A DNA stretch of 64,000 bases, taken from an uncultured Lachnospiraceae bacterium (lineage in GTDB: Bacteria; Bacillota; Clostridia; Lachnospirales; Lachnospiraceae). The stretch spans positions 248,001 to 312,000 of the forward strand of contig CAMUMG010000002.1 in NCBI GenBank assembly GCA_947089905.1, given 5' to 3'. The notes under the pieces were generated by a model. That model saw only the letters and a list, made by a program, of their open reading frames with translations. It was not told where the DNA came from and searched no databases. A program made the position numbers and the translations under genes. Of this stretch, positions 1-64,000 are shown piece by piece (the stretch's first letter is position 1; each line of letters begins with the position of its first letter).

Positions 1-183
1 TTGTATCTTTCCGTTCAAGACTTACAACAGGGGAAAAAAGTATATCATAAAAAATATGGAAAGGGAGTCATTTTAGAGAATCTAAACGACAAGATTAAAA
101 TACGGTTTGAAAATTCTCTGATTCCAAAGATACTAAATTTAGAATACTGCCAAAAAAACGGTCTGTTAAAATTAGAGGATTAG
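1..183 (+). CDS. C-terminal fragment, small beta-barrel (PcrA-tail/Tudor-like) protein
   Basis: This reading frame is already open at the window edge, so only the last 60 or so codons are seen and the true start lies upstream. The visible part has the pattern G-x-K-V-x-H-x-K-Y-G-x-G followed by K-I-x-I-x-F. That pattern is typical of the small beta-barrel at the C-terminus of UvrD/PcrA helicases and of related Tudor-like domains. It ends in a lysine- and acid-rich tail. The stop codon runs directly into a hairpin (183-232). The parent protein cannot be identified from this piece; a helicase tail is an inference from the motif only. Confidence 0.45.
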   Translation: MYLSVQDLQQGKKVYHKKYGKGVILENLNDKIKIRFENSLIPKILNLEYCQKNGLLKLED

Positions 184-232
184 GAGCTGTTGTACTAAGA
201 AAATGAGATACAAGATTTAATGTAACAGCTCC
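183..232. terminator. Hairpin between convergent genes, family GAGCTGT..ACTAAG
   Basis: GGAGCTGTT pairs with AACAGCTCC around a loop of about 30 nt. It lies between the end of the partial gene at 1-183 and the end of the pyridoxamine kinase gene, so it probably terminates both. The left arm continues as GTACTAAGAAAAT, which recurs in the hairpin at 38338-38384 and, in part, in the one at 12562-12642. Confidence 0.6.
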
Positions 233-1050
233 GAAAGAAATGATTCAAAACAGACACCTTTTTCAGGAGGAGTATTTAATGCGGTTGTATAGGAAATTGC
301 ATTAGATAAAAAGTGGCAGGAACGACGAACGGCTGTTGAAAGAGGAATCCCCCTAAGAAGGTATCCAAAAAGCAAAGCAGAAAAAACATCTCCTGTACCA
401 CTTCGATCACTGCCTACCCGTTTCACCAAAATCAGTTCCTTTTGTCCATTCTTTTGATAACATAGATTTTGAAGCTGTAATGTTTTGTTCTCATCATAGA
501 AAGGAACTCCTGTAATTACGACTGCCTGTGTTCCAAGTCTACATAATTTTTCAGCATAACTAAAAAGTTTTTCAACAGTAGGAGTAACAGAAGGGTAAGG
601 TATTTCTAATAGAGCACAACATTCTGTTAAATTTGGTACAATCAAATCTGTCATTGGTAAAAGGGCACGATATCCCTCACAGATCTCTGGAGTAGTAATA
701 GAATAAAGTGTTCCATTATCGCCCATCACAGGATCTAAAACGATATTGCACCCCTGTTGTTTTTGATTAGAAAAATAAGAGTGTAAAGCCGAAAATTGTT
801 CTAGTTCGGGCAAAAAACCACATAAAATTCCATCAAAGCATAGAGAAAGTTTATTCCAATGCTGAAGAATTTCGATTAACTGTTGTTTCATAGACATACT
901 AAAATGTCCACGAAATGCTCCATGTGCGGAGTAAAGTGCACTTGGAAGCGGACAGGTTTCATAATTCATTGCACTTAAAATTGGAAGCTGTACGGTCAAA
1001 GAACAACGTCCATAACAAGATAAATCATTAATAACTGCCACTCGCTTCAC
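217..1050 (-). CDS. pdxY: Pyridoxal/pyridoxamine kinase (PfkB/ribokinase fold)
   Basis: Predicted to phosphorylate pyridoxal, pyridoxamine or pyridoxine with ATP in the cytoplasmic vitamin B6 salvage pathway. The 277-residue length fits the family. The N-terminus (VAVINDLSCYGRCS) and the segment H-G-A-F-R-G-H-F are characteristic of the PdxK/PdxY branch. VLDPVMGDNG (about 104-113), PNLTE (about 139-143) and the anionic-hole/catalytic motif GSDRSGTGD (about 213-221, catalytic Asp221) are present. The start is an ATG just downstream of an AGGAGG-like site. It is the last gene before the shared hairpin at 183-232. A strict split between PdxY-type and the clostridial pyridoxamine kinase subgroup cannot be made by eye. 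Confidence 0.88.
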   Translation of the reverse strand: MKRVAVINDLSCYGRCSLTVQLPILSAMNYETCPLPSALYSAHGAFRGHFSMSMKQQLIEILQHWNKLSLCFDGILCGFLPELEQFSALHSYFSNQKQQGCNIVLDPVMGDNGTLYSITTPEICEGYRALLPMTDLIVPNLTECCALLEIPYPSVTPTVEKLFSYAEKLCRLGTQAVVITGVPFYDENKTLQLQNLCYQKNGQKELILVKRVGSDRSGTGDVFSALLFGYLLRGIPLSTAVRRSCHFLSNAISYTTALNTPPEKGVCFESFLSELLH

Positions 1051-1112
1051 ACACGTATCCTCCTATTTTGCCGTTTTATCAATTACTTACTAGACTAAAT
1101 TAGATTTTATGT

Positions 1113-1460
1113 TTATTTTTCGTCTTCTTCCTCATAATCTTCATCATCTTCAAACATATCTTCAAATTCTTGGGTATCTAAAAATTCATCGAAGGCATCA
1201 GAAACAGCTTCAAATTCTTCATCATCTTCAATATTGATAAGTTCAATATCTTCGTCGCCTTCCCCTTTTTGTACAAATTGATACAAAAAGATCTCTTCAT
1301 CTTTTCCTGTTTCCTGTGGAAGTAATGCAATATATTCTTTCTCCTGACATGGGAAAATTGCTAAAACATTACAGACAAGTTCACTTCCATCTTCTAAGGT
1401 CAAAGTAACCGTATCTTGCTCAAAGTCTTCTTCCTGATTAAAATTGTTCATAAAAAACAC
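1113..1460 (-). CDS. DUF1292 (YrzB-like) acidic protein
   Basis: A small protein of about 115 residues with the DUF1292 layout: a short beta-rich domain (TVTLTLEDGSELVCNVLAIF, then KEYIALLPQ) followed by a strongly acidic tail (long runs of E and D after residue 70). The function of the family is unknown; in Bacillus it sits near ruvX/mreB-type genes, which is not the case here. The second Met (MNNFNQEED, 1451) is an equally plausible start; the upstream GGTGTTTT gives no clear ribosome site for the first. It is separated by only about 60 bp from the pyridoxamine kinase, so both could be one transcript. Confidence 0.75.
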   Translation of the reverse strand: MFFMNNFNQEEDFEQDTVTLTLEDGSELVCNVLAIFPCQEKEYIALLPQETGKDEEIFLYQFVQKGEGDEDIELINIEDDEEFEAVSDAFDEFLDTQEFEDMFEDDEDYEEEDEK

Positions 1461-1637
1461 CTCATTCTTTCCTAAGTTTTTGTATTTTCACGTACATAGA
1501 CTATAACAGATATAGAAAAAAAAAGCAAGGGGAGTATATTATAAATCTAGGACAAAAGCATGAATAAAGAAAACACTTGTTTGGATTATAGAAATAGGGT
1601 ATACTAAATAGAAAAGAATGTGGTGGAGGTTTGCTCT

Positions 1638-4175
1638 ATGGAGATAGAAACAAAAGAAATAATTAAAATCTCAGTGAGAAATTTGGTGGAGTTTATTTTA
1701 TGTTCAGGAGATATCGTTCATGCCAAAATGGGAGGTGATCCAGATGCTATGCAGCAGGGAAGCAAACTTCATCGAAAGATTCAAAAGCAGCAGACAGGTC
1801 AATATCGTGCAGAAGTGCCATTAACATTAACTTTGCCAATAACAGCAGATGGAGAAAGTTTTTTGCTCTGTGTAGAGGGAAGAGCAGATGGAATTATCAC
1901 AGAATTAGATAATAATTTTGGGCTTCATACAGAACAAGAAGACTTACAGCTTACTTTAGATTTAGAAAAAAGTTCTGATAGAAAAGAAGTTTTCTCTGAA
2001 GAAAAAACTTTATCGACAGCAGATAAAATTTGGGCAGTACTTCAAAAGCCAGAAATAGACCAAATACTACAACCTGATACCGCGATTGATGAAATTAAGT
2101 GTGTATATAGAGAGTTGGGACAGATCCATGAAATTGTTCCTATTCACCGGGCACAGGCACTTTGCTATGCCTATATCTATGCAAGAAAGCAGAATTTGTC
2201 CTGTATTGGTATTCGCTTGACATATTGTAATATGCAGACAGAAAATCTTTTATATTTTGAGGAGATATATTCTTTTCAGGCATTAGAACGATGGTATTTA
2301 GCACTATTACAAGAATATGGAAAGTGGGTTTCATGGGAATATCAATGGAAACAAAGAAGGAATACCTCCCTTTTAAATCTTTCCTTTCCATTTGCATATC
2401 GTTCTGGACAAAAAGAACTTGTCTTTGATGTATATCGAACAATCCTACGAAAAAAGAACCTTTTTATTGAGGCTCCAACGGGAGTTGGAAAAACCATTTC
2501 TACTATATTTCCTGCGATTAGGACAATGGGGGAGAAAAAGGTTGAAAAATTATTTTATCTTACTGCTAAAACGATTACTAGAACCGTCGCACAGGATACT
2601 TTTAGTCTACTAAATGAACGTGGAATGAAGTTAAAAGTGGTTACTATTACAGCAAAGGAAAAATTGTGTATTTTAGAAAATCCAGACTGTAATCCTGAAA
2701 GTTGTCATCGTGCCAAGGGACATTATGATAGAGTTAATGATGCGGTTTATGATATGCTGACAAATGAAGAACAAATTACAAGAGAATTAATTGAATATTA
2801 TGCAAAAAAACATCAAGTCTGTGCATTTGAAATGTGTTTGGATATTACGACATGGGCAGATGCTGTTATTTGTGATTATAATTATGTCTTTGATCCAAAT
2901 GTTTATCTCCGTCGTTTTTTTCTTAATGAAAAAGATAGAGAATATGTTTTTTTTATTGATGAAGCCCATAATCTAGTGGATCGTGCCAGAGAAATGTATA
3001 GTGCCGTGTTAATAAAAGAGTCCTTTTTAAAAGCGAAATCTTTCGTGAGGGCACACTCTGAAAGATTGGTCAAACAATTAGAAAGTTGTAATCGAGCTTT
3101 TTTAAACTTAAAGAGAGAAACAGAAGAATTTAAGGTATGGGAAAGTGCAGGAAACTTAGTTTTGTCACTGATGCGTGTAACGATGGAATTAGATGAATTT
3201 TTAACACAAAATCATAATTTCTTAGGAAAAAAAGAGATTATAACACTTTATTTAGAAATCAGACATTTTTTGAATATTTATGATATACTAGATGAGCATT
3301 ATCTCATTTATACAGACTATAATGAGAACGGAGAATTTCGTATAAAACTGATGTGTATGGATCCCTCTAAAAATCTAAGACAGTGCTTAGAAAAAGGAAG
3401 AAGTGCTATCTTTTTTTCGGCAACTCTACTTCCAATACGATATTATAAAGAACAATTAGGAGGAAAGGAAGAGGATTATGCTGTTTATGTGCCATCTCCA
3501 TTTGATCCAAAACATAGACTTCTTATGGTTGCAAAAGATGTAAGTACAAAATATACTCGAAGAACTGAAAATGAATATAAAAGAATATGGAAGTATATTC
3601 AATGTTTTATTAATAAAAAAGTTGGAAATTATTTAGTTTTTTTCCCGTCTTATCAGATGTTGAATGAAATTGCAGAACTTGCAGGAGAAAAAATTTCAGG
3701 ACTACTTATTCAAAAAAATAATATGACAGAAGAAGAAAAGGAAAATTTTTTAAATCAATTTGAAATGAATACTTCACAGACAAGGGTTGGCTTTTGTGTA
3801 ATGGGAGGTATTTTTAGTGAGGGAATTGATTTGACAAATGACAGACTAATAGGGGCTGTTATTGTAGGAACAGGACTTCCTATGGTCTGCAACGAAAGGG
3901 AACTGTTTCGAAATTTTTATGATCAAAAAAATCAAAGTGGCTTTGAATATGCCTATCTCTATCCGGGAATGAATAAAGTATTACAATCTGCTGGAAGAGT
4001 AATAAGGACAAATGAGGACTATGGAGCAATTTTATTACTTGATGAGAGATTTCTAAACAGCCAGTATCAAAATCTATTTCCAAAGGAATGGTATCCATTT
4101 GAAACTGTTACTTTAAAAGAGATGGAACAAAAACTAGAAGAATTTTGGAACAGAAATCAAAGAGATGCACATTAA
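1638..4175 (+). CDS. DinG/XPD-family Fe-S DNA helicase with N-terminal PD-(D/E)XK-like region
   Basis: Superfamily 2 DNA helicase of the Rad3/XPD/DinG type, probably a 5'-3' helicase acting in DNA repair. Walker A (PTGVGKT) lies at about residue 283 and the DEAH box (FIDEAHN) at about 440. Four or more cysteines between them (C at about 343, 349, 354 and then CAFEMC at about 395-400) match the Fe-S cluster domain. Motif VI (SAGRVIR) is near residue 784. The first 230 residues resemble a Cas4/RecB-type nuclease fold (GSKLHRKI, GRADG, DEIK, then RAQALCYAY). I chose ATG 1638 because GGTGGAGG ends 8 nt upstream; an upstream GTG at 1620 overlaps that site. A strong terminator follows. Confidence 0.85.
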   Translation: MEIETKEIIKISVRNLVEFILCSGDIVHAKMGGDPDAMQQGSKLHRKIQKQQTGQYRAEVPLTLTLPITADGESFLLCVEGRADGIITELDNNFGLHTEQEDLQLTLDLEKSSDRKEVFSEEKTLSTADKIWAVLQKPEIDQILQPDTAIDEIKCVYRELGQIHEIVPIHRAQALCYAYIYARKQNLSCIGIRLTYCNMQTENLLYFEEIYSFQALERWYLALLQEYGKWVSWEYQWKQRRNTSLLNLSFPFAYRSGQKELVFDVYRTILRKKNLFIEAPTGVGKTISTIFPAIRTMGEKKVEKLFYLTAKTITRTVAQDTFSLLNERGMKLKVVTITAKEKLCILENPDCNPESCHRAKGHYDRVNDAVYDMLTNEEQITRELIEYYAKKHQVCAFEMCLDITTWADAVICDYNYVFDPNVYLRRFFLNEKDREYVFFIDEAHNLVDRAREMYSAVLIKESFLKAKSFVRAHSERLVKQLESCNRAFLNLKRETEEFKVWESAGNLVLSLMRVTMELDEFLTQNHNFLGKKEIITLYLEIRHFLNIYDILDEHYLIYTDYNENGEFRIKLMCMDPSKNLRQCLEKGRSAIFFSATLLPIRYYKEQLGGKEEDYAVYVPSPFDPKHRLLMVAKDVSTKYTRRTENEYKRIWKYIQCFINKKVGNYLVFFPSYQMLNEIAELAGEKISGLLIQKNNMTEEEKENFLNQFEMNTSQTRVGFCVMGGIFSEGIDLTNDRLIGAVIVGTGLPMVCNERELFRNFYDQKNQSGFEYAYLYPGMNKVLQSAGRVIRTNEDYGAILLLDERFLNSQYQNLFPKEWYPFETVTLKEMEQKLEEFWNRNQRDAH

Positions 4176-4200
4176 ATAGTTAGTGTGCATCTCTTTTTTC
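4161..4200 (+). terminator. Rho-independent terminator after the helicase gene
   Basis: GAGATGCACA pairs with TGTGCATCTC around a 12-nt loop and is followed by TTTTTTC. The left arm overlaps the last codons of the helicase gene. The convergent cotJC gene ends about 30 bp further on. Confidence 0.85.
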
Positions 4201-4229
4201 AATAGCCTTTAAAAATTTCTAAAATAAAA

Positions 4230-4663
4230 TTATTTACAATCTTCTTTCATAGGATCAAATTCTGGATTAAGTGCATAATAATTTTTAGAATTCAATTTAT
4301 CCTGCACCAGCCGTAAACCTTCACCGAATCTTTGGAAGTGGACTAATTCACGTTGTCTTAAAAAGCGAATTGGATCACAGATATCAGAATCGTGCACTAA
4401 TCTTAGAATATTATCATAGGTAGTACGAGCCTTTTGTTCTGCTGCCAAATCTTCATGCAGATCTGTAATAGCATCGCCTTTAGATTGGAAAAAGCAAGAG
4501 TTAAAAGGAATTCCTCCTGCTGCCTGTGGCCATAGACCAACAGTATGATCAACATAATAGTTTGCAAATGGAGTTCCTTCAATCTGATCTGGAGTGAGAT
4601 CACGGGTTAATTGGTGTACAATAGCACAAACAATTTCCATGTGAGCAAGTTCTTCTGTACCTA
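4230..4663 (-). pseudogene. cotJC: cotJC, C-terminal part (separated from its N-terminal part by element A)
   Basis: Encodes the last about 144 residues of CotJC, a spore-coat protein of the manganese catalase family. Signature segments are TEELAHME (ExxH metal ligands, at the very break), DHTVGLWP, DLHEDLAAEQKARTTYDNIL and REL(V)HFQRFGE. It has no start codon or ribosome site of its own at the break: the frame simply continues into element A and stops making sense beyond TEELAH. The missing first 61-62 codons are at 29468-29660, in the same orientation, 25 kb away. Joining 29660-29477 to 4660-4230 gives 615 nt, 205 codons including the stop, with no frame change. Unless element A is excised, this part is not expected to make a working protein. 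Confidence 0.92.
4652..4663. repeat. Element A attachment core, left copy (12-bp direct repeat)
   Basis: CTTCTGTACCTA, identical to 29468-29479 and in the same orientation. It lies inside the cotJC codons for Gly-Thr-Glu. The dyad centre defined by the two 13-bp inverted arms falls on the CC at 4660-4661, the most likely 2-bp crossover site. Confidence 0.88.
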
Positions 4664-4675
4664 CAAATATTCCTG

Positions 4676-4688
4676 AAATGTTCCAAAA
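4676..4688 (+). repeat. Element A left inverted arm (recombinase half-site)
   Basis: AAATGTTCCAAAA, the exact reverse complement of TTTTGGAACATTT at 29449-29461. Both lie 14 nt from the CC at the centre of the shared core. In the excised circle the two arms would flank the core symmetrically, as in a serine-integrase attP. Confidence 0.82.
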
Positions 4689-4781
4689 ATAAGAGATAAA
4701 TTTTTCTGTTTTGTTAATAGGACATCTGAATAAAGGATATATATAGTATAATGATTAATTTATATAATGAGGGTGTTGCTA

Positions 4782-4988
4782 TTGAAGCAAAGGGAATTTA
4801 TTTATGTTGGTGAAGCTGTTCCAAAAATTACAGAGCAAGAATATAAAGTATTTTTGTTACAGTTCCAAAAGTCACTCCTTTTTTCTTTAAAGAAAAACGA
4901 GTTTTTGACTGATTCACAATATGAATGTTGTATAGAGGAGCTTGAAAAACAAATTAAAAGGAAGAGAATTTCTAATGTCAATCAATAA
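4782..4988 (+). CDS. Small helical protein encoded ahead of element A recombinase
   Basis: A short, charged, probably helical protein (68 residues from TTG 4782). I prefer TTG 4782 because GAGGGTG lies 6 nt upstream; the ATG at 4767 contains that ribosome site. Its centre (SLLFSLKKNEFLTDSQYECCIEEL) aligns with the small ORF ahead of the first B1 recombinase (SITKSMRKEELITKEEYNRI). Both overlap the following recombinase start by 13-14 bp, so translation is probably coupled. Such SHOCT-like small proteins are commonly found next to clostridial serine recombinases; a role as recombination accessory or directionality factor is an inference. Confidence 0.65.
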   Translation: MKQREFIYVGEAVPKITEQEYKVFLLQFQKSLLFSLKKNEFLTDSQYECCIEELEKQIKRKRISNVNQ

Positions 4989-5165
4989 ATATGAAATTTT
5001 AAGTCAAGAAAAAAAATACGTAGATGACAAGATACGTGTGGCTGCGTATTGTCGTGTTTCTACTGATAGCCAAGATCAGGTTAATTCGTTTGAAAATCAG
5101 AAGCGTTATTTTAAACAGTATATTGAACATAAGCCTAATTGGGAACTTTTTGAGATCTTTACTGA
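4975..5165 (+). pseudogene. Element A serine recombinase, N-terminal part (interrupted by B1/B2)
   Basis: Encodes the first 63 codons and two bases of codon 64 of a large serine recombinase. The start of the resolvase domain is clear: VAAYCRVSTD with the nucleophile Ser29, then SFENQ and PNWELFEIFTD. In place, the frame runs on into B1 for a few meaningless codons and stops at 5199. The rest of the gene lies at 28087-29434. Joining the parts at the GA dinucleotide 5164-5165/28085-28086 yields FTDEGISGTNTKK, the expected conserved motif, and a continuous 1,539-nt frame (512 residues). Overlap with the preceding small ORF suggests coupled translation. As it stands the gene cannot make an active enzyme. 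Confidence 0.9.
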
Positions 5166-5190
5166 TATGAAAATATCTAATTTGATACAA
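5164..5190. repeat. B1 left end (attL of the inner elements)
   Basis: GA (5164-5165), then 16 nt, then TTGATACAA (5182-5190). The same spacing, GA-N16-TTGATACAA, occurs at 20605-20631. The mirror image, TTGTATCAA-N16-GA, occurs at 20580-20606 and 28060-28086. A GA crossover dinucleotide is also known from TnpX/TndX-type serine transposons. Confidence 0.85.
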
Positions 5191-5337
5191 TTAAGTTAAA
5201 AGGAAAGAGCAGTTATATTTAAAAATCGAATATACAAGAATAAAAAGTAAAAAATGAACTGGAATAGGGACAAACCTATCACTCATAAAATGTTTTATGG
5301 AATAAGTCAATCATTTTACTACAGGGAGGTAATAGCT

Positions 5338-5556
5338 ATAAGCAAAGAACAATTTGACGCGGAGTTAATGTATTGTATAGCTCTTTCCATAACAAAATCT
5401 ATGAGAAAAGAGGAACTGATTACAAAAGAAGAATACAATCGGATTGATACAATTTTATTAGAAAAATATCAACCGACTTTGGGCACATTATTGGCTGGGA
5501 AACCCTTAAAGGAAGAGAGCTTTTTGAGTGGAGATTTGGATTTATGTCTAAAATAA
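5338..5556 (+). CDS. Small helical protein ahead of B1 recombinase 1 (start codon appears to be ATA)
   Basis: Short protein reading SKEQFDAEL...ITKSMRKEEL...LLEKYQPTLG, a helical SHOCT-like type seen ahead of clostridial serine recombinases. A strong ribosome site GGGAGG (5324-5329) stands 8 nt before an in-frame ATA at 5338, exactly where ATG would be expected. The nearest in-frame ATG (5254) has no ribosome site and would add 28 residues of unconvincing sequence. The true start codon therefore seems to have mutated ATG to ATA, or ATA is used weakly. The 3' end overlaps the recombinase start at 5544 by 13 bp, so poor initiation here could lower recombinase expression. Confidence 0.6.
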   Translation: MSKEQFDAELMYCIALSITKSMRKEELITKEEYNRIDTILLEKYQPTLGTLLAGKPLKEESFLSGDLDLCLK

Positions 5557-6764
5557 AAAAAGTAGAACCTCTCTTTTTACCACTTCAAAAACCAAAAAAA
5601 GTAGCTATTTATGCAAGAGTTTCGAAAGATACAGGACAACTTATTCATTCTATTTTTGCACAGATAGACTATTATAGTGATATGATTAAAAAAAATCCTA
5701 AATGGGAATATGTAGGAGTATATGCTGATTATGGGATAACAGGAACATCTATTTCTAAACGACAGGAATTTCAGAGGATGATAGCGGACTGTGATATGGG
5801 AAAAATTGACATTATCTTGACAAAGAGTATATCCAGATTTGCAAGAAATACAGTTGATCTTTTAAATGCAGTTCGACATTTAAAATCGCTTGGTATTGAA
5901 GTTTGGTTTGAAAGGGAACAGATTCATTCCTGTTCGAAAGATGGGGAGCTTATGCTTTCACTTCTTGCTTCCTTTGCACAAGAGGAAAGTTATTCTATCA
6001 GTGAAAATATAAAGTGGGGAATTCGAAAAAGGTTTGAGGCTGGAGAAAGTAGAGAGGTAAATAAACATGTTCTAGGTTATCAATATGATGAAAAACAGAA
6101 AAAGTATGTGATTATTCCACAAGAAGCAGAGATTATTCGTTGGATTTTTAATCTATGTCTTGAAGGAATTTCTCTTAGAAAAATTGCTAAAACATTAAAT
6201 GAAGAAGGATTTGTTACAATAAACGGTTGTAAGTTTACAGAGGCTTCGTTAAATACTATAATTCATAATGAAATTTATATGGGGGATATTAGACATCAGA
6301 AATATTTTGTAAAAGATCCTATTATGAAAAAGAAAGTTTTAAATCGGGGACAACTTCCCCAGTATTATATACAAGACTGTCATGAGGCAATTTTAGATAG
6401 AGAAACTTATAAAAAAGTACAAAAAAGAATAAAACACAAATCAGATAAAATGAATCTAAGGTACTGTTTTACAGGTAGTATCTACTGTGATATCTGTGGA
6501 AATTATTATACAAGAAAAAAAATTATAGTAAAAGGGAAGACATATATATATTGGATCTGTAGCTCTAAAAAGAAAAGGGAAATAGTTTGTAAAAGTACAA
6601 ATTTTAGGGAAGAAGAATTAGAACAAATTTGTGTACAGGTTCTTGAAATAGATGAATTTAACAAAACGATTTTTAAAAATAGGATTAACAAGATAACTAT
6701 TTTAGAAAATGGAGATTTAAAGTTTCATTTTACAGAGGGTAGAATAACTATAAAACAAAGATGA
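5544..6764 (+). CDS. Large serine recombinase 1 of element B1
   Basis: A 406-residue serine recombinase. The N-terminal resolvase domain has the nucleophile in VAIYARVS (Ser27), the conserved Y-G-I-T-G-T-S segment, and SISRFARN with the active-site arginine. A Recombinase domain (about 180-290) contains NEEGF...SLNTIIHNEIYMGD. A zinc-ribbon (CDICGNYY then WICSS...VCKS) follows near residues 315-355. It lacks the long C-terminal coiled-coil tail, so it is the short type that usually works as a pair with a longer recombinase. It is 35 bp upstream of recombinase 2. All key residues are intact, so it may act on the GA-centred B sites. Confidence 0.88.
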   Translation: MSKIKKVEPLFLPLQKPKKVAIYARVSKDTGQLIHSIFAQIDYYSDMIKKNPKWEYVGVYADYGITGTSISKRQEFQRMIADCDMGKIDIILTKSISRFARNTVDLLNAVRHLKSLGIEVWFEREQIHSCSKDGELMLSLLASFAQEESYSISENIKWGIRKRFEAGESREVNKHVLGYQYDEKQKKYVIIPQEAEIIRWIFNLCLEGISLRKIAKTLNEEGFVTINGCKFTEASLNTIIHNEIYMGDIRHQKYFVKDPIMKKKVLNRGQLPQYYIQDCHEAILDRETYKKVQKRIKHKSDKMNLRYCFTGSIYCDICGNYYTRKKIIVKGKTYIYWICSSKKKREIVCKSTNFREEELEQICVQVLEIDEFNKTIFKNRINKITILENGDLKFHFTEGRITIKQR

Positions 6765-6799
6765 CATGAAATTCTTTTTTTATAAGAGGGAGAAGAAAA

Positions 6800-8275
6800 A
6801 TGTCGAAAAATGTAATTGTAATACCTGCAACAAAAGAGAAGTACAACAGAGATTCTATTCAAAATCTTAAAAAGCGCAGAGTTGCTGCCTATGCTCGTGT
6901 TAGTACAGATCATGAAGAGCAGCAGAGCAGTTACGAGGCACAGATAGAGTATTATACAAATTATATCAAAGAACGAAAGGACTGGGAATTTGTATCTGTA
7001 TATGCCGATGAGGGAATTACAGGCTGTAATACCAGAAATAGGGATGGATTTAATAGGATGATAACAGATGCTTTAGATAATCGAATTGATCTTATTATCA
7101 CTAAGTCAGTATCAAGGTTTGCAAGAAATACAGTAGATAGTTTAACTACTATTCGTAAGTTGAAAGAAAAAAATGTAGAGTGTTATTTCGAGAAAGAAAA
7201 CATTTGGACATTTGATAGTAAAGGAGAATTGCTTCTTACAATTATGTCTTCATTGGCACAGGAAGAAAGTCGTTCTATTTCAGAAAATTGTACATGGGGT
7301 CAAAGAAAAAGGTTTGCAGATGGAAAAGTCACAGTCCCATTTCAAAGATTTCTTGGTTATGATCGGGGGGAAGATGGAAATTTAGTAATAAATGAAAAAC
7401 AGGCAAAAACTATCCGAAGAATTTATGGACTTTTTTTACAGGGAAGATCTCCCTATTCAATTGCAAAGCTGCTTACAAAAGAAAATATTCTAACTCCGGG
7501 AAACAAAAAAGTTTGGTCGCAAAGTACAGTAAAAAGCATACTTACTAACGAAAAATATAAAGGTGATGCTCTTTTACAAAAGGTCTATACAGTAGATTTT
7601 TTATCTAAAAAAAAGAAGATAAATGAAGGTGAAATTCCACAGTATTATATAGAAGGAAATCACAAGGCGATTATACCCCCTGCTATATTTGATATAGTAC
7701 AAAAAAATATAAAAGTAAATTTTTCCGGTAAAAACCGCAGAAGTAGTGTTGGTATTTTTTCTGGCAAAATCAAATGTGGTGACTGTGGAAGTTGGTATGG
7801 TTCGAAAGTATGGCATTCCACTGATAAATATCGCAAAACAGTATGGCAGTGCAATCACAAATTTGATGGTCAAAAAAAATGCAGTACTCCTCATTTAAAC
7901 GAAGAAATGATCAAAGAACTTTTTGTGAAAGCAGTAAACCTTCTTTTTACAGAAAAGGAAAAAATTATGGAAGATTATAATACTATTAAGAATATAATTT
8001 ATGATACAAGTATACTGGAAATAGAACAAAAAAGGTTACAACAGTGTATTGATAAAAATGATAGTATACAATTAGATGAGATTAAAAAAAAGATTTTGGA
8101 AAAGCAGAATAGAAAAAAGGCAGTAGAAAGATTTCTTATTAAAATGAAAATAGTAGATAAAATTTATATGGAATTTGATGAAGATAGTTGGTATAGTCTT
8201 ATAGAGTATATCACTATTTTTGATAAGAAAGATATTCGGTTTATATTTAAGAATGGAGTTGAAATACGAGTATAG
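6800..8275 (+). CDS. Large serine recombinase 2 of element B1
   Basis: A 491-residue serine recombinase with an intact catalytic domain (VAAYARVSTD, Ser35; ADEGITG; SVSRFARN). The Recombinase domain follows (ILTPGNKKVWSQSTVKSILT), then a zinc-ribbon (CGDCGSWYG ... CNHKF), a coiled-coil stretch (about 395-445) and a C-terminal cap ending WYSLIEYITIFDKKDIRF. That tail is homologous to the recombinase relic at 26020-26226 in B2. GAGGGAGAAG lies upstream of the ATG. With recombinase 1 it forms an apparent operon. It is the best candidate for the enzyme that integrates and excises B1 (and B2 in trans), which is an inference from location and integrity. Confidence 0.9.
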   Translation: MSKNVIVIPATKEKYNRDSIQNLKKRRVAAYARVSTDHEEQQSSYEAQIEYYTNYIKERKDWEFVSVYADEGITGCNTRNRDGFNRMITDALDNRIDLIITKSVSRFARNTVDSLTTIRKLKEKNVECYFEKENIWTFDSKGELLLTIMSSLAQEESRSISENCTWGQRKRFADGKVTVPFQRFLGYDRGEDGNLVINEKQAKTIRRIYGLFLQGRSPYSIAKLLTKENILTPGNKKVWSQSTVKSILTNEKYKGDALLQKVYTVDFLSKKKKINEGEIPQYYIEGNHKAIIPPAIFDIVQKNIKVNFSGKNRRSSVGIFSGKIKCGDCGSWYGSKVWHSTDKYRKTVWQCNHKFDGQKKCSTPHLNEEMIKELFVKAVNLLFTEKEKIMEDYNTIKNIIYDTSILEIEQKRLQQCIDKNDSIQLDEIKKKILEKQNRKKAVERFLIKMKIVDKIYMEFDEDSWYSLIEYITIFDKKDIRFIFKNGVEIRV

Positions 8276-8979
8276 GAGTTGTAACATGAAGATAAAAAAT
8301 GAAAATAGAACGTCTTTATGCTATTATGTTATATATTTGTGGTCAAAAGGGGTTGTACAAAATAAAGTTTTTTGTATAGTTTTGCTGTTACATTCTATAA
8401 TAAATATATAGATTGAAACTCAAATAGTTTTCTTTTTCATTTCAATTATACATAACAGCAGTAGCGGGCGTATATCTCCTACTGCCATGAAGCAATCCAC
8501 ATCATTGTCTTGCTCTTAACTGCCGCGAGTGGATTGAAACAAGTAGTCAGCCAAAACGGTTCTCACGTAAAATTGAAGAATCATATTACTGGATGTCAAA
8601 CTATAGTTCCTTATCATAACACAAGCCTGATCAAGTCCATCTTCTGATGGGCTTTTTTTTATAAGTATCTAAAAATAGGAATTAACTGTTGTAATTAATT
8701 AATAAAAAATTATAATAGGAATTAGTGAACAGTCCGATCAATAGAGAAAATAGTTCGAATATCAAAGCCAAACAACAATAGTATTATTTTAGATCTTTCT
8801 GTTTTACGGAAAGAAGATCAAAGTACATTTAAGCTTGTGTGGATGAAGGATTTAAAGGTGATAGAGAAAATTTTTGAAAGAGAACATGAATCCGCAGATA
8901 CTATTTTAAAAATGACGGATAAAATAGATTCCCATGAGTATATCAAAATATTTGTAAAATGTAAATTGGAGGAAATGTT
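8276..8979. other. 700-bp stretch with relics, B1
   Basis: Between recombinase 2 and the acetyltransferase there is no intact gene. It holds a small inverted repeat (GCAGTAG/CTACTGC near 8459-8486), the HicA relic, a T-rich hairpin near 8623-8658, and an open but start-less frame from 8729 that runs into the acetyltransferase gene (readable as LDLSVLRKEDQ, then EKIFEREHESAD). That last frame looks like the tail of a lost gene; I do not recognise its family. Confidence 0.4.
8487..8647 (+). pseudogene. Relic of a HicA-type toxin
   Basis: A stretch of about 45 codons ending at the TGA 8645-8647 reads SGLKQVVSQNGSHVKLKN, then TGCQTIVPYHN and a short tail. It matches the HicA mRNA-interferase pattern with the catalytic GSH motif and the V-P-x-H strand. 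The likely original ATG (8487, MKQST) is out of frame with this stretch, so the gene is frameshifted. No HicB antitoxin is recognisable nearby. A hairpin with a T-run follows (about 8623-8658). Confidence 0.5.
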
Positions 8980-9561
8980 ATGGTTAATCCATATAAAAAA
9001 TGTCCCGTTTTTGAGAATAAAAACTATCTTATAAGATTGATTGAAACCTCAGATGCAGATGATTTGCTTTTGGTTTATTCTGATGAAAAGGCTGTGCCAT
9101 TCTTTAACAGTGATAATTGTAATGGAGATGATTTTTATTATAAATCTTTAGAGCGTGTACAGGGTGCAATAGACTTTTGGAAATGTGCATACCAAAAAAA
9201 AGGTTTTATTCGTTGGACAATTATTGACAAAAATATTGATCATGCTATAGGAACGATAGAATTATTTAACCGTAGATCAAATGATTATTTTAATAATTGT
9301 GGTCTGTTGCGATTAGATTTAAGAAGTGACTATGAATACAGAAAAAGTATTTTTGAAATCTTATCTTTAATGATACCTTCAACATTTGAATTATTTCAGT
9401 GCCAAATGATTGCTACAAAGATTCCGCATTTTGCTTCTGAGCGAAAAATGGCAGCAAAAAAGTTAGGGTTTACACTATCTAAAGAAAAATTAATAGGTGG
9501 AGATGATAAAAAGATTTATACTGATTATTATATATTAAACACAACAAATCTGTTTGATTGA
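8980..9561 (+). CDS. GNAT-family N-acetyltransferase
   Basis: A 193-residue cytoplasmic protein with the RimJ/RimL-like GNAT layout. The opening strand is YLIRLIETSDADDLL. The core strand RWTIIDKNIDHAIGTIELF is followed by the helix/strand region LLRLDLRSDYEYRKSIFEIL, which replaces the usual R-x-x-G-x-G/A acetyl-CoA loop. The ending ERKMAAKKLGFTLSKE...DYYIL is typical (A-x-x-x-L-G-F). It should transfer an acetyl group from acetyl-CoA to an amine; the substrate is unknown. The start ATG follows GGAGGAAATGTT. The cofactor loop is degenerate compared with classical GNATs, so activity is uncertain. Confidence 0.72.
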   Translation: MVNPYKKCPVFENKNYLIRLIETSDADDLLLVYSDEKAVPFFNSDNCNGDDFYYKSLERVQGAIDFWKCAYQKKGFIRWTIIDKNIDHAIGTIELFNRRSNDYFNNCGLLRLDLRSDYEYRKSIFEILSLMIPSTFELFQCQMIATKIPHFASERKMAAKKLGFTLSKEKLIGGDDKKIYTDYYILNTTNLFD

Positions 9562-9639
9562 CGAATCATTATCTGTCAATTATAATAAATAAAAGATTTA
9601 ATCTTTTGAAAGTTTTCTTAAAAATGAAAGGATTTATTT

Positions 9640-11463
9640 ATGCAAAAGATAAAACAGTTTATAAAAATAATTTCTACAAATATAAAAGTATTAATAGGAT
9701 TTGAAATTATTTTTAAGTTACTGACCATGTTGATTGCTGTTCCATTATTTTTAAGTATATTTGATTTAATTATGAAAATAACAGGATATACTTATTTGAC
9801 ATTAGAAAATATAATCTCATTTGTAACTCAACCAATTACCTTTTTATCTTTATTAATTTTGATAATAATAATGACAATTTATACTATGTTTGATATTACA
9901 ACGGTTATTATTATCTTAGATCAGTCCTATCAAAAAAAGAAGGTCAGAATTTTAGATGCTGTTAAACTATCCATACAAAAGTGTAGAGGATTATTTCATA
10001 TTCGTAGTCTTTCTTTAGCCTTTTTTACGCTGTTTTTAATTCCATTTTTAAATATTGGAATGACTTCTGGACTAATTTCTACAATTCCGATTCCAGAATT
10101 TATTCAAGAATATATTATAAAAGATCCAATATTGTTTCCATTAGCATTAGGGGTAGTTATTCTACTTACAATATTATTGTTTCATTGGATTTACTCCTTA
10201 CATTATTTTGTTTTAGAGGATATTTCTTTTAAGGAAGCAAGAAAAAGAAGTCGACATCTTGGAAAAAAGAAACATCTTAAAGATTTTCTCTTTCTAATAG
10301 TAATCCAGATTATAATTTCTATTGTTTATATACTATTTATTATGATAGGGATTTTATTGATTATAATAATTTCAAGTATATTAAATAGATTTATTTTTCT
10401 AAATAATATACTATTTTTAATTGTTGGAATATTCATTATTATTTCTGCTGCTATTCTTATGATTTTAGCAATTCCTATCAGTTATGCCTGTATTAGTGTT
10501 TTATATTATATACATAAAAAAGAATGCAAAGAAAAGATTTATTCACTAGAGGTAAAAAAAATAAATCAGACCATTAAAGAGAAACCTCATCTACACAGTA
10601 TCACTTATTTGGCAATAATTATTATGCTAATTTTGGGGACAAGATTTATCTATGAATTATATCTAGGAAAATATAATTTTAATATTGAATATGTTAAAAC
10701 AGCAGAGGTTACTGCACATAGAGGGGCATCTGTAAACTATCCAGAAAATACAATGAGTGCATTTATGGGTGCAAAGGAATTAGGAGCAGATTGGATTGAA
10801 TTGGATGTGCAGCAGACAAAGGACGGAAAAATTATTGTGATTCATGATACTAATTTCAAAAGAACTACAGGAGTAGATAAAAATACATGGGAACTTGTTT
10901 ATGATGATGTGTGTAAATTAGATGCTGGAAGTTTTTTTAGTTCTGATTTTTTGGGGGAACAAATTCCTTTGTTATCGGATGTAATTGTCTTTGCAAAAGA
11001 GAATAATATTAAGTTAAATATTGAGTTAAAACCTACAGGTTATGAAACAGATTTTGAGAAAAATGTTGTAGATATGATAATAGAATTGGATTTTGAAGAT
11101 AAATGTGTGATTACATCTCAAGTTTATCATGTATTAGAAAATGTAAAAGCATATAACCAAAAAGTACAAACAGTTTATGTTATGAGTCTGGCATATGGGA
11201 ATATTACTTCATTAGAGGCTGCTGATCATTTCAGTATTGAAGCAACCAGTATAACTGCCGATTTAGTCAGTAGAGTACATAGGGAAGGAAAAGAACTTTA
11301 TGCGTGGACAGTCAATACACAAGAAAGTATCAGAAAAATGATAGAATTAAATGTAGATAATATTATCACTGATAATATTTCATTAGCAAAAAAGACAATT
11401 TATGAGGAAAAAAATAGTGATTTTATTAACGAATATATAAGGTTATTGGAAGGAATTTTTTAG
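9640..11463 (+). CDS. Membrane glycerophosphodiester phosphodiesterase
   Basis: A 607-residue protein with two parts. Residues 1 to about 350 hold several hydrophobic membrane segments with positively charged loops (the GDPD membrane-anchor domain). Residues from about 358 form a GDPD TIM barrel with the catalytic AHRG, PENT, ELDVQ...G, and IHD motifs, then LNIELKP and a C-terminal AWTVN...NIITD. It should cleave glycerophosphodiesters, or lipid/teichoic-acid derived glycerophosphate groups, at the membrane. Classic catalytic residues (HR, E, D, H) are all visible. It lies alone between the acetyltransferase and the DUF362 gene with AT-rich spacers, and belongs to the B1 cargo. Confidence 0.88.
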   Translation: MQKIKQFIKIISTNIKVLIGFEIIFKLLTMLIAVPLFLSIFDLIMKITGYTYLTLENIISFVTQPITFLSLLILIIIMTIYTMFDITTVIIILDQSYQKKKVRILDAVKLSIQKCRGLFHIRSLSLAFFTLFLIPFLNIGMTSGLISTIPIPEFIQEYIIKDPILFPLALGVVILLTILLFHWIYSLHYFVLEDISFKEARKRSRHLGKKKHLKDFLFLIVIQIIISIVYILFIMIGILLIIIISSILNRFIFLNNILFLIVGIFIIISAAILMILAIPISYACISVLYYIHKKECKEKIYSLEVKKINQTIKEKPHLHSITYLAIIIMLILGTRFIYELYLGKYNFNIEYVKTAEVTAHRGASVNYPENTMSAFMGAKELGADWIELDVQQTKDGKIIVIHDTNFKRTTGVDKNTWELVYDDVCKLDAGSFFSSDFLGEQIPLLSDVIVFAKENNIKLNIELKPTGYETDFEKNVVDMIIELDFEDKCVITSQVYHVLENVKAYNQKVQTVYVMSLAYGNITSLEAADHFSIEATSITADLVSRVHREGKELYAWTVNTQESIRKMIELNVDNIITDNISLAKKTIYEEKNSDFINEYIRLLEGIF

Positions 11464-11528
11464 GGCAAGTTATTTTGAAATATAAAATAATCAATATAGT
11501 TAAGAATTTTTAAGAAAGAGAGAATTAT

Positions 11529-12536
11529 ATGACAGAGAAAAAAGTAATTCCTGGCACAGGAGGAGATCATTATATTCCCTATACCAAACGTTCTGGTAAG
11601 GAATCGATTGTATTTTTTACCCGTGAATTGTCTGAAAAGGGGCTGTTAAAGATTTACGAGCGTGTCCAAAATGTATTAGAAGGTAAGATAGCGATTAAGC
11701 TTCATACTGGTGAAAAGAATGGTCCTAATATCATTCCAAGGGATTGGGTCAAATCACTGATAGATAGGAAGCTGACAGATGGAATCATTATCGAAACAAA
11801 TTCGTATTATGAAGGAGATCGGGATACTACTGAAAAACATAAAGAAACTTTACAGGTCAACGGTTGGACTTTTGCTCCCGTAGATATCATGGATGCAGAT
11901 GGAGCAGTTTTTCTTCCCATAAAGGGAGGAAAATGGTTTACGAAGATGTCTATGGGGAAGACATTGTTAGAATACGATTCGTTGTTAGTATTGACTCATT
12001 TCAAGGGTCATGTGAAAGGAGGGTTTGGGGGCTCTAATAAAAATATTGGTATTGGCTGTGCAGACGGAAAGGTGGGCAAGGCTATGATTCATACCACACC
12101 CGGACAGAACAACCAATGGGACATTAGCGATGAAGAGTTTATGGAGCGTATGACAGAGTCTACGAAAGCTGTAGTGGATTACTTTGATAAAAAGATTGCC
12201 TATATTAATGTAATGCGAAATATGTCAGTATCCTGTGATTGTGAAGGTATTCATGCCGAACCAGTAGTAACTCCAAATGTGGGGATCTGTGCTTCTTTGG
12301 ATATTTTAGCATTGGATCAGGCCTGTATAGACATTATATATGCTATGAAAGAGGAAGAAAATCACGATTTAGTAGAGAGAATAGAATCTCGTCACGGACT
12401 GCGTCAGCTTTCTTATATGAAAGAATTGGGTATGGGTAATGATCGTTATTCATTAGTGGATATTGATAATGAGGATAAGATCGTTTATCCAATTGATGTT
12501 GTAAAAAATCTTGTTCCGTTTGGAACTGAAATGTAA
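11529..12536 (+). CDS. DUF362 domain protein
   Basis: A 335-residue cytoplasmic protein of the DUF362 family (KIAIKLHTGEKNG near the start, LLVLTHFKGHVKGGFGG, NIGIGCADGKVGKAMIH, and LDILALDQACIDII). DUF362 proteins are often fused to or encoded with 4Fe-4S ferredoxins and are thought to bind a metal or Fe-S centre, but no reaction is established. Here there is no ferredoxin domain; the few cysteines (CADGK, SCDCEG, GICAS) could be ligands. The ATG follows AAGAAAGAGAG. It stands between the GDPD gene and a long hairpin (12562-12642) that probably ends its transcript. Confidence 0.82.
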   Translation: MTEKKVIPGTGGDHYIPYTKRSGKESIVFFTRELSEKGLLKIYERVQNVLEGKIAIKLHTGEKNGPNIIPRDWVKSLIDRKLTDGIIIETNSYYEGDRDTTEKHKETLQVNGWTFAPVDIMDADGAVFLPIKGGKWFTKMSMGKTLLEYDSLLVLTHFKGHVKGGFGGSNKNIGIGCADGKVGKAMIHTTPGQNNQWDISDEEFMERMTESTKAVVDYFDKKIAYINVMRNMSVSCDCEGIHAEPVVTPNVGICASLDILALDQACIDIIYAMKEEENHDLVERIESRHGLRQLSYMKELGMGNDRYSLVDIDNEDKIVYPIDVVKNLVPFGTEM

Positions 12537-12561
12537 TTTTTATAGAGATTTTCTAAAAAAG

Positions 12562-12642
12562 GCTGTTATACTAAGAGTCAATATACAGGATATAGTATGA
12601 AATTTTATCATATCTTGTATGTATTTTACTTAGTATAACAGC
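12562..12642. repeat. Long imperfect hairpin, GCTGTTATACTAAG family
   Basis: GCTGTTATACTAAG (12562-12575) is an exact inverted match to CTTAGTATAACAGC (12629-12642). The inside is also largely self-complementary (ATACAGGATAT...ATATCTTGTAT). The right arm runs into TTTTAT, so it can act as terminator for the DUF362 gene. The arm sequence is a variant of those at 183-232 and 38338-38384 outside the element, which suggests a small dispersed repeat. Confidence 0.65.
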
Positions 12643-12668
12643 TTTTATATATATATTTTGAAAAGATG

Positions 12669-12697
12669 TTGACAAGTTAATCTACATCATATATAAT
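12669..12697 (+). promoter_or_regulatory. Sigma-A promoter of the TetR operon
   Basis: TTGACA at 12669-12674 and TATAAT at 12692-12697 with a 17-bp spacer: a consensus promoter. The palindromic operator begins at the last base of the -10 box. Confidence 0.85.
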
Positions 12698-12720
12698 ATA
12701 AATGAACATGTTCATTTATA
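12697..12720. promoter_or_regulatory. Palindromic operator, probable TetR autoregulation site
   Basis: A perfect 24-bp palindrome with core AATGAACATGTTCATT (12701-12716), extending four matched bases (TATA) on each side. It covers the expected transcription start just after the -10 box and lies 21 bp ahead of the TetR start codon. Its position predicts repression of the operon by the TetR protein encoded next to it. Confidence 0.8.
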
Positions 12721-12740
12721 TTGTAGGAAGGGGGAATCAA

Positions 12741-13289
12741 ATGAGAAAGAAAGATGATAAGCTGAGAGAAACATTATTAGATATGGCACATAGTATTGCG
12801 GATACAGAAGGGATAGATAAAATCAATATTCGTACGATTGCAAAAAAGACAGGTATAGCAAGTGGTACAGTATATAATTATTTTTCAAATAAAGACGACA
12901 TTTTGCTTGCTCTTACAGAAGAGTATTGGAAACAGACCCTTTCAGAAATGAAAGAAATAATTAAATCTAATTCCTTTTGCGATCAGATACAAGAAATTTT
13001 TATTTTTCTTAAAGAGAAAATGGATTGTTCTGGTGGAAAACTTATGAATAGTCTCAATCATGTAGAAACAGCAGGACAAAGGCGTATGGCATCTGTACAG
13101 TTAGAATTAAAAACTTTCTTAATTCAACTTATTGAAAAAGATCCAAACATAGATAAAAAGATTTGGAATAAAGACTTTATAAAAGAACGGTTTATAGAGT
13201 TTATTATGATGAATATAATGGCGTTATTAAAAATGAAAGAGCCTGATATTGATTTTTTAATTATAGTTATCAATCGTATGATCTACTAA
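12741..13289 (+). CDS. TetR/AcrR-family transcriptional regulator
   Basis: A 182-residue regulator from ATG 12741, which follows AGGAAGGGGG; an upstream in-frame ATG at 12702 falls inside the operator and is unlikely. The N-terminal helix-turn-helix is clear: NIRTIAKKTGIASGTVYNYF then SNKDDILLAL (about residues 33-62). The C-terminal ligand domain is unspecific. It is the first gene of a three-gene unit with two membrane proteins (13308-13967 and 13989-14402), separated by 18-21 bp. It probably represses this unit through the palindrome at 12697-12720. The inducer is unknown. Confidence 0.88.
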   Translation: MRKKDDKLRETLLDMAHSIADTEGIDKINIRTIAKKTGIASGTVYNYFSNKDDILLALTEEYWKQTLSEMKEIIKSNSFCDQIQEIFIFLKEKMDCSGGKLMNSLNHVETAGQRRMASVQLELKTFLIQLIEKDPNIDKKIWNKDFIKERFIEFIMMNIMALLKMKEPDIDFLIIVINRMIY

Positions 13290-13307
13290 ACAGAAATGGA
13301 GGTTACT

Positions 13308-13967
13308 ATGCCACAGGCAATTGCGGAAACTACTTTTGATGTTTTATACCTTAGTGCTGCTTTAATTGTAGGAATTACTATGCTTATAAAGGGAAAAAAT
13401 CGTTTGGTAAAAAAGGCAGGGTGTATGGCAACATTACTTGGAGCAGGGGATGCGTTTCATCTTATTCCACGCTGCTATGCTCTTTTTACAACAGGTCTTG
13501 AAAAAAATGCAGCCGTATTGGGAATTGGAAAATTTATTACATCGATTACAATGACTATTTTTTATTTGATATTGTATTTTATCTGGCGTGACTATTACCA
13601 AATTAAAGAAAGAAAAGATCTTACAAAAATTATGTATGGGTTAACAGCTTTACGAATTATATTTTGTCTGCTTCCACAAAATCAGTGGCTTTCCTATCGT
13701 CCGCCGCTCTTATATGGGATTTTACGAAATATCCCATTTGCTATCATGGGAATTATAATTATTATTATTTTCTCACAGGAAATTAAAAGAACAAATGATA
13801 AGGTATTTCGATTTATACCAATCGCAGTTGCACTATCTTTTGGTTTCTATCTGCCAGTCGTTTTATTTAGTGGAATAGTTCCGATTGTAGGTATACTCAT
13901 GATTCCAAAAACACTTGCCTATGTTTGGGTTATATGGATGGGATGGCAGCTTTATAAACAATCATAA
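13308..13967 (+). CDS. Seven-helix membrane protein of the TetR unit
   Basis: A 219-residue polytopic membrane protein with about seven hydrophobic segments, starting at ATG 13308 after TGGAGG (the in-frame ATG at 13296 is upstream of that site). Recognisable features are GAGDAFHLIPRC in the second segment, WRDYYQIKERK in a loop, and a C-terminal WVIWMGWQLYK. I do not recognise a characterised family. It is encoded with a TetR regulator and a DUF2871 protein; this trio occurs as a module in Lachnospiraceae as far as I recall. A transport or sensing role is possible but nothing in the sequence shows it. Confidence 0.7.
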   Translation: MPQAIAETTFDVLYLSAALIVGITMLIKGKNRLVKKAGCMATLLGAGDAFHLIPRCYALFTTGLEKNAAVLGIGKFITSITMTIFYLILYFIWRDYYQIKERKDLTKIMYGLTALRIIFCLLPQNQWLSYRPPLLYGILRNIPFAIMGIIIIIIFSQEIKRTNDKVFRFIPIAVALSFGFYLPVVLFSGIVPIVGILMIPKTLAYVWVIWMGWQLYKQS

Positions 13968-13988
13968 TAGACAGAAAAGAGGATAAAA

Positions 13989-14402
13989 ATGGAGAAACGA
14001 TATGCTAATTTAGCGTTGGTCTATGCAGTTATTGCTATGATATTTGGAGTATTTTATAGAGAGTTCACAAAGATAAAAGACTTTACAGGACAAACCAATC
14101 TATCTATTATACATACACATTATTTCTTACTGGGAATGTTCTTTTTTCTTATACTTATGTGTTCAGAAAAATTATTTCAGTTTTCAGATAAGAATATAAA
14201 AAAAATTACAATCCTTTATCAGACGGGATTAAATATTACTGGACTTGCTTTTTTGATACGTGGGTTAATACAAGTACAAAAAATAATGAATTTGAGTAAG
14301 GCAATAGACTCATCTATTTCTGGTATTGCAGGAATAGGACATATTTTAATGGGAATTAGTATTATTCTTATATTAATAAAGATGAAAAAAAGTGTTGGTT
14401 AA
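13989..14402 (+). CDS. DUF2871 membrane protein
   Basis: A 137-residue membrane protein with four hydrophobic helices (starting at about residues 7, 42, 75 and 112). The segment HTHYFLLGMFFFLIL with two histidines, FYREFTK in the first loop, and GIGHILMGISI near the end match the DUF2871 pattern. The repeated histidines in or near membrane helices hint at haem or metal binding, but no function is established. It is the last gene of the TetR unit and ends at a shared hairpin (14414-14460). Confidence 0.75.
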   Translation: MEKRYANLALVYAVIAMIFGVFYREFTKIKDFTGQTNLSIIHTHYFLLGMFFFLILMCSEKLFQFSDKNIKKITILYQTGLNITGLAFLIRGLIQVQKIMNLSKAIDSSISGIAGIGHILMGISIILILIKMKKSVG

Positions 14403-14413
14403 ATAAAATAATA

Positions 14414-14460
14414 GGGGCTATTGAAAACTAGGTTTAGAATTCCTAAATTTCAATAGCTCC
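14414..14460. terminator. Bidirectional hairpin between convergent genes
   Basis: GGGGCTATTGAAA pairs with TTTCAATAGCTCC, with a second inner stem (TAGG/CCTA). It lies between the DUF2871 gene and the convergent SUKH-like gene. Confidence 0.7.
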
Positions 14461-14480
14461 TTGTGTTTCAATAGAAGTTA

Positions 14481-15221
14481 TTAGTATAAAGTTAAATCAC
14501 ACATAAATTTCCAGTAACTTCTTCTTTTTTTTACTGCTTCTGGATCAAGTGCCTTTAGTCGTTTTATAAATGGTTTATAAAGCGTTTTTTGATGTTTAAA
14601 AATATATTCTTCTTCTATCTTATCTGGATGTTCTTGAAGAAAAGTATGTATCTTTTCAGTAAAGGAAGGATAAAATGCTCTCCAATAAGCCATAGATAAC
14701 AAATATTGTTCTAAACTACTATTGACAAAAATAAACGTATCTTTATAAATACATTGCCAGATAGTTCCCGTTTTTAATTCTACTAAGATTAGAGTACAGC
14801 TTTCGGATTTCTCCCAAATTTTATTTTCATCTGGCTGTCTATAATTACAAATGATATAGCTTCTACTTAAATTTTTAGATTCTCCAATAATCAGATACTT
14901 TTTCTTCGCAATTTGTTTTATAGTAAGACAACTAAGCCAAAATATAATTCCATTTGTGACCTCTTTTTTAAAATCCTCTTCCTCGTCAGGAGAACGCCAA
15001 TCGATAAATTGATCTGGTAAACCCACCTTTACAAGAAAATTTCTAATATTTTCAGGAATTTCTAAACTTTTTAAACGATACTCTGGATATCTTCCCAGAG
15101 AGGGATCAGATAAAAATTTGATATCAGGTTCTAAGTCTATTTCTTCTGTTAAAGATTGTTTATAAAATTGAAACATAGATGGATATTTCATCCAATTCGG
15201 TACATTAAAACTTTCTTCCAT
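14481..15221 (-). CDS. SUKH-like (probably SUKH-4) immunity-type protein
   Basis: A 246-residue soluble protein. The pattern IPENIRNFLVKVGLPDQF, then YLIIGES near the middle, TGTIWQCIYKDTFIFVNSSL and EQYLLSMAYWRAFYP follow the SUKH-4 arrangement (short N-terminal helix pair, a beta sheet describing residue display, and a helical end). SUKH proteins protect cells against polymorphic toxins. No toxin gene is visible in the window, so this would be an orphan immunity protein in the B1 cargo. The assignment rests on overall pattern, not on catalytic residues. Confidence 0.6.
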   Translation of the reverse strand: MEESFNVPNWMKYPSMFQFYKQSLTEEIDLEPDIKFLSDPSLGRYPEYRLKSLEIPENIRNFLVKVGLPDQFIDWRSPDEEEDFKKEVTNGIIFWLSCLTIKQIAKKKYLIIGESKNLSRSYIICNYRQPDENKIWEKSESCTLILVELKTGTIWQCIYKDTFIFVNSSLEQYLLSMAYWRAFYPSFTEKIHTFLQEHPDKIEEEYIFKHQKTLYKPFIKRLKALDPEAVKKRRSYWKFMCDLTLY

Positions 15222-15283
15222 ATTTTATCTTCCCTTTTAAAATATTTTATTTTACAATAGGAACACCAATCGCATTTTTGAAT

Positions 15284-16051
15284 CTAATATTCCAATAAAG
15301 CAGTAGCATATTCTTTTGGAATAATAGTATATTGTCGATATTCTTCTTTTAAGGACAAAAATTGATTTGGGGTGGCATTCAGTGCGGTCTTTAAATCTTT
15401 TTGAATATGATAAATAATTTGACGGAATAATGGAGTAAGATGAACCTGTTTTATCGCTTCTATGAAATCTTGGGTTAAATTAGAACGCAAAGGCGTTTTG
15501 GTAAGTTCAATACAAGCATCTTCTAAAAGATCTAGCATCTTATTAATACCATAAAAATCAATTTCACAAATTTCCTCAAAATCCTCATGTTCCAGATGTG
15601 CACCTGTAATAGATATCAACTCCATCAATAGACATGAACTCCACTCAAGAGCAACATTTTCATAAGCTTCAGGGGCTATCCCATTAAAATATTTATTACA
15701 AAATTCTTCTGGCTCATCGTCTTTCGTACCTATATTAAAAGCTAAAAAACAGGTGTAAAGATCATTGGCAAAGTCCTGAAAGTCAGCAGGAATGATACGA
15801 TCATTCAAATAGTCCCATAACAGATCCATCGCTTTTTGCACACCAAAAGAAAGTTTTTTATCTTGGGCTTTCAGTCCCTGACAGAGAGTATTTGTATATC
15901 GTTCCATAATGAGCAGATTTCCTAACAGACGAGAATGATTGTCGCTATCTGCAAAAGCATCTTCAATCATATCATGAAATTCTAATATCCATTCATTTGT
16001 CTGTGTATCGGTAAGAGATGAAAGGTCAGTATCAAGAGTATATTTTTCCAT
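15284..16051 (-). CDS. Uncharacterised helical protein next to the SUKH-like gene
   Basis: About 255 residues from ATG 16051 (MEKYTLDTDLSS), preceded by AAAGGAAAAAAG. Two in-frame upstream ATGs (16093, 16072) lie within or at the end of the chemoreceptor gene. The protein is acidic and mostly helical: DLLWDYLNDRIIPADFQDFANDLY near residue 80 and LEWSSCLLMELISITGAHLEHE near 140. It has no signal peptide, membrane segment or recognisable catalytic motif. Its place beside a SUKH-like gene suggests another immunity-type protein, which is only a guess. It may share a transcript with the chemoreceptor and the SUKH gene, all on the minus strand. Confidence 0.55.
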   Translation of the reverse strand: MEKYTLDTDLSSLTDTQTNEWILEFHDMIEDAFADSDNHSRLLGNLLIMERYTNTLCQGLKAQDKKLSFGVQKAMDLLWDYLNDRIIPADFQDFANDLYTCFLAFNIGTKDDEPEEFCNKYFNGIAPEAYENVALEWSSCLLMELISITGAHLEHEDFEEICEIDFYGINKMLDLLEDACIELTKTPLRSNLTQDFIEAIKQVHLTPLFRQIIYHIQKDLKTALNATPNQFLSLKEEYRQYTIIPKEYATALLEY

Positions 16052-16068
16052 AAAGTTCTTTTTTCCTT

Positions 16069-18117
16069 TCATCTTTTTGTCTTTGATTGACAAAGTTCAA
16101 ACTTTTGTACCATTTTATTTAATATTTCAGCCTGTGAAGCCAACTCTTCTGAAGTTGCAGAAGTTTCTTCTGAGGCTGCGGAATTATCTTGTATTCTATG
16201 GGTAATCTCTTCAATTCCTATACTGAGCTGTTTCATATTTTCTGCTTGAACAACCGCATTTTTACTTGTTTGTTGGATCATTTCATTTACAGCATTTACA
16301 GCATTTACCGATTCTTTTAGTGAGTCCATTGCACTAATTGTAATTGTATTTCCTTTGTTAATCTCTTCCATTGAAATTTCGATTAGCTCTTTTGTAGTAT
16401 TAGCTGCCTTTGAACTTTCTAATGCCAGTTTTCCGATTTCATCAGCAACAACCGCAAAGCCTCTTCCTGCTTCACCAGCACGAGCAGCTTCTATTGAGGC
16501 ATTTAGGGATAGAAGATTTGTTTGTGATGCAATATCTTCGATTGTTTGAATGATTCCAACAACTTGTTGAGAAGTCTGATGGATTTTACTCATAGCATCC
16601 ATCATTAGTTTCATTTTTTCCTGATTTTGTTCGATCATTTTAGCAGTATATGCAGTTGCTTTAGCGGAAGTTTCGGCCTCCTTACGACTGTTTTCTAACT
16701 GATCTGTAACAGTATTTGTCGTTGCTGAAATTTGTTCAATCGAAGCGGCTTGTTCCTCAGCACCTTCTGCTAATACTTGAGAGGCAGCAGCAAGTTCAGT
16801 GGCTCCAACAGATACTCGTTCAGAACTTGTATGAATTCCTATCATAACCTGATTCATAGAATCAGAAATATTGAGTAAAGCAATTTTTATTTTCTGAAAT
16901 TCACCCACATAGTCATGTTTCAAATTAATACTTAGTTTCCCATCAGCAATTTGTGTCAGTACTTCCGAGGTTTCATTAATATATACAATATACTCTTTTA
17001 GTCGATCTACTGTCTTTTGGAAAGATTCTCCTAACTCTCCAATTTCATCCTCACTTGTTATATGAAGATTTACATCCAGATTTCCAGCAGCAAGTTGTTG
17101 TGCAATATGGTTTAGTTCTAAGATAGGTTTTGTCAAATTGATAGCACTTTTCTTGATTCTGAATGCTATCAATATAATACCGACTGCAAAAAGAATGAGC
17201 AGTGCAATGACCATTGTAATTAACATAGAATAGTATTCTGATAAAGGTAAACTACTCAGTACAATATATCCTGTATCCCCTGCATGTTGTAATGAACCAT
17301 ATTTTGTAAGGCCAGCTATTTTATATCTAAAAAATTCATTATTTTTTGATTTGAGTATATTTATGACATTTTGGGATACGTCTACTTCTTTAACATTTTT
17401 TTGAATAATATCCTTTTCTGGGTGATAAAGGAAGGTGCCATTTTCAGATAATAATAACATATATCCATTACGACCAATCTTGTATTCACTCATAATGTTT
17501 GTCATATGATCAAGAGAAATATCCATGCCTACTGCACCAAGAACAGTGCCTGTAGCATCATCATAAACTGGAGATGCAGCACTTAAAATCATTTTTCCAG
17601 TCGAAGAATCAACATAAGGTTCCGTTAGGATCGGTTTTTTTGTAGTGATACAGCTATACCAACCACGTCCTGTAATATCCCAACCATCTCCACTTATAAA
17701 ACCATCTGACTGTACTAATGTACTTGAGTCTAAATCAGAAAGCCACACTGCCATAACATTTTCGGAATCAGTATTTGCGATTTTAATAAGGTTATCCATA
17801 ACAGTATTCATTTTTTCATTTTCCCAAATATGCTCTCCTGCTTTTGTTTCCATCATAACATATTTGATCTCAGGATTGACAGCTAACTGTTCAGCACTCC
17901 TTATATACTGTTCCAGAAATCCTGTAAGTTGATTGGCAGCTGCATTGGATTCTTGTGTTAGTTCTGTCTTTTTTGATGTAATACTTAGCGAGCCTACCAT
18001 ATAGATTGCAACAGCTGCTATAAGTAGAAGTACTAAGATGGCACTTCCACCAATTTGATAAAGAATTTCATCTACTATCCTTTTTTTTGAATTTGTTCCT
18101 TTTTTTGTATGCTTCAT
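16069..18117 (-). CDS. Methyl-accepting chemotaxis protein (dCache sensor)
   Basis: A 682-residue chemoreceptor. It has an N-terminal membrane helix (about 20-42), an extracellular double-Cache-like sensor (about 45-300, with [51 protein letters not shown]), a second membrane helix (about 302-322), a HAMP domain, and a long coiled-coil signalling domain. Its tip is [32 protein letters not shown] (about 525-550). The PYVDS-x-T-G and D-I-S-L features suggest an amino-acid or small carboxylate ligand. There is no che operon here, so it would plug into chromosomal chemotaxis proteins. As cargo of a mobile element a chemoreceptor is unusual. Confidence 0.9.
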
Positions 18118-18337
18118 TATACGCCTCCTGTATATCGTTATCCCTTTCTTATTGTATCGCTATTTTTCGACTAATACAATAAGAATTTAGAATCTTTCTA
18201 TCCCTAATTTTATAAAAAAACATTTACTACTTTTAAATATGTGATAAAATTTAAGTAACAAGGAGGTAGGATATAGCAGATATCAATAAGTTGCTCATTT
18301 GTTTTTCTTAAAAAATAATGAAAGGTTGTGGAATAAA

Positions 18338-20527
18338 ATGAAACAGCAAGGAAAAAAAGCTGGTTGGCGAAGTTCTTTATACAGGATCGTAAGTATAGTA
18401 TTATTTGCTATGATATTATGTTATACATTTCCACAAGTACAAATCAAAGCTGCAGAAAGTACATCTGAGGATTTTGTAATTGAGGATAACATATTGGTGA
18501 AATATTGTGGAGATGCTAAAAAAGTGACAATTCCTAATGGAGTAACAAAGATTGGAACTCATGCGTTTTCTGGATGTAAAAGTTTAAGTAGTGTAACGAT
18601 TCCAGACGGGGTGGAAGAGATCGGAATTTCTGCATTTTCCGGATGCAGAAATTTAAGTAGTGTAAAAATATCAAATAAAGTGAAAAGGATTGGAGATTGT
18701 GCGTTTTCCGCATGTAGTAGTCTAAAAAGTATAAAAATTCCAGATGGAATACAAGAAATCGGAAAAGGTATATTTTTAGAATGCGAAAGCTTAAGCAGTA
18801 TAACACTTCCAAAAGGAATAAAGAGTATTAACGATTATATGTTTTATAAATGTAAAAGCTTAAAAAATATAACAATTCCAAATAAAGTAGAAAGTATTGG
18901 CGAAGGTGCATTTTATAAATGTAAAAGCTTAAAAAATATAACAATTCCAAACAGAGTGAAAGATATCAAGGATTCTGCATTTTATAAATGTAGTAATCTA
19001 AGTAATATAGTACTTCCTAAAAGTATAAAAAGGATTGGGGAGAGTGCATTCAAAGGTTGTGAACGTTTAAAAAGTATAAAAATTCCAGATGGAGTAACAA
19101 GCATTGGAACTTCTGCTTTTGATTTTACTCCATGGTTAGAAAATCAAAGAAAGAAAAATCCGTTAGTTATTATAAATGGAATTTTAATTGATGGAAAAAA
19201 GTGTTCAGGAGAAATAGTAATTCCAAAAGAAGTAACAAATATTGTAGCTTATGCGTTTATAGGATGCAAAAGTTTAAAGAGTATAACAATTCCAAAAGGT
19301 GTGACAACTATAGAAGATGGAGTATTTTGGGAGTGCAGCAATTTAAAAAGTGTAATCATTCCAGAGAAAGTGACAAAGATCGGAAGTTCTGTATTTTGGG
19401 AGTGTAGCAGTTTAGATAGCATAGAGATTCCAGAAGGAGTAACAAGAATCGAAGATGATACATTCAGAGGATGCAGCAGTTTAAAGAATGTAATCATTCC
19501 AGAAAAAGTAACAGAAATCGGAAGTTCTGTATTTTTGGGGTGCAGCAGTTTAGATAGCATAGAGATTCCAGAAGGAGTAATCAGTATAGGTTCTTATACA
19601 TTTTCGGGATGCAGCAGTTTAGATAGTATAGAGATTCCAGAAGGAGTAACCAGTATAGGTTCTTATACATTTTCGGGATGCAGCAGTTTAGGCACTGTAA
19701 CCATTCCAGAGAAAGTGACAGAGATCGGAGACCGTGCGTTTTCTGAATGCAGCAATTTAAAAAATATAACCATTCCAGAGGAAGTGACAAAAATCGGAAA
19801 ATATGCGTTTGAATCGACACAGTGGCTGAAAAATCAAAGAAAGAAAAATCCACTGGTTATTGTAAATGGAATTTTGATTGATGGAAGGAATTGTTTAGGA
19901 GAAGTAACGATTCCAGAAGGAGTGACAAGCATTGGGAATAATGCGTTTGAGGAATGTCAAGATTTAAGTAGTGTGATAATTCCAGAAGGAGTAATCAGCA
20001 TCGGGAATTCTGCATTTTCTGGGTGCAGCAATTTAGAAAGTGTAAGAATTCCAAAGGAAGTAACCAATATTGGTTCTGCTGCATTTTTCAGATGCAGTAG
20101 CTTAAAAAATGTAACGATTCCAGAAAGAATAACAAAAATTCAAAGTCATACGTTTTTTGGATGCAGTAGTTTAACAAGTGTAATCATTCCAGATGGGGTG
20201 ATAAACATTGAAGGTGGTGCATTTCAAGGATGTGAAAGTTTAAAAAGTATAGCGATTCCGGAAGGAGTAACTGATATAGGGGCTTACGCATTTTTTGAAT
20301 GTAGCAGTTTAAAAAGTATAACGATTCCAAAAGAAGTAGTATTTATCGGAAGCTCTGTGTTTTGGGGATGTAGCAGTTTAGAGAATATAATAATTCCAGA
20401 AGGAGTGACGGTTATCGGAGATGAGGCATTTGCTCGTTGTAGCAAGAATCTTATTATATACGGAAAGAAAGGTTCGTATGCAGAATCGTACGCAGACAAA
20501 TATAATTTGACCTTCAAGGTGAAGTAG
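18338..20527 (+). CDS. BspA-type leucine-rich-repeat surface protein
   Basis: A secreted protein of about 729 residues starting at ATG 18338, preceded by GAAAGG; an in-frame TTG at 18299 has no ribosome site. A signal peptide (basic start, hydrophobic stretch IVSIVLFAMILCYTF, cleavage near QIKAAES) is followed by about 27 repeats of 23 residues with the consensus F-x-x-C-x-S-L-x-x-I-x-I-P-x-G-V-x-x-I-G-x-x-A (LRR_5/BspA class). Two repeats are replaced by an 'island' of about 40 residues (FxxTxWLxNQRKKNPLVI...NGILIDG). The end (GSYAESYADKYNLTFKV) is the usual cap of this class. There is no LPxTG anchor, so it is secreted or loosely attached. Such proteins bind host or microbial partners. Confidence 0.88.
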   Translation: MKQQGKKAGWRSSLYRIVSIVLFAMILCYTFPQVQIKAAESTSEDFVIEDNILVKYCGDAKKVTIPNGVTKIGTHAFSGCKSLSSVTIPDGVEEIGISAFSGCRNLSSVKISNKVKRIGDCAFSACSSLKSIKIPDGIQEIGKGIFLECESLSSITLPKGIKSINDYMFYKCKSLKNITIPNKVESIGEGAFYKCKSLKNITIPNRVKDIKDSAFYKCSNLSNIVLPKSIKRIGESAFKGCERLKSIKIPDGVTSIGTSAFDFTPWLENQRKKNPLVIINGILIDGKKCSGEIVIPKEVTNIVAYAFIGCKSLKSITIPKGVTTIEDGVFWECSNLKSVIIPEKVTKIGSSVFWECSSLDSIEIPEGVTRIEDDTFRGCSSLKNVIIPEKVTEIGSSVFLGCSSLDSIEIPEGVISIGSYTFSGCSSLDSIEIPEGVTSIGSYTFSGCSSLGTVTIPEKVTEIGDRAFSECSNLKNITIPEEVTKIGKYAFESTQWLKNQRKKNPLVIVNGILIDGRNCLGEVTIPEGVTSIGNNAFEECQDLSSVIIPEGVISIGNSAFSGCSNLESVRIPKEVTNIGSAAFFRCSSLKNVTIPERITKIQSHTFFGCSSLTSVIIPDGVINIEGGAFQGCESLKSIAIPEGVTDIGAYAFFECSSLKSITIPKEVVFIGSSVFWGCSSLENIIIPEGVTVIGDEAFARCSKNLIIYGKKGSYAESYADKYNLTFKVK

Positions 20528-20579
20528 TTTATCGTTTTTCCTCATGAACCCAATTTTCTATTAAAACAAAATGTGAAAA

Positions 20580-20631
20580 TTGTATCAAAGACAGCGTTTA
20601 CATAGAAATAAAACTCGCTTAATTGATACAA
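20580..20631. repeat. Complete attP-like site at the B1/B2 junction
   Basis: TTGTATCAA (20580-20588), 16 nt, GA (20605-20606), 16 nt, TTGATACAA (20623-20631): a symmetrical site of 52 bp. The left 27 bp are identical to 28060-28086, the right end of B2. This junction is what a fused circle of these elements would look like, and it proves that B1 and B2 use the same recombination system. Confidence 0.85.
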
Positions 20632-20857
20632 AGGGGAAAGGCAGAATAGCCGCAAAACCGCTGAAATAAAGGCATTTGACGATATTGGATACCGCCAGAT
20701 GCCTTTTTTGTTGTAAGTGGTTTTGGAGATGTGGAAAGCTGAGAGATGCGTGAACCCTTCCTGCGTAAATTTGAACCCCCCTTATTTGGAAAAATTGAAC
20801 CCTCTCAAGGCAAAATCAAAATGTTTTGAGTTGTGGTAAAATACCGCTATGAAATTT

Positions 20858-20874
20858 ATTAGTGGCTCACTAAT
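20858..20874. promoter_or_regulatory. Palindromic operator candidate upstream of the FMN-binding protein
   Basis: ATTAGTGGCTCACTAAT is a perfect inverted repeat with a 3-nt centre. The preceding AAATTTATTAG also occurs at 22622-22632, in the gap between the sirtuin and HxlR genes, followed there by CCACTATT. HxlR regulators bind such short inverted repeats, so both may be targets of the HxlR protein encoded at 22727. Confidence 0.5.
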
Positions 20875-20962
20875 TTGTTAATATCTTGTATCTTTAAAGC
20901 CAGCAGACTATAATTTGGTTTAGCAAATCTAATTAAGAAATGAAACTCAGGAGGTACTTCTT

Positions 20963-21358
20963 ATGTTGAATGAAAATGTAAAGAAACTGCTGGCCGAGAA
21001 TATGTGGGATTTAGCCACCTGTGCCAATAATGAGCCGAATGTGGTTCCCGTGGCGTTCAAGGATGTAACAGAAGACGGGAAGCTGGTGGTGGGTGACGTA
21101 TTCCTTGAGACCACGCTGAACAATCTGAAGGCAAACGGCGGCAGGATTGCCATTTCCGTATATGATGCAAAATCCCTGGAAGGCTACCAGATCAAGGGCA
21201 TTGCGGAGTACGTGACAGAAGGTGCGGTTGTTGATACGTTTAAGGCCATGGTGGAAAAAATGTTCAATGGAGCGGCTGCCGCAAAGGGCGCGCTGGTTAT
21301 TACACCGGAAAAGGTGATCGTGACTACCCCAGGAGCGGAAAACAAAAAAGTTCTGTAA
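20963..21358 (+). CDS. Pyridoxamine 5'-phosphate oxidase-like FMN-binding protein
   Basis: A 131-residue split-barrel protein. It has the short N-terminal helix (ENVKKLLAENMWDLATC), the strand NVVPVAFKDV, KLVVGDVFLETTLNNLKANGG and GYQIKGIAEYVTEG, as in small PNPOx-like flavin proteins. It probably binds FMN and acts as a reductase or redox-sensing protein; real PNP oxidase activity is unlikely at this length. The ATG follows CAGGAGG. It may form an operon with the ferredoxin 140 bp downstream, and lies beside the sirtuin/HxlR/macrodomain genes in GC-richer DNA, so a role in redox or ADP-ribosylation stress is possible but not shown. Confidence 0.82.
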   Translation: MLNENVKKLLAENMWDLATCANNEPNVVPVAFKDVTEDGKLVVGDVFLETTLNNLKANGGRIAISVYDAKSLEGYQIKGIAEYVTEGAVVDTFKAMVEKMFNGAAAAKGALVITPEKVIVTTPGAENKKVL

Positions 21359-21499
21359 GGCGGACAAAAAGCGGCGGGTATAGAGCCCATAAAAATGCTC
21401 TGTACCCGTTTTACATATGGCAGATAATAGTTGTGTGATGTTAAAGTTAAATAGCCATGCCGTGGAGCTGCGTGGTTTGTAACACTGTGGGAGGAAATC

Positions 21500-21703
21500 A
21501 TGAAAGCCTATATTGATCCGGAAAAATGTATTGGCTGCGGAGCCTGCATCGCAGAATGCCCGGAACACGCAATCATTATGCTGCCGGGTTTTCGGAGTGA
21601 GGTGCAGGCTGCAAAATGTTGCGGCTGCGGGCATTGTGTGGAACTTTGCCATAGAAAGGTGCCGGTATTGCGCGATGAGGGTATTATGCCAGTTCACGGA
21701 TAA
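21500..21703 (+). CDS. Two-cluster 4Fe-4S ferredoxin
   Basis: A 67-residue ferredoxin with two Fe-S motifs: CIGCGACIAECPEH (about 11-24) and CCGCGHCVELCHRK (about 35-48). Each has the C-x2-C-x2-C-x3-C layout; the second lacks the proline after its last cysteine (CH in place of CP). It should transfer electrons in the cytoplasm. The ATG follows GGGAGG. Its end overlaps the convergent sirtuin gene by 20 bp. The preceding FMN-binding protein is a likely electron partner. Confidence 0.9.
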   Translation: MKAYIDPEKCIGCGACIAECPEHAIIMLPGFRSEVQAAKCCGCGHCVELCHRKVPVLRDEGIMPVHG

Positions 21704-22550
21704 CGGTGTCAATATCCCTGCTTATCACAATGGAGCGGTCTTCTAATAATATGGGATAACAGGGATTGGTGAGGTTTATGCTTGCATAAACGGCATCCGG
21801 ATTCTTTACTGGCATGTTCCAGAAAGGAAACTTTATGACGCCCGGCGAATTGAAGCCGACGCCCAGCTCAAGGTATAAAATCCTGCCGGTTTCGTGGCAT
21901 GACAGGTATTCTTCATAGCGGTCATGTGCAGTATGCCAGCCTTCATCCCGGACGAAGGTATCATCCCAGAACAGGTTAAAGTCCATTTCCCGTCCGCATT
22001 TTGGACAGTGTGGGATGAGTTCTGCGGGTATCCGCATACCCCTGGCCTCTGCCGTCATTTTTTTCAGGGTTTCGTAATTATCATAAGTGGCAGTATGGCA
22101 GGGCTTCGAGCATTGGAAGAGCCCGAAATCGCCCTGGGTATAGCACAGCTTTTCTTTCGGAAAGCCGGAGCGTTGGAAAGTATGGTCGATGTTGGTAGTC
22201 AGGACAAAATAATCTTTCCTGGACAGAAGTTCCAGCAGTTTCTTGTGGGTATCTTTTGGAATCTCTTCATAGCGGTTAATCCATGCCCAACGTGACCAGT
22301 AGGTCCACCGTTCTTCATTAGTTTCAAAGTCCGCAAAACAGCCGGTATACATATCTATCATCCCGTATTTATTCACGAAGTCTCCAAAATGCTTTTCCAG
22401 GCGTTCCCCGGCAAATTCGTATCCTGCGGAAGCGGAGAGATCGCTCCCGGCACCGATGATCACGGTATCGGATTCTTCAAGGGTCAGCCGGAGCTTTTTT
22501 AGTTCGCTTTCATAGGTTCCAGTTGTGCCGGCGGCGATGTTTTTTATCAT
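21684..22550 (-). CDS. SirTM-type sirtuin (protein ADP-ribosyltransferase class)
   Basis: A 288-residue Sir2-fold protein of the macrodomain-linked (class M, SirTM) type. Visible motifs: GAGSDLSASAGYEFAGERLEKHF (NAD binding), KYGMIDMY, YWSRWAWINRY, TTNIDHTFQRSGF, then YTQGDFGLFQCSKPCH. The catalytic His of ordinary deacetylases is replaced by Gln (TQGDFG), which is characteristic of SirTM enzymes that ADP-ribosylate protein targets. Four zinc cysteines are present (CSKPC ... CPKCG). In known systems SirTM modifies a lipoylated GcvH-like protein and is reversed by a macrodomain enzyme. The macrodomain gene is nearby (23135), but no gcvH-L or lplA gene is in the window. Confidence 0.88.
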   Translation of the reverse strand: MIKNIAAGTTGTYESELKKLRLTLEESDTVIIGAGSDLSASAGYEFAGERLEKHFGDFVNKYGMIDMYTGCFADFETNEERWTYWSRWAWINRYEEIPKDTHKKLLELLSRKDYFVLTTNIDHTFQRSGFPKEKLCYTQGDFGLFQCSKPCHTATYDNYETLKKMTAEARGMRIPAELIPHCPKCGREMDFNLFWDDTFVRDEGWHTAHDRYEEYLSCHETGRILYLELGVGFNSPGVIKFPFWNMPVKNPDAVYASINLTNPCYPILLEDRSIVISRDIDTVIRELA

Positions 22551-22726
22551 GATGGATGCCTCCTTTATTGTTTTCTCGTCAGCAGTATATTCTTTCTACT
22601 TGATATGGGCAATATATTTGTAAATTTATTAGCCACTATTCTTTTTCATAGTAACTTGATTTTTGATTGATATAAAGGGATAATGATATAGGGATACGCA
22701 GAAAAAGAATGAGTTGAGGTGATCAT

Positions 22727-23113
22727 ATGTATAAACCAAAATTAGACAAGGATATCCGCTGTCCGCTGGAATATGGCCTAGATGTGTTCGGGGGTAAATG
22801 GAATTCCCGGATCATCTGTGTGCTGGCGGCAAAAAAGACATTGCGGTACAGTGAACTGCGCAGTGAGCTTACCAATATTACGGATGCGGTTCTTGGCGCT
22901 TCGTTAAAGGCGCTGATGAAAAACGGTATGATAAACCGGCAGTCGTATGATGAAATCCCTCCCAGGGTGGAATATTCCCTTACGGAGAAGGGGCTGTCTG
23001 TCGTCCCCATTTTGCAGAGCATCTGCCAGTGGTCGGGCGCTTATCATAAAGAGGATACGGAACATACCATGCAGCATTGCCAGAAGTGTGATTATAACGG
23101 CGGTGGGAGATAA
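22727..23113 (+). CDS. HxlR-family transcriptional regulator
   Basis: A 128-residue winged-helix regulator of the HxlR type: CPLEYGLDVFGGKWNSRII (first helices), RYSELRSELTNITDAVLGASLKALMKNGMINR (recognition helix and wing), then YSLTEKGLSVVPIL. It has Cys at position 11 (CPLEY) and two or three C-terminal cysteines (CQKCDYN), so thiol or electrophile sensing is possible. It is divergent from the sirtuin gene and directly ahead of the macrodomain gene, so it probably controls both, perhaps via AAATTTATTAG motifs at 22622 and 20852. Confidence 0.88.
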   Translation: MYKPKLDKDIRCPLEYGLDVFGGKWNSRIICVLAAKKTLRYSELRSELTNITDAVLGASLKALMKNGMINRQSYDEIPPRVEYSLTEKGLSVVPILQSICQWSGAYHKEDTEHTMQHCQKCDYNGGGR

Positions 23114-23134
23114 CGGTGGGGAGGTGTGTGGAAA

Positions 23135-23929
23135 ATGGGTCGGTTAGAAAAAATACGGGCACTGAACAGCCTGCTTTTGAAAGAAGCGCCGGAGTACAGG
23201 CAGCAGGCGACACAGTTTGCAGAAGATACGGAGAGCCAGAGGCATCTGCTCCGAAGTCTGATGAATGTACGTTATCCTGGAAAGCGCTTCAGCCCAGAAT
23301 TTCTGCGCTTGCAGGATGAACTGTTAACAGAAGAACAAGAAGAAAAAGGGGTAGTGGATGTTCTGGAACTGCCGACCGTGAATTCAGACAGCCGTATCTC
23401 CCTATGGCAGGGGGATATTACATGTCTGAAGGCGGATGCTATTGTGAATGCGGCTAATTCGCAGATGCTTGGCTGTTTCATTCCGTGTCATGCCTGTATC
23501 GACAATGCCATTCATTCGGCGGCAGGGCTGCAGCTTAGGGAAGAGTGTCAGGAGCTGATGCAGGCTCAGGGACATGAGGAGCCTGTGGGCAGGGCGAAGA
23601 TAACAAAGGGATATAACCTTCCTGCAAAATTTGTACTGCATACGGTGGGGCCGGCAGTATCAGGAACCGTTACGCAGGAAGATGAAAAAAAGCTGGAATC
23701 CTGTTACCGTTCCTGTCTGGAACTGGCAGAAGCCAATGGGATCAGGAGCATTGTGTTCTGCTGTATTTCGACGGGGGTATTTTGTTTTCCCAACGGACGG
23801 GCGGCGGAGATTGCCATCCAGACGGTTAGGGAATATTTGAAAGGTTCACATATTCAGAGAGTTGTTTTTAATGTGTTTCAGGATCATGATAAAAGTATTT
23901 ATGAGCATTTATTGAAATGTAAGGCATGA
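23135..23929 (+). CDS. Zinc macrodomain, probable protein ADP-ribosyl hydrolase
   Basis: A 264-residue Zn-Macro protein from ATG 23135 (GGGGAGG 10 nt upstream). An N-terminal helical extension ending in RSLMNVRYPGK is followed by the macrodomain: ISLWQGDITCLKADAIVNAANSQMLGCF, then the zinc and active-site loop IPCHACIDNAIHSAAGLQLR, GRAKITKGYNLPAKFVLHTVGP, and FCCISTGVFCFPNGRAAEIA. This type removes ADP-ribose placed by SirTM on a carrier protein. Its position 13 bp after hxlR and 0.6 kb from the sirtuin gene supports a writer/eraser pair. Key residues appear intact. Confidence 0.88.
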   Translation: MGRLEKIRALNSLLLKEAPEYRQQATQFAEDTESQRHLLRSLMNVRYPGKRFSPEFLRLQDELLTEEQEEKGVVDVLELPTVNSDSRISLWQGDITCLKADAIVNAANSQMLGCFIPCHACIDNAIHSAAGLQLREECQELMQAQGHEEPVGRAKITKGYNLPAKFVLHTVGPAVSGTVTQEDEKKLESCYRSCLELAEANGIRSIVFCCISTGVFCFPNGRAAEIAIQTVREYLKGSHIQRVVFNVFQDHDKSIYEHLLKCKA

Positions 23930-23955
23930 GGGAAGGAAAAGGAGATGGTAACAGA

Positions 23956-24611
23956 ATGCCAGAAATCGTTTTTGAAAATATTTATAAAGAAAATTTTACT
24001 TTTTGGGAGAAAATATCCGATGCAGACAGGGAGTACATCTGCCAGAATTCTTATATGCTTACTTACCCAAAGGGAAGGAATATCCACAACGGCAAAGAAT
24101 GTTCCGGCGTAATCTTCGTCCGTTCCAAAAACCTGCGCCTTTATATGATGTCGGAGGAGGGAAAGGAGATTACACTTTATCGTCTGCACAGGGGCGATCT
24201 GTGTATGCTGTCTGCCATTACATTTGATATATTCATAGATGCGGAGGAGGACAGCCAGTGCTGTGTGGTCAGCGGTCCTGCTTTTGCGGCAGTGTCGCAG
24301 CGGAATCCGGACATCCGCATATTTGCATTGGAAACTGCGGTCAGCCGCTTTTCGGATGTGATGTGGGTGATACAGCAGGTACTGTTTATGAGCATGGATA
24401 AACGTCTGGCAATCTTCCTTTCGGATGAATCAGCCAGGACCGGTTCGGATACCATTGCGCTGACGCACGGGCAGATTGCCCGATATATGGGTTCTGCCGT
24501 GAAGTGGTATCCCGGATGCTGAAATATTTTGCCGGTGAAGGGATTGTGGAGGTTTCCAGAGGCAGCGTTACGATCCTTGATAAAAAGCGCCTCCGTGATC
24601 TAGCCTTTTAA
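23956..24611 (+). pseudogene. Crp/Fnr-family regulator, frameshifted
   Basis: Cyclic-nucleotide-type beta-barrel (KISDADREYICQNSYMLTY, GKECSGVIFVRSKNLRLYMM, GKEITLYRLHRGDLCML), the dimer helix, and the DNA-binding start (LTHGQIARYMGSA). At about 24497 one base is missing: the frame ends at 24522, while the +1 frame continues REVVSRMLKYFAGEGIVEVSRGS and ends at 24611, exactly as a Crp/Fnr recognition helix should. A functional protein would need that base. No cysteine cluster for an Fe-S centre is obvious at the N-terminus. It may have controlled the neighbouring thioredoxin and ferredoxin genes through TGTGAC-type sites. Confidence 0.85.
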
Positions 24612-24772
24612 CATGGCGAGGATATCTGCTTTCGGTCTTGCGCCTGCTGACTGGCTTATGACGTTTCCGTTTTTGATCACAGCCAGTGTGGGGATGCTCA
24701 TAACATGGAATTTTTGTGCCAGTTCCGATTCCTGGTCTACCTTGATCTTGCCTATCCATGGATTATGGACAT
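24600..24772 (-). pseudogene. Thioredoxin, internally deleted
   Basis: A start codon (ATG 24772-24770, after AAGGAAGG) opens MSII and then the reading jumps, after loss of the central part including the CGPC active site, to GKIKVDQESELAQKFHVMS, then IPTLAVIKNG and ADILAMLKG. The last about 55 residues are a typical thioredoxin C-terminus with the cis-proline (SIPT). The gene is therefore dead. It ends convergently with the Crp/Fnr pseudogene with a 12-bp overlap. A TGTGAC palindrome lies about 65 bp upstream. Confidence 0.8.
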
Positions 24773-24822
24773 GATCAGTACCTTCCTTTCTTTTTATCTG
24801 TTAGCAGTGTATCATATCCTGC

Positions 24823-25414
24823 TTACTGTTTCTGTGACGAAGTCACGTTTTTTGCTTTGCATATAAGCTGTGTCATTGTTCCCATGGGGCAGTATACGCA
24901 CCAGGAGCGGGTTTGAATAAGGTCATGGTCAAAAATCCCAGTACGGTGGAGGTGAGCATCACGCTGTAGAAGCAGAATGCGAACTGGGCGACACCGTCAG
25001 AGAACAGGGTTCCATGGTAAGCCCAATATCATGGAAGCTTGAATGTCCACAGCAGTGTTACTACGGTACCAAGATTTTTTGCCCCGGCGAAAACCAGCCA
25101 GGTGTTCCACAGCATAAGGAAGAACATTGCAAAGAAGAATATCAAAAATCCATATCGGAAATAACCCGATCTCATCCAGCCGGGGATATCCTTTTTCCGT
25201 GACAAGCCGAACCTGCCGCCGACCAGGGAAAATAGCTGGTCTCTGCCACAATATTTGTTGCAGTATGCCTTATTGCCTTTTACAACCGCTATGGCAAGAG
25301 GGATAAAAAAGCATAAAAGCCCCAGCCATGCAAAGAGGATATTAAAAAAGCCAAGGATCAGGTAGGTCAGTGAGGCGATCCAAAGGTAATCATACCATTT
25401 CTTTTTTCCTTTCA
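24823..25414 (-). pseudogene. Membrane 4Fe-4S-binding protein (NapH-like), with stop and frameshift
   Basis: From ATG 25414 (MKGKKKWYDYLWIAS) the protein has membrane helices and cysteines NKYCGRDQ typical of polyferredoxin-like membrane proteins. An in-frame TGA at about 25025-25027 follows TFKLP, and after it the frame goes on sensibly (YWAYHGTLFSDGVAQFAF). A base is also lost near 24913, after which RSWCVYCPMGTMTQLIC completes the last cysteine motif. Two lesions make it a pseudogene unless TGA is a Trp-to-stop reading error. It is directly downstream of the small ferredoxin gene, with which it formed an operon. Confidence 0.78.
24833..24847. promoter_or_regulatory. Crp/Fnr-type operator, second copy
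   Basis: TGTGACGAAGTCACG, near-perfect dyad with the centre GAA, same core as 25662-25676. It is located inside the end of the membrane protein pseudogene and upstream of the minus-strand thioredoxin relic. Confidence 0.6.
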
Positions 25415-25609
25415 TTATTCTGTCACCTCCAATGAGATAATACTTGCGGGGCATTCCTTTACACATTTCCCGCATCCGACACATAATTCCCTGTTGACGA
25501 CCGCATGGATGCCGCCTGGAACGGTGATCGCGTTTCGTGGACAGACTTTTATGCAGCATCCGCAGGCAACGCATTCCCGGATGCTGACAGCCGCTTTCTT
25601 TTTTGTCAT
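25415..25609 (-). CDS. Two-cluster 4Fe-4S ferredoxin-like protein
   Basis: A 64-residue protein from ATG 25609 (preceded by AAAGGAG) with two Fe-S motifs, CVACGCCIKVCPRN and CVGCGKCVKECPAS. It should be a small cytoplasmic electron carrier. The upstream in-frame ATG at 25675 overlaps the operator and promoter and is rejected. It is the first gene of the broken operon with the membrane Fe-S protein. The gene itself appears intact. A sigma-A -10 box (TATAAT, 25640-25635) and a TGTGAC palindrome centred about 41 bp upstream of the likely transcription start indicate Crp/Fnr activation. Confidence 0.88.
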   Translation of the reverse strand: MTKKKAAVSIRECVACGCCIKVCPRNAITVPGGIHAVVNRELCVGCGKCVKECPASIISLEVTE

Positions 25610-25661
25610 GGTAAAACTCCTTTTGTTTTTCTTTATTATACAGGAAGAAACTGTTTGATTC

Positions 25662-25676
25662 TGTGACGAAGTCACA
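25662..25676. promoter_or_regulatory. Crp/Fnr-type operator at class II position
   Basis: TGTGACGAAGTCACA is a perfect 6+6 dyad. Its centre (25669) is about 41 bp upstream of the transcription start expected from the TATAAT box at 25640-25635 on the minus strand. That is the normal position for class II activation by a Crp/Fnr protein, such as the one encoded in broken form at 23956. Confidence 0.72.
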
Positions 25677-25678
25677 TT

Positions 25679-26226
25679 GATGCTGATTCCCAGGCGGAGA
25701 TGGAACGGCGGGCAGGGCTTGTCAATCCAACCTATCCTTTTACGGGAAAGATCAGGTGCGGCATATGCGACCAGAATTTTACCCGCCGGAAAGGAATCAC
25801 AAAAGGGAAGGAATACATTAGCTGGTTCTGCAGGGCGAAAAAGGAAGCAGGGATGACGTGTAAGAGCCGTAACTATCCGAAGAGAAGCTCATGGAAATAT
25901 GTGTGGGCTAATGGGGACAGGCAGCTTTGACGGGAGGCTTTTGAAAGGACGGTCAGGCTCATCACAGCACTGCCGGATGGAAGCCTTGCGATGCATTTCT
26001 TTGACGATGAAACCAGGTTGTGGGAAATGCCATCACTGAGAAGCAGGCGAAAAAGGAACAGATAGAAAGGCTCCTTGCAGAACTGGAGCGGCAGGACGGC
26101 GTGACCACGGAGTTTGATGAAGAGCAATGGTACAGCCTGGTTGATTTTGTCACAGTTTTTAATAAAGAAGATATCCGTTTCACCTTTAAAGATGGGACAG
26201 AGATTCAAGAAAGAAGTTGTGCATGA
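25679..26226 (+). pseudogene. Relics of two serine recombinases (B2)
   Basis: The first piece (25682-25930) encodes a recombinase zinc-ribbon, YPFTGKIRCGICDQNF, then WFCRAKKEAGMTCKSRNYP, followed by a frameshift. It matches the end of B1 recombinase 1. After a second out-of-frame piece (ERTVRLITALPDGSLAMHFF), the stretch 26020-26226 encodes QAKKEQIERLLAELE, then EQWYSLVDFVTVFNKEDIRF, which matches the C-terminus of B1 recombinase 2. So B2 once had the same recombinase pair, now reduced to tails; all catalytic domains are gone. Confidence 0.8.
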
Positions 26227-26322
26227 AGAGGATGCCATACAAATCGTGTGGAAAGTGCGGAATCCGTTTGACAGTTAAGTTTCTGTATGAAATATAGTTC
26301 CAATTTGGGAAGGATAATGGTA

Positions 26323-26352
26323 GAATATGAGCCATGGGCAGCGATGCCTGTG
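26323..26352 (+). other. Strong hairpin ahead of the nuclease-like gene
   Basis: TGAGCCA-GGGC and GCCT-TGGCTCA form a 10-12 bp stem around AGCGAT. It sits about 60 bp before the start codon of the gene at 26414, within the probable 5' untranslated region, and has no T-run. It may be an mRNA control structure or a leftover terminator. Confidence 0.45.
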
Positions 26353-26413
26353 GCTCAATGGTTTACTTTATGGGAAATGTAAGAATGAATGTACGAAAGG
26401 TGATAAGGGACAG

Positions 26414-27838
26414 ATGCGAGAATTAAGTAATATTAAGAGAAAAGTTTTTTTTAGCTATGCTTTTAAAGACACTGATAAGATTGATTTTGTCAGCATGAGA
26501 TTGCGAGAACGTGGTTTTGAAATAATGCGAAGTGTGGAATCACTGACTACGATGAATAATTTGAAAAACTTCATTACAAATGTGATTGATGAATGCGATT
26601 GCTTTATTCTTATTATTACAGATGGCATAAATAAATTTTCTATGATGGAATATGATGCGGCATTAAGTAAGGGAAAAAATACATTTGTATATATTAAAAA
26701 GGACATATTTAAGGGAGATGTAAAAAATAGTTTTGCGGATAAAATTGTGGGATTGTGGGAAAATGAAGATGATTTAGCAAATCGTATTATAGATGATATA
26801 TCACGATATGGATACAGCTATCCACAAAGAGGATATCAGTTTGAAATTATTGTGGATAAGATATTTCAATTATATGGTTGTATGACTGAAATGGCAAAAA
26901 AGAATGCAATGTATGACATATTGGCCAAAAAAGAAAATATAACATTTTATGTAGAAACAAAAGCTCTTAGACAAAGAATAATAGATGTTAAAACGGTATC
27001 GAATGCAGTTGCATCAGCCTCTGCATTAGCACAAGATACAAATTCAAAATTTGTTTTAGTCGCTGCTAATATATTTTCACCTAGAGTGCAAGAGATTTTA
27101 AAGAAAAATAATAATATTATTGCTTTGGATATAAGTAATTTACTATACATAGTTAAAGATAATGACATTTTAAAATCACAGTTGATTTCAATTTTAGAAT
27201 ATTCTGTGGATGATATAGAACCCAAGGTACCAACGGGATTAATGAATTTATTGGGAACGGAATATTCAGATATAGATGAAAAAACAGTTACGGAAGAAGA
27301 TGTTACTAAAAAATTAATAAAAGAAGTTCAAAGTTGGAAAGCGAAGGATAAAGATAGTAGTGAGTATGAGGATTTATGTATACGAGTTTTGAAGAATCTT
27401 TTTGAAGAAGATTTGGGGTTATGGAGTGATCAGCAACGCTCAAATGAAGACTTATATAGGTTTGACTTAATATGTAAGATAAAAGATAATATTCAAGTAG
27501 CGTTTTGGAGGTTTATTGAAGAATATTTTAGGTCGAAATATATAATTTTTGAATTTAAGAACTATACTAGGCGAATAACTCAAAAAGAAATTTATACAAC
27601 AGATAAATATTTATATGCTAAAGCCTTACGATGTGTTGCAATTATAATCTCTTGTGAGGGGGAAGATAAGAATGCAAAAAAGGCAGTGAAAGGGACATTA
27701 AGAGAAAACGGTAAATTGATTTTGAGTGTTTCGAATAAAGATTTGATAATGATGCTAAATGGAAAAGTTAAGGGTGATTCTCCTGCGGAATATTTATATA
27801 GTATGTTAGATACAATGCTTATAGAACTGGATAAATAG
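26414..27838 (+). CDS. TIR/DUF4062-like protein with two nuclease-like (PD-(D/E)XK) domains
   Basis: A 474-residue protein from ATG 26414 (preceded by AAAGGTGATAAGGG). Residues 1-95 look like a TIR or DUF4062 fold: KVFFSYAFKDTDKIDFV, LRERGFEIM, ECDCFILIITDGI, EYDAALSKGKNTFVYI. Residues about 130-240 resemble an Mrr-type nuclease (GYQFEIIVDKIFQLYGC, MYDIL, FYVETKAL). Residues about 310-474 form a second such region (EDLCIRVLKNLF, RFDLICKI, YIIFEFKNYTRR, CVAIIISCEG, NAKKAVKGTLRENGKLILSV). D...E-x-K signatures are visible in both. An immune or toxin role, sensing infection and cutting nucleic acid, is plausible by architecture but unproven. Its AT-rich codon use differs from the GC-rich genes just upstream. 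Confidence 0.65.
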   Translation: MRELSNIKRKVFFSYAFKDTDKIDFVSMRLRERGFEIMRSVESLTTMNNLKNFITNVIDECDCFILIITDGINKFSMMEYDAALSKGKNTFVYIKKDIFKGDVKNSFADKIVGLWENEDDLANRIIDDISRYGYSYPQRGYQFEIIVDKIFQLYGCMTEMAKKNAMYDILAKKENITFYVETKALRQRIIDVKTVSNAVASASALAQDTNSKFVLVAANIFSPRVQEILKKNNNIIALDISNLLYIVKDNDILKSQLISILEYSVDDIEPKVPTGLMNLLGTEYSDIDEKTVTEEDVTKKLIKEVQSWKAKDKDSSEYEDLCIRVLKNLFEEDLGLWSDQQRSNEDLYRFDLICKIKDNIQVAFWRFIEEYFRSKYIIFEFKNYTRRITQKEIYTTDKYLYAKALRCVAIIISCEGEDKNAKKAVKGTLRENGKLILSVSNKDLIMMLNGKVKGDSPAEYLYSMLDTMLIELDK

Positions 27839-28059
27839 GGATATTGTTCTTTATAGTAGAAAGTGCCTTCTTCTTCCATTACAATCCTGATACCGTAGAG
27901 TTCTTAACAGGGCTTAGAAAATAAGGTAAAGCTGTCCCTACCCAATGTCGGACTAAGGCTGGCTGCGAGGGTTTTTCTGCCGTTTTCCAATTTGAACCCT
28001 CCCCTGTGGGGCAAAATCAAACAGTATGCCAAAATCAAAATGTATAAGGCAAAATCGAA
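27839..28059. other. B2 right-end flank without a gene
   Basis: No coding gene is recognised. On the minus strand a short piece reads YGIRIVMEEEGTFYY, resembling part of a small clostridial DUF protein, with no valid start. The stretch 27990-28056 contains TTTGAACCCTCCCC and repeated GGCAAAATCAAA motifs that also occur near 20790-20826. Confidence 0.35.
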
Positions 28060-28086
28060 TTGTATCAAAGACAGCGTTTACATAGA
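28060..28086. repeat. B2 right end (attR of the inner elements)
   Basis: TTGTATCAA (28060-28068), 16 nt, GA (28085-28086); all 27 bp are identical to 20580-20606. The GA is also the first two bases of the GAT codon that is shared with 5164-5166 in the split recombinase. Confidence 0.87.
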
Positions 28087-29434
28087 TGAAGGCATTTCAG
28101 GTACAAATACAAAAAAGCGTAAAGAATTTAACCGTATGATAACATGTGCAAAAAATGGGGAGTTTGATTTCATTATAACAAAGGAAATTTCACGTTTTGC
28201 TAGAAATACTCTTGATAGTATATACTATACCCGTGAACTGAAAAAGTATGGTGTGGGTGTTATTTTTATGAATGACAATATTAATACTTTAGATAGTGAT
28301 GCAGAGCTTCGCTTGACGATTATGTCCTCTATTGCACAAGAGGAGAGTCGAAAGACTTCTGAGCGTGTAAAATGGGGACAAAAACGTCAGATGGAGCAAG
28401 GCGTTGTATTTGGAAGAAGTATGCTAGGTTATGATATAAAAGATGGTAAAATGTATGTGAATGAGGAAGGGGCAGAAATTGTTCGCCTTATCTTTCATAA
28501 GTTTGTACAGGAAAAAAAAGGAACACATACTATTGCACGTGAACTTAGAGAAGAAAATCTACAATCAATGAAAATAAGAAAATGGAGTAATACAACAATT
28601 TTAAGAATTATTCAAAATGAAAAGTATTGTGGTGATTTAATACAAAAAAAAACCTATACACCAGACTTTCTTTCTCATAAAAAAAAGATAAATTTTGGTC
28701 AGGAAGAATTTGTAATTATCAAAGATCATCATGAGCCAATTATATCTCGTGAACTATTTGATAGGGCAAATTGTATTTTAACTGCGAAATCATTTTCTCA
28801 GGAAGGAAAAAATAAATATAGCAATCGTTATCCGTTTTCTGGAAAAATTAAATGTGCCAGATGTGGGGTAAGTTATGTCGCAAGATATAAAACTAGAAAG
28901 GATGGAAGTAAATATAAGGCATGGCGTTGTCTAGAAGCAACAAAAAATGGTATACCAAATATTGATAGAGCTGGAAATAAAATAGGATGTGTAGGGTTCA
29001 GTATCCGTAATGAAGAAGTAATTCATATTATGGAGCTTGTCTGTAGGCAGCTAAAAATTGAGTATAATCAAATAATAGATAATTTGATAACAATAATAGA
29101 AAAAGTTGTTTCTATAGATATAACAGAAGTTTATGCTCTTTCTGAAAAGGTAGATGCTATTAAGAAAAAATGTACTAATTTAATTGATCTTTATACAAGT
29201 GGAGATATTGACCACAATGAATTTATTTTTTTTAGAGCGAAATATAATACAGAAATTGAAAATTTAAAATCTGAGATGGAGAAGCAGGATATATTAAGAA
29301 AAGAAATAAGAAACAGGATAAATGAAGAAGAGTTCTATGCAAAACTTCTCGATAAAATGATTATAGATAGAGAGAAAATAGATGTGTATTTGAATATGTT
29401 CCCTTTTTCATGGAGTTATATTATAAATAGATAG
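28087..29434 (+). pseudogene. Element A serine recombinase, C-terminal part
   Basis: Continues the recombinase begun at 4975. From the break it reads EGISGTNTKKRKEFNRM, EISRFARNTLDS (active-site Arg), the Recombinase domain (NEKYCGDLIQKKTYTPDFLS), a zinc-ribbon (CARCGVSYVA ... RCLEATKNG...GCVGFS) and a coiled-coil tail (about 400-450 of the joined protein). The catalytic Ser is missing from this part. The open frame upstream to 27992 is B2 end sequence and not recombinase. Precise removal of B1 and B2 joins codon 64 (GAT) and yields 512 residues. Stop at 29434, 15 bp before the right inverted arm. Confidence 0.9.
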
Positions 29435-29448
29435 TTAAAAAGAGTCAG

Positions 29449-29461
29449 TTTTGGAACATTT
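29449..29461 (+). repeat. Element A right inverted arm (recombinase half-site)
   Basis: TTTTGGAACATTT, perfect inverted partner of 4676-4688, 14 nt from the presumed CC crossover at 29476-29477. Confidence 0.82.
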
Positions 29462-29467
29462 GTGAAG

Positions 29468-29479
29468 CTTCTGTACCTA
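29468..29479. repeat. Element A attachment core, right copy
   Basis: CTTCTGTACCTA, same orientation as 4652-4663, and within the cotJC codons Ile-Gly-Thr-Glu. The recombination partner of the left core. Confidence 0.88.
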
Positions 29480-29662
29480 TATCTGTTAGAAGCCCTGCAA
29501 CTTCTCGATAGGGCATTGTATATCTTTGGGATAGATATCTTTGACTTGCAGCTAATTCGCCATCAGGACCTCCAAACTGACTAATAATTACTAGAGCAAG
29601 GTCAGCATTGGTCTGTTTGATATTGACTGGATATTGTAATCTTCTTTCATAAGTCCACATAA

Positions 29663-29920
29663 TTAACACGCTCCTTCCCAAGGCCAGGGATATGCTATCC
29701 ATTGCCATTGATTAGATGGGTTGACATCATAGTAATTAAGCGGGCCAAACTGGCGAATATACTGGTTGACCAGAGCCTGGCGTTTAACTGCCTGTTCATT
29801 ATAAGAAGCGAGAGCTTGTTCATTACATGGGTGTGTATCCAGAAAAAGACGTAATTCATCCAGCCAAAAGCTGACAATGTCAATATCATGAAGTAATTGT
29901 TGACGTTCTCTTTCTTTCAT
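29663..29920 (-). CDS. cotJB: CotJB spore coat protein
   Basis: An 85-residue protein with the CotJB features: helical N-terminus (RQQLLHDIDIVSFWLDELRLFLDTHP), NEQALASYNEQ, then QYIRQFGPLNYYDV and the WQWIAYPWPWEG ending. CotJB is needed with CotJA and CotJC in the mother-cell layer of the spore coat, made late in sporulation. It is 2 bp before cotJC and 2 bp after cotJA, so the three genes are translationally coupled. Overall identity is clear from the sequence and the gene order. Confidence 0.93.
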   Translation of the reverse strand: MKERERQQLLHDIDIVSFWLDELRLFLDTHPCNEQALASYNEQAVKRQALVNQYIRQFGPLNYYDVNPSNQWQWIAYPWPWEGAC

Positions 29921-29922
29921 GT

Positions 29923-30561
29923 TTAATTACATCTCCTTCCTAAAAATTCATAATTTAACTCTTTAAAAATGGTTCCTTTATGAAATCCTTCTGCTGCACA
30001 ATACAAGTTTCTATAAGATTGCCAAGGAACATAGGCCATTGCTAGTGCCATACCATTGAGCTGATCAGTAGCAGCAGGATTACTACAATATAATAGTTCA
30101 GGAGGGATTGGAGGACAGACAGGTTCTGGTCCTACTCCAAAGAATGGAGGACGATTCGGTCTATTACCTCCAGAAACGCCACATCCACAGTTTTGAGAGT
30201 TTCCAGGCATAGAAATGTTACATCCACAAGGATTGGAAGGAGGAGTAATTGGAGCATCACAGCCACATCCACAAGAATCAGGAGGAGTAATTGGGGTATC
30301 ACAGTCACATCCACAAGAATCAGGAGGAGTAATTGGAGCATCACAGCCACATCCACAGGAATCAGAAGGTGGAACAATCGGGGCATCACAGCCACATCCA
30401 CAAGAATCAGGAGGAGTAACTGGGACATCACAGCCACATCCACAAGAATCAGAAGGTGGAACAATCGGGGCATCACACCCAAACTCAGGATGAACAGGTC
30501 TGCGTCTTGCAAAACCACGATTGTTCATATTTGTATTCATAGGTTGATTGCGATAATTCAT
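29923..30561 (-). CDS. cotJA: CotJA spore coat protein with Cys/Pro-rich repeat extension
   Basis: A 212-residue protein. The C-terminal about 45 residues are the CotJA domain (MALAMAYVPWQSYRNLY then GTIFKELNYEFLGR). Ahead of it are six tandem units of 14-15 residues with the pattern C-D-x-P-I-x-P-P-(S)-D-S-C-G-C-G (30195-30490), then a Cys/Gly-rich linker. Ordinary CotJA is about 75-90 residues, so this one has a large added domain. The cysteine pairs (CGC) suggest cross-linking or metal binding in the coat, an inference. ATG follows AAAGGAG. The gene leads the cotJ operon; the promoter was not identified with certainty. Confidence 0.88.
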   Translation of the reverse strand: MNYRNQPMNTNMNNRGFARRRPVHPEFGCDAPIVPPSDSCGCGCDVPVTPPDSCGCGCDAPIVPPSDSCGCGCDAPITPPDSCGCDCDTPITPPDSCGCGCDAPITPPSNPCGCNISMPGNSQNCGCGVSGGNRPNRPPFFGVGPEPVCPPIPPELLYCSNPAATDQLNGMALAMAYVPWQSYRNLYCAAEGFHKGTIFKELNYEFLGRRCN

Positions 30562-30649
30562 TTTTATGACTCCTTTCTAAATACTACAACAGACTAAATT
30601 CGTCTGCCTATTACATCATATGCAGTAAATGGAAGAGAGTTCAGTATAA

Positions 30650-31411
30650 TCATTTAATATCAGAGAACATTTCTTGATATTGTTTCCGTTTCTTATGAGT
30701 TTCTATATCTGCCAGTCTGGTTGGAAGTGGAATATGGCTTTCTTTTGTGATAAAGTATTGGGTGATCTGAGTGGCATCTTCTAAATTAATTTTATTTCCA
30801 ATAGAAACAAAAATAGGTCGGACGGATGGAAGTGTTCTTAGGGCACGGCCATAAATTTCTTCACCGATTTGAATATCACAATATGATCCAGCGGTGTTTT
30901 GAGGCATATCATATTTAGTATCCCCAATTTTATAATAACTTTTTGCCACTCCAATAGTAGGACAGTTAAAATAAATACCTGCATGTGTAGCAATTCCCAT
31001 ATGTCTTGGATGAAGATAACCATTTCCATCGAACAAATATAGATCAGGTGTATGTTTTAACTTCTTAGAAGTCTTTAAGATCAATGGTATTTCACGAAAG
31101 GAAAGACATCCGGGAATGTAAGGAAAGGAAATTTGTCCAAACTCAGAACAAGTTTCTATTACTTGTCTGGTTTTATAATCTAACAGGACAATACTACAAA
31201 CTCCATATTCTGTTGCTCCCTGTTTCCAATAGGCTAAATCTGCACCTGCGACAATAGAAAGATGTTTAAAATCAATACTATTTTCAAAGTCAGCAAAAGG
31301 AAGCAGTTGGTTTTGTATCTGAATTGCCTGTAGTTTGGTAAGTATTTCTCCGGAAACAGATTGATTTAAAAGATCTTGATAATTTATTATCATAACTGTT
31401 CTGTTCTCCAA
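30650..31411 (-). CDS. nfi: Endonuclease V (deoxyinosine-specific)
   Basis: A 253-residue nuclease that cuts the second phosphodiester bond 3' of deoxyinosine. Motifs: IVAGADLAYW (first catalytic Asp), QISFPYIPGCLSFREIPL, LYLFDGNGYLHPRHMGIATHAG (catalytic Asp and His), TIGVAKSYY and GRALRT. These match the DxxY/PYIPG/DGNG signatures of Nfi. It has an intact size for the family. The first ATG at 31411 may be followed by an internal start at MIINYQD (31393); the ribosome site is weak. It is 11 bp downstream of the YitT-type gene and probably co-transcribed with it. Confidence 0.9.
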   Translation of the reverse strand: MENRTVMIINYQDLLNQSVSGEILTKLQAIQIQNQLLPFADFENSIDFKHLSIVAGADLAYWKQGATEYGVCSIVLLDYKTRQVIETCSEFGQISFPYIPGCLSFREIPLILKTSKKLKHTPDLYLFDGNGYLHPRHMGIATHAGIYFNCPTIGVAKSYYKIGDTKYDMPQNTAGSYCDIQIGEEIYGRALRTLPSVRPIFVSIGNKINLEDATQITQYFITKESHIPLPTRLADIETHKKRKQYQEMFSDIK

Positions 31412-31423
31412 GGTTAAATTTTG

Positions 31424-32341
31424 TTAAGCACGAAAGCCCCTTCCAATAATTTCACTAGTATTTGTAATCATAACAAATGCTTCTGGCTCGATTTTTTTAA
31501 TAAAACGAAGCAGATGAATAGCCTGAGCTCTTGTCATTACAGTAAGAACCATTTTCTTGTTTTTATGGGTAAAGGCTCCTTGAGCGTCACAAATGGTAGC
31601 ACTTCGTTTGAGAGTATTTAAAATATATTCACAAATTGGTTCTGGGTTTTCACAGATAACAGTGAAGTATTTACATAAGTTCATACTTTCAATCATATTA
31701 TCAACTACCAAAGATTTTAAAATTAAACCAGTTAAAGATAAAAATCCTGTAGTAGCACCAAACAATGGGAAAGTGGCTAATGTCAATAATACATCTGTAC
31801 AAAATAGTGCTTGTCCAATATTAGCATTTGTATATTTCTTTAAAATCATTGCAATGATATCGGTTCCTCCTGTAGAACCACCATAATTAAATAAAATAGC
31901 AGAACCAATTGCAGGAAGTGCAACAGCAAAAAACAGATCAACCATAGGTTCTGTAGTAAGGGGTTTTTTCATTGGACAAATAAATTCTAAAACAGATAGT
32001 GTTCCAGATAATAAAAAACTTCCATAGGCAGTTTTTAGTCCAAAACCCTTTCCAAGAATAAGATATCCAATAAGAAGCAATACAAGATTAATAATAAAAA
32101 CTATAGATCCAGAACTAATAGCACCATCTAAAATTCGAGTCAATAAAATAGCAGCACCTGTGACGCCGCCGATAGAAAAATTATTTGGAAATTTAAAGAA
32201 ATAGACGCCTAAAGCTACAAAGAGTACACCAATAGTTAGGATACCATAATTCTTTAATTCCTTTTGAAAGGGGGATTGTTCCGATCCAGAAAGTTCCGTT
32301 TGTTTTCTTTCTTTTTTAGAAATTTGTTCAGAGGTATTCAT
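31424..32341 (-). CDS. YitT/DUF161 + DUF2179 membrane protein
   Basis: Six hydrophobic helices (starting at about residues 30-50, 60, 88, 120, 150 and 175, with the loop GGSTGGTD typical of YitT) are followed by a C-terminal cytosolic DUF2179 domain (ENPEPICEYILNTLKRSATICDAQGAFT, then ALKKIEPEAFVMITNTSEIIG-like). The function is unknown; a transporter or channel is possible. I prefer ATG 32341 because the upstream ATG (32353) is only 1 nt from GGAAAGG. It is directly upstream of nfi on the same strand. The glycine-rich GGSTGGT loop is a signature of the family. Confidence 0.88.
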   Translation of the reverse strand: MNTSEQISKKERKQTELSGSEQSPFQKELKNYGILTIGVLFVALGVYFFKFPNNFSIGGVTGAAILLTRILDGAISSGSIVFIINLVLLLIGYLILGKGFGLKTAYGSFLLSGTLSVLEFICPMKKPLTTEPMVDLFFAVALPAIGSAILFNYGGSTGGTDIIAMILKKYTNANIGQALFCTDVLLTLATFPLFGATTGFLSLTGLILKSLVVDNMIESMNLCKYFTVICENPEPICEYILNTLKRSATICDAQGAFTHKNKKMVLTVMTRAQAIHLLRFIKKIEPEAFVMITNTSEIIGRGFRA

Positions 32342-32569
32342 AAAAATAACCATGCCTTTCCATAACCTGTAAATTTAATCACAAGTACAATATTTTCTTT
32401 TGTCATAAATAGGCTTTCTATAAAATTGTAGTTACAATCAAGAGTATTATAATATGACTTCATTAAAAAAACAATATGGTTTTTAATTTTGCTATGACAA
32501 AAGAATGAATCGATTACTTTTTCGATGTTTCCTTTATAAAATTTTTATTCTTGCGTTTGTTGTGTAATC

Positions 32570-32598
32570 TTGACAGAAGAATTTATCAAGGATATACT
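32570..32598 (+). promoter_or_regulatory. Sigma-A promoter of nagB
   Basis: TTGACA 32570-32575, 17-bp spacer, TATACT 32593-32598. Transcription should start near 32605, giving a leader of about 87 nt. Confidence 0.82.
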
Positions 32599-32633
32599 AA
32601 CATTATATCAGTAAAAAGTTTGTTAAGTGAGAA

Positions 32634-32672
32634 AGGAGGACGGTACTCCTCCTACCACTAACGATAGTGGGA
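32634..32672 (+). promoter_or_regulatory. Structured leader of nagB
   Basis: GGAGGA (32636-32641) can pair with TCCTCC across CGGTAC, and CCACT can pair with AGTGG across AACGAT immediately downstream. The GGAGGA is a perfect ribosome-site sequence but is about 50 nt before the GTG start and sequestered in the stem, so it does not serve nagB directly. A regulatory RNA or a leader for translation control is possible. Confidence 0.4.
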
Positions 32673-32691
32673 GAAGTGCCTGTAAAATTTT

Positions 32692-33399
32692 GTGAAAATT
32701 ATAAGAGTAGCAAATTATGAAACATTAAGCAGCAAAGCAGCGGATTTAATAGCGGCTCAGGTTTTGGTAAAACCTAACTGTATTCTTGGACTTGCAACAG
32801 GGTCTACTCCTATTGGAACATATGAGAAATTAATAGAATGGCACGAAAAAAAGGAATTGGATTTTTCAGAGGTTACTTCCATTAATTTAGATGAATATGT
32901 GGGATTAGATAGTAATGATAAGAATAGTTATCGATTTTTTATGAATCATCATCTATTTGAACATATTAACATTATACATTCTAATACCTATGTACCAAAT
33001 GGTATGACAGAGAACTGGGAAAAAGAATGTGAAACATATGATCATAGAATTCTTCAATTAGGAGGAATTGATTTACAGTTATTAGGAATTGGAAATAATG
33101 GACATATTGGCTTTAATGAACCGGGAGAAGTATTTGTTAAAAATACTCACTTGGTAGAATTAGGAGAGTCTACAATTCAAGCAAATTCACGTTTCTTTGA
33201 AACGATTGAAGAAGTTCCAAAACAGGCGATTACGATGGGAATTGGAGCAATTATGCAGGCAAAAAAGGTACTTCTAATTGCAAACGGAAAAGAAAAAGAA
33301 GAAATTGTAGAAAAGGCTTTTCATGGACCAATCACTCCACAAGTTCCAGCTTCTATTTTACAGTTACATCCAGATGTTACAGTAATATGCAGTTTTTAA
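32692..33399 (+). CDS. nagB: Glucosamine-6-phosphate deaminase
   Basis: A 235-residue enzyme that isomerises and deaminates glucosamine-6-phosphate to fructose-6-phosphate and ammonia. The signatures LGLATGSTP, SINLDEYVGL (catalytic Asp), YRFFMNHHLFEH, LLGIGNNGHIGFNEPG (catalytic loop with His) and KVLLIANGKEK are all present. The frame starts with GTG at 32692; GGGAGAAG lies 16 nt upstream, further than usual. A strong terminator follows at 33405-33437. nagA is far away (57464), so the two enzymes are not in one operon. Together they would feed amino-sugar breakdown into glycolysis. Confidence 0.95.
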   Translation: MKIIRVANYETLSSKAADLIAAQVLVKPNCILGLATGSTPIGTYEKLIEWHEKKELDFSEVTSINLDEYVGLDSNDKNSYRFFMNHHLFEHINIIHSNTYVPNGMTENWEKECETYDHRILQLGGIDLQLLGIGNNGHIGFNEPGEVFVKNTHLVELGESTIQANSRFFETIEEVPKQAITMGIGAIMQAKKVLLIANGKEKEEIVEKAFHGPITPQVPASILQLHPDVTVICSF

Positions 33400-33404
33400 A
33401 TTAT

Positions 33405-33440
33405 AAAAAAAGTTGTTGCAATCAGCAACAACTTTTTTAT
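33405..33440 (+). terminator. Rho-independent terminator after nagB
   Basis: AAAAAAGTTGTTGC pairs with GCAACAACTTTTTT around a 4- to 5-nt loop, followed by ATTTTTT. Confidence 0.93.
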
Positions 33441-33597
33441 TTTTTAGGTGTAACTTTTTAAAATTTAATACGAATAATTGATGTCAGAACAAAACAGGGT
33501 ATCCTCTAAAGCAGTCATGACCTACAAAATTAGAAAGAGGGGGTAGGGTTCTGATAGAGGAAGAGGAAAAATTTTGTTAAAAAAAAGGAGAGAGTTT

Positions 33598-34281
33598 ATG
33601 AGAAAATTAAAGGTAGCTGCTTTAATGTTAGCAACAGCAGTAGTTTTTACTGCATGTGGTAAAAAAGATAATAATGAAAATACACCAAGCCCAACCCCAA
33701 CGGAGATGGTAAGTCCAAGCCCAACAGATATAGCAGAGCCAACTCCTGAAGGTTCCGATGGATCAAATGGGGGAGGAGACGAAGAAGGAATGCCAGCTCT
33801 TCCAGAAGTAAGTGAAGAGTTAGAAAATCTTCATAATGAAGTTGTAAAATTTGCGACTACAGAAATATATGGTGAAGAATATGGTTATACTCCAGATATG
33901 CCATATGATAAAACCGCAATTTCTGAATTATTTGGAGTTTCGGAAGACTGGTATGATTATGCAGTGGCAGAAGGTACTATGATTAGTATGCACGTAGACA
34001 CTTTTGTAGCAATTCATGCAAAGGAAGGAAATTTAGAAAACGTACAAAATGCACTTAACAATTATCGTGATGTGTTAATTAATGATACTATGCAGTATCC
34101 AATGAATCAATTAAAAATTCAGGGTTCTAAGGTATTTACTCATAAGGATTATGTTTTCTTTATTATGCTTGGATTTGTAGATGATGCTATGTTAGATGCT
34201 GAAGAGGATGTAGCAGTTGCAGAATATGAAAAGATGAATCAGAAAGTAATTGATAAAATCACTTCTGTTTTAGGTGAATAA
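33598..34281 (+). CDS. DUF4358 lipoprotein
   Basis: A 227-residue exported lipoprotein starting at ATG 33598 (AAAGGAGAGAG upstream). A lipobox (VVFTACGKK, lipidated Cys) follows a hydrophobic helix. Then come a Pro/Ser/Thr linker and a DUF4358 domain (YDKTAISELFGVSEDWYDYAVAEG, VDTFVAIHAKEG, VLINDTM, FTHKDYVFFIMLGF). The family is of unknown function. The same domain is fused to a DHHW/AlgX-like domain at 47877, and the present gene is followed by an ECF sigma-MBOAT-DHHW cluster, so a role in surface polymer modification is likely. A terminator-like hairpin (about 34393-34421) follows. Confidence 0.85.
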   Translation: MRKLKVAALMLATAVVFTACGKKDNNENTPSPTPTEMVSPSPTDIAEPTPEGSDGSNGGGDEEGMPALPEVSEELENLHNEVVKFATTEIYGEEYGYTPDMPYDKTAISELFGVSEDWYDYAVAEGTMISMHVDTFVAIHAKEGNLENVQNALNNYRDVLINDTMQYPMNQLKIQGSKVFTHKDYVFFIMLGFVDDAMLDAEEDVAVAEYEKMNQKVIDKITSVLGE

Positions 34282-34392
34282 AACACGTATAAAATTTCAA
34301 AATCAGGAAATAGTGTTTCACATAAGGATTCCTAAAGGACAATTTCCAATTTTCCTATGGCGCAGGCTCTTTACCTGTGATATACTAGCAGT

Positions 34393-34430
34393 GCCGGTCG
34401 GAGTTTCCGGCCGGTATTTTTATATTATTT
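34393..34430 (+). terminator. Rho-independent terminator after the DUF4358 gene
   Basis: CCGGTCGGA pairs with TCCGGCCGG (one G-T pair) around GTT, followed by TATTTTTAT. Confidence 0.8.
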
Positions 34431-34497
34431 AAATTCCTTGCCGTCCGGTTACATAGCCGAACAGGAAAATTGAGAAGTGGCAGGAGGAAAATTCCTG

Positions 34498-35061
34498 ATG
34501 AATGGAAAAGAACAAATGACAGAAGAACAAAAGAATCGCTCCGAAATTGATAAAAGGGATTACGAATCTTTTTTGAAGGGAGATTTAAGTGGATTTGAAC
34601 GTCTGGTTTTACGCTATAAAAACTCTTTAATCTATTTTATACATCGATATATTAAAGATATTACAATGGCAGAAGATTTGGCACAAGATGCTTTTGTAGA
34701 AGTGTATGTACACAAGGAAAGATACCGCTTAGATGTAAGTTTTAAGACCTATTTATATACAATTGGAAGAAATAAAGCGGTTGATTATATTCGAAAAAAC
34801 AGTCGTCTTATTTTTGTTGACGAATATCCAGAAGAAGTAGATGAACAGGAACTGGAAAATAAAGTAATTCATGAGGAAGAAAAGAAAAAACTTCACCAAG
34901 CACTAAAGGGACTAAAAAAAGAATATCAGGCTGCCATCACTTTAATTGATTTAGAGGAGATGACATATGCACAAGCTGCTAAAATTTTAAATAAAACAGA
35001 AGTTCAAATGAAAGTTTTAATACACCGCGCAAGAAAAAGTCTTGCAAAAAAATTAAGTTAG
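34498..35061 (+). CDS. ECF-type RNA polymerase sigma factor
   Basis: A 187-residue sigma-70 family factor of the extracytoplasmic function group. Region 2 is clear (FERLVLRYKNSLIYFIHRYIKD, AEDLAQDAFVEVYVHKERYR, TYLYTIGRNKAVDYIRK) and region 4 (LKGLKKEYQAAITLI, YAQAAKILNKTEVQMKVLIHRARKSL). ATG 34498 follows AGGAGG. It is followed 16 bp later by a one-helix membrane protein that may be its anti-sigma factor, then by MBOAT and DHHW genes. The four genes probably form one operon of a signal-controlled cell-surface modification system. Confidence 0.9.
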   Translation: MNGKEQMTEEQKNRSEIDKRDYESFLKGDLSGFERLVLRYKNSLIYFIHRYIKDITMAEDLAQDAFVEVYVHKERYRLDVSFKTYLYTIGRNKAVDYIRKNSRLIFVDEYPEEVDEQELENKVIHEEEKKKLHQALKGLKKEYQAAITLIDLEEMTYAQAAKILNKTEVQMKVLIHRARKSLAKKLS

Positions 35062-35077
35062 GAGGCAGGACACAGGT

Positions 35078-35689
35078 ATGAAAAGTGACAGGGAATTCCT
35101 AGATGGGATTTACAAAAAAGCCGCACAATATTTGGAACAGCCAAGCAAAAGGTGGAAGAAGTATCAAGTGTTTTCTGGACTGGCAGCATGTCTTTTAATC
35201 TGTGTTCTAGGAATAGGCTGGCTTTACACAGGAAAAAAAGAAAATATAGATTCTAAAAATATAGGAGTTAAAAATACGAAAAATTCTGAGGAAGAGGCGA
35301 TGGTTCCAAGAGTTTTGTCTTTAGATACACAGCCGATAAATAATAATCCCACTCTAATAGCTGCTGGACAAATTAATTCTATTCTGGAAGAAGAGGGAAA
35401 GAAGATTGCTGAGTTTTTAGTAGAAGATTGCTTTTATGGAATATGGGAAGAAGAAACTTTAATGATAGAAAGTACCACTTTGGTTCAGGTTGGTGATCAG
35501 CTACTTTTAGTATTAAATAAGATAGATGATAAATTTTTCTTGGTTGATGAAGGGGATAGTATATACCAATATGTTTCTGGAACTGGGGAAGAGGCACTTT
35601 ATCAGAGCCTAGATGGTTTCTTGTTTACACCAAAAGAAATAATAAAAGGATGGGTTAAGACATCGGAGGAAGAACATGGTATTCAGTAG
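35078..35689 (+). CDS. Probable anti-sigma factor (single-pass membrane protein)
   Basis: A 203-residue protein with a short cytosolic N-terminus (FLDGIYKKAAQYLEQPSKR), one membrane helix (about 31-50, VFSGLAACLLICVLGIGWLY) and an extracellular C-terminus of about 150 residues. It is encoded immediately after the ECF sigma factor, and its orientation (N-terminus inside) fits an anti-sigma factor of the membrane type. No conserved zinc His/Cys motif of the classical ZAS domain is visible, so the assignment rests mainly on gene order. The end overlaps the MBOAT start by 14 bp, so the two are translationally coupled. Confidence 0.6.
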   Translation: MKSDREFLDGIYKKAAQYLEQPSKRWKKYQVFSGLAACLLICVLGIGWLYTGKKENIDSKNIGVKNTKNSEEEAMVPRVLSLDTQPINNNPTLIAAGQINSILEEEGKKIAEFLVEDCFYGIWEEETLMIESTTLVQVGDQLLLVLNKIDDKFFLVDEGDSIYQYVSGTGEEALYQSLDGFLFTPKEIIKGWVKTSEEEHGIQ

Positions 35690-37130
35690 TCTGTTGTTTT
35701 TATTTCGTTTTTTACCAATTATTTTATGTGTCTATTTTGTTGTTCCAAAAAGATTTCGCAACGCGATACTATTTTTATTTAGTCTGATTTTTTATGCTTG
35801 GGGGGAACCCATTTATGTTGTATTAATGCTATTTTCAACAGTTGTAGATTATACACATGGAATGTTAGTAGAAAAGTTTAAAAATAAAGGACAGATAAAA
35901 AGGGCAAAAATGGCAGTAGCCTCTTCTATGACGATTAATTTATTGTTGCTTGGATTTTTTAAATATTCTGACTTTATTATTCAAAATATAAATCAATTAT
36001 TTAAAATATCTATTCCCTTGCTGAATTTGGCACTTCCTATTGGAATTTCATTTTATACTTTCCAAACGATGTCTTATACAATAGATGTCTATAGAGGAGA
36101 AGCGAAGGTACAAAAGAATATCATTTCTTTTGGAGCCTATGTGGCATTATTCCCACAGTTAATTGCAGGACCAATTGTACAATATAAAACGATTGACACT
36201 CAGTTAAACAAAAGAAAAGAAAGTTTTGACCAATTTTCTTATGGGGTTATGCGTTTTCTTTCTGGACTTGGGAAAAAAGTTTTACTTGCAAATAATATCG
36301 GTCTATTGTGGGACACTGTTCAAAAGATTCCATCTATGGAACTTCCTGCATTAACAGCATGGTTAGGAATTACAGCATACTCCTTTCAAATCTATTTTGA
36401 TTTTTCAGGATATTCCGATATGGCAATTGGATTAGGTCATATGTTTGGATTTCGGTTTTTAGAGAATTTTCAATATCCTTATATGTCAAAGAGTATTACT
36501 GAATTTTGGAGACGTTGGCATATTTCTCTCGGAAGCTGGTTTCGGGATTATGTCTATATTCCATTAGGGGGAAATCGAAAAGGACTACCACTTCAAATTC
36601 GGAATATTGCTGTTGTATGGCTGCTTACTGGTATTTGGCATGGAGCAAGCTGGAATTTCTTATTTTGGGGTGTCTACTTCGGAATTTTGTTAATTGTAGA
36701 AAAGTTATTTTTCCTAAAAATTTTAAATAAACTTCCTAAAATCTTAGCACACCTATACGCACTATTTTTTATCTGGATTGGATGGGTTATATTTGCACTA
36801 GAGGATTTTGGAAAGGTAGGAGAATTTCTTAAGGCAATGTTTGGTGGCGGGGCTGGATTTGCTAATACATCAACATGGTATTTGCTTAGTAACTATGGAT
36901 TAATTTTCCTTATTTTAATTGCTGCTTGTACTGATTTTCCAAAACGTATAGTAATACGGCTTTTTGGAAACAGCGAATGGAGCTTAATAGAAGAAAAAGA
37001 GGAAAAAACAATAATAAAACAAAGACTTCGAATCGCTGCAAGCGGTATTTTTATTGTGACAATCTTTCTTCTTTCAGTTGCATATCTAGTAGATGCTTCT
37101 TATAATCCATTTTTATATTTTAGATTTTAA
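35676..37130 (+). CDS. MBOAT-family O-acyltransferase (AlgI/DltB-like)
   Basis: A 484-residue membrane protein with about ten hydrophobic segments. The catalytic histidine lies in WLLTGIWHGASWNFLFWG (about 315-332), with further family motifs SFYTFQTMSYTIDVYRGE, PQLIAGPIVQY, GYSDMAIGLGHMFGF and FWRRWHISLGSWFRDYVYIPLGGNRKG. It should carry an acyl group across the membrane for transfer to a polysaccharide or teichoic acid. ATG follows GGAGGAAGAAC and overlaps the preceding gene. The next gene is a DHHW-type protein that would complete acyl transfer outside the cell. Confidence 0.93.
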   Translation: MVFSSLLFLFRFLPIILCVYFVVPKRFRNAILFLFSLIFYAWGEPIYVVLMLFSTVVDYTHGMLVEKFKNKGQIKRAKMAVASSMTINLLLLGFFKYSDFIIQNINQLFKISIPLLNLALPIGISFYTFQTMSYTIDVYRGEAKVQKNIISFGAYVALFPQLIAGPIVQYKTIDTQLNKRKESFDQFSYGVMRFLSGLGKKVLLANNIGLLWDTVQKIPSMELPALTAWLGITAYSFQIYFDFSGYSDMAIGLGHMFGFRFLENFQYPYMSKSITEFWRRWHISLGSWFRDYVYIPLGGNRKGLPLQIRNIAVVWLLTGIWHGASWNFLFWGVYFGILLIVEKLFFLKILNKLPKILAHLYALFFIWIGWVIFALEDFGKVGEFLKAMFGGGAGFANTSTWYLLSNYGLIFLILIAACTDFPKRIVIRLFGNSEWSLIEEKEEKTIIKQRLRIAASGIFIVTIFLLSVAYLVDASYNPFLYFRF

Positions 37131-37162
37131 TCTTTGGACAAGCAGAAAGGGAAGATAGGGCT

Positions 37163-38329
37163 ATGGAAGAACAAAAACGAAATAAAAAATCAATAGAAAA
37201 ACTTCTACCTACTGTGTTATTTTTACTTTTGATCTTTGGTTTTACAGTTATTAGTCTGTTTGCTCCAATTAAAAAGTTTTCAGAAAATGAAAACAGAGTA
37301 TTGGCACAACGACCAAAGTTCCAATGGAGTTCTTTATGGAACGGTACTTATACAAAAGATTATGAAACTTTTATTACCGATCAATTTTTTCAAAGAGATG
37401 CTTGGATTGGAATAAAAACATGGACAGAGTTAGCAATGCAAAAAAAAGAAATTAATGGTGTCTTTTTTGCAAAGGATGATTATTTAATCGAAACACAAAA
37501 AAAGGAAGAAGTCGATACAAAACAGCTTGAAAAAAATGAAGAATGGCTTTTAAAATTTATTTCAAAATATGAGAAGTTATTTGGATGCGATAGAGTTCAT
37601 GCAATGCTTGTTCCAACGGCTTCGGAAGTATTAGCAGATAAACTACCTAAATTTGCACAGACTTATTCACAACAAAAACTTCTAGATCAAATGAAAACGG
37701 ATTTTCCAAAGGAAACTTTTTTAGATGTAGGGGAGATTTTAAAACAACATACAGAAGAATATATTTATTATAAAACAGATCATCACTGGACGGCACATGG
37801 AGCTTACTATGCCTATGAACAATGGGCAAAGGCATGTAAGTTTCTTCCTTGGGATATTTCTAAATTTCAAATTGAAAAAGTGAATGATTCCTTTTATGGA
37901 ACAATTTATTCTAAGATCAATATAAAAACCACAAAACCAGATGAGATCTATCTTTATCAAACAGGAGAAACATATCAGGTGGAGTATGATATGGATCGCA
38001 AAAAGAGAGATACTCTATATGAAAAGTCCCATTTAGAAACAAAAGATAAATACAGTGTTTATTTAGACGGAAATCATGGAATTGTACAGGTGGATACAAA
38101 TATAAAGGAAAATGCAGATAGGAAGTTATTAATCTTAAAAGACTCTTATGCACACTGTTTTACACCATTTGCAGTCAACCATTTTCCAGTAACTTATATG
38201 ATAGATCTTCGCTATTTTAATATGCCAATTTCCCAGTTTATTAAGAACTATCAAATTACCGATATTTTGGTTTTATATAATGTAAGAAGCTTTATGACTG
38301 ACAAAAATCTATATAAAATAGTCCGCTAA
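37163..38329 (+). CDS. DHHW-family (AlgJ/AlgX-like) surface acyl-transfer protein
   Basis: A 388-residue exported protein with an N-terminal membrane anchor (about 10-30) and the DHHW motif (YKTDHHWTAHGAYYAY, about residue 206). A conserved Ser/Asn region (LLILKDSYAHCFTPF) contributes to the SGNH-type active site. It starts 32 bp after the MBOAT gene. In alginate- and teichoic-type systems, proteins of this kind take the acyl group delivered by the MBOAT protein and attach it to the polymer. It belongs with the ECF sigma/anti-sigma pair upstream. A long hairpin (38338-38384) ends the unit. Confidence 0.88.
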   Translation: MEEQKRNKKSIEKLLPTVLFLLLIFGFTVISLFAPIKKFSENENRVLAQRPKFQWSSLWNGTYTKDYETFITDQFFQRDAWIGIKTWTELAMQKKEINGVFFAKDDYLIETQKKEEVDTKQLEKNEEWLLKFISKYEKLFGCDRVHAMLVPTASEVLADKLPKFAQTYSQQKLLDQMKTDFPKETFLDVGEILKQHTEEYIYYKTDHHWTAHGAYYAYEQWAKACKFLPWDISKFQIEKVNDSFYGTIYSKINIKTTKPDEIYLYQTGETYQVEYDMDRKKRDTLYEKSHLETKDKYSVYLDGNHGIVQVDTNIKENADRKLLILKDSYAHCFTPFAVNHFPVTYMIDLRYFNMPISQFIKNYQITDILVLYNVRSFMTDKNLYKIVR

Positions 38330-38337
38330 AAATATAG

Positions 38338-38384
38338 GGAGCTGTCGCACTAAGAAAATATTCCATTCTTAGTGCGACAGCTCC
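38338..38384. terminator. Perfect hairpin of the GAGCTGT..ACTAAG family
   Basis: GGAGCTGTCGCACTAAG pairs fully with CTTAGTGCGACAGCTCC around a 13-nt loop. It is between the DHHW gene and the convergent plsC gene, so it can stop both. Confidence 0.85.
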
Positions 38385-38431
38385 TTAGTTTCTGATTTCT
38401 AATAAAAATAGATTCCTGCGTTTGCTATGAT

Positions 38432-39157
38432 TTATTTTTCAGAAATTTGACAAAGAGTTTCATCGATTTTATTTTGTATTTTATTCTGAACAAATTCTGC
38501 AAGTTCAGTTGTTTTCATTCCCTTATAATCTTCATAATATAGAGGTTTCATATAGTGAATTTGAACGGTCAGTTTTTTTATAGAATGAGTATCAAATGCC
38601 TTAAAGGAATCGATTAATGCAACAGGAACAATGGGGCATTGAGCCTTTGTTGCACTCTTAAAAGTTCCCCCTTTAAACTCTCCAACAACATTTCCGTTTT
38701 TGCTACGGGTTCCTTCAGCAAATACAACAAAATTTTCACCATTTTTTACACGGCGGCTCATATTTTGTATGACTGTCATAGATTGGCGGATATCTTCCCG
38801 ATCAATAATTTCAGCTTGAAGTAGTGTGATAACATTTCTCAATAAAAAAATATCTTTAACCTCTTTTTTCATTACAGTAACAAATGGTCGTTCATGAGTT
38901 TCTAAAAATGCAAGAGCGTCAAATAATCCTTGATGGTTTGGGAAAATAATATATCCTGTTTCTTTAGGTAAATTTTCAATACCATAACATTCTACTTTAA
39001 TACGACCACGACGATTGACAATTGGTGCAATATGGCGAAGAAAAGCATATCTTGTAACAGCATCATATTTTTCGATGTTACATAATTGAAATAATCGAAA
39101 AAACCAAAACGGCAGGTTAAAAAAACTGCGTAAAAACATCAAAGCAATTCTTTTCAT
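38432..39157 (-). CDS. plsC: 1-acyl-sn-glycerol-3-phosphate acyltransferase
   Basis: A 241-residue membrane-associated acyltransferase that makes phosphatidic acid from lysophosphatidic acid. Motifs: NHQGLFDAL (HxxxxD catalytic), FVTVMKKEVKDI, EIIDREDIRQS and VFAEGTRSKNG, followed by PIVPVALIDS, which complete the PlsC pattern. An N-terminal hydrophobic helix anchors it. It lies just upstream of the convergent hairpin and directly downstream of rpoD on the same strand, 25 bp from it, so it may be read from the rpoD transcript. Confidence 0.9.
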   Translation of the reverse strand: MKRIALMFLRSFFNLPFWFFRLFQLCNIEKYDAVTRYAFLRHIAPIVNRRGRIKVECYGIENLPKETGYIIFPNHQGLFDALAFLETHERPFVTVMKKEVKDIFLLRNVITLLQAEIIDREDIRQSMTVIQNMSRRVKNGENFVVFAEGTRSKNGNVVGEFKGGTFKSATKAQCPIVPVALIDSFKAFDTHSIKKLTVQIHYMKPLYYEDYKGMKTTELAEFVQNKIQNKIDETLCQISEK

Positions 39158-39182
39158 AAATAAAATCCTTTCGTTATTTCAT

Positions 39183-40298
39183 TCAATTTAATTCATAACC
39201 TTTTAACATTCTTGCACGGCTTGGATGTCTTAATTTTCGAAGTGCTTTGGCTTCAATTTGACGAATTCGTTCTCTTGTAACATTAAATTCTTTTCCTACT
39301 TCTTCGAGAGTTCGGCTTCTTCCATCTTTTAGACCAAAACGAAGGATTAAAACCCTTTGTTCACGTTCGGTTAGAGTATCTAAAAGTTTAGAGATTTGAT
39401 CTTGTAATACAGCGTAAGAAGCAGCATCTTCTGGACCCATAATAGTATCATCTTTAATAAAATCTCCTAAATGACTATCATCTTCTTCTCCAATTGGGGT
39501 ATCAAGAGAAATTGGATCGGCACTGACTTTTAGGATCTCACGAACTTTATCAATTGGTAGATTCATTGCATTTGCCAGTTCTTGTTCTGTTGGTTCACGA
39601 CCTAATTCCTGTAAGAGATTTCTAGAAACACGGTACGTTTTGTTAATCACCTCCGACATATGTACCGGAATTCGTATAGTTCTGGACTGGTCAGCAATAG
39701 AACGTGTAATGGCTTGACGAATCCACCACGTTGCATAGGTACTAAATTTATATCCTTTATTATAGTCGAATTTATCAACTGCTTTGATTAAGCCTAAATT
39801 TCCCTCTTGAATGAGATCTAAAAAAGAAAGTCCTCTTCCCACATAGCGTTTTGCAATACTGACTACAAGACGTAAATTAGATTCTGCTAAAATTTGTTTT
39901 GCTTTATCATCTCCTATTTCAATTTTTCTTGCAAGTTCAATTTCTTCTGCTACGCTTAATAGTGGATAGTTTCCGATTTCTTTTAAATACTGTTTTACTG
40001 GATCATCTGACATAGTACTTGCTAATACAGACAAATCATCAGTATCTACTAAAAGTTCAGTATCTTCTTCCAATTCTAATAATGTATCATCATCTGGTTC
40101 CTCTTCATCGTTTGGATTAAGAACAACAATATTATTTGTTTCAAGATATTCATAAATTTTGTCGATCTGTCTAACATTTAAATTAAGTTCTTTAAAAAAG
40201 TCATTGACTTTATCTACTTCGATCACACCTTTATTTTCATTTGCAAATGTGACTAAATCTTTCAAACGTGTTTCAAAGCTGCGTACTTGTTCTTCCAT
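39183..40298 (-). CDS. rpoD: Primary RNA polymerase sigma factor (sigma-70/sigma-A)
   Basis: A 371-residue sigma factor of the primary type. Motifs: region 1.2-2 ([41 protein letters not shown]), region 2 ([42 protein letters not shown]), region 3 ([14 protein letters not shown]), and region 4 ([31 protein letters not shown]). It provides housekeeping promoter recognition. The second of two adjacent ATGs (40298) is 7 nt from AGGAGG, better placed than the first. dnaG is not next to it in the visible part, unlike the usual dnaG-rpoD pair. Confidence 0.97.
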
Positions 40299-40679
40299 CA
40301 TGTAGCCTCCTGTAAAGTTAGGGATAAGTATGTTTATTTATCTTTAAATATAATAGATATGTTGTAATTTTAAAATCTTTTTCTCCTTTAAAGTAAAATG
40401 TGCTTTCGATATTGGTTTGGTTATTTTCAGTCTAATGTTTAGTTGTATATGTCTGATTTTGAGCGAAAAAGTCACCAAATATCATTATAGCATAGGTATA
40501 GCGAGAAAGAAACTAAAATTTTATAGAATATTTTTCTGTTTTTCTTAATGTATGTTTTCTATTGTATAGCATTTTTACCAGAATTTATCATTAAAAATTG
40601 ATAATTAAGAAACAAGACTGGAAAATATATACATTAAAATGTTATAGTAAAAAAAATAAAAAATAATTTTAAAAAAGTA

Positions 40680-40708
40680 TTGACAAATTTTTAGAAACCA
40701 TTTATAAT
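40680..40708 (+). promoter_or_regulatory. Strong sigma-A promoter, no gene assigned
   Basis: TTGACA 40680-40685, 17-bp spacer, TATAAT 40703-40708, both consensus. Transcript of about 200-350 nt expected before the terminators. Confidence 0.8.
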
Positions 40709-40762
40709 AAAGACAATAAATCAAACAAGAGATTGTTAGAGAAGGGAAAGAGGTGATTCCGT

Positions 40763-40861
40763 TGGGAAATATGGTAGATGATACAATAGAAAATCAGATA
40801 GCTATTCTCACACAGGGGATAGAAAAAAACAATGGAATTACTCTAAACCAGTTAAAATAGA
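40763..40861 (+). CDS. Small ORF (32 codons) in the rpoD-fabG gap
   Basis: TTG start 7 nt after GAGGTGA. The peptide is acidic at first and helical: NMVDDTIENQIAILTQGIEKN. The stop is TAG at 40859. It is placed directly under a strong promoter and before a hairpin, so it could be a leader peptide or a remnant of a larger gene. No family is recognised. Confidence 0.35.
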
Positions 40862-41034
40862 GAATAGCAATTAGGAGTCCTCTTCTTCTTAGGTGAAGAA
40901 GGACTAATCAAAAATCAACTTAATCACTGTGATAAACAGATAAAAGTGGATGAAAACGATACCTAAGAAAAATTTATATAGAGAGTACATAAGTAAGTAT
41001 AATACAAAAGAAAAAAGAATACAAAAGAAAATTA

Positions 41035-41071
41035 ACCGCTGTAAAATAAAATTTTTGCAGCGGTTTTTTTA
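41035..41071 (+). terminator. Rho-independent terminator, unassigned transcript
   Basis: ACCGCTGTAAAAT pairs with ATTTTTGCAGCGGT and is followed by TTTTTT. Confidence 0.85.
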
Positions 41072-41221
41072 TGCACAGACCCATGCAGAGGAAATATGCC
41101 ACTGAGGCAGCACACAAGTCCCTTATTTTAATCTTTGGTTTGCCTACAGCAAAAGGAAGCTCCAAATCTCTTTAGGTGGGGAAGATGTCACGAATTAGAT
41201 CTGAGAAAAAAACAGAGTTAC

Positions 41222-41248
41222 TTGACATATTTGTCAGTTTAATATAAA
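41222..41248 (+). promoter_or_regulatory. Probable promoter and operator of the SDR gene
   Basis: TTGACA 41222-41227 and TATAAA 41243-41248, 15 bp apart, slightly short. The -35 region forms an inverted repeat TGACA/TGTCA (41223-41236), a possible repressor site. Confidence 0.5.
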
Positions 41249-41291
41249 ATTTTTAGTGGAAGTTTAAAAATTTAGAAAGCGAGGCAGCAGT

Positions 41292-42053
41292 ATGGGAAAG
41301 TTAGATGGTAAAGTAGTAATTATTACCGGCGGCGGAAGAGGTATTGGTTATGGAATTTCCACTGCCTTTGCAAAAGAAGGAGCAAACTTAGTTATTACAG
41401 GAAGAACTCTTTCAACACTTGAAAAGGCAAAGGAACAACTAGAGAAGGACTATAAAGTTGAAGTTCTTCCTGTTACAGCAGATGGTGGAAACGAAGAAGC
41501 AGTTGCAAATGTAATTCAAAAGGCAGTTGAAAAGTTTGGAAAGATTGATACAGTAGTAAATAATGCACAAGTATCAAAGTCTGGTGTTATGTTAGCAGAT
41601 CATACAAAAGAAGATTTTGATCTTGCTATTTACTCTGGATTATATGCTACTTTTTTCTATATGAGAGCAGCATTTCCTTATTTAAAAGAAACAAAAGGTT
41701 CTGTAATTAATTTTGCTTCTGGGGCTGGTTTATTTGGAAGACTGGGACAATCTTCCTATGCAGCAGCAAAAGAGGGAATTCGTGGAATGTCCAGAGTAGC
41801 AGCAGCAGAATGGGGACAATTTGGTATTAATGTCAATGTTGTCTGTCCACTTGCTATGACAGAAAGTCTAGAAAAATGGAAAGAGGCATATCCAGATCTG
41901 TATGAAAAGACAATTCAGGGGATACCACTTGGAAGATTTGCAGATCCAGAAAAAGATATCGGACGAGTTTGTGTTTTTCTCTCTTCTGAAGAAGGAAGTT
42001 ATATTACAGGAGAAACAATCACTCTTCAAGGCGGTAGTGGGTTAAGACCTTAA
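41292..42053 (+). CDS. Short-chain dehydrogenase/reductase (FabG-like)
   Basis: A 253-residue NAD(P)-dependent oxidoreductase of the classical SDR type: Rossmann motif TGGGRGIGYG (about 12-21), NNAQVS (about 88-93), the active-site tyrosine/lysine in SSYAAAKEG (Y155, K159), and a C-terminal VCVFLSSEEGSYITGETITLQGG as in FabG-like enzymes. The NAG motif is NAQ here. It might be a 3-oxoacyl-ACP reductase or a more general alcohol dehydrogenase; neighbouring genes give no pathway. The ATG follows AGCGAGGCAGCAG. A perfect terminator follows. Confidence 0.88.
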   Translation: MGKLDGKVVIITGGGRGIGYGISTAFAKEGANLVITGRTLSTLEKAKEQLEKDYKVEVLPVTADGGNEEAVANVIQKAVEKFGKIDTVVNNAQVSKSGVMLADHTKEDFDLAIYSGLYATFFYMRAAFPYLKETKGSVINFASGAGLFGRLGQSSYAAAKEGIRGMSRVAAAEWGQFGINVNVVCPLAMTESLEKWKEAYPDLYEKTIQGIPLGRFADPEKDIGRVCVFLSSEEGSYITGETITLQGGSGLRP

Positions 42054-42060
42054 TGACTAA

Positions 42061-42100
42061 AACAGCTCTGAAATAAAAATTTCAGAGCTGTTTCTTTTTC
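42061..42100 (+). terminator. Rho-independent terminator after the SDR gene
   Basis: AACAGCTCTGAAAT pairs with ATTTCAGAGCTGTT around AAAA, followed by TCTTTTTC. Confidence 0.92.
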
Positions 42101-42155
42101 TTGAAAGCCTATAGAATATATGGTATTATATGAAAAAGAAAAGGAGTGATTATAA

Positions 42156-42584
42156 GTGAAGATTTCAACGAAAGGGCGTTATGCTTTGAGGATGCTTTTG
42201 GACTTAGCAGAGCATGAAACAAATAATTATATTGCACTTAAAGATATAGCAGAGCGACAAAAAATTTCTAAAAAGTATCTGGAACAAATTGTTACAGTAT
42301 TAAATAAAGCACAAGTTTTACAGACAAGTCGTGGTTATCAAGGAGGATATCGACTGGCAAAATCTCCAAAACAATGTACAGTAGGCGAAATCCTACGTTT
42401 GACAGAAGGGGGTTTAGCTCCTGTCAGTTGTTTAGAACATCAGCCTAATCAATGTGAAAGAAGTAATCAATGTGTTATGCTTCCAGTATGGAAAGGATTA
42501 GAGCAGGTAATCAATGAATATTTAGATCATATTACTTTACAAGATCTTTTAGAGCAACAGCGTGAGTACAATATTAAAATTTAA
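42156..42584 (+). CDS. Rrf2-family transcriptional regulator
   Basis: A 142-residue winged-helix regulator: MKISTKGRYALRMLLDLAEH, IALKDIAERQKISKKYLEQIVTVLNKAQVLQTSRGYQGGY, then PKQCTVGEILRLTEGG. Three cysteines near the middle (CLEH...CERSNQC) lie where IscR-type proteins carry an Fe-S cluster, so redox or Fe-S sensing is possible. In Clostridia, proteins of this family (IscR, CymR) also control cysteine and sulphur metabolism; cysK lies 4 kb away and is not directly adjacent. Its own transcript ends at a hairpin (42594-42631). Confidence 0.9.
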   Translation: MKISTKGRYALRMLLDLAEHETNNYIALKDIAERQKISKKYLEQIVTVLNKAQVLQTSRGYQGGYRLAKSPKQCTVGEILRLTEGGLAPVSCLEHQPNQCERSNQCVMLPVWKGLEQVINEYLDHITLQDLLEQQREYNIKI

Positions 42585-42593
42585 AAATAGAGG

Positions 42594-42632
42594 GAGTATA
42601 CAAGTAAGGAAGATGCTTGCATACTCTTTTTA
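42594..42632 (+). terminator. Terminator after the Rrf2 gene
   Basis: GAGTATACAAG pairs with CTTGCATACTC around TAAGGAAGATG, followed by TTTTTA. Confidence 0.85.
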
Positions 42633-42722
42633 AAATATTTTATGGGTTCTTGCATAATAGTATTTCGTATAGTATAATAAAAAACTGATTTTATAGTTTG
42701 AGAGTAAAAAGAGGGAAGAGAA

Positions 42723-44690
42723 ATGGAGGATAAAATTCTAATTAAACGAAGTATTCGCTTCAAAATAATGACAATAACAACAATGATTGTTATTGCTGTT
42801 ATGTTAGTATGTACCGCAGTCCTTCGGTATTCTATGAGAAATTTGACGGAATCTATATTGTTAGATGTATTACAGCCTATGGCAAAACAGTCTTCAAAAG
42901 CAATAGAAGCAGATATTCATTTGATGGCGGATAGAATAATGGTTATAGCTTCTGACAATAGACTTAATCTAAAAAATACTACAACAGAAGAAATAATAGA
43001 TGTACTCAAAGATGCACGAAATGTCTATGAATTTTATGGAATCGGAATTTATGATATGTCAGGAAATATAATTGTTGCAGATGGGGATATTTATAACAGT
43101 TTTTTAGAAGCAGAATGGTTTGAACTTTTACAGGAAACAAATAATTTAACTGTTGCAGATCCATTAGTTACAGAGCAATATGTAGGAATTCCTATGGGGA
43201 TGCCAATAAAGGTAGAACAAGAAACCGTGGCGTATTTAGTAGGCATTTATAAATATGACATGTTAAGGGAAGTATTAAGTGCAATCCATATTGGTCAAAG
43301 TGGTATGGCATTGATTATTAATGAGAATGGAAAAATTGTAGGACACCATCAAATAGAAGTAGTACAACAAGAGTTAAATATTTATGATCTCGATACAAAA
43401 GCTTCTGCACATCAAATTTTTGATCGTATGATTACTAGAGAATCTGGTTCGATGGAAGGGGTTGTAAATGGGCAGGATTCTTATGTATCTTTTTGTCCAA
43501 TTCGAGGAACACGTTGGTCATTTGCAGTAGAAGTACCAAAGAAAGACTATATACATTCGACTAATGTTGCTCTATTAAATACTATGGTCGGCACATTTGC
43601 AGCATTAATTGTAGCATTAATTGTAATTTGGGGAGTAACAACAGTAATTTCCAATCAACTTAAAAAACTGATTATACGAATGAATAGTTTTGCAAAAGGT
43701 GATTTAAAATCTGAAATAGAGATTAAGCAGTCAAAAGACGAGGTAGAAATTCTTTCTATTTCTTTAGAAACTACACGAAAAAGCCTTAATGGATATTTAG
43801 TAGAGGTACAAAGAGTCTTAGAGAGTATATCAAAGGGAAATTTAAATGTATCTGCGGATGGAGAATATCAGGGGGATTTTATAGTTTTAAAAGAGTCTTT
43901 AATTCAAATTATTAATTCTTTGAATCAAATGATGAAACAAATTAATGATACTGCAAATCAGTTGACAGAAACTGCTCATAGTATGGGAAGTCAGTCAGAT
44001 GAATTACAGCATGTAGTAGTAAGACAGACAGATGCAATGTCTGATTTAAATTCAGAAGTAGAAAGTATTAAAAATAACTTAAATGATGTGACAGAAAATA
44101 CAAAAGCAACACGTCAGCGGGCATCTGAAATTGCAATGCAGATTGCTGGTGGAAGTGAGAAGATGAAGGAATTAAAAGCGGCTATGGAGGCAATTGATAA
44201 AAACGCAGAGGATATTAATCATATTACTAAAATGATTGAAGAGATCTCAAAGCAGACCAATATTCTCTCTCTAAATGCAGCAATAGAAGCTTCTAGGGCA
44301 GGAGAGGCAGGTAAAAGCTTTTCTGTAGTAGCACAAAAGGTAAAGGGTTTGGCGGCTCAAAGTGCAGAAGCTGCTAATAATACCATGAGGATGATAGAAA
44401 GATCCAGTGAGCTCATTAGAATGGGAGTAAAGTTGACAGTAGAAACGTCTGAATCTTTAGAAGAGATTAATAAAAAATCAGATGCTGTTACAGAAATTGC
44501 CAGTCGTTTATCGGAAACAGTAGAAATTCAAGAAACATCTTTACATAAAATAGCAGAAAAGATGGAAGATATTTCTATTATCACAGAACAAAATCTTCAA
44601 TGCGCAGAAAAGGCATCCGATGTAAGCACAGATTTGAAAAAAGAATCTAATAGTTTAAAAGAATTACTTTCAAGATTTCAATTTCATTAA
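42723..44690 (+). CDS. Methyl-accepting chemotaxis protein
   Basis: A 655-residue chemoreceptor with a first membrane helix (about 15-38), a Cache-type extracellular sensor (YEFYGIGIYDMSGNIIVADGD ... GQSGMALIINENGKIVGHHQ), a second helix (about 285-305), a HAMP domain, and a signalling domain with the hairpin tip ISKQTNILSLNAAIEASRAGEAGKSFSVVAQK (about 525-555). Start ATG follows GAGGGAAGAGAA. It is directly followed by an FMN-binding lipoprotein 14 bp downstream, so the two may be one unit for sensing and redox at the envelope. Confidence 0.92.
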   Translation: MEDKILIKRSIRFKIMTITTMIVIAVMLVCTAVLRYSMRNLTESILLDVLQPMAKQSSKAIEADIHLMADRIMVIASDNRLNLKNTTTEEIIDVLKDARNVYEFYGIGIYDMSGNIIVADGDIYNSFLEAEWFELLQETNNLTVADPLVTEQYVGIPMGMPIKVEQETVAYLVGIYKYDMLREVLSAIHIGQSGMALIINENGKIVGHHQIEVVQQELNIYDLDTKASAHQIFDRMITRESGSMEGVVNGQDSYVSFCPIRGTRWSFAVEVPKKDYIHSTNVALLNTMVGTFAALIVALIVIWGVTTVISNQLKKLIIRMNSFAKGDLKSEIEIKQSKDEVEILSISLETTRKSLNGYLVEVQRVLESISKGNLNVSADGEYQGDFIVLKESLIQIINSLNQMMKQINDTANQLTETAHSMGSQSDELQHVVVRQTDAMSDLNSEVESIKNNLNDVTENTKATRQRASEIAMQIAGGSEKMKELKAAMEAIDKNAEDINHITKMIEEISKQTNILSLNAAIEASRAGEAGKSFSVVAQKVKGLAAQSAEAANNTMRMIERSSELIRMGVKLTVETSESLEEINKKSDAVTEIASRLSETVEIQETSLHKIAEKMEDISIITEQNLQCAEKASDVSTDLKKESNSLKELLSRFQFH

Positions 44691-44704
44691 AAAATTGTAC
44701 AGAG

Positions 44705-45166
44705 ATGGGGAAAAAAATGAAACAGATTAAAATAATTGGAACTATTTTAACAGTTACACTATTATTAGTTGGCTGTGGGCCTAAGCAGGCAAAGATGCAG
44801 GATGGTTCTTATACAGCACAGATGTTAGAGTATTCTAATGGATGGAGAGAATATGTAACAATTACAGTTAAAAATGGTGAGATTGTTACAACAGAATATA
44901 ATGCAGAAAATGCCAGTGGATTTATCAAAAGCTGGGATAATGATTATATGAAAAGAATGAAACTTGCAAAAGGAACGTATCCAAATGAATATACTCGTCT
45001 TTATGCTGCCCAGCTTACAGGACAAATAAAGGCACCAAAGATTGATGCTGTAACCGGTGCTAGTCATTCAGGAGAGAATTTTCAAAGATTATCTTATGCA
45101 GTTGTAGAACAGGCAATAAAAGGAGATTCGGCTATTGTTTTATTAAGTCCTTCATCACTAGACTAA
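44705..45166 (+). CDS. FMN-binding (flavinylated) lipoprotein
   Basis: A 153-residue exported protein with a lipobox (LLLVGCGPK) and an FMN_bind domain. The motif DAVTGASHS matches D-x-x-[ST]-G-A-[ST], where FMN is covalently attached through phosphoester linkage by ApbE. YTAQMLEYSNGWREYVTI and GEIVTTEY are also typical. It should carry electrons on the outer face of the membrane. The first ATG (44705) or the fifth codon (MKQIK, 44717) could start; both fit. It follows a chemoreceptor and precedes a terminator. No apbE gene is in the window. Confidence 0.88.
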   Translation: MGKKMKQIKIIGTILTVTLLLVGCGPKQAKMQDGSYTAQMLEYSNGWREYVTITVKNGEIVTTEYNAENASGFIKSWDNDYMKRMKLAKGTYPNEYTRLYAAQLTGQIKAPKIDAVTGASHSGENFQRLSYAVVEQAIKGDSAIVLLSPSSLD

Positions 45167-45174
45167 CAAAATTT

Positions 45175-45200
45175 TTGGGAACAGGTTTTACCTGTTCCCA
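45175..45200. terminator. Rho-independent terminator between convergent genes
   Basis: TGGGAACAGG pairs with CCTGTTCCCA around TTTTA. It lies between the FMN-binding protein gene and the convergent hemerythrin gene. Confidence 0.85.
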
Positions 45201-45216
45201 ATATAATTATAGTATT

Positions 45217-46575
45217 CTAATATTCTTTTTTCTTTTCAAAGAAAATATCGATATTTTTCTTAATATCCGCAGGTTTTAAGTATTTTAGTAAATATCCAGT
45301 TGGCTTTAAAGACATGATTTTTTTTACACTCTCTTGATCGTTTCTGTCAGTTAGAAAAATGACAGGAATATCTGCAAATGCTTTTTCTGAGCGAAGCATT
45401 TCTAATGTTCTCTTTCCATCACAAATTGGCATTTCATCTTCTAATAAAATCAAATCAGGTCTATTTAAAGTAATAGCTCGAATTGCAGATATGGCAGACT
45501 CAACCAGTGCAACTTCATAATCCTTATTTAATAATTCCTTCATTTGTTGTTGTATCATCTTAGAATCTTCTACTACAAGTACTTTTCTCTTCTGATTTTT
45601 TTCTTGTTCCTCTCGATTTATAAGATATTTTTCAACTTCAGTTACAGCATTTTCTGTTTCAATAGGAATTCCAACCCCTTTTTCAAGCAAATGTGGTGCA
45701 ATGACACAATAAGAAAAATATCCTTCTCCTGTATTAAGTAATAAACTAACTTGCAATTTTTCTCGCTCGAATATTTTTTGAAATTGTTCATAAGACAAAA
45801 GATTTTCCTCTTTTAACTCATATGATTCTGTATTGGGAAGCTGTTTCATAATACGCCTTACAAATTGCTGTGCTGTATATCTAGTGGCGTGAATCAACGT
45901 GCTATTTAATTTATTTGATGGAACTTTCATAATTTTTCCGACTGTATTAACTAAAAGTTTTTCCTCAAAAACTAAAATGATCTCGTGTCTTTTTTTATCC
46001 TGTTTTGTTCCATAAACTAAACGATAATATACCCCTTGCCCGAATCTTTCTCCGCCATAAGTATCACTGATCACTTGAGATTTCAGATGAAACATATTAA
46101 ATACTAGCTGGATGATCAGATTTTTCATAGCCTCAAGCTCTTCACTCGGTAAAAGATGTTCCCATTTTCTTATAGTTTTTCCTGTCATAGAAAGATCCTC
46201 TGTCACAGTATGTCCAATCAACCATCCAGCACAGACGCCTAAAAAGTGATCGATTGCTTCTGGAGAATAAGCAGTCTGTTCTAATTCCTGTTCGAGCTCC
46301 AAAAGTGTATTTTCCCGAAATCCTTTATGTATATATCTATGCTGTTCTAGTCCTTCATAATGAATAGAAGCCATATATTTTTCTTCATCAGCAAAATGTT
46401 TTATCGCATGTCCTTTAAAAAATTTGATTCCTTCTTGACATGCCCATTGACTGTTCTTTTCATCGTTTTTTAATGCAAAAAGTTTGTTGATAATCTTAAA
46501 AAGTCGCTGATGTTCTTTATCGATAATATCTACTCCGATTTTGAACTCATCCTGCCATATAAACTGGGTATCCAT
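45217..46575 (-). CDS. Hemerythrin - CheX-like - response regulator fusion
   Basis: A 452-residue three-part protein. Residues 1-135 are a hemerythrin domain (GVDIIDKEHQRLF, HFADEEKYM, HRYIHKGF, GWLIGHTVTEDLSM), which binds a di-iron oxygen site. The middle (about 180-300) resembles a CheX/CheC-type phosphatase or chemotaxis adaptor. From about 325 a response-regulator receiver domain follows (KVLVVEDSKMIQQQM, then PDLILLEDEMPICDG, VIFLTDRND, TGYLLKYLKPADI). The usual phospho-acceptor position in LILLD is Glu (LILLEDEMP), so normal phosphorylation is doubtful. ATG follows AGGAGG. It is convergent with the chemoreceptor unit, hinting at O2-linked chemotaxis. Confidence 0.85.
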   Translation of the reverse strand: MDTQFIWQDEFKIGVDIIDKEHQRLFKIINKLFALKNDEKNSQWACQEGIKFFKGHAIKHFADEEKYMASIHYEGLEQHRYIHKGFRENTLLELEQELEQTAYSPEAIDHFLGVCAGWLIGHTVTEDLSMTGKTIRKWEHLLPSEELEAMKNLIIQLVFNMFHLKSQVISDTYGGERFGQGVYYRLVYGTKQDKKRHEIILVFEEKLLVNTVGKIMKVPSNKLNSTLIHATRYTAQQFVRRIMKQLPNTESYELKEENLLSYEQFQKIFEREKLQVSLLLNTGEGYFSYCVIAPHLLEKGVGIPIETENAVTEVEKYLINREEQEKNQKRKVLVVEDSKMIQQQMKELLNKDYEVALVESAISAIRAITLNRPDLILLEDEMPICDGKRTLEMLRSEKAFADIPVIFLTDRNDQESVKKIMSLKPTGYLLKYLKPADIKKNIDIFFEKKKEY

Positions 46576-46645
46576 ATAAAAAGTTCCTCCTTTGCTACAA
46601 TCAAACTCATATTTTTTTAAATTGTCAGCTTGACAATAGAATTAG

Positions 46646-47575
46646 TTAATCAGAAAACATAGGAGTGGAAAGATAGCGATCCCCTGTATCTGGAAGCAGT
46701 ACCACAATTACTTTTCCATGATGTTCAGGTTGTTTTGCTATCTGTGCTGCGGCAAAAATAGCAGCACCAGAAGAAATACCAACTAAAATACCTTCCTTTT
46801 TTGCAATTTCTCTACCTGTTTCAAAAGCATCTTCATCTGTAACAGGAATAACAGCATCATAAATTTTGGTATTTAGTGTATCTGGTATAAAACCCGCTCC
46901 GATTCCCTGAATTTTATGAGAGCCGGAGAGTCCCTTAGAAAGAATTGGAGAACTCGCAGGCTCGACAGCTATGATTTGAATATTCGGATTACATGACTTT
47001 AAATATTCGCCTGTACCAGAGATTGTACCTCCTGTTCCAACACCAGCAACAAAAATGTCGATAGTTCCATCTGTATCATTCCAAATTTCAGGTCCTGTAG
47101 TATCACGGTGTGTTGCAGGATTTGTAGGATTAGTAAATTGACTTGGAAGGAAGCTATTTGGTAGTTTAGCTGCCAGTTCTTCTGCCTTTTCTATTGCTCC
47201 TTTCATCCCCTTTTTTCCATCGGTCAGAACTAATTGTGCACCATATGCTTTTAACAAATTGCGACGTTCTATACTCATTGTTTCTGGCATAGTAAGGATT
47301 ATTTTATAACCTCTTGCAGCGGCAACACAGGCAAGACCAATACCAGTATTGCCGCTGGTCGGTTCAATAATTGTAGAGTCTGGCTTGAGAAATCCCTTTT
47401 TGATTGCTTCATCAATCATAGTCTTAGCAATTCTATCTTTTACACTTCCAGCAGGATTTAGATATTCTAACTTTGCATAGATTTTAGCATTAAGGTTTTG
47501 ATTTTTACAATAATTAGTAAGCATCAAAAGGGGAGTATTTCCAATTAAATCTGTAATTGTTTCATATACCTTCAT
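46646..47575 (-). CDS. cysK: Cysteine synthase A
   Basis: A 309-residue PLP enzyme making cysteine from O-acetylserine and sulphide. The PLP lysine lies in [11 protein letters not shown] (about residue 43), [14 protein letters not shown] (phosphate loop) and [14 protein letters not shown] are also present, plus the C-terminal [14 protein letters not shown] chose ATG 47575 because GGAGGTT ends 5 nt upstream; the longer frame to 47650 is AT-rich and unlikely. Its start is preceded by a 300-bp gap that contains the divergent promoter regions. No cysE gene is next to it. Confidence 0.95.
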
Positions 47576-47876
47576 TTTAACCTCCATATTATAGTTGATA
47601 TTTATAAGAAAATAATAGACTTTTCTATTAAAATAATACTTAAAAAACATAAATATTTATATAAATGTTATAGCATATTGTGATTAGAGTGTCAATATAA
47701 GCGTGAAAAAATTGAGAAGGTATGATATAATCATATGTAACTTTTATTCAATACATACGAATAAGAGATGAATACATATTATTTCTATACAAAGTAGAAG
47801 TTGTATCAGATGGCGTTCTTGAATTTGTTACAAAAAATAGCATTACACAAATAATTACACAGAAATGAGGATAATT
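47576..47876. other. 300-bp divergent intergenic region
   Basis: Promoter region of cysK (minus) and of the DUF4358-DHHW lipoprotein (plus). AT-rich, with GGTATGATATAATC near 47718-47731 as a possible -10 region for the plus strand. No gene or strong hairpin was found. Confidence 0.5.
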
Positions 47877-49655
47877 ATGAGAAAAGAAAAAAAACAAATA
47901 GCAAAAACCATTTTTAGTCTAACTGTTGCGGCACTTATACTCACTTCGTGCAGCCAAAAGGAACCTGAAAAAGAGGTAGGTGTCAGTCCAGAACCGACGA
48001 AGGAATTAGTTAGTACAACACCAACTCCAGAATCGACAAAAGAACCAGCGGATCCAACGTCAAGTGAAGAGCCAACTAAAGAACCAGTGAGCCCAGAGCC
48101 AACCAAAGAACCAATAAGCCCAACACCAAGTGAAGAGCCAACTAAAGAACCAGTGAGCCCAGAGCCAACCAAAGAACCAATAAGCCCAACACCAAGTGAA
48201 GAGCCAACTAAAGAGCCAGTGAGCCCAGAGCCAACCAAGAAGCCAGCAAGCCCGACACCAAGCCTAACACCGACCAAAAAGCCAGCAAGCCCAACGCCAA
48301 GCCCAGCACCGACCAAAAAGCCAGTAAGTCCGACACCAAGCCCAGCACCGACCAAAAAGCCAGTAAGTCCGACACCAACCAAAGAGCCATCGGATGATCA
48401 GGAATTGTCTAAACAGAATATGGAAGATATTTTTGATAATATTTATAAGAATGTATCAAAAGATCTTCCAGCGATTATTAATAAGGAAATAACAAAAGAT
48501 ACTGCCGAATATTATCTTGGAACTTCAGAAATAGAATTTGAGGAAGCACTTGCCTCAGAAGCTATGATTATGTCTGTTCCATATTCTGTTTGTTTAATTC
48601 GTATGCCAGAAGGAAGTAATATAGAAGAGGCAAAAAGAAAAATTGTTGAGTCTGCAAATCCAAATAAATGGATTTGTGTTGGAGTTGATCCAAAGGATGT
48701 TTTAGTTGGAAGTGTGGATCGTCATATTTTATTGGTTATGGCAGATTCTATTTCAAAAGAAATTATGGATTCCTTCCTCTCTTTACAAAAGACGGGAGAA
48801 AAAACAGAAGTATTATCACAGGCAGTAGCACCAGATGAAAATGGACTTTTATTCTATAAAGATTCCTGTGCTAAATCTTTGGGAACATATCAGGAAAATT
48901 CAGTAGTTCAACTGGCAAAAAAGATAGAGTCAATTAAAGATCAATATCTTAAAAATCAAACTAATGTATATTATGCTGTAATTCCAGATAAAAGTTTTTT
49001 TATACCAAATACCGATCTTTCCTCTGAGGATTATTTTAGTTTGTCCTATGTATTACAAGAAAATATAAAAGATACCGTATATATTCCTTTGCTTTATGAC
49101 TTAGAGTTATCAGATTATTATAACTCCGATCACCATTGGAGACAGGAAAAACTATTTGGTATTTTACAGGTATTAGGGCAAACAATGGGATTTGAAGTAT
49201 CAGAAAAAGACTTTACAGAAAATAAACTATATCCTTATCATGGGGTTTATAGTTCTTATATGAAAGATGCAAAAGAAGAAGCAATGATATACTTAACTAG
49301 TAAATATACTGAAGAGGCAATAGTACAACGATATGAAAAAGAAGATAGTACAGGAGTGTATTTTTTAGAGGAGTGGAAGAGTAATACCCCATATAATCTA
49401 TTTTTAGGAGGTTCTAATCCACTTGTTACAATTACAAATCCATCTGTTCATAACGGTAAAGAATTAATTATTTTTGGAGATTCTTTTATGAACAGTCTTG
49501 CTCCTCTCTTGACAGGGGTATATGAAAAGATTACCTTAGTGGATTTAAGATTTGTAATGAGTTCTTATCTCGAAGAGGTAATGGAATTTCATGGACAAGA
49601 TGTTTTATTTCTATATAATATGGCAGTTGTAAATAATAGCATGTTATTAAAATAA
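47877..49655 (+). CDS. DUF4358-DHHW fusion lipoprotein with Pro-rich repeats
   Basis: A 592-residue exported lipoprotein. The lipobox (LILTSCSQK) is followed by about 120 residues of tandem P-T-K-E-P-[VI]-S-P-[ET]-P repeats (48010-48385), then a DUF4358 region (YYLGTSEIEFEEALASEAM, SVCLIRMPEGSN, RHILLVMAD), then a DHHW/AlgX-like domain (YYNSDHHWRQEKLFGIL, and FGDSFMNSLAPLL as the SGNH-type Ser). ATG 47877 follows ATGAGGATAAT. The two domains are separate genes at 33598 and 37163. The repeats are a long wall-spanning linker. Role: transfer of an acyl group to a surface polymer, by family analogy. Confidence 0.88.
   Translation: MRKEKKQIAKTIFSLTVAALILTSCSQKEPEKEVGVSPEPTKELVSTTPTPESTKEPADPTSSEEPTKEPVSPEPTKEPISPTPSEEPTKEPVSPEPTKEPISPTPSEEPTKEPVSPEPTKKPASPTPSLTPTKKPASPTPSPAPTKKPVSPTPSPAPTKKPVSPTPTKEPSDDQELSKQNMEDIFDNIYKNVSKDLPAIINKEITKDTAEYYLGTSEIEFEEALASEAMIMSVPYSVCLIRMPEGSNIEEAKRKIVESANPNKWICVGVDPKDVLVGSVDRHILLVMADSISKEIMDSFLSLQKTGEKTEVLSQAVAPDENGLLFYKDSCAKSLGTYQENSVVQLAKKIESIKDQYLKNQTNVYYAVIPDKSFFIPNTDLSSEDYFSLSYVLQENIKDTVYIPLLYDLELSDYYNSDHHWRQEKLFGILQVLGQTMGFEVSEKDFTENKLYPYHGVYSSYMKDAKEEAMIYLTSKYTEEAIVQRYEKEDSTGVYFLEEWKSNTPYNLFLGGSNPLVTITNPSVHNGKELIIFGDSFMNSLAPLLTGVYEKITLVDLRFVMSSYLEEVMEFHGQDVLFLYNMAVVNNSMLLK
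48010..48385 (+). repeat. Proline-rich tandem repeats in the DHHW lipoprotein gene
   Basis: Imperfect repeats of 30-66 bp encoding E-P-T-K-E-P-V-S-P and later T-K-K-P-A-S-P-T-P-S-P. The second, third and fourth long units (48070-48250) are nearly identical, which makes length variation between strains likely. Confidence 0.85.
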
Positions 49656-49657
49656 AT

Positions 49658-49704
49658 AATAGGACTAGTGCAAAATAAATCGAATTTTTGCACTAGTCCT
49701 ATTA
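49658..49704 (+). terminator. Terminator after the DUF4358-DHHW gene
   Basis: AATAGGACTAGTGCAAAA pairs fully with TTTTTGCACTAGTCCTATT, loop about 10 nt. Confidence 0.88.
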
Positions 49705-49887
49705 AAATTAACCCCACCTTTTTGGATTTTTGGAGGAAATTAGAGTTTATTGAAAGAAAATGAACTTTTGCCATTAGGTTACTTTCTAATGTATAAATTA
49801 CTTCTTATAGGAGAAAATATACATGAAGCGATCATTATCTGTGGATAAATAGACGCAGAAATTATACAGAAAGGCAGGGGTGCAAGA

Positions 49888-50856
49888 GTGAAACTTAAAA
49901 ATTGGAAGGAAATATTCAAAGGCAAAGCTAGTGCAGGACTGTTAGTAACAGGGGTGATGGCAGTGGCAGTTGTTACAGTTATCACACTTAGTAAAGGAAC
50001 GAAAACGGAAGAGCCTCCGCAGATTGATTTAAATGAGAGTGGAAGTTTAAATCAGGCAAATAATAATGATAATGACAGATTGTTGGAATTTGATGATTAT
50101 GCAGGAAAGTTGCCTTCAGTGGGAGAAGATTCCATCCATAACGAAGTTAATATTACAGGACCGGGTGCATTAGATGTGGCACAAAATGATAAAGACAATA
50201 AACCAGATACTAAACCACAGCCAACACCAGAACTAAAAACAGAAGATATTACAGAAAATAATAATGAAGAGAATCAACAAGTAGCTTCAGCAGAAGACAA
50301 TCAATTAGAAGGAGCGAATGAGAGTCTTGCACAGGAAAATAACACACAAGTAGCAGAAAATAACAGTCCAACACAACCTAATTCTGAAAAAGAAAATATT
50401 CAAGAAGTATCTGGAGTTACTGTAGAAAGTCTTTCTTTCCATTTAGAGGATGGAATTGCATGGCCAGTTCATGGAGAAATTATACTTCCATTTAGTATAG
50501 ATCATGCAGTCTACCACAAAACATTGAATCAATTTAAAGTAAATCCAGCACTCCTAATAAGTTGTGAACCTGGAACACAGATCTTAGCACCAGTTCGTGG
50601 AATTATCACAGATATTACAGAAACACCTCAAACTGGGGTTACAATTACAATGGCAGTAGGAGATGACTATTTTCTAGTCTATGGACAGATGGAAAATAGT
50701 GAGCTTGCGATAGGAAATGTTTTAGAAGTAGGAGATACAATCGGAATAGTAGCAAAGGCTACAAAATATTATACACTAGAAGGAAATCATTTATATTTTC
50801 AGATGTTACATGAAAAAGAAGCAGTTGATCCAACACAGTATTTAAAAACAGAATAG
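49888..50856 (+). CDS. Degenerate M23 (LytM/SpoIIQ-like) membrane protein
   Basis: A 322-residue protein with one N-terminal membrane helix (about 14-33), a long Asn/Glu-rich linker (about 40-175), and a C-terminal M23 peptidase-like domain (WPVHGEIILPFS, QILAPVRGIITDI, TITMAVGDDYFLVYGQM, GDTIGIVAKAT, HLYFQMLHEKEAVDPTQYL). The zinc ligands are mostly lost: the H-x-x-x-D motif position reads NPALLISC, and HxH is HLY. So it is probably a non-catalytic scaffold. This resembles SpoIIQ, the forespore membrane partner of SpoIIIAH. GTG 49888 follows GCAGGGGTGCAAGA. No spoIID gene is nearby, so the link to sporulation is a tentative inference. Confidence 0.75.
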   Translation: MKLKNWKEIFKGKASAGLLVTGVMAVAVVTVITLSKGTKTEEPPQIDLNESGSLNQANNNDNDRLLEFDDYAGKLPSVGEDSIHNEVNITGPGALDVAQNDKDNKPDTKPQPTPELKTEDITENNNEENQQVASAEDNQLEGANESLAQENNTQVAENNSPTQPNSEKENIQEVSGVTVESLSFHLEDGIAWPVHGEIILPFSIDHAVYHKTLNQFKVNPALLISCEPGTQILAPVRGIITDITETPQTGVTITMAVGDDYFLVYGQMENSELAIGNVLEVGDTIGIVAKATKYYTLEGNHLYFQMLHEKEAVDPTQYLKTE

Positions 50857-51161
50857 AAAAAACCATAGTCTTACGTAGGAGCGGTATATAAGAACTTTAG
50901 TATCGCTCCTTCCCTATGGGACTGGCACAAGATCAAATGAATTGTGTATGATAGAAAAGAAGGGAGGAAATCTGCTTTAATTTTTTGGTAAAAAGGTGTA
51001 TAAAAATGGGAAGAATAACACAGATTACATACTAAAAAAGATAAGGCAGCCGATTTTTTTCTTACAGGCAGTACCCCATTTTTGTGATATACCTTTTTAT
51101 CGGCAGCTTTTGTATAAAAAATTCCGGGCAGGCAGATTTTTTGCTTTCCCGGAAATAAAAG
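50857..51161. other. 300-bp gap between convergent genes
   Basis: Contains a hairpin AGGAGCG/CGCTCCT (50877-50910) with outer stem CCATAG/CTATGG, which terminates the M23-like gene. A second hairpin (51121-51153, TTCCGGG/CCCGGAA, T-run on the minus strand) terminates the PAQR gene. No gene. Confidence 0.65.
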
Positions 51162-51854
51162 TTAAAGCGACATTTTTGAAATATAAGAAAACATCAACAT
51201 ATAATGACAGAAGGTTCCGCCAAGACAAAACAGATGAAAAATTTCATGAGATCCAAAATTTTTATGGCGACCATTAAACACATTTAATTTTAACGCGTAA
51301 ATAACAGCTCCTACTGTGTAAATGATTCCTCCAGCTAACAGCCAACCAAAAGCAGCTTCAGGGAGAACAGTACGAATATCAGAAAGAGAGAAGATACAAA
51401 GCCATCCCATTATAACATAGATCACAGAACTGACCCATTTGGGACAAGTAATCCAAAAAAGAGCCTGTAAGATTCCAAGCAGTGCCAATCCCCAAATAAT
51501 ACTGAATAAAATAATCCCATGTTTGTCTGATAGTGCGATTAAACAGACAGGAGAATATGTTCCAGCAATTAACATATAAATCATCATATGATCGATTTTA
51601 CGAAGTTTGAGATTGATACCTTCTGAGATATTAAGAGAATGATAAATTGTACTTGCACAGTACAGTAAAATAACACCTGCTAAAAATAAAATCATAGAAA
51701 TTCCATGTTTTGCTGAATTGGAAAATGCTCGAATTAGTAAAGGAGGTGCTGCAACTAAGGCGATAACAACACCGATAAGATGTGTAATAGCACTCCATGG
51801 TTCTTTCATATGAAAGCGGGAATGTTTTGACGAAGAAATAGTTAATGAATTCAT
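51162..51854 (-). CDS. PAQR/hemolysin III-family membrane protein
   Basis: A 230-residue protein with seven membrane helices. Features: EPWSAITHLIGVVIALVA, LLYCASTIYHSLNI with the conserved Ser/His pair, KLRKIDHMMIYMLIAGTYSP and a C-terminal HEIFHLFCLGGTFCHYMLM. These Ser, Asp and His residues are typical of the PAQR zinc site. Despite the name hemolysin III, the family is likely a zinc-dependent lipid hydrolase. The ATG is preceded by AGGTCTTATG with a modest site. It ends at a terminator (51121-51153). Confidence 0.9.
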   Translation of the reverse strand: MNSLTISSSKHSRFHMKEPWSAITHLIGVVIALVAAPPLLIRAFSNSAKHGISMILFLAGVILLYCASTIYHSLNISEGINLKLRKIDHMMIYMLIAGTYSPVCLIALSDKHGIILFSIIWGLALLGILQALFWITCPKWVSSVIYVIMGWLCIFSLSDIRTVLPEAAFGWLLAGGIIYTVGAVIYALKLNVFNGRHKNFGSHEIFHLFCLGGTFCHYMLMFSYISKMSL

Positions 51855-52130
51855 AAGACCTCCAATCTATCGTAGAAACGATTTTAAAAATTTTATTTAT
51901 TATATGTAGATTGAAAATAAAATATCCTGAAATAAGCTTATTAAAAACTTAATACATAGTATTTAATACTACATAAGGTATATTAAAATATTATACTATA
52001 AAAAAGAAAAAAGCAAGAGTATATTAAAATCTTCATAAAAATGTAAGAATTGATTTTCTTAACTGCTGTCTTGATTTTTAACTGTCTTTACTATATAATA
52101 GGCAAAAAATATAGGGAAGGGGACATTTGA

Positions 52131-52331
52131 TTGGATATTCAAGTAGGTGATATTATAAAATTAAAAAAGCAACATCCTTGTGGTAATAGTGAATGGGAAG
52201 TATTGAGGATAGGAATTGATTTCCGTTTAAAATGTTTAGGATGTGGACATTTAGTAATGCTTCCAAGAAAGCAAGTAGAAAAAAATATTCGTCAGATTAA
52301 TGGTCAAAAAGCATCTCAAATTCATCCTTAA
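52131..52331 (+). CDS. DUF951 protein
   Basis: A 66-residue cytosolic protein of the DUF951 family. It has DIQVGDIIKLKKQHPCGNSEWEVLR, then IDFRLKCLGCGHLVMLPR; the paired Cys (HPCG, CLGCG) probably bind zinc. The start is TTG at 52131, after AGGGAAGGGG. Members are often encoded near mscS or ychF in Firmicutes, not here. It is followed by an overlapping start-to-stop spacing of 16 bp to the next gene, so the two may be one operon. No function is known. Confidence 0.85.
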   Translation: MDIQVGDIIKLKKQHPCGNSEWEVLRIGIDFRLKCLGCGHLVMLPRKQVEKNIRQINGQKASQIHP

Positions 52332-52347
52332 AATATGGAGTAGGAAA

Positions 52348-52965
52348 ATGGAAGATAAAATTGAACGAATCAATACATATAATGATAAAAGATTTGATCC
52401 AGAGATACTCAAACAACATGGAGCCTTTCTTGTAAATGAAAGATTTGTCTGTCAGTTTCAAATTTTTCAACGAACCTGTGCTATAGTGACATGGGAAGGA
52501 AATATCGACTTAGATGCCCTGATTAAAGAATTTCGGTTTTATGCAGAACATGTCACAAAATTTTATGATAAAAATTATCATTTATTAAGAGAATATCCTA
52601 CAGTTTCATTGTTTCGGATTCCACTTTGGAAAATTCAGCCCTCTCAATTTTACGTTGATATGGATAAAACAAAGGCTTTAAAACAAATGATCCGAAAGCC
52701 AGAGGATATTATAATTCCAATTAATTCATTTGGAACAAGATACATTTCATTAGATGGACATACAAGGTTGTATTTAGCAGTACAAAAGGGATTTGAATAT
52801 GTCTCATGTTTTTTTACACAAGACAACGAAGTCTGTTTGGAATTTGCAAAAGAAGCTCAAAGACGCAGAGTATTTGCACCTACAGATTTGATTTTATTGT
52901 CACATGAAGAATATTTGATCCGCTGGGTAGGTTTTTGTGATCAATTTTTTCAGAGAAATAACTAA
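52348..52965 (+). CDS. ParB/Srx-fold-like hypothetical protein
   Basis: A 205-residue soluble protein from ATG 52348 (GAGTAGGAAA upstream). The middle segment (DIIIPINSFGTRYISLDGHTRLYLAVQKGFEYV, about 126-160) matches the ParB-nuclease/sulfiredoxin motif (G-x-x-x-L-D-G-H-x-R). A long N-terminal helical portion with RTCAIVTWEGNIDLDAL precedes it. No HTH domain is seen, so it is not a partition protein. Perhaps a nucleotide-binding or phosphotransferase enzyme of the fold. It is 16 bp downstream of the DUF951 gene and 19 bp ahead of the MATE gene. Confidence 0.6.
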   Translation: MEDKIERINTYNDKRFDPEILKQHGAFLVNERFVCQFQIFQRTCAIVTWEGNIDLDALIKEFRFYAEHVTKFYDKNYHLLREYPTVSLFRIPLWKIQPSQFYVDMDKTKALKQMIRKPEDIIIPINSFGTRYISLDGHTRLYLAVQKGFEYVSCFFTQDNEVCLEFAKEAQRRRVFAPTDLILLSHEEYLIRWVGFCDQFFQRNN

Positions 52966-52984
52966 AAATAAACGGAGAATCGTT

Positions 52985-54325
52985 ATGACTAAGGATATGA
53001 CAAAGGGATCTCCGATAAAGCTTATTTTAAGCTTTTCCATTCCCTTATTATTTGGATTTTTATTTCAGCAGTTTTATAATCTCATGGATACAGTAATTGT
53101 CGGAAAATTTTTAGGGGTAGACAGTTTAGCAGCTGTAGGTTCAACAGGCTCTATTAATTTTATGATTATTGGTTTTTGCATGGGAGTGTGTAGTGGCTTT
53201 TCTATTCCATTATCCCATAAATTTGGCTCAGGAGATTTTTCTGGTCTGAGAAGATTTGCAGCAAATTGTATGTGGTTGGCGATTATATTTGCAACAGTTA
53301 TGACCATTGTAACTACCTTATTTTGCAAAACAATTTTAGAGTGGATGAAGACACCAGAAGATATTATTAAAGAAGCACATGCTTATATTTGGGTAATCTT
53401 TTTAGGGATTCCAGTAACATATTTATATAATATACTTTCTGGAATTATCAGAGCACTTGGAGATAGTAAAACCCCTGTTATTTTTCTTGTACTGTCCTCC
53501 TTTTTAAATATTGGACTAGATCTATTATTTATTTTAGTATTTCATATGGGAGTGAGTGGAGCTGCTTGGGCGACTGTAATTTCTCAGGGAGTGAGTGGAA
53601 TTTGTTGTCTATTATATGTAAAGAAAAAATTTGAAATTTTAAGAATAACAAGGGAAGAATGGAAGCCAGATACAGAAAAAATGCAAATACTTTGTGGAAT
53701 GGGAATTCCAATGGGATTGCAATATTCTATCACCGCAATTGGAAGTGTTGTACTTCAAACTGCTACTAATACACTTGGCTCTACAGCAGTTGCCTCTGTA
53801 ACAGCGGCTGGAAAGATAGGTGGATTTTTAGCGTGTCCTTTTGATGCAATGGGTTCTACAATGGCAACCTATGGAGGACAAAATGTAGGTGCAGGAAAAC
53901 TAGAAAGGATAGGAAAAGGATTAAAAGCCTGTATCTTATTAGGAGCGGGATATGCTATATTTGCGTTTTTATTCAGTTTATTCTTTGGGCGAAGTCTTGC
54001 TACATTATTTGTAGAACGTGAAGAAATAGAGATTTTAGATAATGTAAAAAAATTTTTAATTTTGAACACATTATTTTATTTTCCACTTGGGCTAGTAAAT
54101 ATTATCCGCTTTTTAATTCAGGGAATGGGATTCCCAAAATTTGCAATCTTAGCTGGAGTATTTGAAATGATTGCAAGAGCAATGGCAGGATTTTTATTAG
54201 TTCCAGTATTTGGATTTACAGCTTCTTGTTTGGGAAGTCCAATTGCATGGATCTTTGCAGATGCGTTTTTAATTCCAGCATATTTTCATGTGAAAAAAAA
54301 GCTTGAAATGCAGTTCTCGCAATAA
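52985..54325 (+). CDS. MATE-family multidrug/Na+ efflux transporter
   Basis: A 446-residue membrane protein with 12 predicted helices in two six-helix halves. MATE features: SIPLLFGFLFQQFYNLMDTVIVGKFLGVDSLAAVG near the start and a related second half with GMGIPMGLQYSITAIGSVVLQTATNTLGSTAVA. It should export cationic compounds using Na+ or H+. I use ATG 52985, 6 nt after GGAGAAT; the longer frame overlaps the preceding gene. The length matches the family (about 450). Confidence 0.92.
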   Translation: MTKDMTKGSPIKLILSFSIPLLFGFLFQQFYNLMDTVIVGKFLGVDSLAAVGSTGSINFMIIGFCMGVCSGFSIPLSHKFGSGDFSGLRRFAANCMWLAIIFATVMTIVTTLFCKTILEWMKTPEDIIKEAHAYIWVIFLGIPVTYLYNILSGIIRALGDSKTPVIFLVLSSFLNIGLDLLFILVFHMGVSGAAWATVISQGVSGICCLLYVKKKFEILRITREEWKPDTEKMQILCGMGIPMGLQYSITAIGSVVLQTATNTLGSTAVASVTAAGKIGGFLACPFDAMGSTMATYGGQNVGAGKLERIGKGLKACILLGAGYAIFAFLFSLFFGRSLATLFVEREEIEILDNVKKFLILNTLFYFPLGLVNIIRFLIQGMGFPKFAILAGVFEMIARAMAGFLLVPVFGFTASCLGSPIAWIFADAFLIPAYFHVKKKLEMQFSQ

Positions 54326-54463
54326 AGTTTTTATTCCTACGTTTGTCTTGATCTTGAAAGAAAATCACTTGCTTATTTTGTCGGAATCCTTTATGATAAA
54401 GATGACAAAACGAACGAACAAACAAAAATGAATAGATGTAGATAATAGGAAAGGAGAAGGACA

Positions 54464-54781
54464 ATGACATTTCAAGAGATTTTTAAGAAGGTAAGAGAGT
54501 ATTTTATTGATACAGATGTGAGTAGAGTCAAGGGGCATATGGCATTTCAGTTTAATATTATTGGAGAGGGCTCTGGTATTTTTTATGCAGAGATTAAGGA
54601 TGGGAAACTTTATATAGAACCGTATGACTATCATGATAGAGATGTAACATTTACAGCTACAGCAGAAACTTATTTTAAAATTGCATCAAGACAGTTAAAT
54701 CCAAGAATAGCATATGCAGACAGAAAACTTAAAATAGATGGAGATCTCGGAAAAGCAATGGAACTCTTATTATTATTATAA
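54464..54781 (+). CDS. SCP2 sterol-binding-domain protein
   Basis: A 105-residue soluble protein with the SCP2 fold: VKGHMAFQFNIIGEGSGIFYAEIKDG, then PYDYHDRDVTFTATAETYFKIASRQLNP and YADRKLKIDGDLGKAMEL. This small domain forms a lipid-binding tunnel. The bacterial ligands are unknown. ATG follows AAAGGAGAAGG. A short gap with a promoter for rpsF follows. Confidence 0.85.
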   Translation: MTFQEIFKKVREYFIDTDVSRVKGHMAFQFNIIGEGSGIFYAEIKDGKLYIEPYDYHDRDVTFTATAETYFKIASRQLNPRIAYADRKLKIDGDLGKAMELLLLL

Positions 54782-54789
54782 AAAAGAGC

Positions 54790-54818
54790 TTGCATTTAAG
54801 ATAAGTACATGCTATAAT
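54790..54818 (+). promoter_or_regulatory. Promoter of the rpsF-ssb-rpsR operon
   Basis: TTGCAT 54790-54795, 17-bp spacer, TATAAT 54813-54818. The leader contains a hairpin GCTTCCTA/TAGGAGGC (54850-54873) directly before the ribosome site, a possible S6:S18 autoregulation site. Confidence 0.75.
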
Positions 54819-54900
54819 AACAAATTGTGACGTGTTATACAAATTCCTTGCTTCCTATATATATTAGGAGGCCAGAGACCAAAAGGAGGTGCAAGCAACT

Positions 54901-55188
54901 ATGAATCATTACGAGTTAGCCTTAGTTGTAAATGCAAAAATCGAGGATGAAGCTAGAAATGCAGTTGTAGAAAATGTTAAGAATATTATCACAAAACATG
55001 GTGGTACAATTACTAATTTAGAAGACTGCGGAAAAAAGAGACTAGCTTATGATATCCAGAAGATGAAAGAAGGTAATTATTATTTCATCCAGTTCGATGC
55101 TGAGTCCACTACTCCAAATGAAGTAGAGCAAAGGGTTCGTATTTTGGATCATGTACTCAGATTTTTATGCATTAGACAAGACGCATAA
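54901..55188 (+). CDS. rpsF: Ribosomal protein bS6
   Basis: 95 residues, MNHYELALVVNAKIEDEARN, then GKKRLAYDIQKMKEGNYYFIQF and RVRILDHVLRFLCIRQ. It binds 16S rRNA with S18 in the platform of the small subunit. ATG 54901 follows AAAGGAGGTG; the frame extends four codons upstream without a ribosome site. First gene of the rpsF-ssb-rpsR operon. Confidence 0.97.
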   Translation: MNHYELALVVNAKIEDEARNAVVENVKNIITKHGGTITNLEDCGKKRLAYDIQKMKEGNYYFIQFDAESTTPNEVEQRVRILDHVLRFLCIRQDA

Positions 55189-55206
55189 GAAGGAGGTAAT
55201 TCCTTT

Positions 55207-55659
55207 ATGAATAAAGTCATCTTAATTGGCAGATTGACAAGAGATCCTGAATGTCGGTATTCCCAAGGAACAAACCAGATTACAGTAGCTAGATTTTCAT
55301 TGGCGGTAGACCGCAGATTTAAGCGGGAAGGTGAGCCAGATGCAGATTATTTTAATTGTAGTGCATTCGGAAAACAGGCAGATTTTGTAGAGAAATATTT
55401 GAAAAAGGGAATTAAAATGGTAGTGACGGGAAGAATCCAGAATGATAATTATACCAATAATAATGGAGAGAAAGTATATTCTGTCCGCATTATGGTAGAA
55501 GAACTGGAATTTGCTGAGAGCAAGAATGTGACAGGAGGCAGTGAAAGCCATCATTCACAGGATAATGAATATCAGCAGACCTCAAGACCTACTCCGAGTG
55601 CAGCAGATGGATTTATGAATATTCCAGACGGGATTGACGAAGAGTTGCCATTTAACTAA
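55207..55659 (+). CDS. ssb: Single-stranded DNA-binding protein
   Basis: 150 residues. The OB fold is typical: MNKVILIGRLTRDPECRYSQ, VARFSLAVDRRF, FNCSAFGKQADFVEKYLKKG, VVTGRIQNDNYTNNNGEKVYSV. A Gln/Ser/Pro-rich linker leads to the acidic C-terminal tip DEELPFN, which recruits repair and replication proteins. Located 18 bp after rpsF, with GAAGGAGG as ribosome site. Confidence 0.97.
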   Translation: MNKVILIGRLTRDPECRYSQGTNQITVARFSLAVDRRFKREGEPDADYFNCSAFGKQADFVEKYLKKGIKMVVTGRIQNDNYTNNNGEKVYSVRIMVEELEFAESKNVTGGSESHHSQDNEYQQTSRPTPSAADGFMNIPDGIDEELPFN

Positions 55660-55697
55660 ATTGTATAAAATAGAACCGGAGAAGAAGGAGGATTATC

Positions 55698-55973
55698 ATG
55701 GCTTTCAATAAGACGGATAAGGCAGATAAGGGCGATGCTCCAATGAAGAGAAGAGTAACCCGTAGAAGAAAGAAAGTTTGTGTATTTTGTACTGATAAAA
55801 CTAACGCAGAAATTGATTATAAAGATGTAAATAAGTTAAAACGGTATGTATCTGAACGCGGAAAGATTTTACCAAGAAGAATTACTGGAAACTGTGCAAA
55901 ACATCAAAGAGCATTAACAGTTGCAGTAAAACGTGCACGCCATATTGCATTAATGCCATATACAACAGACTAA
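55698..55973 (+). CDS. rpsR: Ribosomal protein bS18
   Basis: 91 residues, with [42 protein letters not shown] and [15 protein letters not shown]. Four cysteines (CVFC ... C) suggest the zinc-binding C+ form. Lies 38 bp after ssb, ahead of a strong terminator. GAAGGAGG is the ribosome site. Confidence 0.97.
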
Positions 55974-55987
55974 ACTATAATTTTGAT

Positions 55988-56031
55988 AAGAAAGTCATTC
56001 CACATTTTTGTGGGATGACTTTCTTTTTCGT
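55988..56031 (+). terminator. Terminator of rpsF-ssb-rpsR
   Basis: GAAAGTCATTCCACA pairs with TGTGGGATGACTTTC around TTTT, followed by TTTTTCG. Confidence 0.93.
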
Positions 56032-56128
56032 TGTAAGTTCTAATTTGTTGTGATATACTAAAATCAACAGATTGTGACACTAATTTTTTTAATAGTAAAA
56101 ATTAAATAGAATGTGGAGAAATAATGGG

Positions 56129-57445
56129 ATGAAAGCACAACCACCAAATCAAAATGACAGGGTATGGGAGACTCTGTTTCAACAATATGAAATTTTAGAA
56201 AAGATTGAACAGGAAGGAAAATTTGTTCTTTCCATAGAACAGATTCGAGAATGTCAAGAATCAAAAGTGCTTACAAAATTTGACCACAAAAATAATTTGC
56301 CGGAAATTTTTAAAAAAAATCAACTTGGTATTCTACCAATTTCCATAAAAGAGTATGTTATTTCTCATTTTAATAACTATCAGCCGATAGAAATAGGTGA
56401 AAAAACGACACAAAATTTGATTCGTATCACTTATCCGCCTTGTGAATTGGAAAGCCTTCAAAAGGGAAGTATTTTAAGTGAAACATCGATCCTGCAATAT
56501 GCGTTTGCTTCTGGCATGTTAACTGATTTTTTAGAAGAGGAACAAATTTATCCTACTATTTCAAAACAGATACAAATAGGAACGTTTTCATTTCAAATCA
56601 GAAATGAAAAGTCAGATCGAGAAATAGAGTTAAAAGTTTGTAATACTCCAATTGAATTAGATGCTGCATTTGAGAGTAAGGAAAGTTTGACTCTTATTAA
56701 AATAAATAGAGATTTGTCTGAAGATTTTTTAATACAAAACATATACTATCCATATAGAGCTTGGACAGATCAAATAAAAAAGCGAATACGCTTAGTTTTT
56801 CTTATATACTCTAATGGAGTTTTCCATCTTTATGAATATGAATTTTGTAATCCAAATCAGTATCATTCTTTATCTTTTCTCCGTCAAAAGGCGTATGTGA
56901 TAGAAGATACCAATATTACACAGATGGATTTAAACGATGTGTGGGTAAATGTAAATCTTTGTGAAGAACCTAAAATTGCTCTTCCACAGGCAGAATATAT
57001 GGAACGAGTAATCAATCTATGTGAATTGCTTCAATTTAGAACAATGAATCGAGATCAGTTGATACAACAATATGATTTTGACATAAGACAAGCAAATGGA
57101 TATACCACTGCGGCAAGATATCTTGGACTTGTACAATTACTTTATCCTGCTGGAAAGAAACCAATTTATATTCTGACAAAGCGGGGAGAAGAAATTATGA
57201 AAATGGGGTATTGTCAAAGACAATTAGAACTATGCAGATGTATTTTAAGGCATAGAGTATTTCATGAGCTCTTTGGACAGACACTAAAATTTGGAAAGGT
57301 TCCTAAACAATGGTTGATTATTGCAAGAATGCACAAAGCAAATCTCTATCAGATGGATAATCCAAAAACATATGAATGGAGAGCTTCTACTATTTCAGGG
57401 TGGCTACAATGGATTTTAAATTTATTTAGTAACGAAAAAATATGA
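56129..57445 (+). CDS. Type II restriction-endonuclease-like protein, no methyltransferase seen
   Basis: A 438-residue soluble protein. The centre looks like a PD-(D/E)XK nuclease: LDAAFESKESLTLIKINRDLSEDFLIQNIYYPYRAW, then RIRLVFLIYSNGVFHLYEYEF. The C-terminal half has a winged-helix-like part (TTAARYLGLVQLL then PIYILTKRGEEIM) that can read DNA. This architecture is seen in orphan type II restriction-type enzymes. No methyltransferase gene is adjacent, so it may be a non-modifying nuclease or rely on a distant partner. ATG 56129 follows GTGGAG. It stands alone between rpsR and nagA. Confidence 0.65.
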   Translation: MKAQPPNQNDRVWETLFQQYEILEKIEQEGKFVLSIEQIRECQESKVLTKFDHKNNLPEIFKKNQLGILPISIKEYVISHFNNYQPIEIGEKTTQNLIRITYPPCELESLQKGSILSETSILQYAFASGMLTDFLEEEQIYPTISKQIQIGTFSFQIRNEKSDREIELKVCNTPIELDAAFESKESLTLIKINRDLSEDFLIQNIYYPYRAWTDQIKKRIRLVFLIYSNGVFHLYEYEFCNPNQYHSLSFLRQKAYVIEDTNITQMDLNDVWVNVNLCEEPKIALPQAEYMERVINLCELLQFRTMNRDQLIQQYDFDIRQANGYTTAARYLGLVQLLYPAGKKPIYILTKRGEEIMKMGYCQRQLELCRCILRHRVFHELFGQTLKFGKVPKQWLIIARMHKANLYQMDNPKTYEWRASTISGWLQWILNLFSNEKI

Positions 57446-57463
57446 TAGAAAAGAGGTTAATTT

Positions 57464-58630
57464 ATGATAATTCAAAATGTAAAAATTTTTAGAGAAGATA
57501 AAAAATTTATTTTAGGTGCAGTTCGATTAAAAGAAGATCGGATTGAAGAGGTTATATTAGATCAACCGTGGTATTCAAAAGCAGGAGAAAGAAGTTTAGA
57601 TGGCAAAGGGAGTTACTTAATACCGGGGTTAATCGATTTACACTTTCATGGTTGCAAAGGGGATGATTTCTGTGATGGAACATTAGAGGCACTACAGAGA
57701 ATATCCGAATATGAAGCAGCACAAGGAGTTACAGGAATCGCTCCTGCTACTATGACACTTCCGATAGAAACGTTGGAAGATATTTTAATGACAGCAGCAG
57801 AATTTAAAAAGGAACAGGAGAAAAAGAAAAACTGTCTGGAGGCAGATCTGTTAGGAATCAATATGGAAGGACCGTTTATCAGTCCGATAAAAAAAGGAGC
57901 ACAAGATGCAAGGTATTGTATTCCATGTAGTGAAGCAGTATATCAAAAATTTCAAACAGCAGCAAAGGGACTTGTAAAGCTGATTGGAGTAGCACCAGAA
58001 GAGGCAGATGTGCTTCCATTTTTGGAAGCAGTGAGAGGAGAAGTATGTGTTTCTCTTGCTCATACAAATGCGAATTATGACATCGCAAAAAGGGCATTGG
58101 ATCATGGAGCAAGTCATGCTGTACATTTATTTAATGCGATGCCTGCATTTACACACAGAGAGCCAGGAGTGATCGGAGCAGTTGCTGACAGCCCACATGT
58201 GACAGCGGAACTTATCTGTGATGGAATTCATTTACATCCAGCAATGGTTCGTGCAACATTTCAGATGCTTGGAGAAGATAGAATTATTTTAATCAGTGAC
58301 AGTATGCGTGCAACCGGAATGTCAGACGGAAGATATACCTTAGGAGGACTTGATGTTGATGTAAAGGGAAATAGAGCTGTTTTGGTATCCGATCAAACTT
58401 TAGCAGGATCTGTTACAAATTTGATGAACTGTATGAAAAATTGTGTTTTAACAATGGGGATTCCATTGGCAGTTGCCGTTTCATGTGCCAGTACAAATCC
58501 TGCAAAACGCCTTGGAGTTTATGATAGATATGGTTCAGTTGATATAGGGAAAAAAGCAAATCTAGTATTATTAAAGGAAGATCTTACAGTAGAAGAAGTC
58601 TGGAAAGATGGAATTAAACTTTCGAAATAA
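57464..58630 (+). CDS. nagA: N-acetylglucosamine-6-phosphate deacetylase
   Basis: A 388-residue amidohydrolase. Features: IPGLIDLHFHGCKGDDFCDG (metal ligands), GVTGIAPATMTLP, LGINMEGPFISPIKKGAQD, VSLAHTNANYDIAKRALDHGASHAVHLFNAMP, ISDSMRATGM and the TNLMNC...AKRLGVYDRYGSVDIGKKANL end. It removes the acetyl group from GlcNAc-6-P; nagB (32692) then acts on the product. ATG follows AAGAGGTTAATTT. The next gene is 33 bp downstream by my chosen start, with possible co-transcription. Confidence 0.95.
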   Translation: MIIQNVKIFREDKKFILGAVRLKEDRIEEVILDQPWYSKAGERSLDGKGSYLIPGLIDLHFHGCKGDDFCDGTLEALQRISEYEAAQGVTGIAPATMTLPIETLEDILMTAAEFKKEQEKKKNCLEADLLGINMEGPFISPIKKGAQDARYCIPCSEAVYQKFQTAAKGLVKLIGVAPEEADVLPFLEAVRGEVCVSLAHTNANYDIAKRALDHGASHAVHLFNAMPAFTHREPGVIGAVADSPHVTAELICDGIHLHPAMVRATFQMLGEDRIILISDSMRATGMSDGRYTLGGLDVDVKGNRAVLVSDQTLAGSVTNLMNCMKNCVLTMGIPLAVAVSCASTNPAKRLGVYDRYGSVDIGKKANLVLLKEDLTVEEVWKDGIKLSK

Positions 58631-58663
58631 AATTCCTTAAAATTGAAAAGGCAGGTGAAAAGC

Positions 58664-61600
58664 TTGTATATTGCAGATTTGCATATTCATTCCCGGTATT
58701 CTAGGGCAACTAGTAAAGATTGTATTCCAGAAATGCTTGAATTTACGGCTGCGAGAAAAGGAATTGGCGTTCTTGGTTCAGGAGATTTTACTCATCCAGC
58801 ATGGAGAGAGGAACTAAAAGAAAAGTTAGAAAAAAATGAAGAAGGACTTTATGTTTTAAAAAAGGAATACCAAAAAGACACAGGTAGAAAAGAACGCCCC
58901 CAATTTATAATCTCTGGAGAGATTAGTTCGATTTATAAGAAAAATGGAAAGGTACGGAAAGTCCACAGTCTGATTTTACTACCAGATTTGGAAGCAGCAC
59001 AAAAATTAGCCTTTAAATTAGAAACGATAGGTAATCTACACTCGGATGGACGTCCAATCTTGGGGTTAGATTGTAGAGATCTTGTGGAAATTACTCTTTC
59101 TGTCTGTCCAGATGCTATTTATATTCCTGCCCATATCTGGACACCACATTTTTCTTTATTTGGAGCATTTTCTGGTTTTGATACTATAGAAGAATGTTAT
59201 GAAGATATGACACCATATATCCATGCACTCGAAACAGGATTATCTTCTGATCCAGCAATGAACTGGCAGCTTTCTGCGCTAGATCCCTATTTTCTGATTT
59301 CAAACTCGGATGCTCATTCTCCTGCAAAACTAGGAAGAGAAGGGAATTTATTAGAGGGGGAATGTTCCTATTTAGCATTAAAAGAGGCATTAACTACAGG
59401 AAAGGGACTTTTAGGAACAATTGAATTTTTTCCAGAAGAGGGCAAATATCATTATGATGGTCATAGAAACTGTGGAGTATGTCTTAGTCCAAAAGAGGCA
59501 GAAAAATTTTCGGGAAAGTGTCCTGTTTGTGGGCGTAAATTGACGATTGGTGTATCTCATCGTATTTGCCAACTAGCAGATAGACCAGAAGGAATTATTC
59601 CTAAGAACAATAGACCTTATGAAAGTTTAGTACCTTTACAAGAAGTAATTGCTTCCTGTTTGGATTGTGGTACAGAAAGTACAAAAGCAGAGCGAATGTA
59701 TGAAACTATGTTACAGCAGCTTGGTACAGAATTTGAGATTTTAAGACAACTTCCAAAAGAGGAGATCGCTTCGAAAGTAGGAGGAAAGATTGCAGAGGGA
59801 ATCCGTAGACTTAGAGAGGGAAAAGTCTTTCGAACTCCGGGATATGATGGAGAATATGGTTCAATCGAGCTTTTTTCGCCAGAAGAAAAGGCAGAGATGG
59901 AGGGACAATTATGTTTATTTTCTGGAATAGGACAGAAAGAACAACCTCAGATCTCTTATGAAATACCTTCACAAAAGGAAAAAGAAGCTATAGAAGAAAA
60001 GATAGATAAACCAATAAAGTCAGAAATACTAAATGAAAAACAGAAAGAAGCGGCACAGTTTAGTGGACGTACTGCAACAGTCATTGCAGGACCTGGTACA
60101 GGAAAGACAAAAACGCTGATAGCACATATCACTTTTTTATTAAAAAACCAAAATGTTTTACCAGAAGAAATTACAGCTGTAACTTTTACGAATCAAGCGG
60201 CAAAAGAATTAAAAGAACGGTTAATTCTATCAGTAGGAAAAGAATTAGCAAATCGAATTCAAGCAGGAACATTTCATTCGATTTGCATGAAGCTTTTAAC
60301 AGACGCAAAAAAGGAGTTTCATTTAGTACAAGAGGCAGAATGTCTGGAACTTGCAGAACGTATTTTAAATTCTTTTGAGCATAAAAAAAGGGTAACAGCG
60401 AAACAAATTGTTGAACACAGTTCAAGAAAAAAGATGTTATTATCCTATAAAAATTCTTTAGAAGATCCTTTTCTTTTAGCATATGAAAGGGCACTTAATG
60501 CAGAAAATGCACTGGATTTTGATGATCTTTTACTTGAAACTTTAAAGTGTTATGAAACAGAGGAATTTCCAAGAGACTGTTTTTCCTATCTGTTAGTAGA
60601 TGAAGTTCAGGATATCAATCTAATTCAGTATCGTCTATTAAAGACGTGGAATAAAAATGGAAAACAATTATTTGTCATAGGAGATCCAGATCAGGCGATT
60701 TATGGATTTAGAGGTGCACTTTCGGACTGTTTTAAACGCATTCAACAAGAAATGCCAGAAACAAAAACAATTCGTCTGAAAGAGAATTACCGTTCCACCC
60801 CACAGATTTTATCTCTAGCAGAATGTGTTATTTCAGAAAAAGATCAACAAAAACGGGGATTACATGCAGTAAATAAAAACGGAGTTTCTGTGCGTATCGT
60901 TCAAAATCAAACCAGCTTATCGGAAGGGATCTTTCTTGCAAAAGAAATCAACCGTTTGGTAGGCGGAATTGATATGTTAGACTTTCAGACGGCTTCTACT
61001 CCAAATACAGATTCTACTTCCGTCGGTTTTTCGGATATTTGTATTTTATATCGTACAAAAAGACAGGCGAAACAATTAGAATATTGTCTACAAAAAGAGG
61101 GAATTCCATATGTAGTTTCAGGAAGAGAAGAATTTTTAATGGAGTTGGAAGTAAGAGCAACGATAGACTTTTTTTTCAGTTTATATCACCCAGAGGATAC
61201 TTTGCTTTCCAAAAATTGCAGAGAACTTTTATGGGGGAGTACTGGAGAAAAATTATATAAAAAAGCTTTAGAGGAATGGAGTAGTAGAGTAGAAAAAGAA
61301 ACTCCAAAACAGATTTTAGATCTTTGGATAAAAGAAAGACAATGGGATAAAAAAGAATCTATAAAAAAGCTTGTTGCAATGGCGGGTTGTTATAAAACGA
61401 TGCAGGAATTTTTAACTGCTTTGATTTTTGGAGTAGAAAGTGATCTAAAACGAAGTGGAAATAGTGTTTATACTTCCGATGCTGTTCATTTAATGACTTT
61501 ACATGGTTCAAAAGGCTTAGAGTTTCCAGTAGTCTTTTTATGTGGTGCCAATCAGGGATTGATTCCACTTCAGATAGGAACAGATATTGATTTAGAAGAA

Positions 61601-61882
61601 GAACGTAGACTATTTTATGTGGGAATTACTAGAGCAAAAGAAGCATTAATTTTAAGCTCTCATGCAGAACTGTCTGAATTTTTAGAACCTGCGTTTTCCG
61701 ATCTTTATCAATCACAAATTACAACAGAGGAAAGAGAGAACACAGCTTCTTTAAACTTTATAGAAAAGGAGGAAAATTACAAAAAAAAGAAACGAGATAA
61801 AAAGCAGGAACAGTCTTTTGGAACACAGATGAATCTATTTGATTTTTTAGACACCGGAGGACAGGATGCAAAGAAAATTTGA
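58664..61882 (+). CDS. PHP-domain protein fused to a UvrD-type helicase
   Basis: A 1,072-residue protein. The N-terminal PHP domain (YIADLHIHSRYSRATSKD, GSGDFTHP, IPAHIWTPHFSLFG, ISNSDAHSPAKLGREGN) is followed by a zinc-ribbon region (CGVCLSPKEAEKFSGKCPVCGR) and a UvrD/Rep helicase from about residue 460 (AGPGTGKTKTLIAH, AVTFTNQAAKEL, LLVDEVQDINLIQY, GDPDQAIYGFRG, ENYRSTPQI, LMTLHGSKGLEFPVVFL, RRLFYVGITRAKEALIL). It probably acts in DNA repair, with the PHP part a phosphoesterase. TTG 58664 follows CAGGTG; TTG 58643 is another possible start. Its end overlaps the next gene by 17 bp. Confidence 0.9.
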   Translation: MYIADLHIHSRYSRATSKDCIPEMLEFTAARKGIGVLGSGDFTHPAWREELKEKLEKNEEGLYVLKKEYQKDTGRKERPQFIISGEISSIYKKNGKVRKVHSLILLPDLEAAQKLAFKLETIGNLHSDGRPILGLDCRDLVEITLSVCPDAIYIPAHIWTPHFSLFGAFSGFDTIEECYEDMTPYIHALETGLSSDPAMNWQLSALDPYFLISNSDAHSPAKLGREGNLLEGECSYLALKEALTTGKGLLGTIEFFPEEGKYHYDGHRNCGVCLSPKEAEKFSGKCPVCGRKLTIGVSHRICQLADRPEGIIPKNNRPYESLVPLQEVIASCLDCGTESTKAERMYETMLQQLGTEFEILRQLPKEEIASKVGGKIAEGIRRLREGKVFRTPGYDGEYGSIELFSPEEKAEMEGQLCLFSGIGQKEQPQISYEIPSQKEKEAIEEKIDKPIKSEILNEKQKEAAQFSGRTATVIAGPGTGKTKTLIAHITFLLKNQNVLPEEITAVTFTNQAAKELKERLILSVGKELANRIQAGTFHSICMKLLTDAKKEFHLVQEAECLELAERILNSFEHKKRVTAKQIVEHSSRKKMLLSYKNSLEDPFLLAYERALNAENALDFDDLLLETLKCYETEEFPRDCFSYLLVDEVQDINLIQYRLLKTWNKNGKQLFVIGDPDQAIYGFRGALSDCFKRIQQEMPETKTIRLKENYRSTPQILSLAECVISEKDQQKRGLHAVNKNGVSVRIVQNQTSLSEGIFLAKEINRLVGGIDMLDFQTASTPNTDSTSVGFSDICILYRTKRQAKQLEYCLQKEGIPYVVSGREEFLMELEVRATIDFFFSLYHPEDTLLSKNCRELLWGSTGEKLYKKALEEWSSRVEKETPKQILDLWIKERQWDKKESIKKLVAMAGCYKTMQEFLTALIFGVESDLKRSGNSVYTSDAVHLMTLHGSKGLEFPVVFLCGANQGLIPLQIGTDIDLEEERRLFYVGITRAKEALILSSHAELSEFLEPAFSDLYQSQITTEERENTASLNFIEKEENYKKKKRDKKQEQSFGTQMNLFDFLDTGGQDAKKI

Positions 61883-63890
61883 TGATTTTAAAAAGATACA
61901 GGAGGTATTACAGCAAGCCCAGACAGGACTATGGGCGATTGAGTTAGAAGATGGAAAAGAGCCAAGAATGTATGCAGATCAAACAATGCTTGAACTGCTT
62001 GGACTAACTGGAACACCTAGTCCAGAGGAATGTTTTCAAACATGGTACAATAATATTTATGAGGACTATTATCCTGCAGTTGACGCCTGTATTGATAAAA
62101 TGAAATTAGAAAATCGCGCAGAAGTGGAATATCCTTGGAGACATACAGTTCTTGGGAAAATCTTTGTCCGTTGTGGCGGAGTTAGGGATTGTTCCTATCC
62201 CTATGGTATCTGTTTACGAGGATATCATCAAAATATTACTGATACCATTCGGCTAAGGCAGGAAAAACAGGTATTAGAAGAATTAAATTATGAGATACTA
62301 GATACGCTTCAAGGGCTATTTTTTGCAGTTTATCGAATCGATCTGTCGAAGGGAACAATTAAAGAACTTCATCTACCTAAAAACGAACTTCCAAGTGCAC
62401 AAGAAGAAATAGAATATTCTTGTTTTATTCAACAGAAAGTTAAAAATTTATATCATCCAGATGATTTTTTAAGATTAGAAAAAGAATTTTCGTTAGAGGC
62501 TTTAGAAAAATTATGTTATCAAAAACATCAGAAATTTGCAGGAGAGTATCGAAGAATATTTGGAACACAATATAGATGGGTTTCTTTGACAATTTCCTTT
62601 TGGGAAGGAGATGGAAAAGGGAAATGGGGTATTTTAGCATTACAGGATATTCATTTACAAAAGCAGCGAGAAGAAACGAATCAACTTGCACTAGAAGATG
62701 CCTGTCAAGCAGCTAAAAAGGCAAATAGTGCAAAGAGTGATTTTCTCTCGAAAATGTCCCATGATATTCGAACTCCACTCAATGCCATTTTAGGAATGAC
62801 AACTATTGCAGAAGCAAACTTAAACGATCCACTAAAAGTACAGGATTGTATTGAAAAAATTAAGATATCTGGAAAACTGCTTAGAAATCTTGTCAATGAA
62901 ATCTTAGATATGAGCAGAATTGAGAGTGGAAATTATCATCTGAATTTATCTGAATTTACAATGAGAGAACTCATTGATTCTGTACTTTCTATGGTAGAAC
63001 CGATGTTTCAGGAAAAACAGCAAATATTTAAATTAAATGATAGGAGACTTCAAGAGGAAGTCTTAGTTGGCGATATAATGAGAATACAACAGATTTTTAT
63101 GAATATTCTTACCAATGCCAATAAATATACACCAACGGGAGGAACTATATGTTTTTCGATTGAAGAACAGTTAAATCAGGGAAATATTTATCGAGGTTTT
63201 CAGTTTACGATAGAAGATACTGGAATTGGAATGTCGCAGGAGTTTCTTTATGAAATCTTCGAACCATTTACTAGAGCAGAAGATTCCAGAATCAGTAAAG
63301 TAACAGGAACAGGACTTGGAATGGCAATTACATATAGTATTATACAGCTCATGGGAGGAACGATAGAAGTAGAAAGTGAACTTGGAAGGGGAAGTAAGTT
63401 TATTGTATGTTTAAATTTTAAGAAAAAAGAAGTTCAAAAGAAGGATGAATTAAAAATAGATAAACAAAAGGAATTAATAGATATCTCTACATTAAATTTA
63501 GAAGGAGTACATTTACTATTAGCAGAGGATAATGAATTAAATATGGAGATTGCAAAGGAATTTTTAGAACTATCTGGGGCAAAAGTGAAGGCAGTTTCGA
63601 ATGGAAAAGAGGCACTAGAAGAGTTTAGAGAATCTACTATTGGTCACTATTCTATCATTTTTTTGGATATTCAAATGCCTGTAATGGATGGATATCAGGC
63701 AGCAAGAACAATCAGAGCTTTACCCCGTTCTGACGCAGCAGATATTCCAATTATGGCGATGACAGCAAATACATTTTCAGAGGACATTATAATGGCAAAA
63801 CAAGCTGGTATGAATGAACATATAGCGAAACCACTTACCTTATCTAAACTTTCAGAAATACTTCAAAAATATTTAGTTCATAACACTTAA
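61866..63890 (+). CDS. Hybrid sensor histidine kinase / response regulator
   Basis: A 674-residue cytosolic two-component kinase. PAS-like sensing regions (about 15-110 and 130-265, TGLWAIELEDGKEPRMYADQTML, WVSLTISFWEGDGKG) precede HisKA (KSDFLSKMSHDIRTPLNAI, His about 299), HATPase (NILTNANKYTPTGG, FTIEDTGIGM, TGTGLGMAITYSIIQLMGGTI) and a receiver domain (LLLAEDNELNMEIAKEF, IIFLDIQMPVMDGYQAA, phospho-Asp about 599). No membrane helices. Starts 17 bp inside the previous gene, so coupled to it. The signal is unknown. Confidence 0.92.
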   Translation: MQRKFDDFKKIQEVLQQAQTGLWAIELEDGKEPRMYADQTMLELLGLTGTPSPEECFQTWYNNIYEDYYPAVDACIDKMKLENRAEVEYPWRHTVLGKIFVRCGGVRDCSYPYGICLRGYHQNITDTIRLRQEKQVLEELNYEILDTLQGLFFAVYRIDLSKGTIKELHLPKNELPSAQEEIEYSCFIQQKVKNLYHPDDFLRLEKEFSLEALEKLCYQKHQKFAGEYRRIFGTQYRWVSLTISFWEGDGKGKWGILALQDIHLQKQREETNQLALEDACQAAKKANSAKSDFLSKMSHDIRTPLNAILGMTTIAEANLNDPLKVQDCIEKIKISGKLLRNLVNEILDMSRIESGNYHLNLSEFTMRELIDSVLSMVEPMFQEKQQIFKLNDRRLQEEVLVGDIMRIQQIFMNILTNANKYTPTGGTICFSIEEQLNQGNIYRGFQFTIEDTGIGMSQEFLYEIFEPFTRAEDSRISKVTGTGLGMAITYSIIQLMGGTIEVESELGRGSKFIVCLNFKKKEVQKKDELKIDKQKELIDISTLNLEGVHLLLAEDNELNMEIAKEFLELSGAKVKAVSNGKEALEEFRESTIGHYSIIFLDIQMPVMDGYQAARTIRALPRSDAADIPIMAMTANTFSEDIIMAKQAGMNEHIAKPLTLSKLSEILQKYLVHNT

Positions 63891-64000
63891 AACAGTTGTT
63901 AAATTATATAAATTGTGATAGGATATGTTGGAAAATAGGTTTTAGACTTAATATAGTAGTAATTTAGAAACCTTTCTAACAAAGTTCTATCTTTTTGAAA

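Follow-up and report, generated by a model that had tools for sequence, protein, structure and literature searches.

A predicted excisable element in the coat gene cotJC of a Lachnospiraceae bacterium carries a recombinase gene that is itself split by a Ccr-like tandem

The spore-coat gene cotJC of an uncultured Lachnospiraceae bacterium is split by an element encoding the large serine recombinase LSR1, and the LSR1 gene is in turn split by two tandem Ccr-like elements. On balance, we favour the view that both genes can be restored by two successive excisions. This architecture was found in a 64-kb stretch of genomic DNA (the window; Table 1). The anatomy of the locus and its relatives lend strong support to the original prediction of a skin-like element in cotJC. 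What did not hold is the assumption of a single excisable unit of 24.8 kb, since the outer layer comprises only 1.9 kb and a tandem of 22.9 kb interrupts its recombinase gene. The papers that we found describe no coat gene cut by an element whose predicted excision-enzyme gene is itself cut.

Table 1. Features of the cotJC locus, in window coordinates
Feature	Position	Strand	Basis
cotJC, C-terminal part, up to core	4230..4663	-	join, Pfam PF05067
Outer end 1: 12-bp core CTTCTGTACCTA, crossover CC at 4660-4661	4652..4663	+	exact repeat, attP symmetry
Putative sigma-E-like promoter of LSR1 operon, degenerate in window (ATA-17-TATATAAT)	4741..4768	+	upstream regions compared
Small conserved ORF before LSR1	4782..4988	+	12-copy alignment, 53-63% identity to window copy
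LSR1, N-terminal part	4975..5163	+	Pfam Resolvase profile 1-43
attL2, crossover GA	5164..5165	+	joined attP2: 12/12-bp arms 15 nt from GA
Inner element 2a, 15.4 kb, with cargo and the intact SHOCT_2-R1-R2 operon	5166..20606	+	ends, Pfam
SHOCT_2 small protein	5254..5556	+	Pfam PF20612
R1, serine recombinase closest to Ccr models of NCBIfam, under their cut-off	5544..6764	+	Pfam, NCBIfam
R2, serine recombinase closest to Ccr models of NCBIfam, under their cut-off	6800..8275	+	Pfam, NCBIfam
2a/2b tandem junction, attP-like around GA	20605..20606	+	right arm 20580-20589; left arm ATTGATACAA 15 nt after GA
Inner element 2b, 7.5 kb	20607..28086	+	ends, ORFs, Pfam
Recombinase remnants within 2b	25700..26226	+	Zn_ribbon_recom for 25700-25927 (Pfam)
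attR2, crossover GA	28085..28086	+	joined attP2 arms
LSR1, C-terminal part, DEGISGTNT to stop	28085..29434	+	Pfam Resolvase, Recombinase, Zn ribbon
Outer end 2: core, crossover CC at 29476-29477	29468..29479	+	exact repeat, attP symmetry
cotJC, N-terminal part	29468..29660	-	join, Mn_catalase profile, CotJC protein search
cotJB	29663..29920	-	Pfam PF12652
cotJA, extra N-terminal repeats	29923..30561	-	Pfam PF11007

The two cotJC parts lie on one strand, as originally proposed, and the direct core occurs exactly twice in the window, in the same orientation. Joining at this core restores the 615 nt (205 codons) that had been predicted: an in-frame gene for 204 amino acids plus stop, whose product covers positions 1-197 of the 284 positions of Mn_catalase (Pfam). 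The N-terminal piece had been drawn from 29445 to 29660; its main part is cotJC, and positions 29445-29467 belong to the element. Next to the split gene, cotJB and cotJA each match their own Pfam family, as expected from the prediction, so that the target is a gene of the sporulation programme. The host encodes SigE and Spo0A and is predicted to form spores. A second intact cotJC together with a degraded recombinase had been named as the mark of a static remnant. A CotJC protein search of the own genome, an assembly of 23 contigs with 94.3% completeness, returned only the two known pieces and no second CotJC, and the outer recombinase gene is cleanly split in frame rather than degraded. The Mn_catalase profile gave one extra partial match in this genome, on contig C1, with 24.7 bits against a cut-off of 27 bits; it passes the threshold solely when its frame neighbours are counted in (32.1), and it is absent from the CotJC protein search.

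The outer layer contains only one small ORF and LSR1. The 13-bp arms that had been placed 14 nt from the central CC form a perfect inverted pair (13/13) when the inner ends are joined to attP1, but are absent from each single end, and the host-side junction is non-palindromic. As judged from the sequence, arms that appear only in the circle junction are the expected look of a serine-integrase attP. In both layers, the arms are symmetrical about a dinucleotide shared with attB (13-bp arms around CC, 12-bp arms around GA), as in serine integrases. The small ORF has no Pfam match and is a candidate directionality factor. The N-terminal part of LSR1 contains YCRVST, which we take to be the catalytic-serine motif. 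Joined at GA, the LSR1 gene is in frame and encodes 512 amino acids with Resolvase (1-144), Recombinase and Zn-ribbon domains (Pfam). Skin-like elements are expected to bear an intact recombinase; the outer element as sequenced has none, because LSR1 is in two parts on either side of the tandem. No excision product turned up, the exact attP1 pattern having zero matches in viral contigs; named phage records contained only LSR1 matches below 60%.

The two inner elements in LSR1 have their own att sites. NCBIfam CcrB scores are 161.8 bits for R1 and 133.8 bits for R2, under the cut-off of 900. None of the ORFs examined in element 2b encodes an intact recombinase; its remnant at 26020-26226 resembles an R2-type C-terminus by eye, without a Pfam match. 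Matches of 9-10 bp between 5.1-5.2 kb and 28.0 kb were considered as crossover and rejected, since GA restores the frame and centres the arms. A prophage nature of the whole 24.8 kb was likewise dismissed: Pfam detected no phage structural gene (29 ORFs, 27 of them in the insert). Among eight cargo proteins, PADLOC returned one weak match, of a TIR protein to SAVED_TIR. Plasmid records held only R2 matches below 60%. A search with the attP2 pattern gave two matches, of which L140 was set aside because it matched none of the queries; the other, L141/L151, shows the order R2-attP2-SHOCT-R1 without end overlap, an arrangement in which tandem and circle are indistinguishable.

Both layers recur in other genomes. 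A cotJC half lies within 200 bp of LSR1 in 67 of 80 relatives (L062 being weak, with a 39% match) and anywhere in the fetched locus in 73; a second sample gave 14 of 21 loci. Most of the 80 relatives have open reading frames of more than 500 amino acids. In 11 of 15 loci tested (the window and ten relatives), cotJC rejoins in frame at DIGTEELAH-type residues, best at CC, which is all that both ends have in common in three of the relatives; no join was obtained at L045, L053, L063 and L074. In ten pairs picked for similar LSR1, outer elements that are 96-99.7% alike at the DNA level adjoin cotJC sequences that, across the core, share no more than 62-81% of their DNA letters. These comparisons point to a recent spread of outer elements into diverged cotJC genes, and cotJC joins the genes that such sporulation-gene elements repeatedly hit in Clostridia.

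The nested split at the same LSR1 codon, with an in-frame join at GA, is found in five other genomes: at L059, L061 (the isolate Eubacterium sp. 14-2), L069 (the isolate Hespellia stercorisuis), L075 and L071. At L071, the two LSR1 halves sit on different contigs and the left arm has eroded; its stop codons lie outside these halves and are therefore no sign of decay. A TnpX-like recombinase gene in the own genome bears a second insertion of the inner type, again in frame at GA. On sequence grounds, the inner elements belong to a family whose members insert time and again at DEGIS/DDGFSG-type codons in genes for serine recombinases. They parasitise other elements by entering their recombinase genes at a conserved motif.

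How could cotJC be restored? In the favoured scheme, the inner elements would leave at GA and rebuild LSR1; the outer element would then leave at CC in the mother cell and rebuild cotJC. The second step would be timed by the sigma-E-type promoter that relatives have before the LSR1 operon. Of 55 sequences upstream of this operon (54 relatives and the window), 38 carry the pattern ATA-17-[CG]ATA[CT]A.T (0.31 expected), the window being among the 17 without a strict match. A sigma-K-like pattern occurs in 9/55 (2.03 expected, maximum 6) and a sigma-A-like pattern in none of the 55. Before the R1/R2 operon, the sigma-E-like motif is absent in all six matches (four independent elements). Therefore, nothing found ties the first excision to sporulation. 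What we observe are split genes that rejoin in frame, the layout of their att sites, and both layers recurring, with outer elements nearly identical in divergent cotJC genes; which recombinase serves which site, the timing, and excision itself in this strain are inferred. A stricter version, in which the inner family is specialised for recombinase catalytic-domain codons and its excision licenses that of the outer element from cotJC in the mother cell, is offered tentatively and is rather doubtful.

Because the inner recombinases have no sigma-E-like promoter, an element broken and frozen in place must be taken seriously as a rival, and we regard it as quite possible, if somewhat improbable: the inner insertion would have disabled LSR1, leaving cotJC split and the spores without CotJC, with little harm. 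LSR1 is indeed split, and the search of the own genome found no second copy. The insert at L059 (2.4 kb) has no intact recombinase among its listed ORFs, and the pair girAB of the B. cereus element gin is not expressed during sporulation, according to the part of that report available (PMC5595907). Loss of CotJC may also be tolerable, as insertional mutants of the C. difficile paralogues cotCB and cotD are described, in the available part of the source, as having reduced catalase activity and no significant coat defect (PMC11222575). Against such a remnant stand the intact LSR1 halves, cotJC halves and att sites, the intact R1/R2 operon kept in the window, and the lack of stops in either half up to the join in all six split LSR1 genes examined. 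The dN/dS of split LSR1 (0.04-0.17) resembles that of intact LSR1 (0.03-0.21), although a recent insertion would give the same picture.

LSR1 might also act in trans from another element, in which case a single excision would remove all 24.8 kb, inner elements included. Both outer att sites are intact and L024 has two LSR1-type genes, but in the own genome (94.3% complete) the best alternatives are R2 (45% identity), R1 (38%) and others listed at no more than 33%, which makes this very unlikely. An assembly artefact or chance resemblance might be suspected in a genome of 23 contigs; it is practically negligible, since two genes rejoin in frame independently, each with symmetrical arms, and other assemblies, including those of the isolates L058, L061 and L069, show the same architecture. 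If the favoured two-step excision works, expression of one coat gene depends on two ordered DNA rearrangements; if it fails, the locus exemplifies a developmental rearrangement broken by hyperparasitism.

R1 and R2, neighbouring serine recombinases whose top NCBIfam models are CcrB/CcrC, and the tandem composites recall the SCC elements (CcrA/B/C). SCC elements integrate in rlmH, whereas here the targets are LSR1 and other recombinase genes and the scores are far under the Ccr cut-offs. CcrAB products are described, in the available part of one report, as needing no directionality factor and recombining non-canonical site pairs (PMC5595907).

The available portions of the following sources describe further parallels. 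Like skin in sigK (B. subtilis; C. difficile), SP-beta in spsM, vfbin in spoVFB and yin in yabG, which restore their genes by precise excision (PMC5025042, PMC4191935, PMC10747680), the outer element bears a recombinase and splits a sporulation gene. It differs in its target cotJC, in an outer layer limited to one small ORF plus a serine recombinase, in that excision is predicted, and in the second element splitting its recombinase gene. Closer is gin in gerE of B. cereus ATCC 10987, a non-phage element with a serine recombinase (GirC), a short common core, an inverted repeat about a central dinucleotide and an extra recombinase pair (girAB) inside; there GirC is uninterrupted and no function is known for girAB, while here the extra pair lies in the element that splits the excision recombinase (PMC5595907). 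Interruption elements of heterocyst-forming cyanobacteria also bear recombinases, lie in developmental genes and are excised in a specialised cell type; a recombinase gene split by another excisable element is not described in that part of the source (PMC4874684). Integrative mobilizable elements in ICEs are elements within elements too, some hitting a gene of the host element and some forming att-site tandems (PMC5704250); in our case, integration hits codons for the catalytic domain of serine recombinases.

The insert in the spore-coat gene cotJC, which the original prediction treated as a single element, turned out to be nested: LSR1, the large serine recombinase gene of the outer element, is itself split by a second element of 22.9 kb. 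The outer element is of an already known kind, and the nested split of its recombinase gene is the new feature. The accessible text of PMC10747680 names sigK, spsM, spoVFB, gerE, and yabG as sporulation-gene targets. The open-access literature, which leaves most subscription papers outside, yielded no report of cotJC as the target of a recombinase-bearing or intervening element, and in its accessible texts no case of recombinase genes split by elements or of nested heterocyst elements was found.

Both cotJC pieces and the 12-bp core were found where predicted, and the core occurs exactly twice in the 64-kb window. The pieces joined at the core, within a conserved DIGTEELAHME stretch, give the expected 615 nt (204 amino acids plus stop). 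The 13-bp inverted arms do lie 14 nt from the central CC, but they match in 13/13 positions only in the reconstructed circle junction and at neither end alone. This symmetry around CC is how the attP of a serine integrase should look. In a control for chance arms, 400,000 pairs of positions drawn at random within the element gave a single run of at least 12 in the first 15 bases.

Joining the two parts of LSR1 at the GA common to both break sites restores the frame and the motif FTDEGISGTNT, resulting in a 512-amino-acid protein with a full Resolvase profile (1-144) as well as Recombinase and Zn-ribbon domains (Pfam). In the circle junction of the inner element, each of the two arms, which match over 12/12 bp, lies exactly 15 nt away from GA. 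Since an extra copy of the right end directly abuts a left end, the insert reads as a tandem of two parts, 2a and 2b. Without them, the outer element comprises 1.9 kb with one small ORF and LSR1.

Features of the nested insert and its surroundings in the window
Feature	Position	Size	Remarks
cotJC, C-terminal part	4230-4663
LSR1 start	ORF 4942-5199		Pfam Resolvase 1-43
GA common to both LSR1 break sites	5164-5165 and 28085-28086
Inner element 2a		15.4 kb	intact SHOCT_2-R1-R2 operon (R1/R2, serine recombinase pair)
Large BspA-type leucine-rich repeat protein	18299-20527		in 2a
Extra right-end copy of inner element	20580-20606		left end directly after
Inner element 2b		7.5 kb	recombinase remnants at 25700-26226
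SIR2-like protein and macrodomain ADP-ribose hydrolase, close together	21684-23929		in 2b
TIR plus Mrr-type nuclease domain protein	26327-27838		right end of 2b; possibly defence gene
Remainder of LSR1	ORF 27992-29434		Pfam
cotJC, N-terminal part	29468-29660
CotJA	29923-30561		CotJA domain preceded by a long N-terminal stretch of CGCDAPI(V/T)PP-like repeats

Recombinase genes are evidently the target of the inner element. In L059, L061, L069, L071, and L075, the DEGIS/DKGIS codons of LSR1-type genes have the same right end, or a similar one, in front of them. The N-terminal half is some 2.4 kb (L059), 55 kb (L061), 58 kb (L069), or 8 kb (L075) away, whereas that of L071 is on a different contig; where it spans 55-58 kb, in loci of the L061/L069 type, the insert may be prophage-like. 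Including the window, all six split genes rejoin in frame at GA, with clear arms 13-16 nt away in five of them and an eroded left arm in L071. A right-end pattern search of 397 family genomes (at most 3 mismatches) retrieved 10 right ends in eight genomes. By reading, six of these, one being the window, continue into a motif typical of serine recombinases (DEGISGT in two cases, DDGYTG, DEGISAT, DDNLTG, DDGFSG); tblastn gave no support for the DDNLTG locus, L135. Two others run into another left end, one of them at the tandem junction of the window, and two into neither. One of the six belongs to a second inner-type element of the own genome (L138, contig C9:49522-60702, 11.2 kb), which splits a TnpX-like recombinase gene. 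Joining at GA puts this gene back in frame too, and the arms are again 15 nt from GA. This element is possibly mobilised in trans, because no R1/R2-type gene is among the ORFs listed inside it. R1 and R2 themselves resemble CcrB/CcrC, far below the curated cut-offs. In two IMG/VR records listed as viral (L144, L145), which resemble the L061 and L069 loci, the C-terminal part of LSR1 occurs together with an R1/R2 pair.

Of 55 related, and therefore not independent, regions upstream of the small ORF and LSR1 (54 relatives plus the window), 38 contained the motif ATA-17-[CG]ATA[CT]A.T, compared to 0.31 expected by chance (maximum 2 in 100 first-order Markov simulations). We take it to be σE-like from the consensus letters. 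Spacings of 15-18 were permitted and all 38 matches, at 20 distinct sites, had 17. A σK-like pattern occurred in 9/55 of these regions (2.03 expected). The window, with a degenerate motif (ATA-17-TATATAAT) at the homologous place, was scored among the 17/55 without a match. Its genome encodes SigE (over cut-off) and Spo0A. According to the accessible parts of the sources, cotJC is tabulated under σE (PMC3416734), its paralogues in C. difficile, cotCB and cotD, are reported to depend on σK, and C. difficile σE and σK promoters are close to those of B. subtilis and have the -10 element in common (PMC3789822).

We lean slightly towards a functional nest, in which inner excision at GA would rebuild LSR1 and outer excision at CC would then restore cotJC. 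That the nest is instead a frozen remnant, no longer functional, is a serious possibility, if somewhat short of an even chance. In favour of function, gene halves, attachment sites, and the R1/R2 operon are intact, and all six split LSR1 genes are free of stops up to the join. The dN/dS values of split C-terminal parts (0.04-0.17) are like those of intact ones (0.03-0.21 in five pairs); dS was saturated in two pairs involving L069 and in the case of the window, and L071 and L075 (no sequence) were left out. We also counted for a functional nest that a search of the own genome turned up no further LSR1. On the side of a remnant, step one lacks a σE-like promoter, the motif being absent at the R1/R2 operon in all six hits, from four independent elements. 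Likewise, the L059 insert has no intact recombinase among its listed ORFs, one arm is eroded in L071, and the exact attP1 pattern (circle junction of the outer element) revealed no excised form in viral contigs. Moreover, mutants of C. difficile CotJC paralogues show only mild effects in the accessible text of PMC11222575.

Sequence identities show that the outer element has moved recently. In L022, L023, and L025 the LSR1 proteins are identical where aligned and the cotJC/cotJB proteins 46-51% different. Over ten pairs picked for similar LSR1, DNA identity was 96-99.7% across the terminal 700 bp of the element vs. 62-81% across the 190 bp that adjoin the core on the outside. Vertical inheritance contributes too, since LSR1 and cotJ distances correlate (Mantel rho 0.42, 0/999 permutations as high, 61 loci).

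Outer elements of this type form a widespread family. Scanning genome contigs for LSR1 gave 105 relatives, and 67 of the best 80 have a partial cotJC match at most 200 bp from the end of the LSR1-type gene (weak in L062, 39%); in the other 13 a cotJC half lies elsewhere in the locus (6), the contig ends (2), or there is none (5). Rejoining cotJC succeeded at 11 of 15 loci tried (the window and 10 of 14 relatives; not L045, L053, L063, L074), and the best-armed in-frame pair was always CC, to which the common core is reduced in three. As our script chose the best-armed pair, arm counts are selected: GGAACATTT...AAATGTTCC-type arms stand on both sides in the window, L029, L030, L031, L060, and L064, are variant or one-sided in L047, L052, L057, and L058 (L058 offering only one in-frame candidate, L052 two), and are different in L070. 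In a second sample of 397 evenly drawn family genomes (E ≤ 1e-120, scoring limited to three candidates in each genome), 21 including the own genome have an LSR1-type gene. The 20 others supplied 21 loci, and in 14 of these the flank covered, 1.5 kb or less, contains a cotJC half. CotJC matches occur in 244/397, many full-length among the matches listed. L024 (6001-10857) contains a tandem of two LSR1-type genes with no cotJC half in reach. In L053, L062, L072, L074, L176, L177, L178, L179, L181, and L182, the cotJC piece nearest to the LSR1-type gene is the C-terminal rather than the N-terminal half, in varying orientation.
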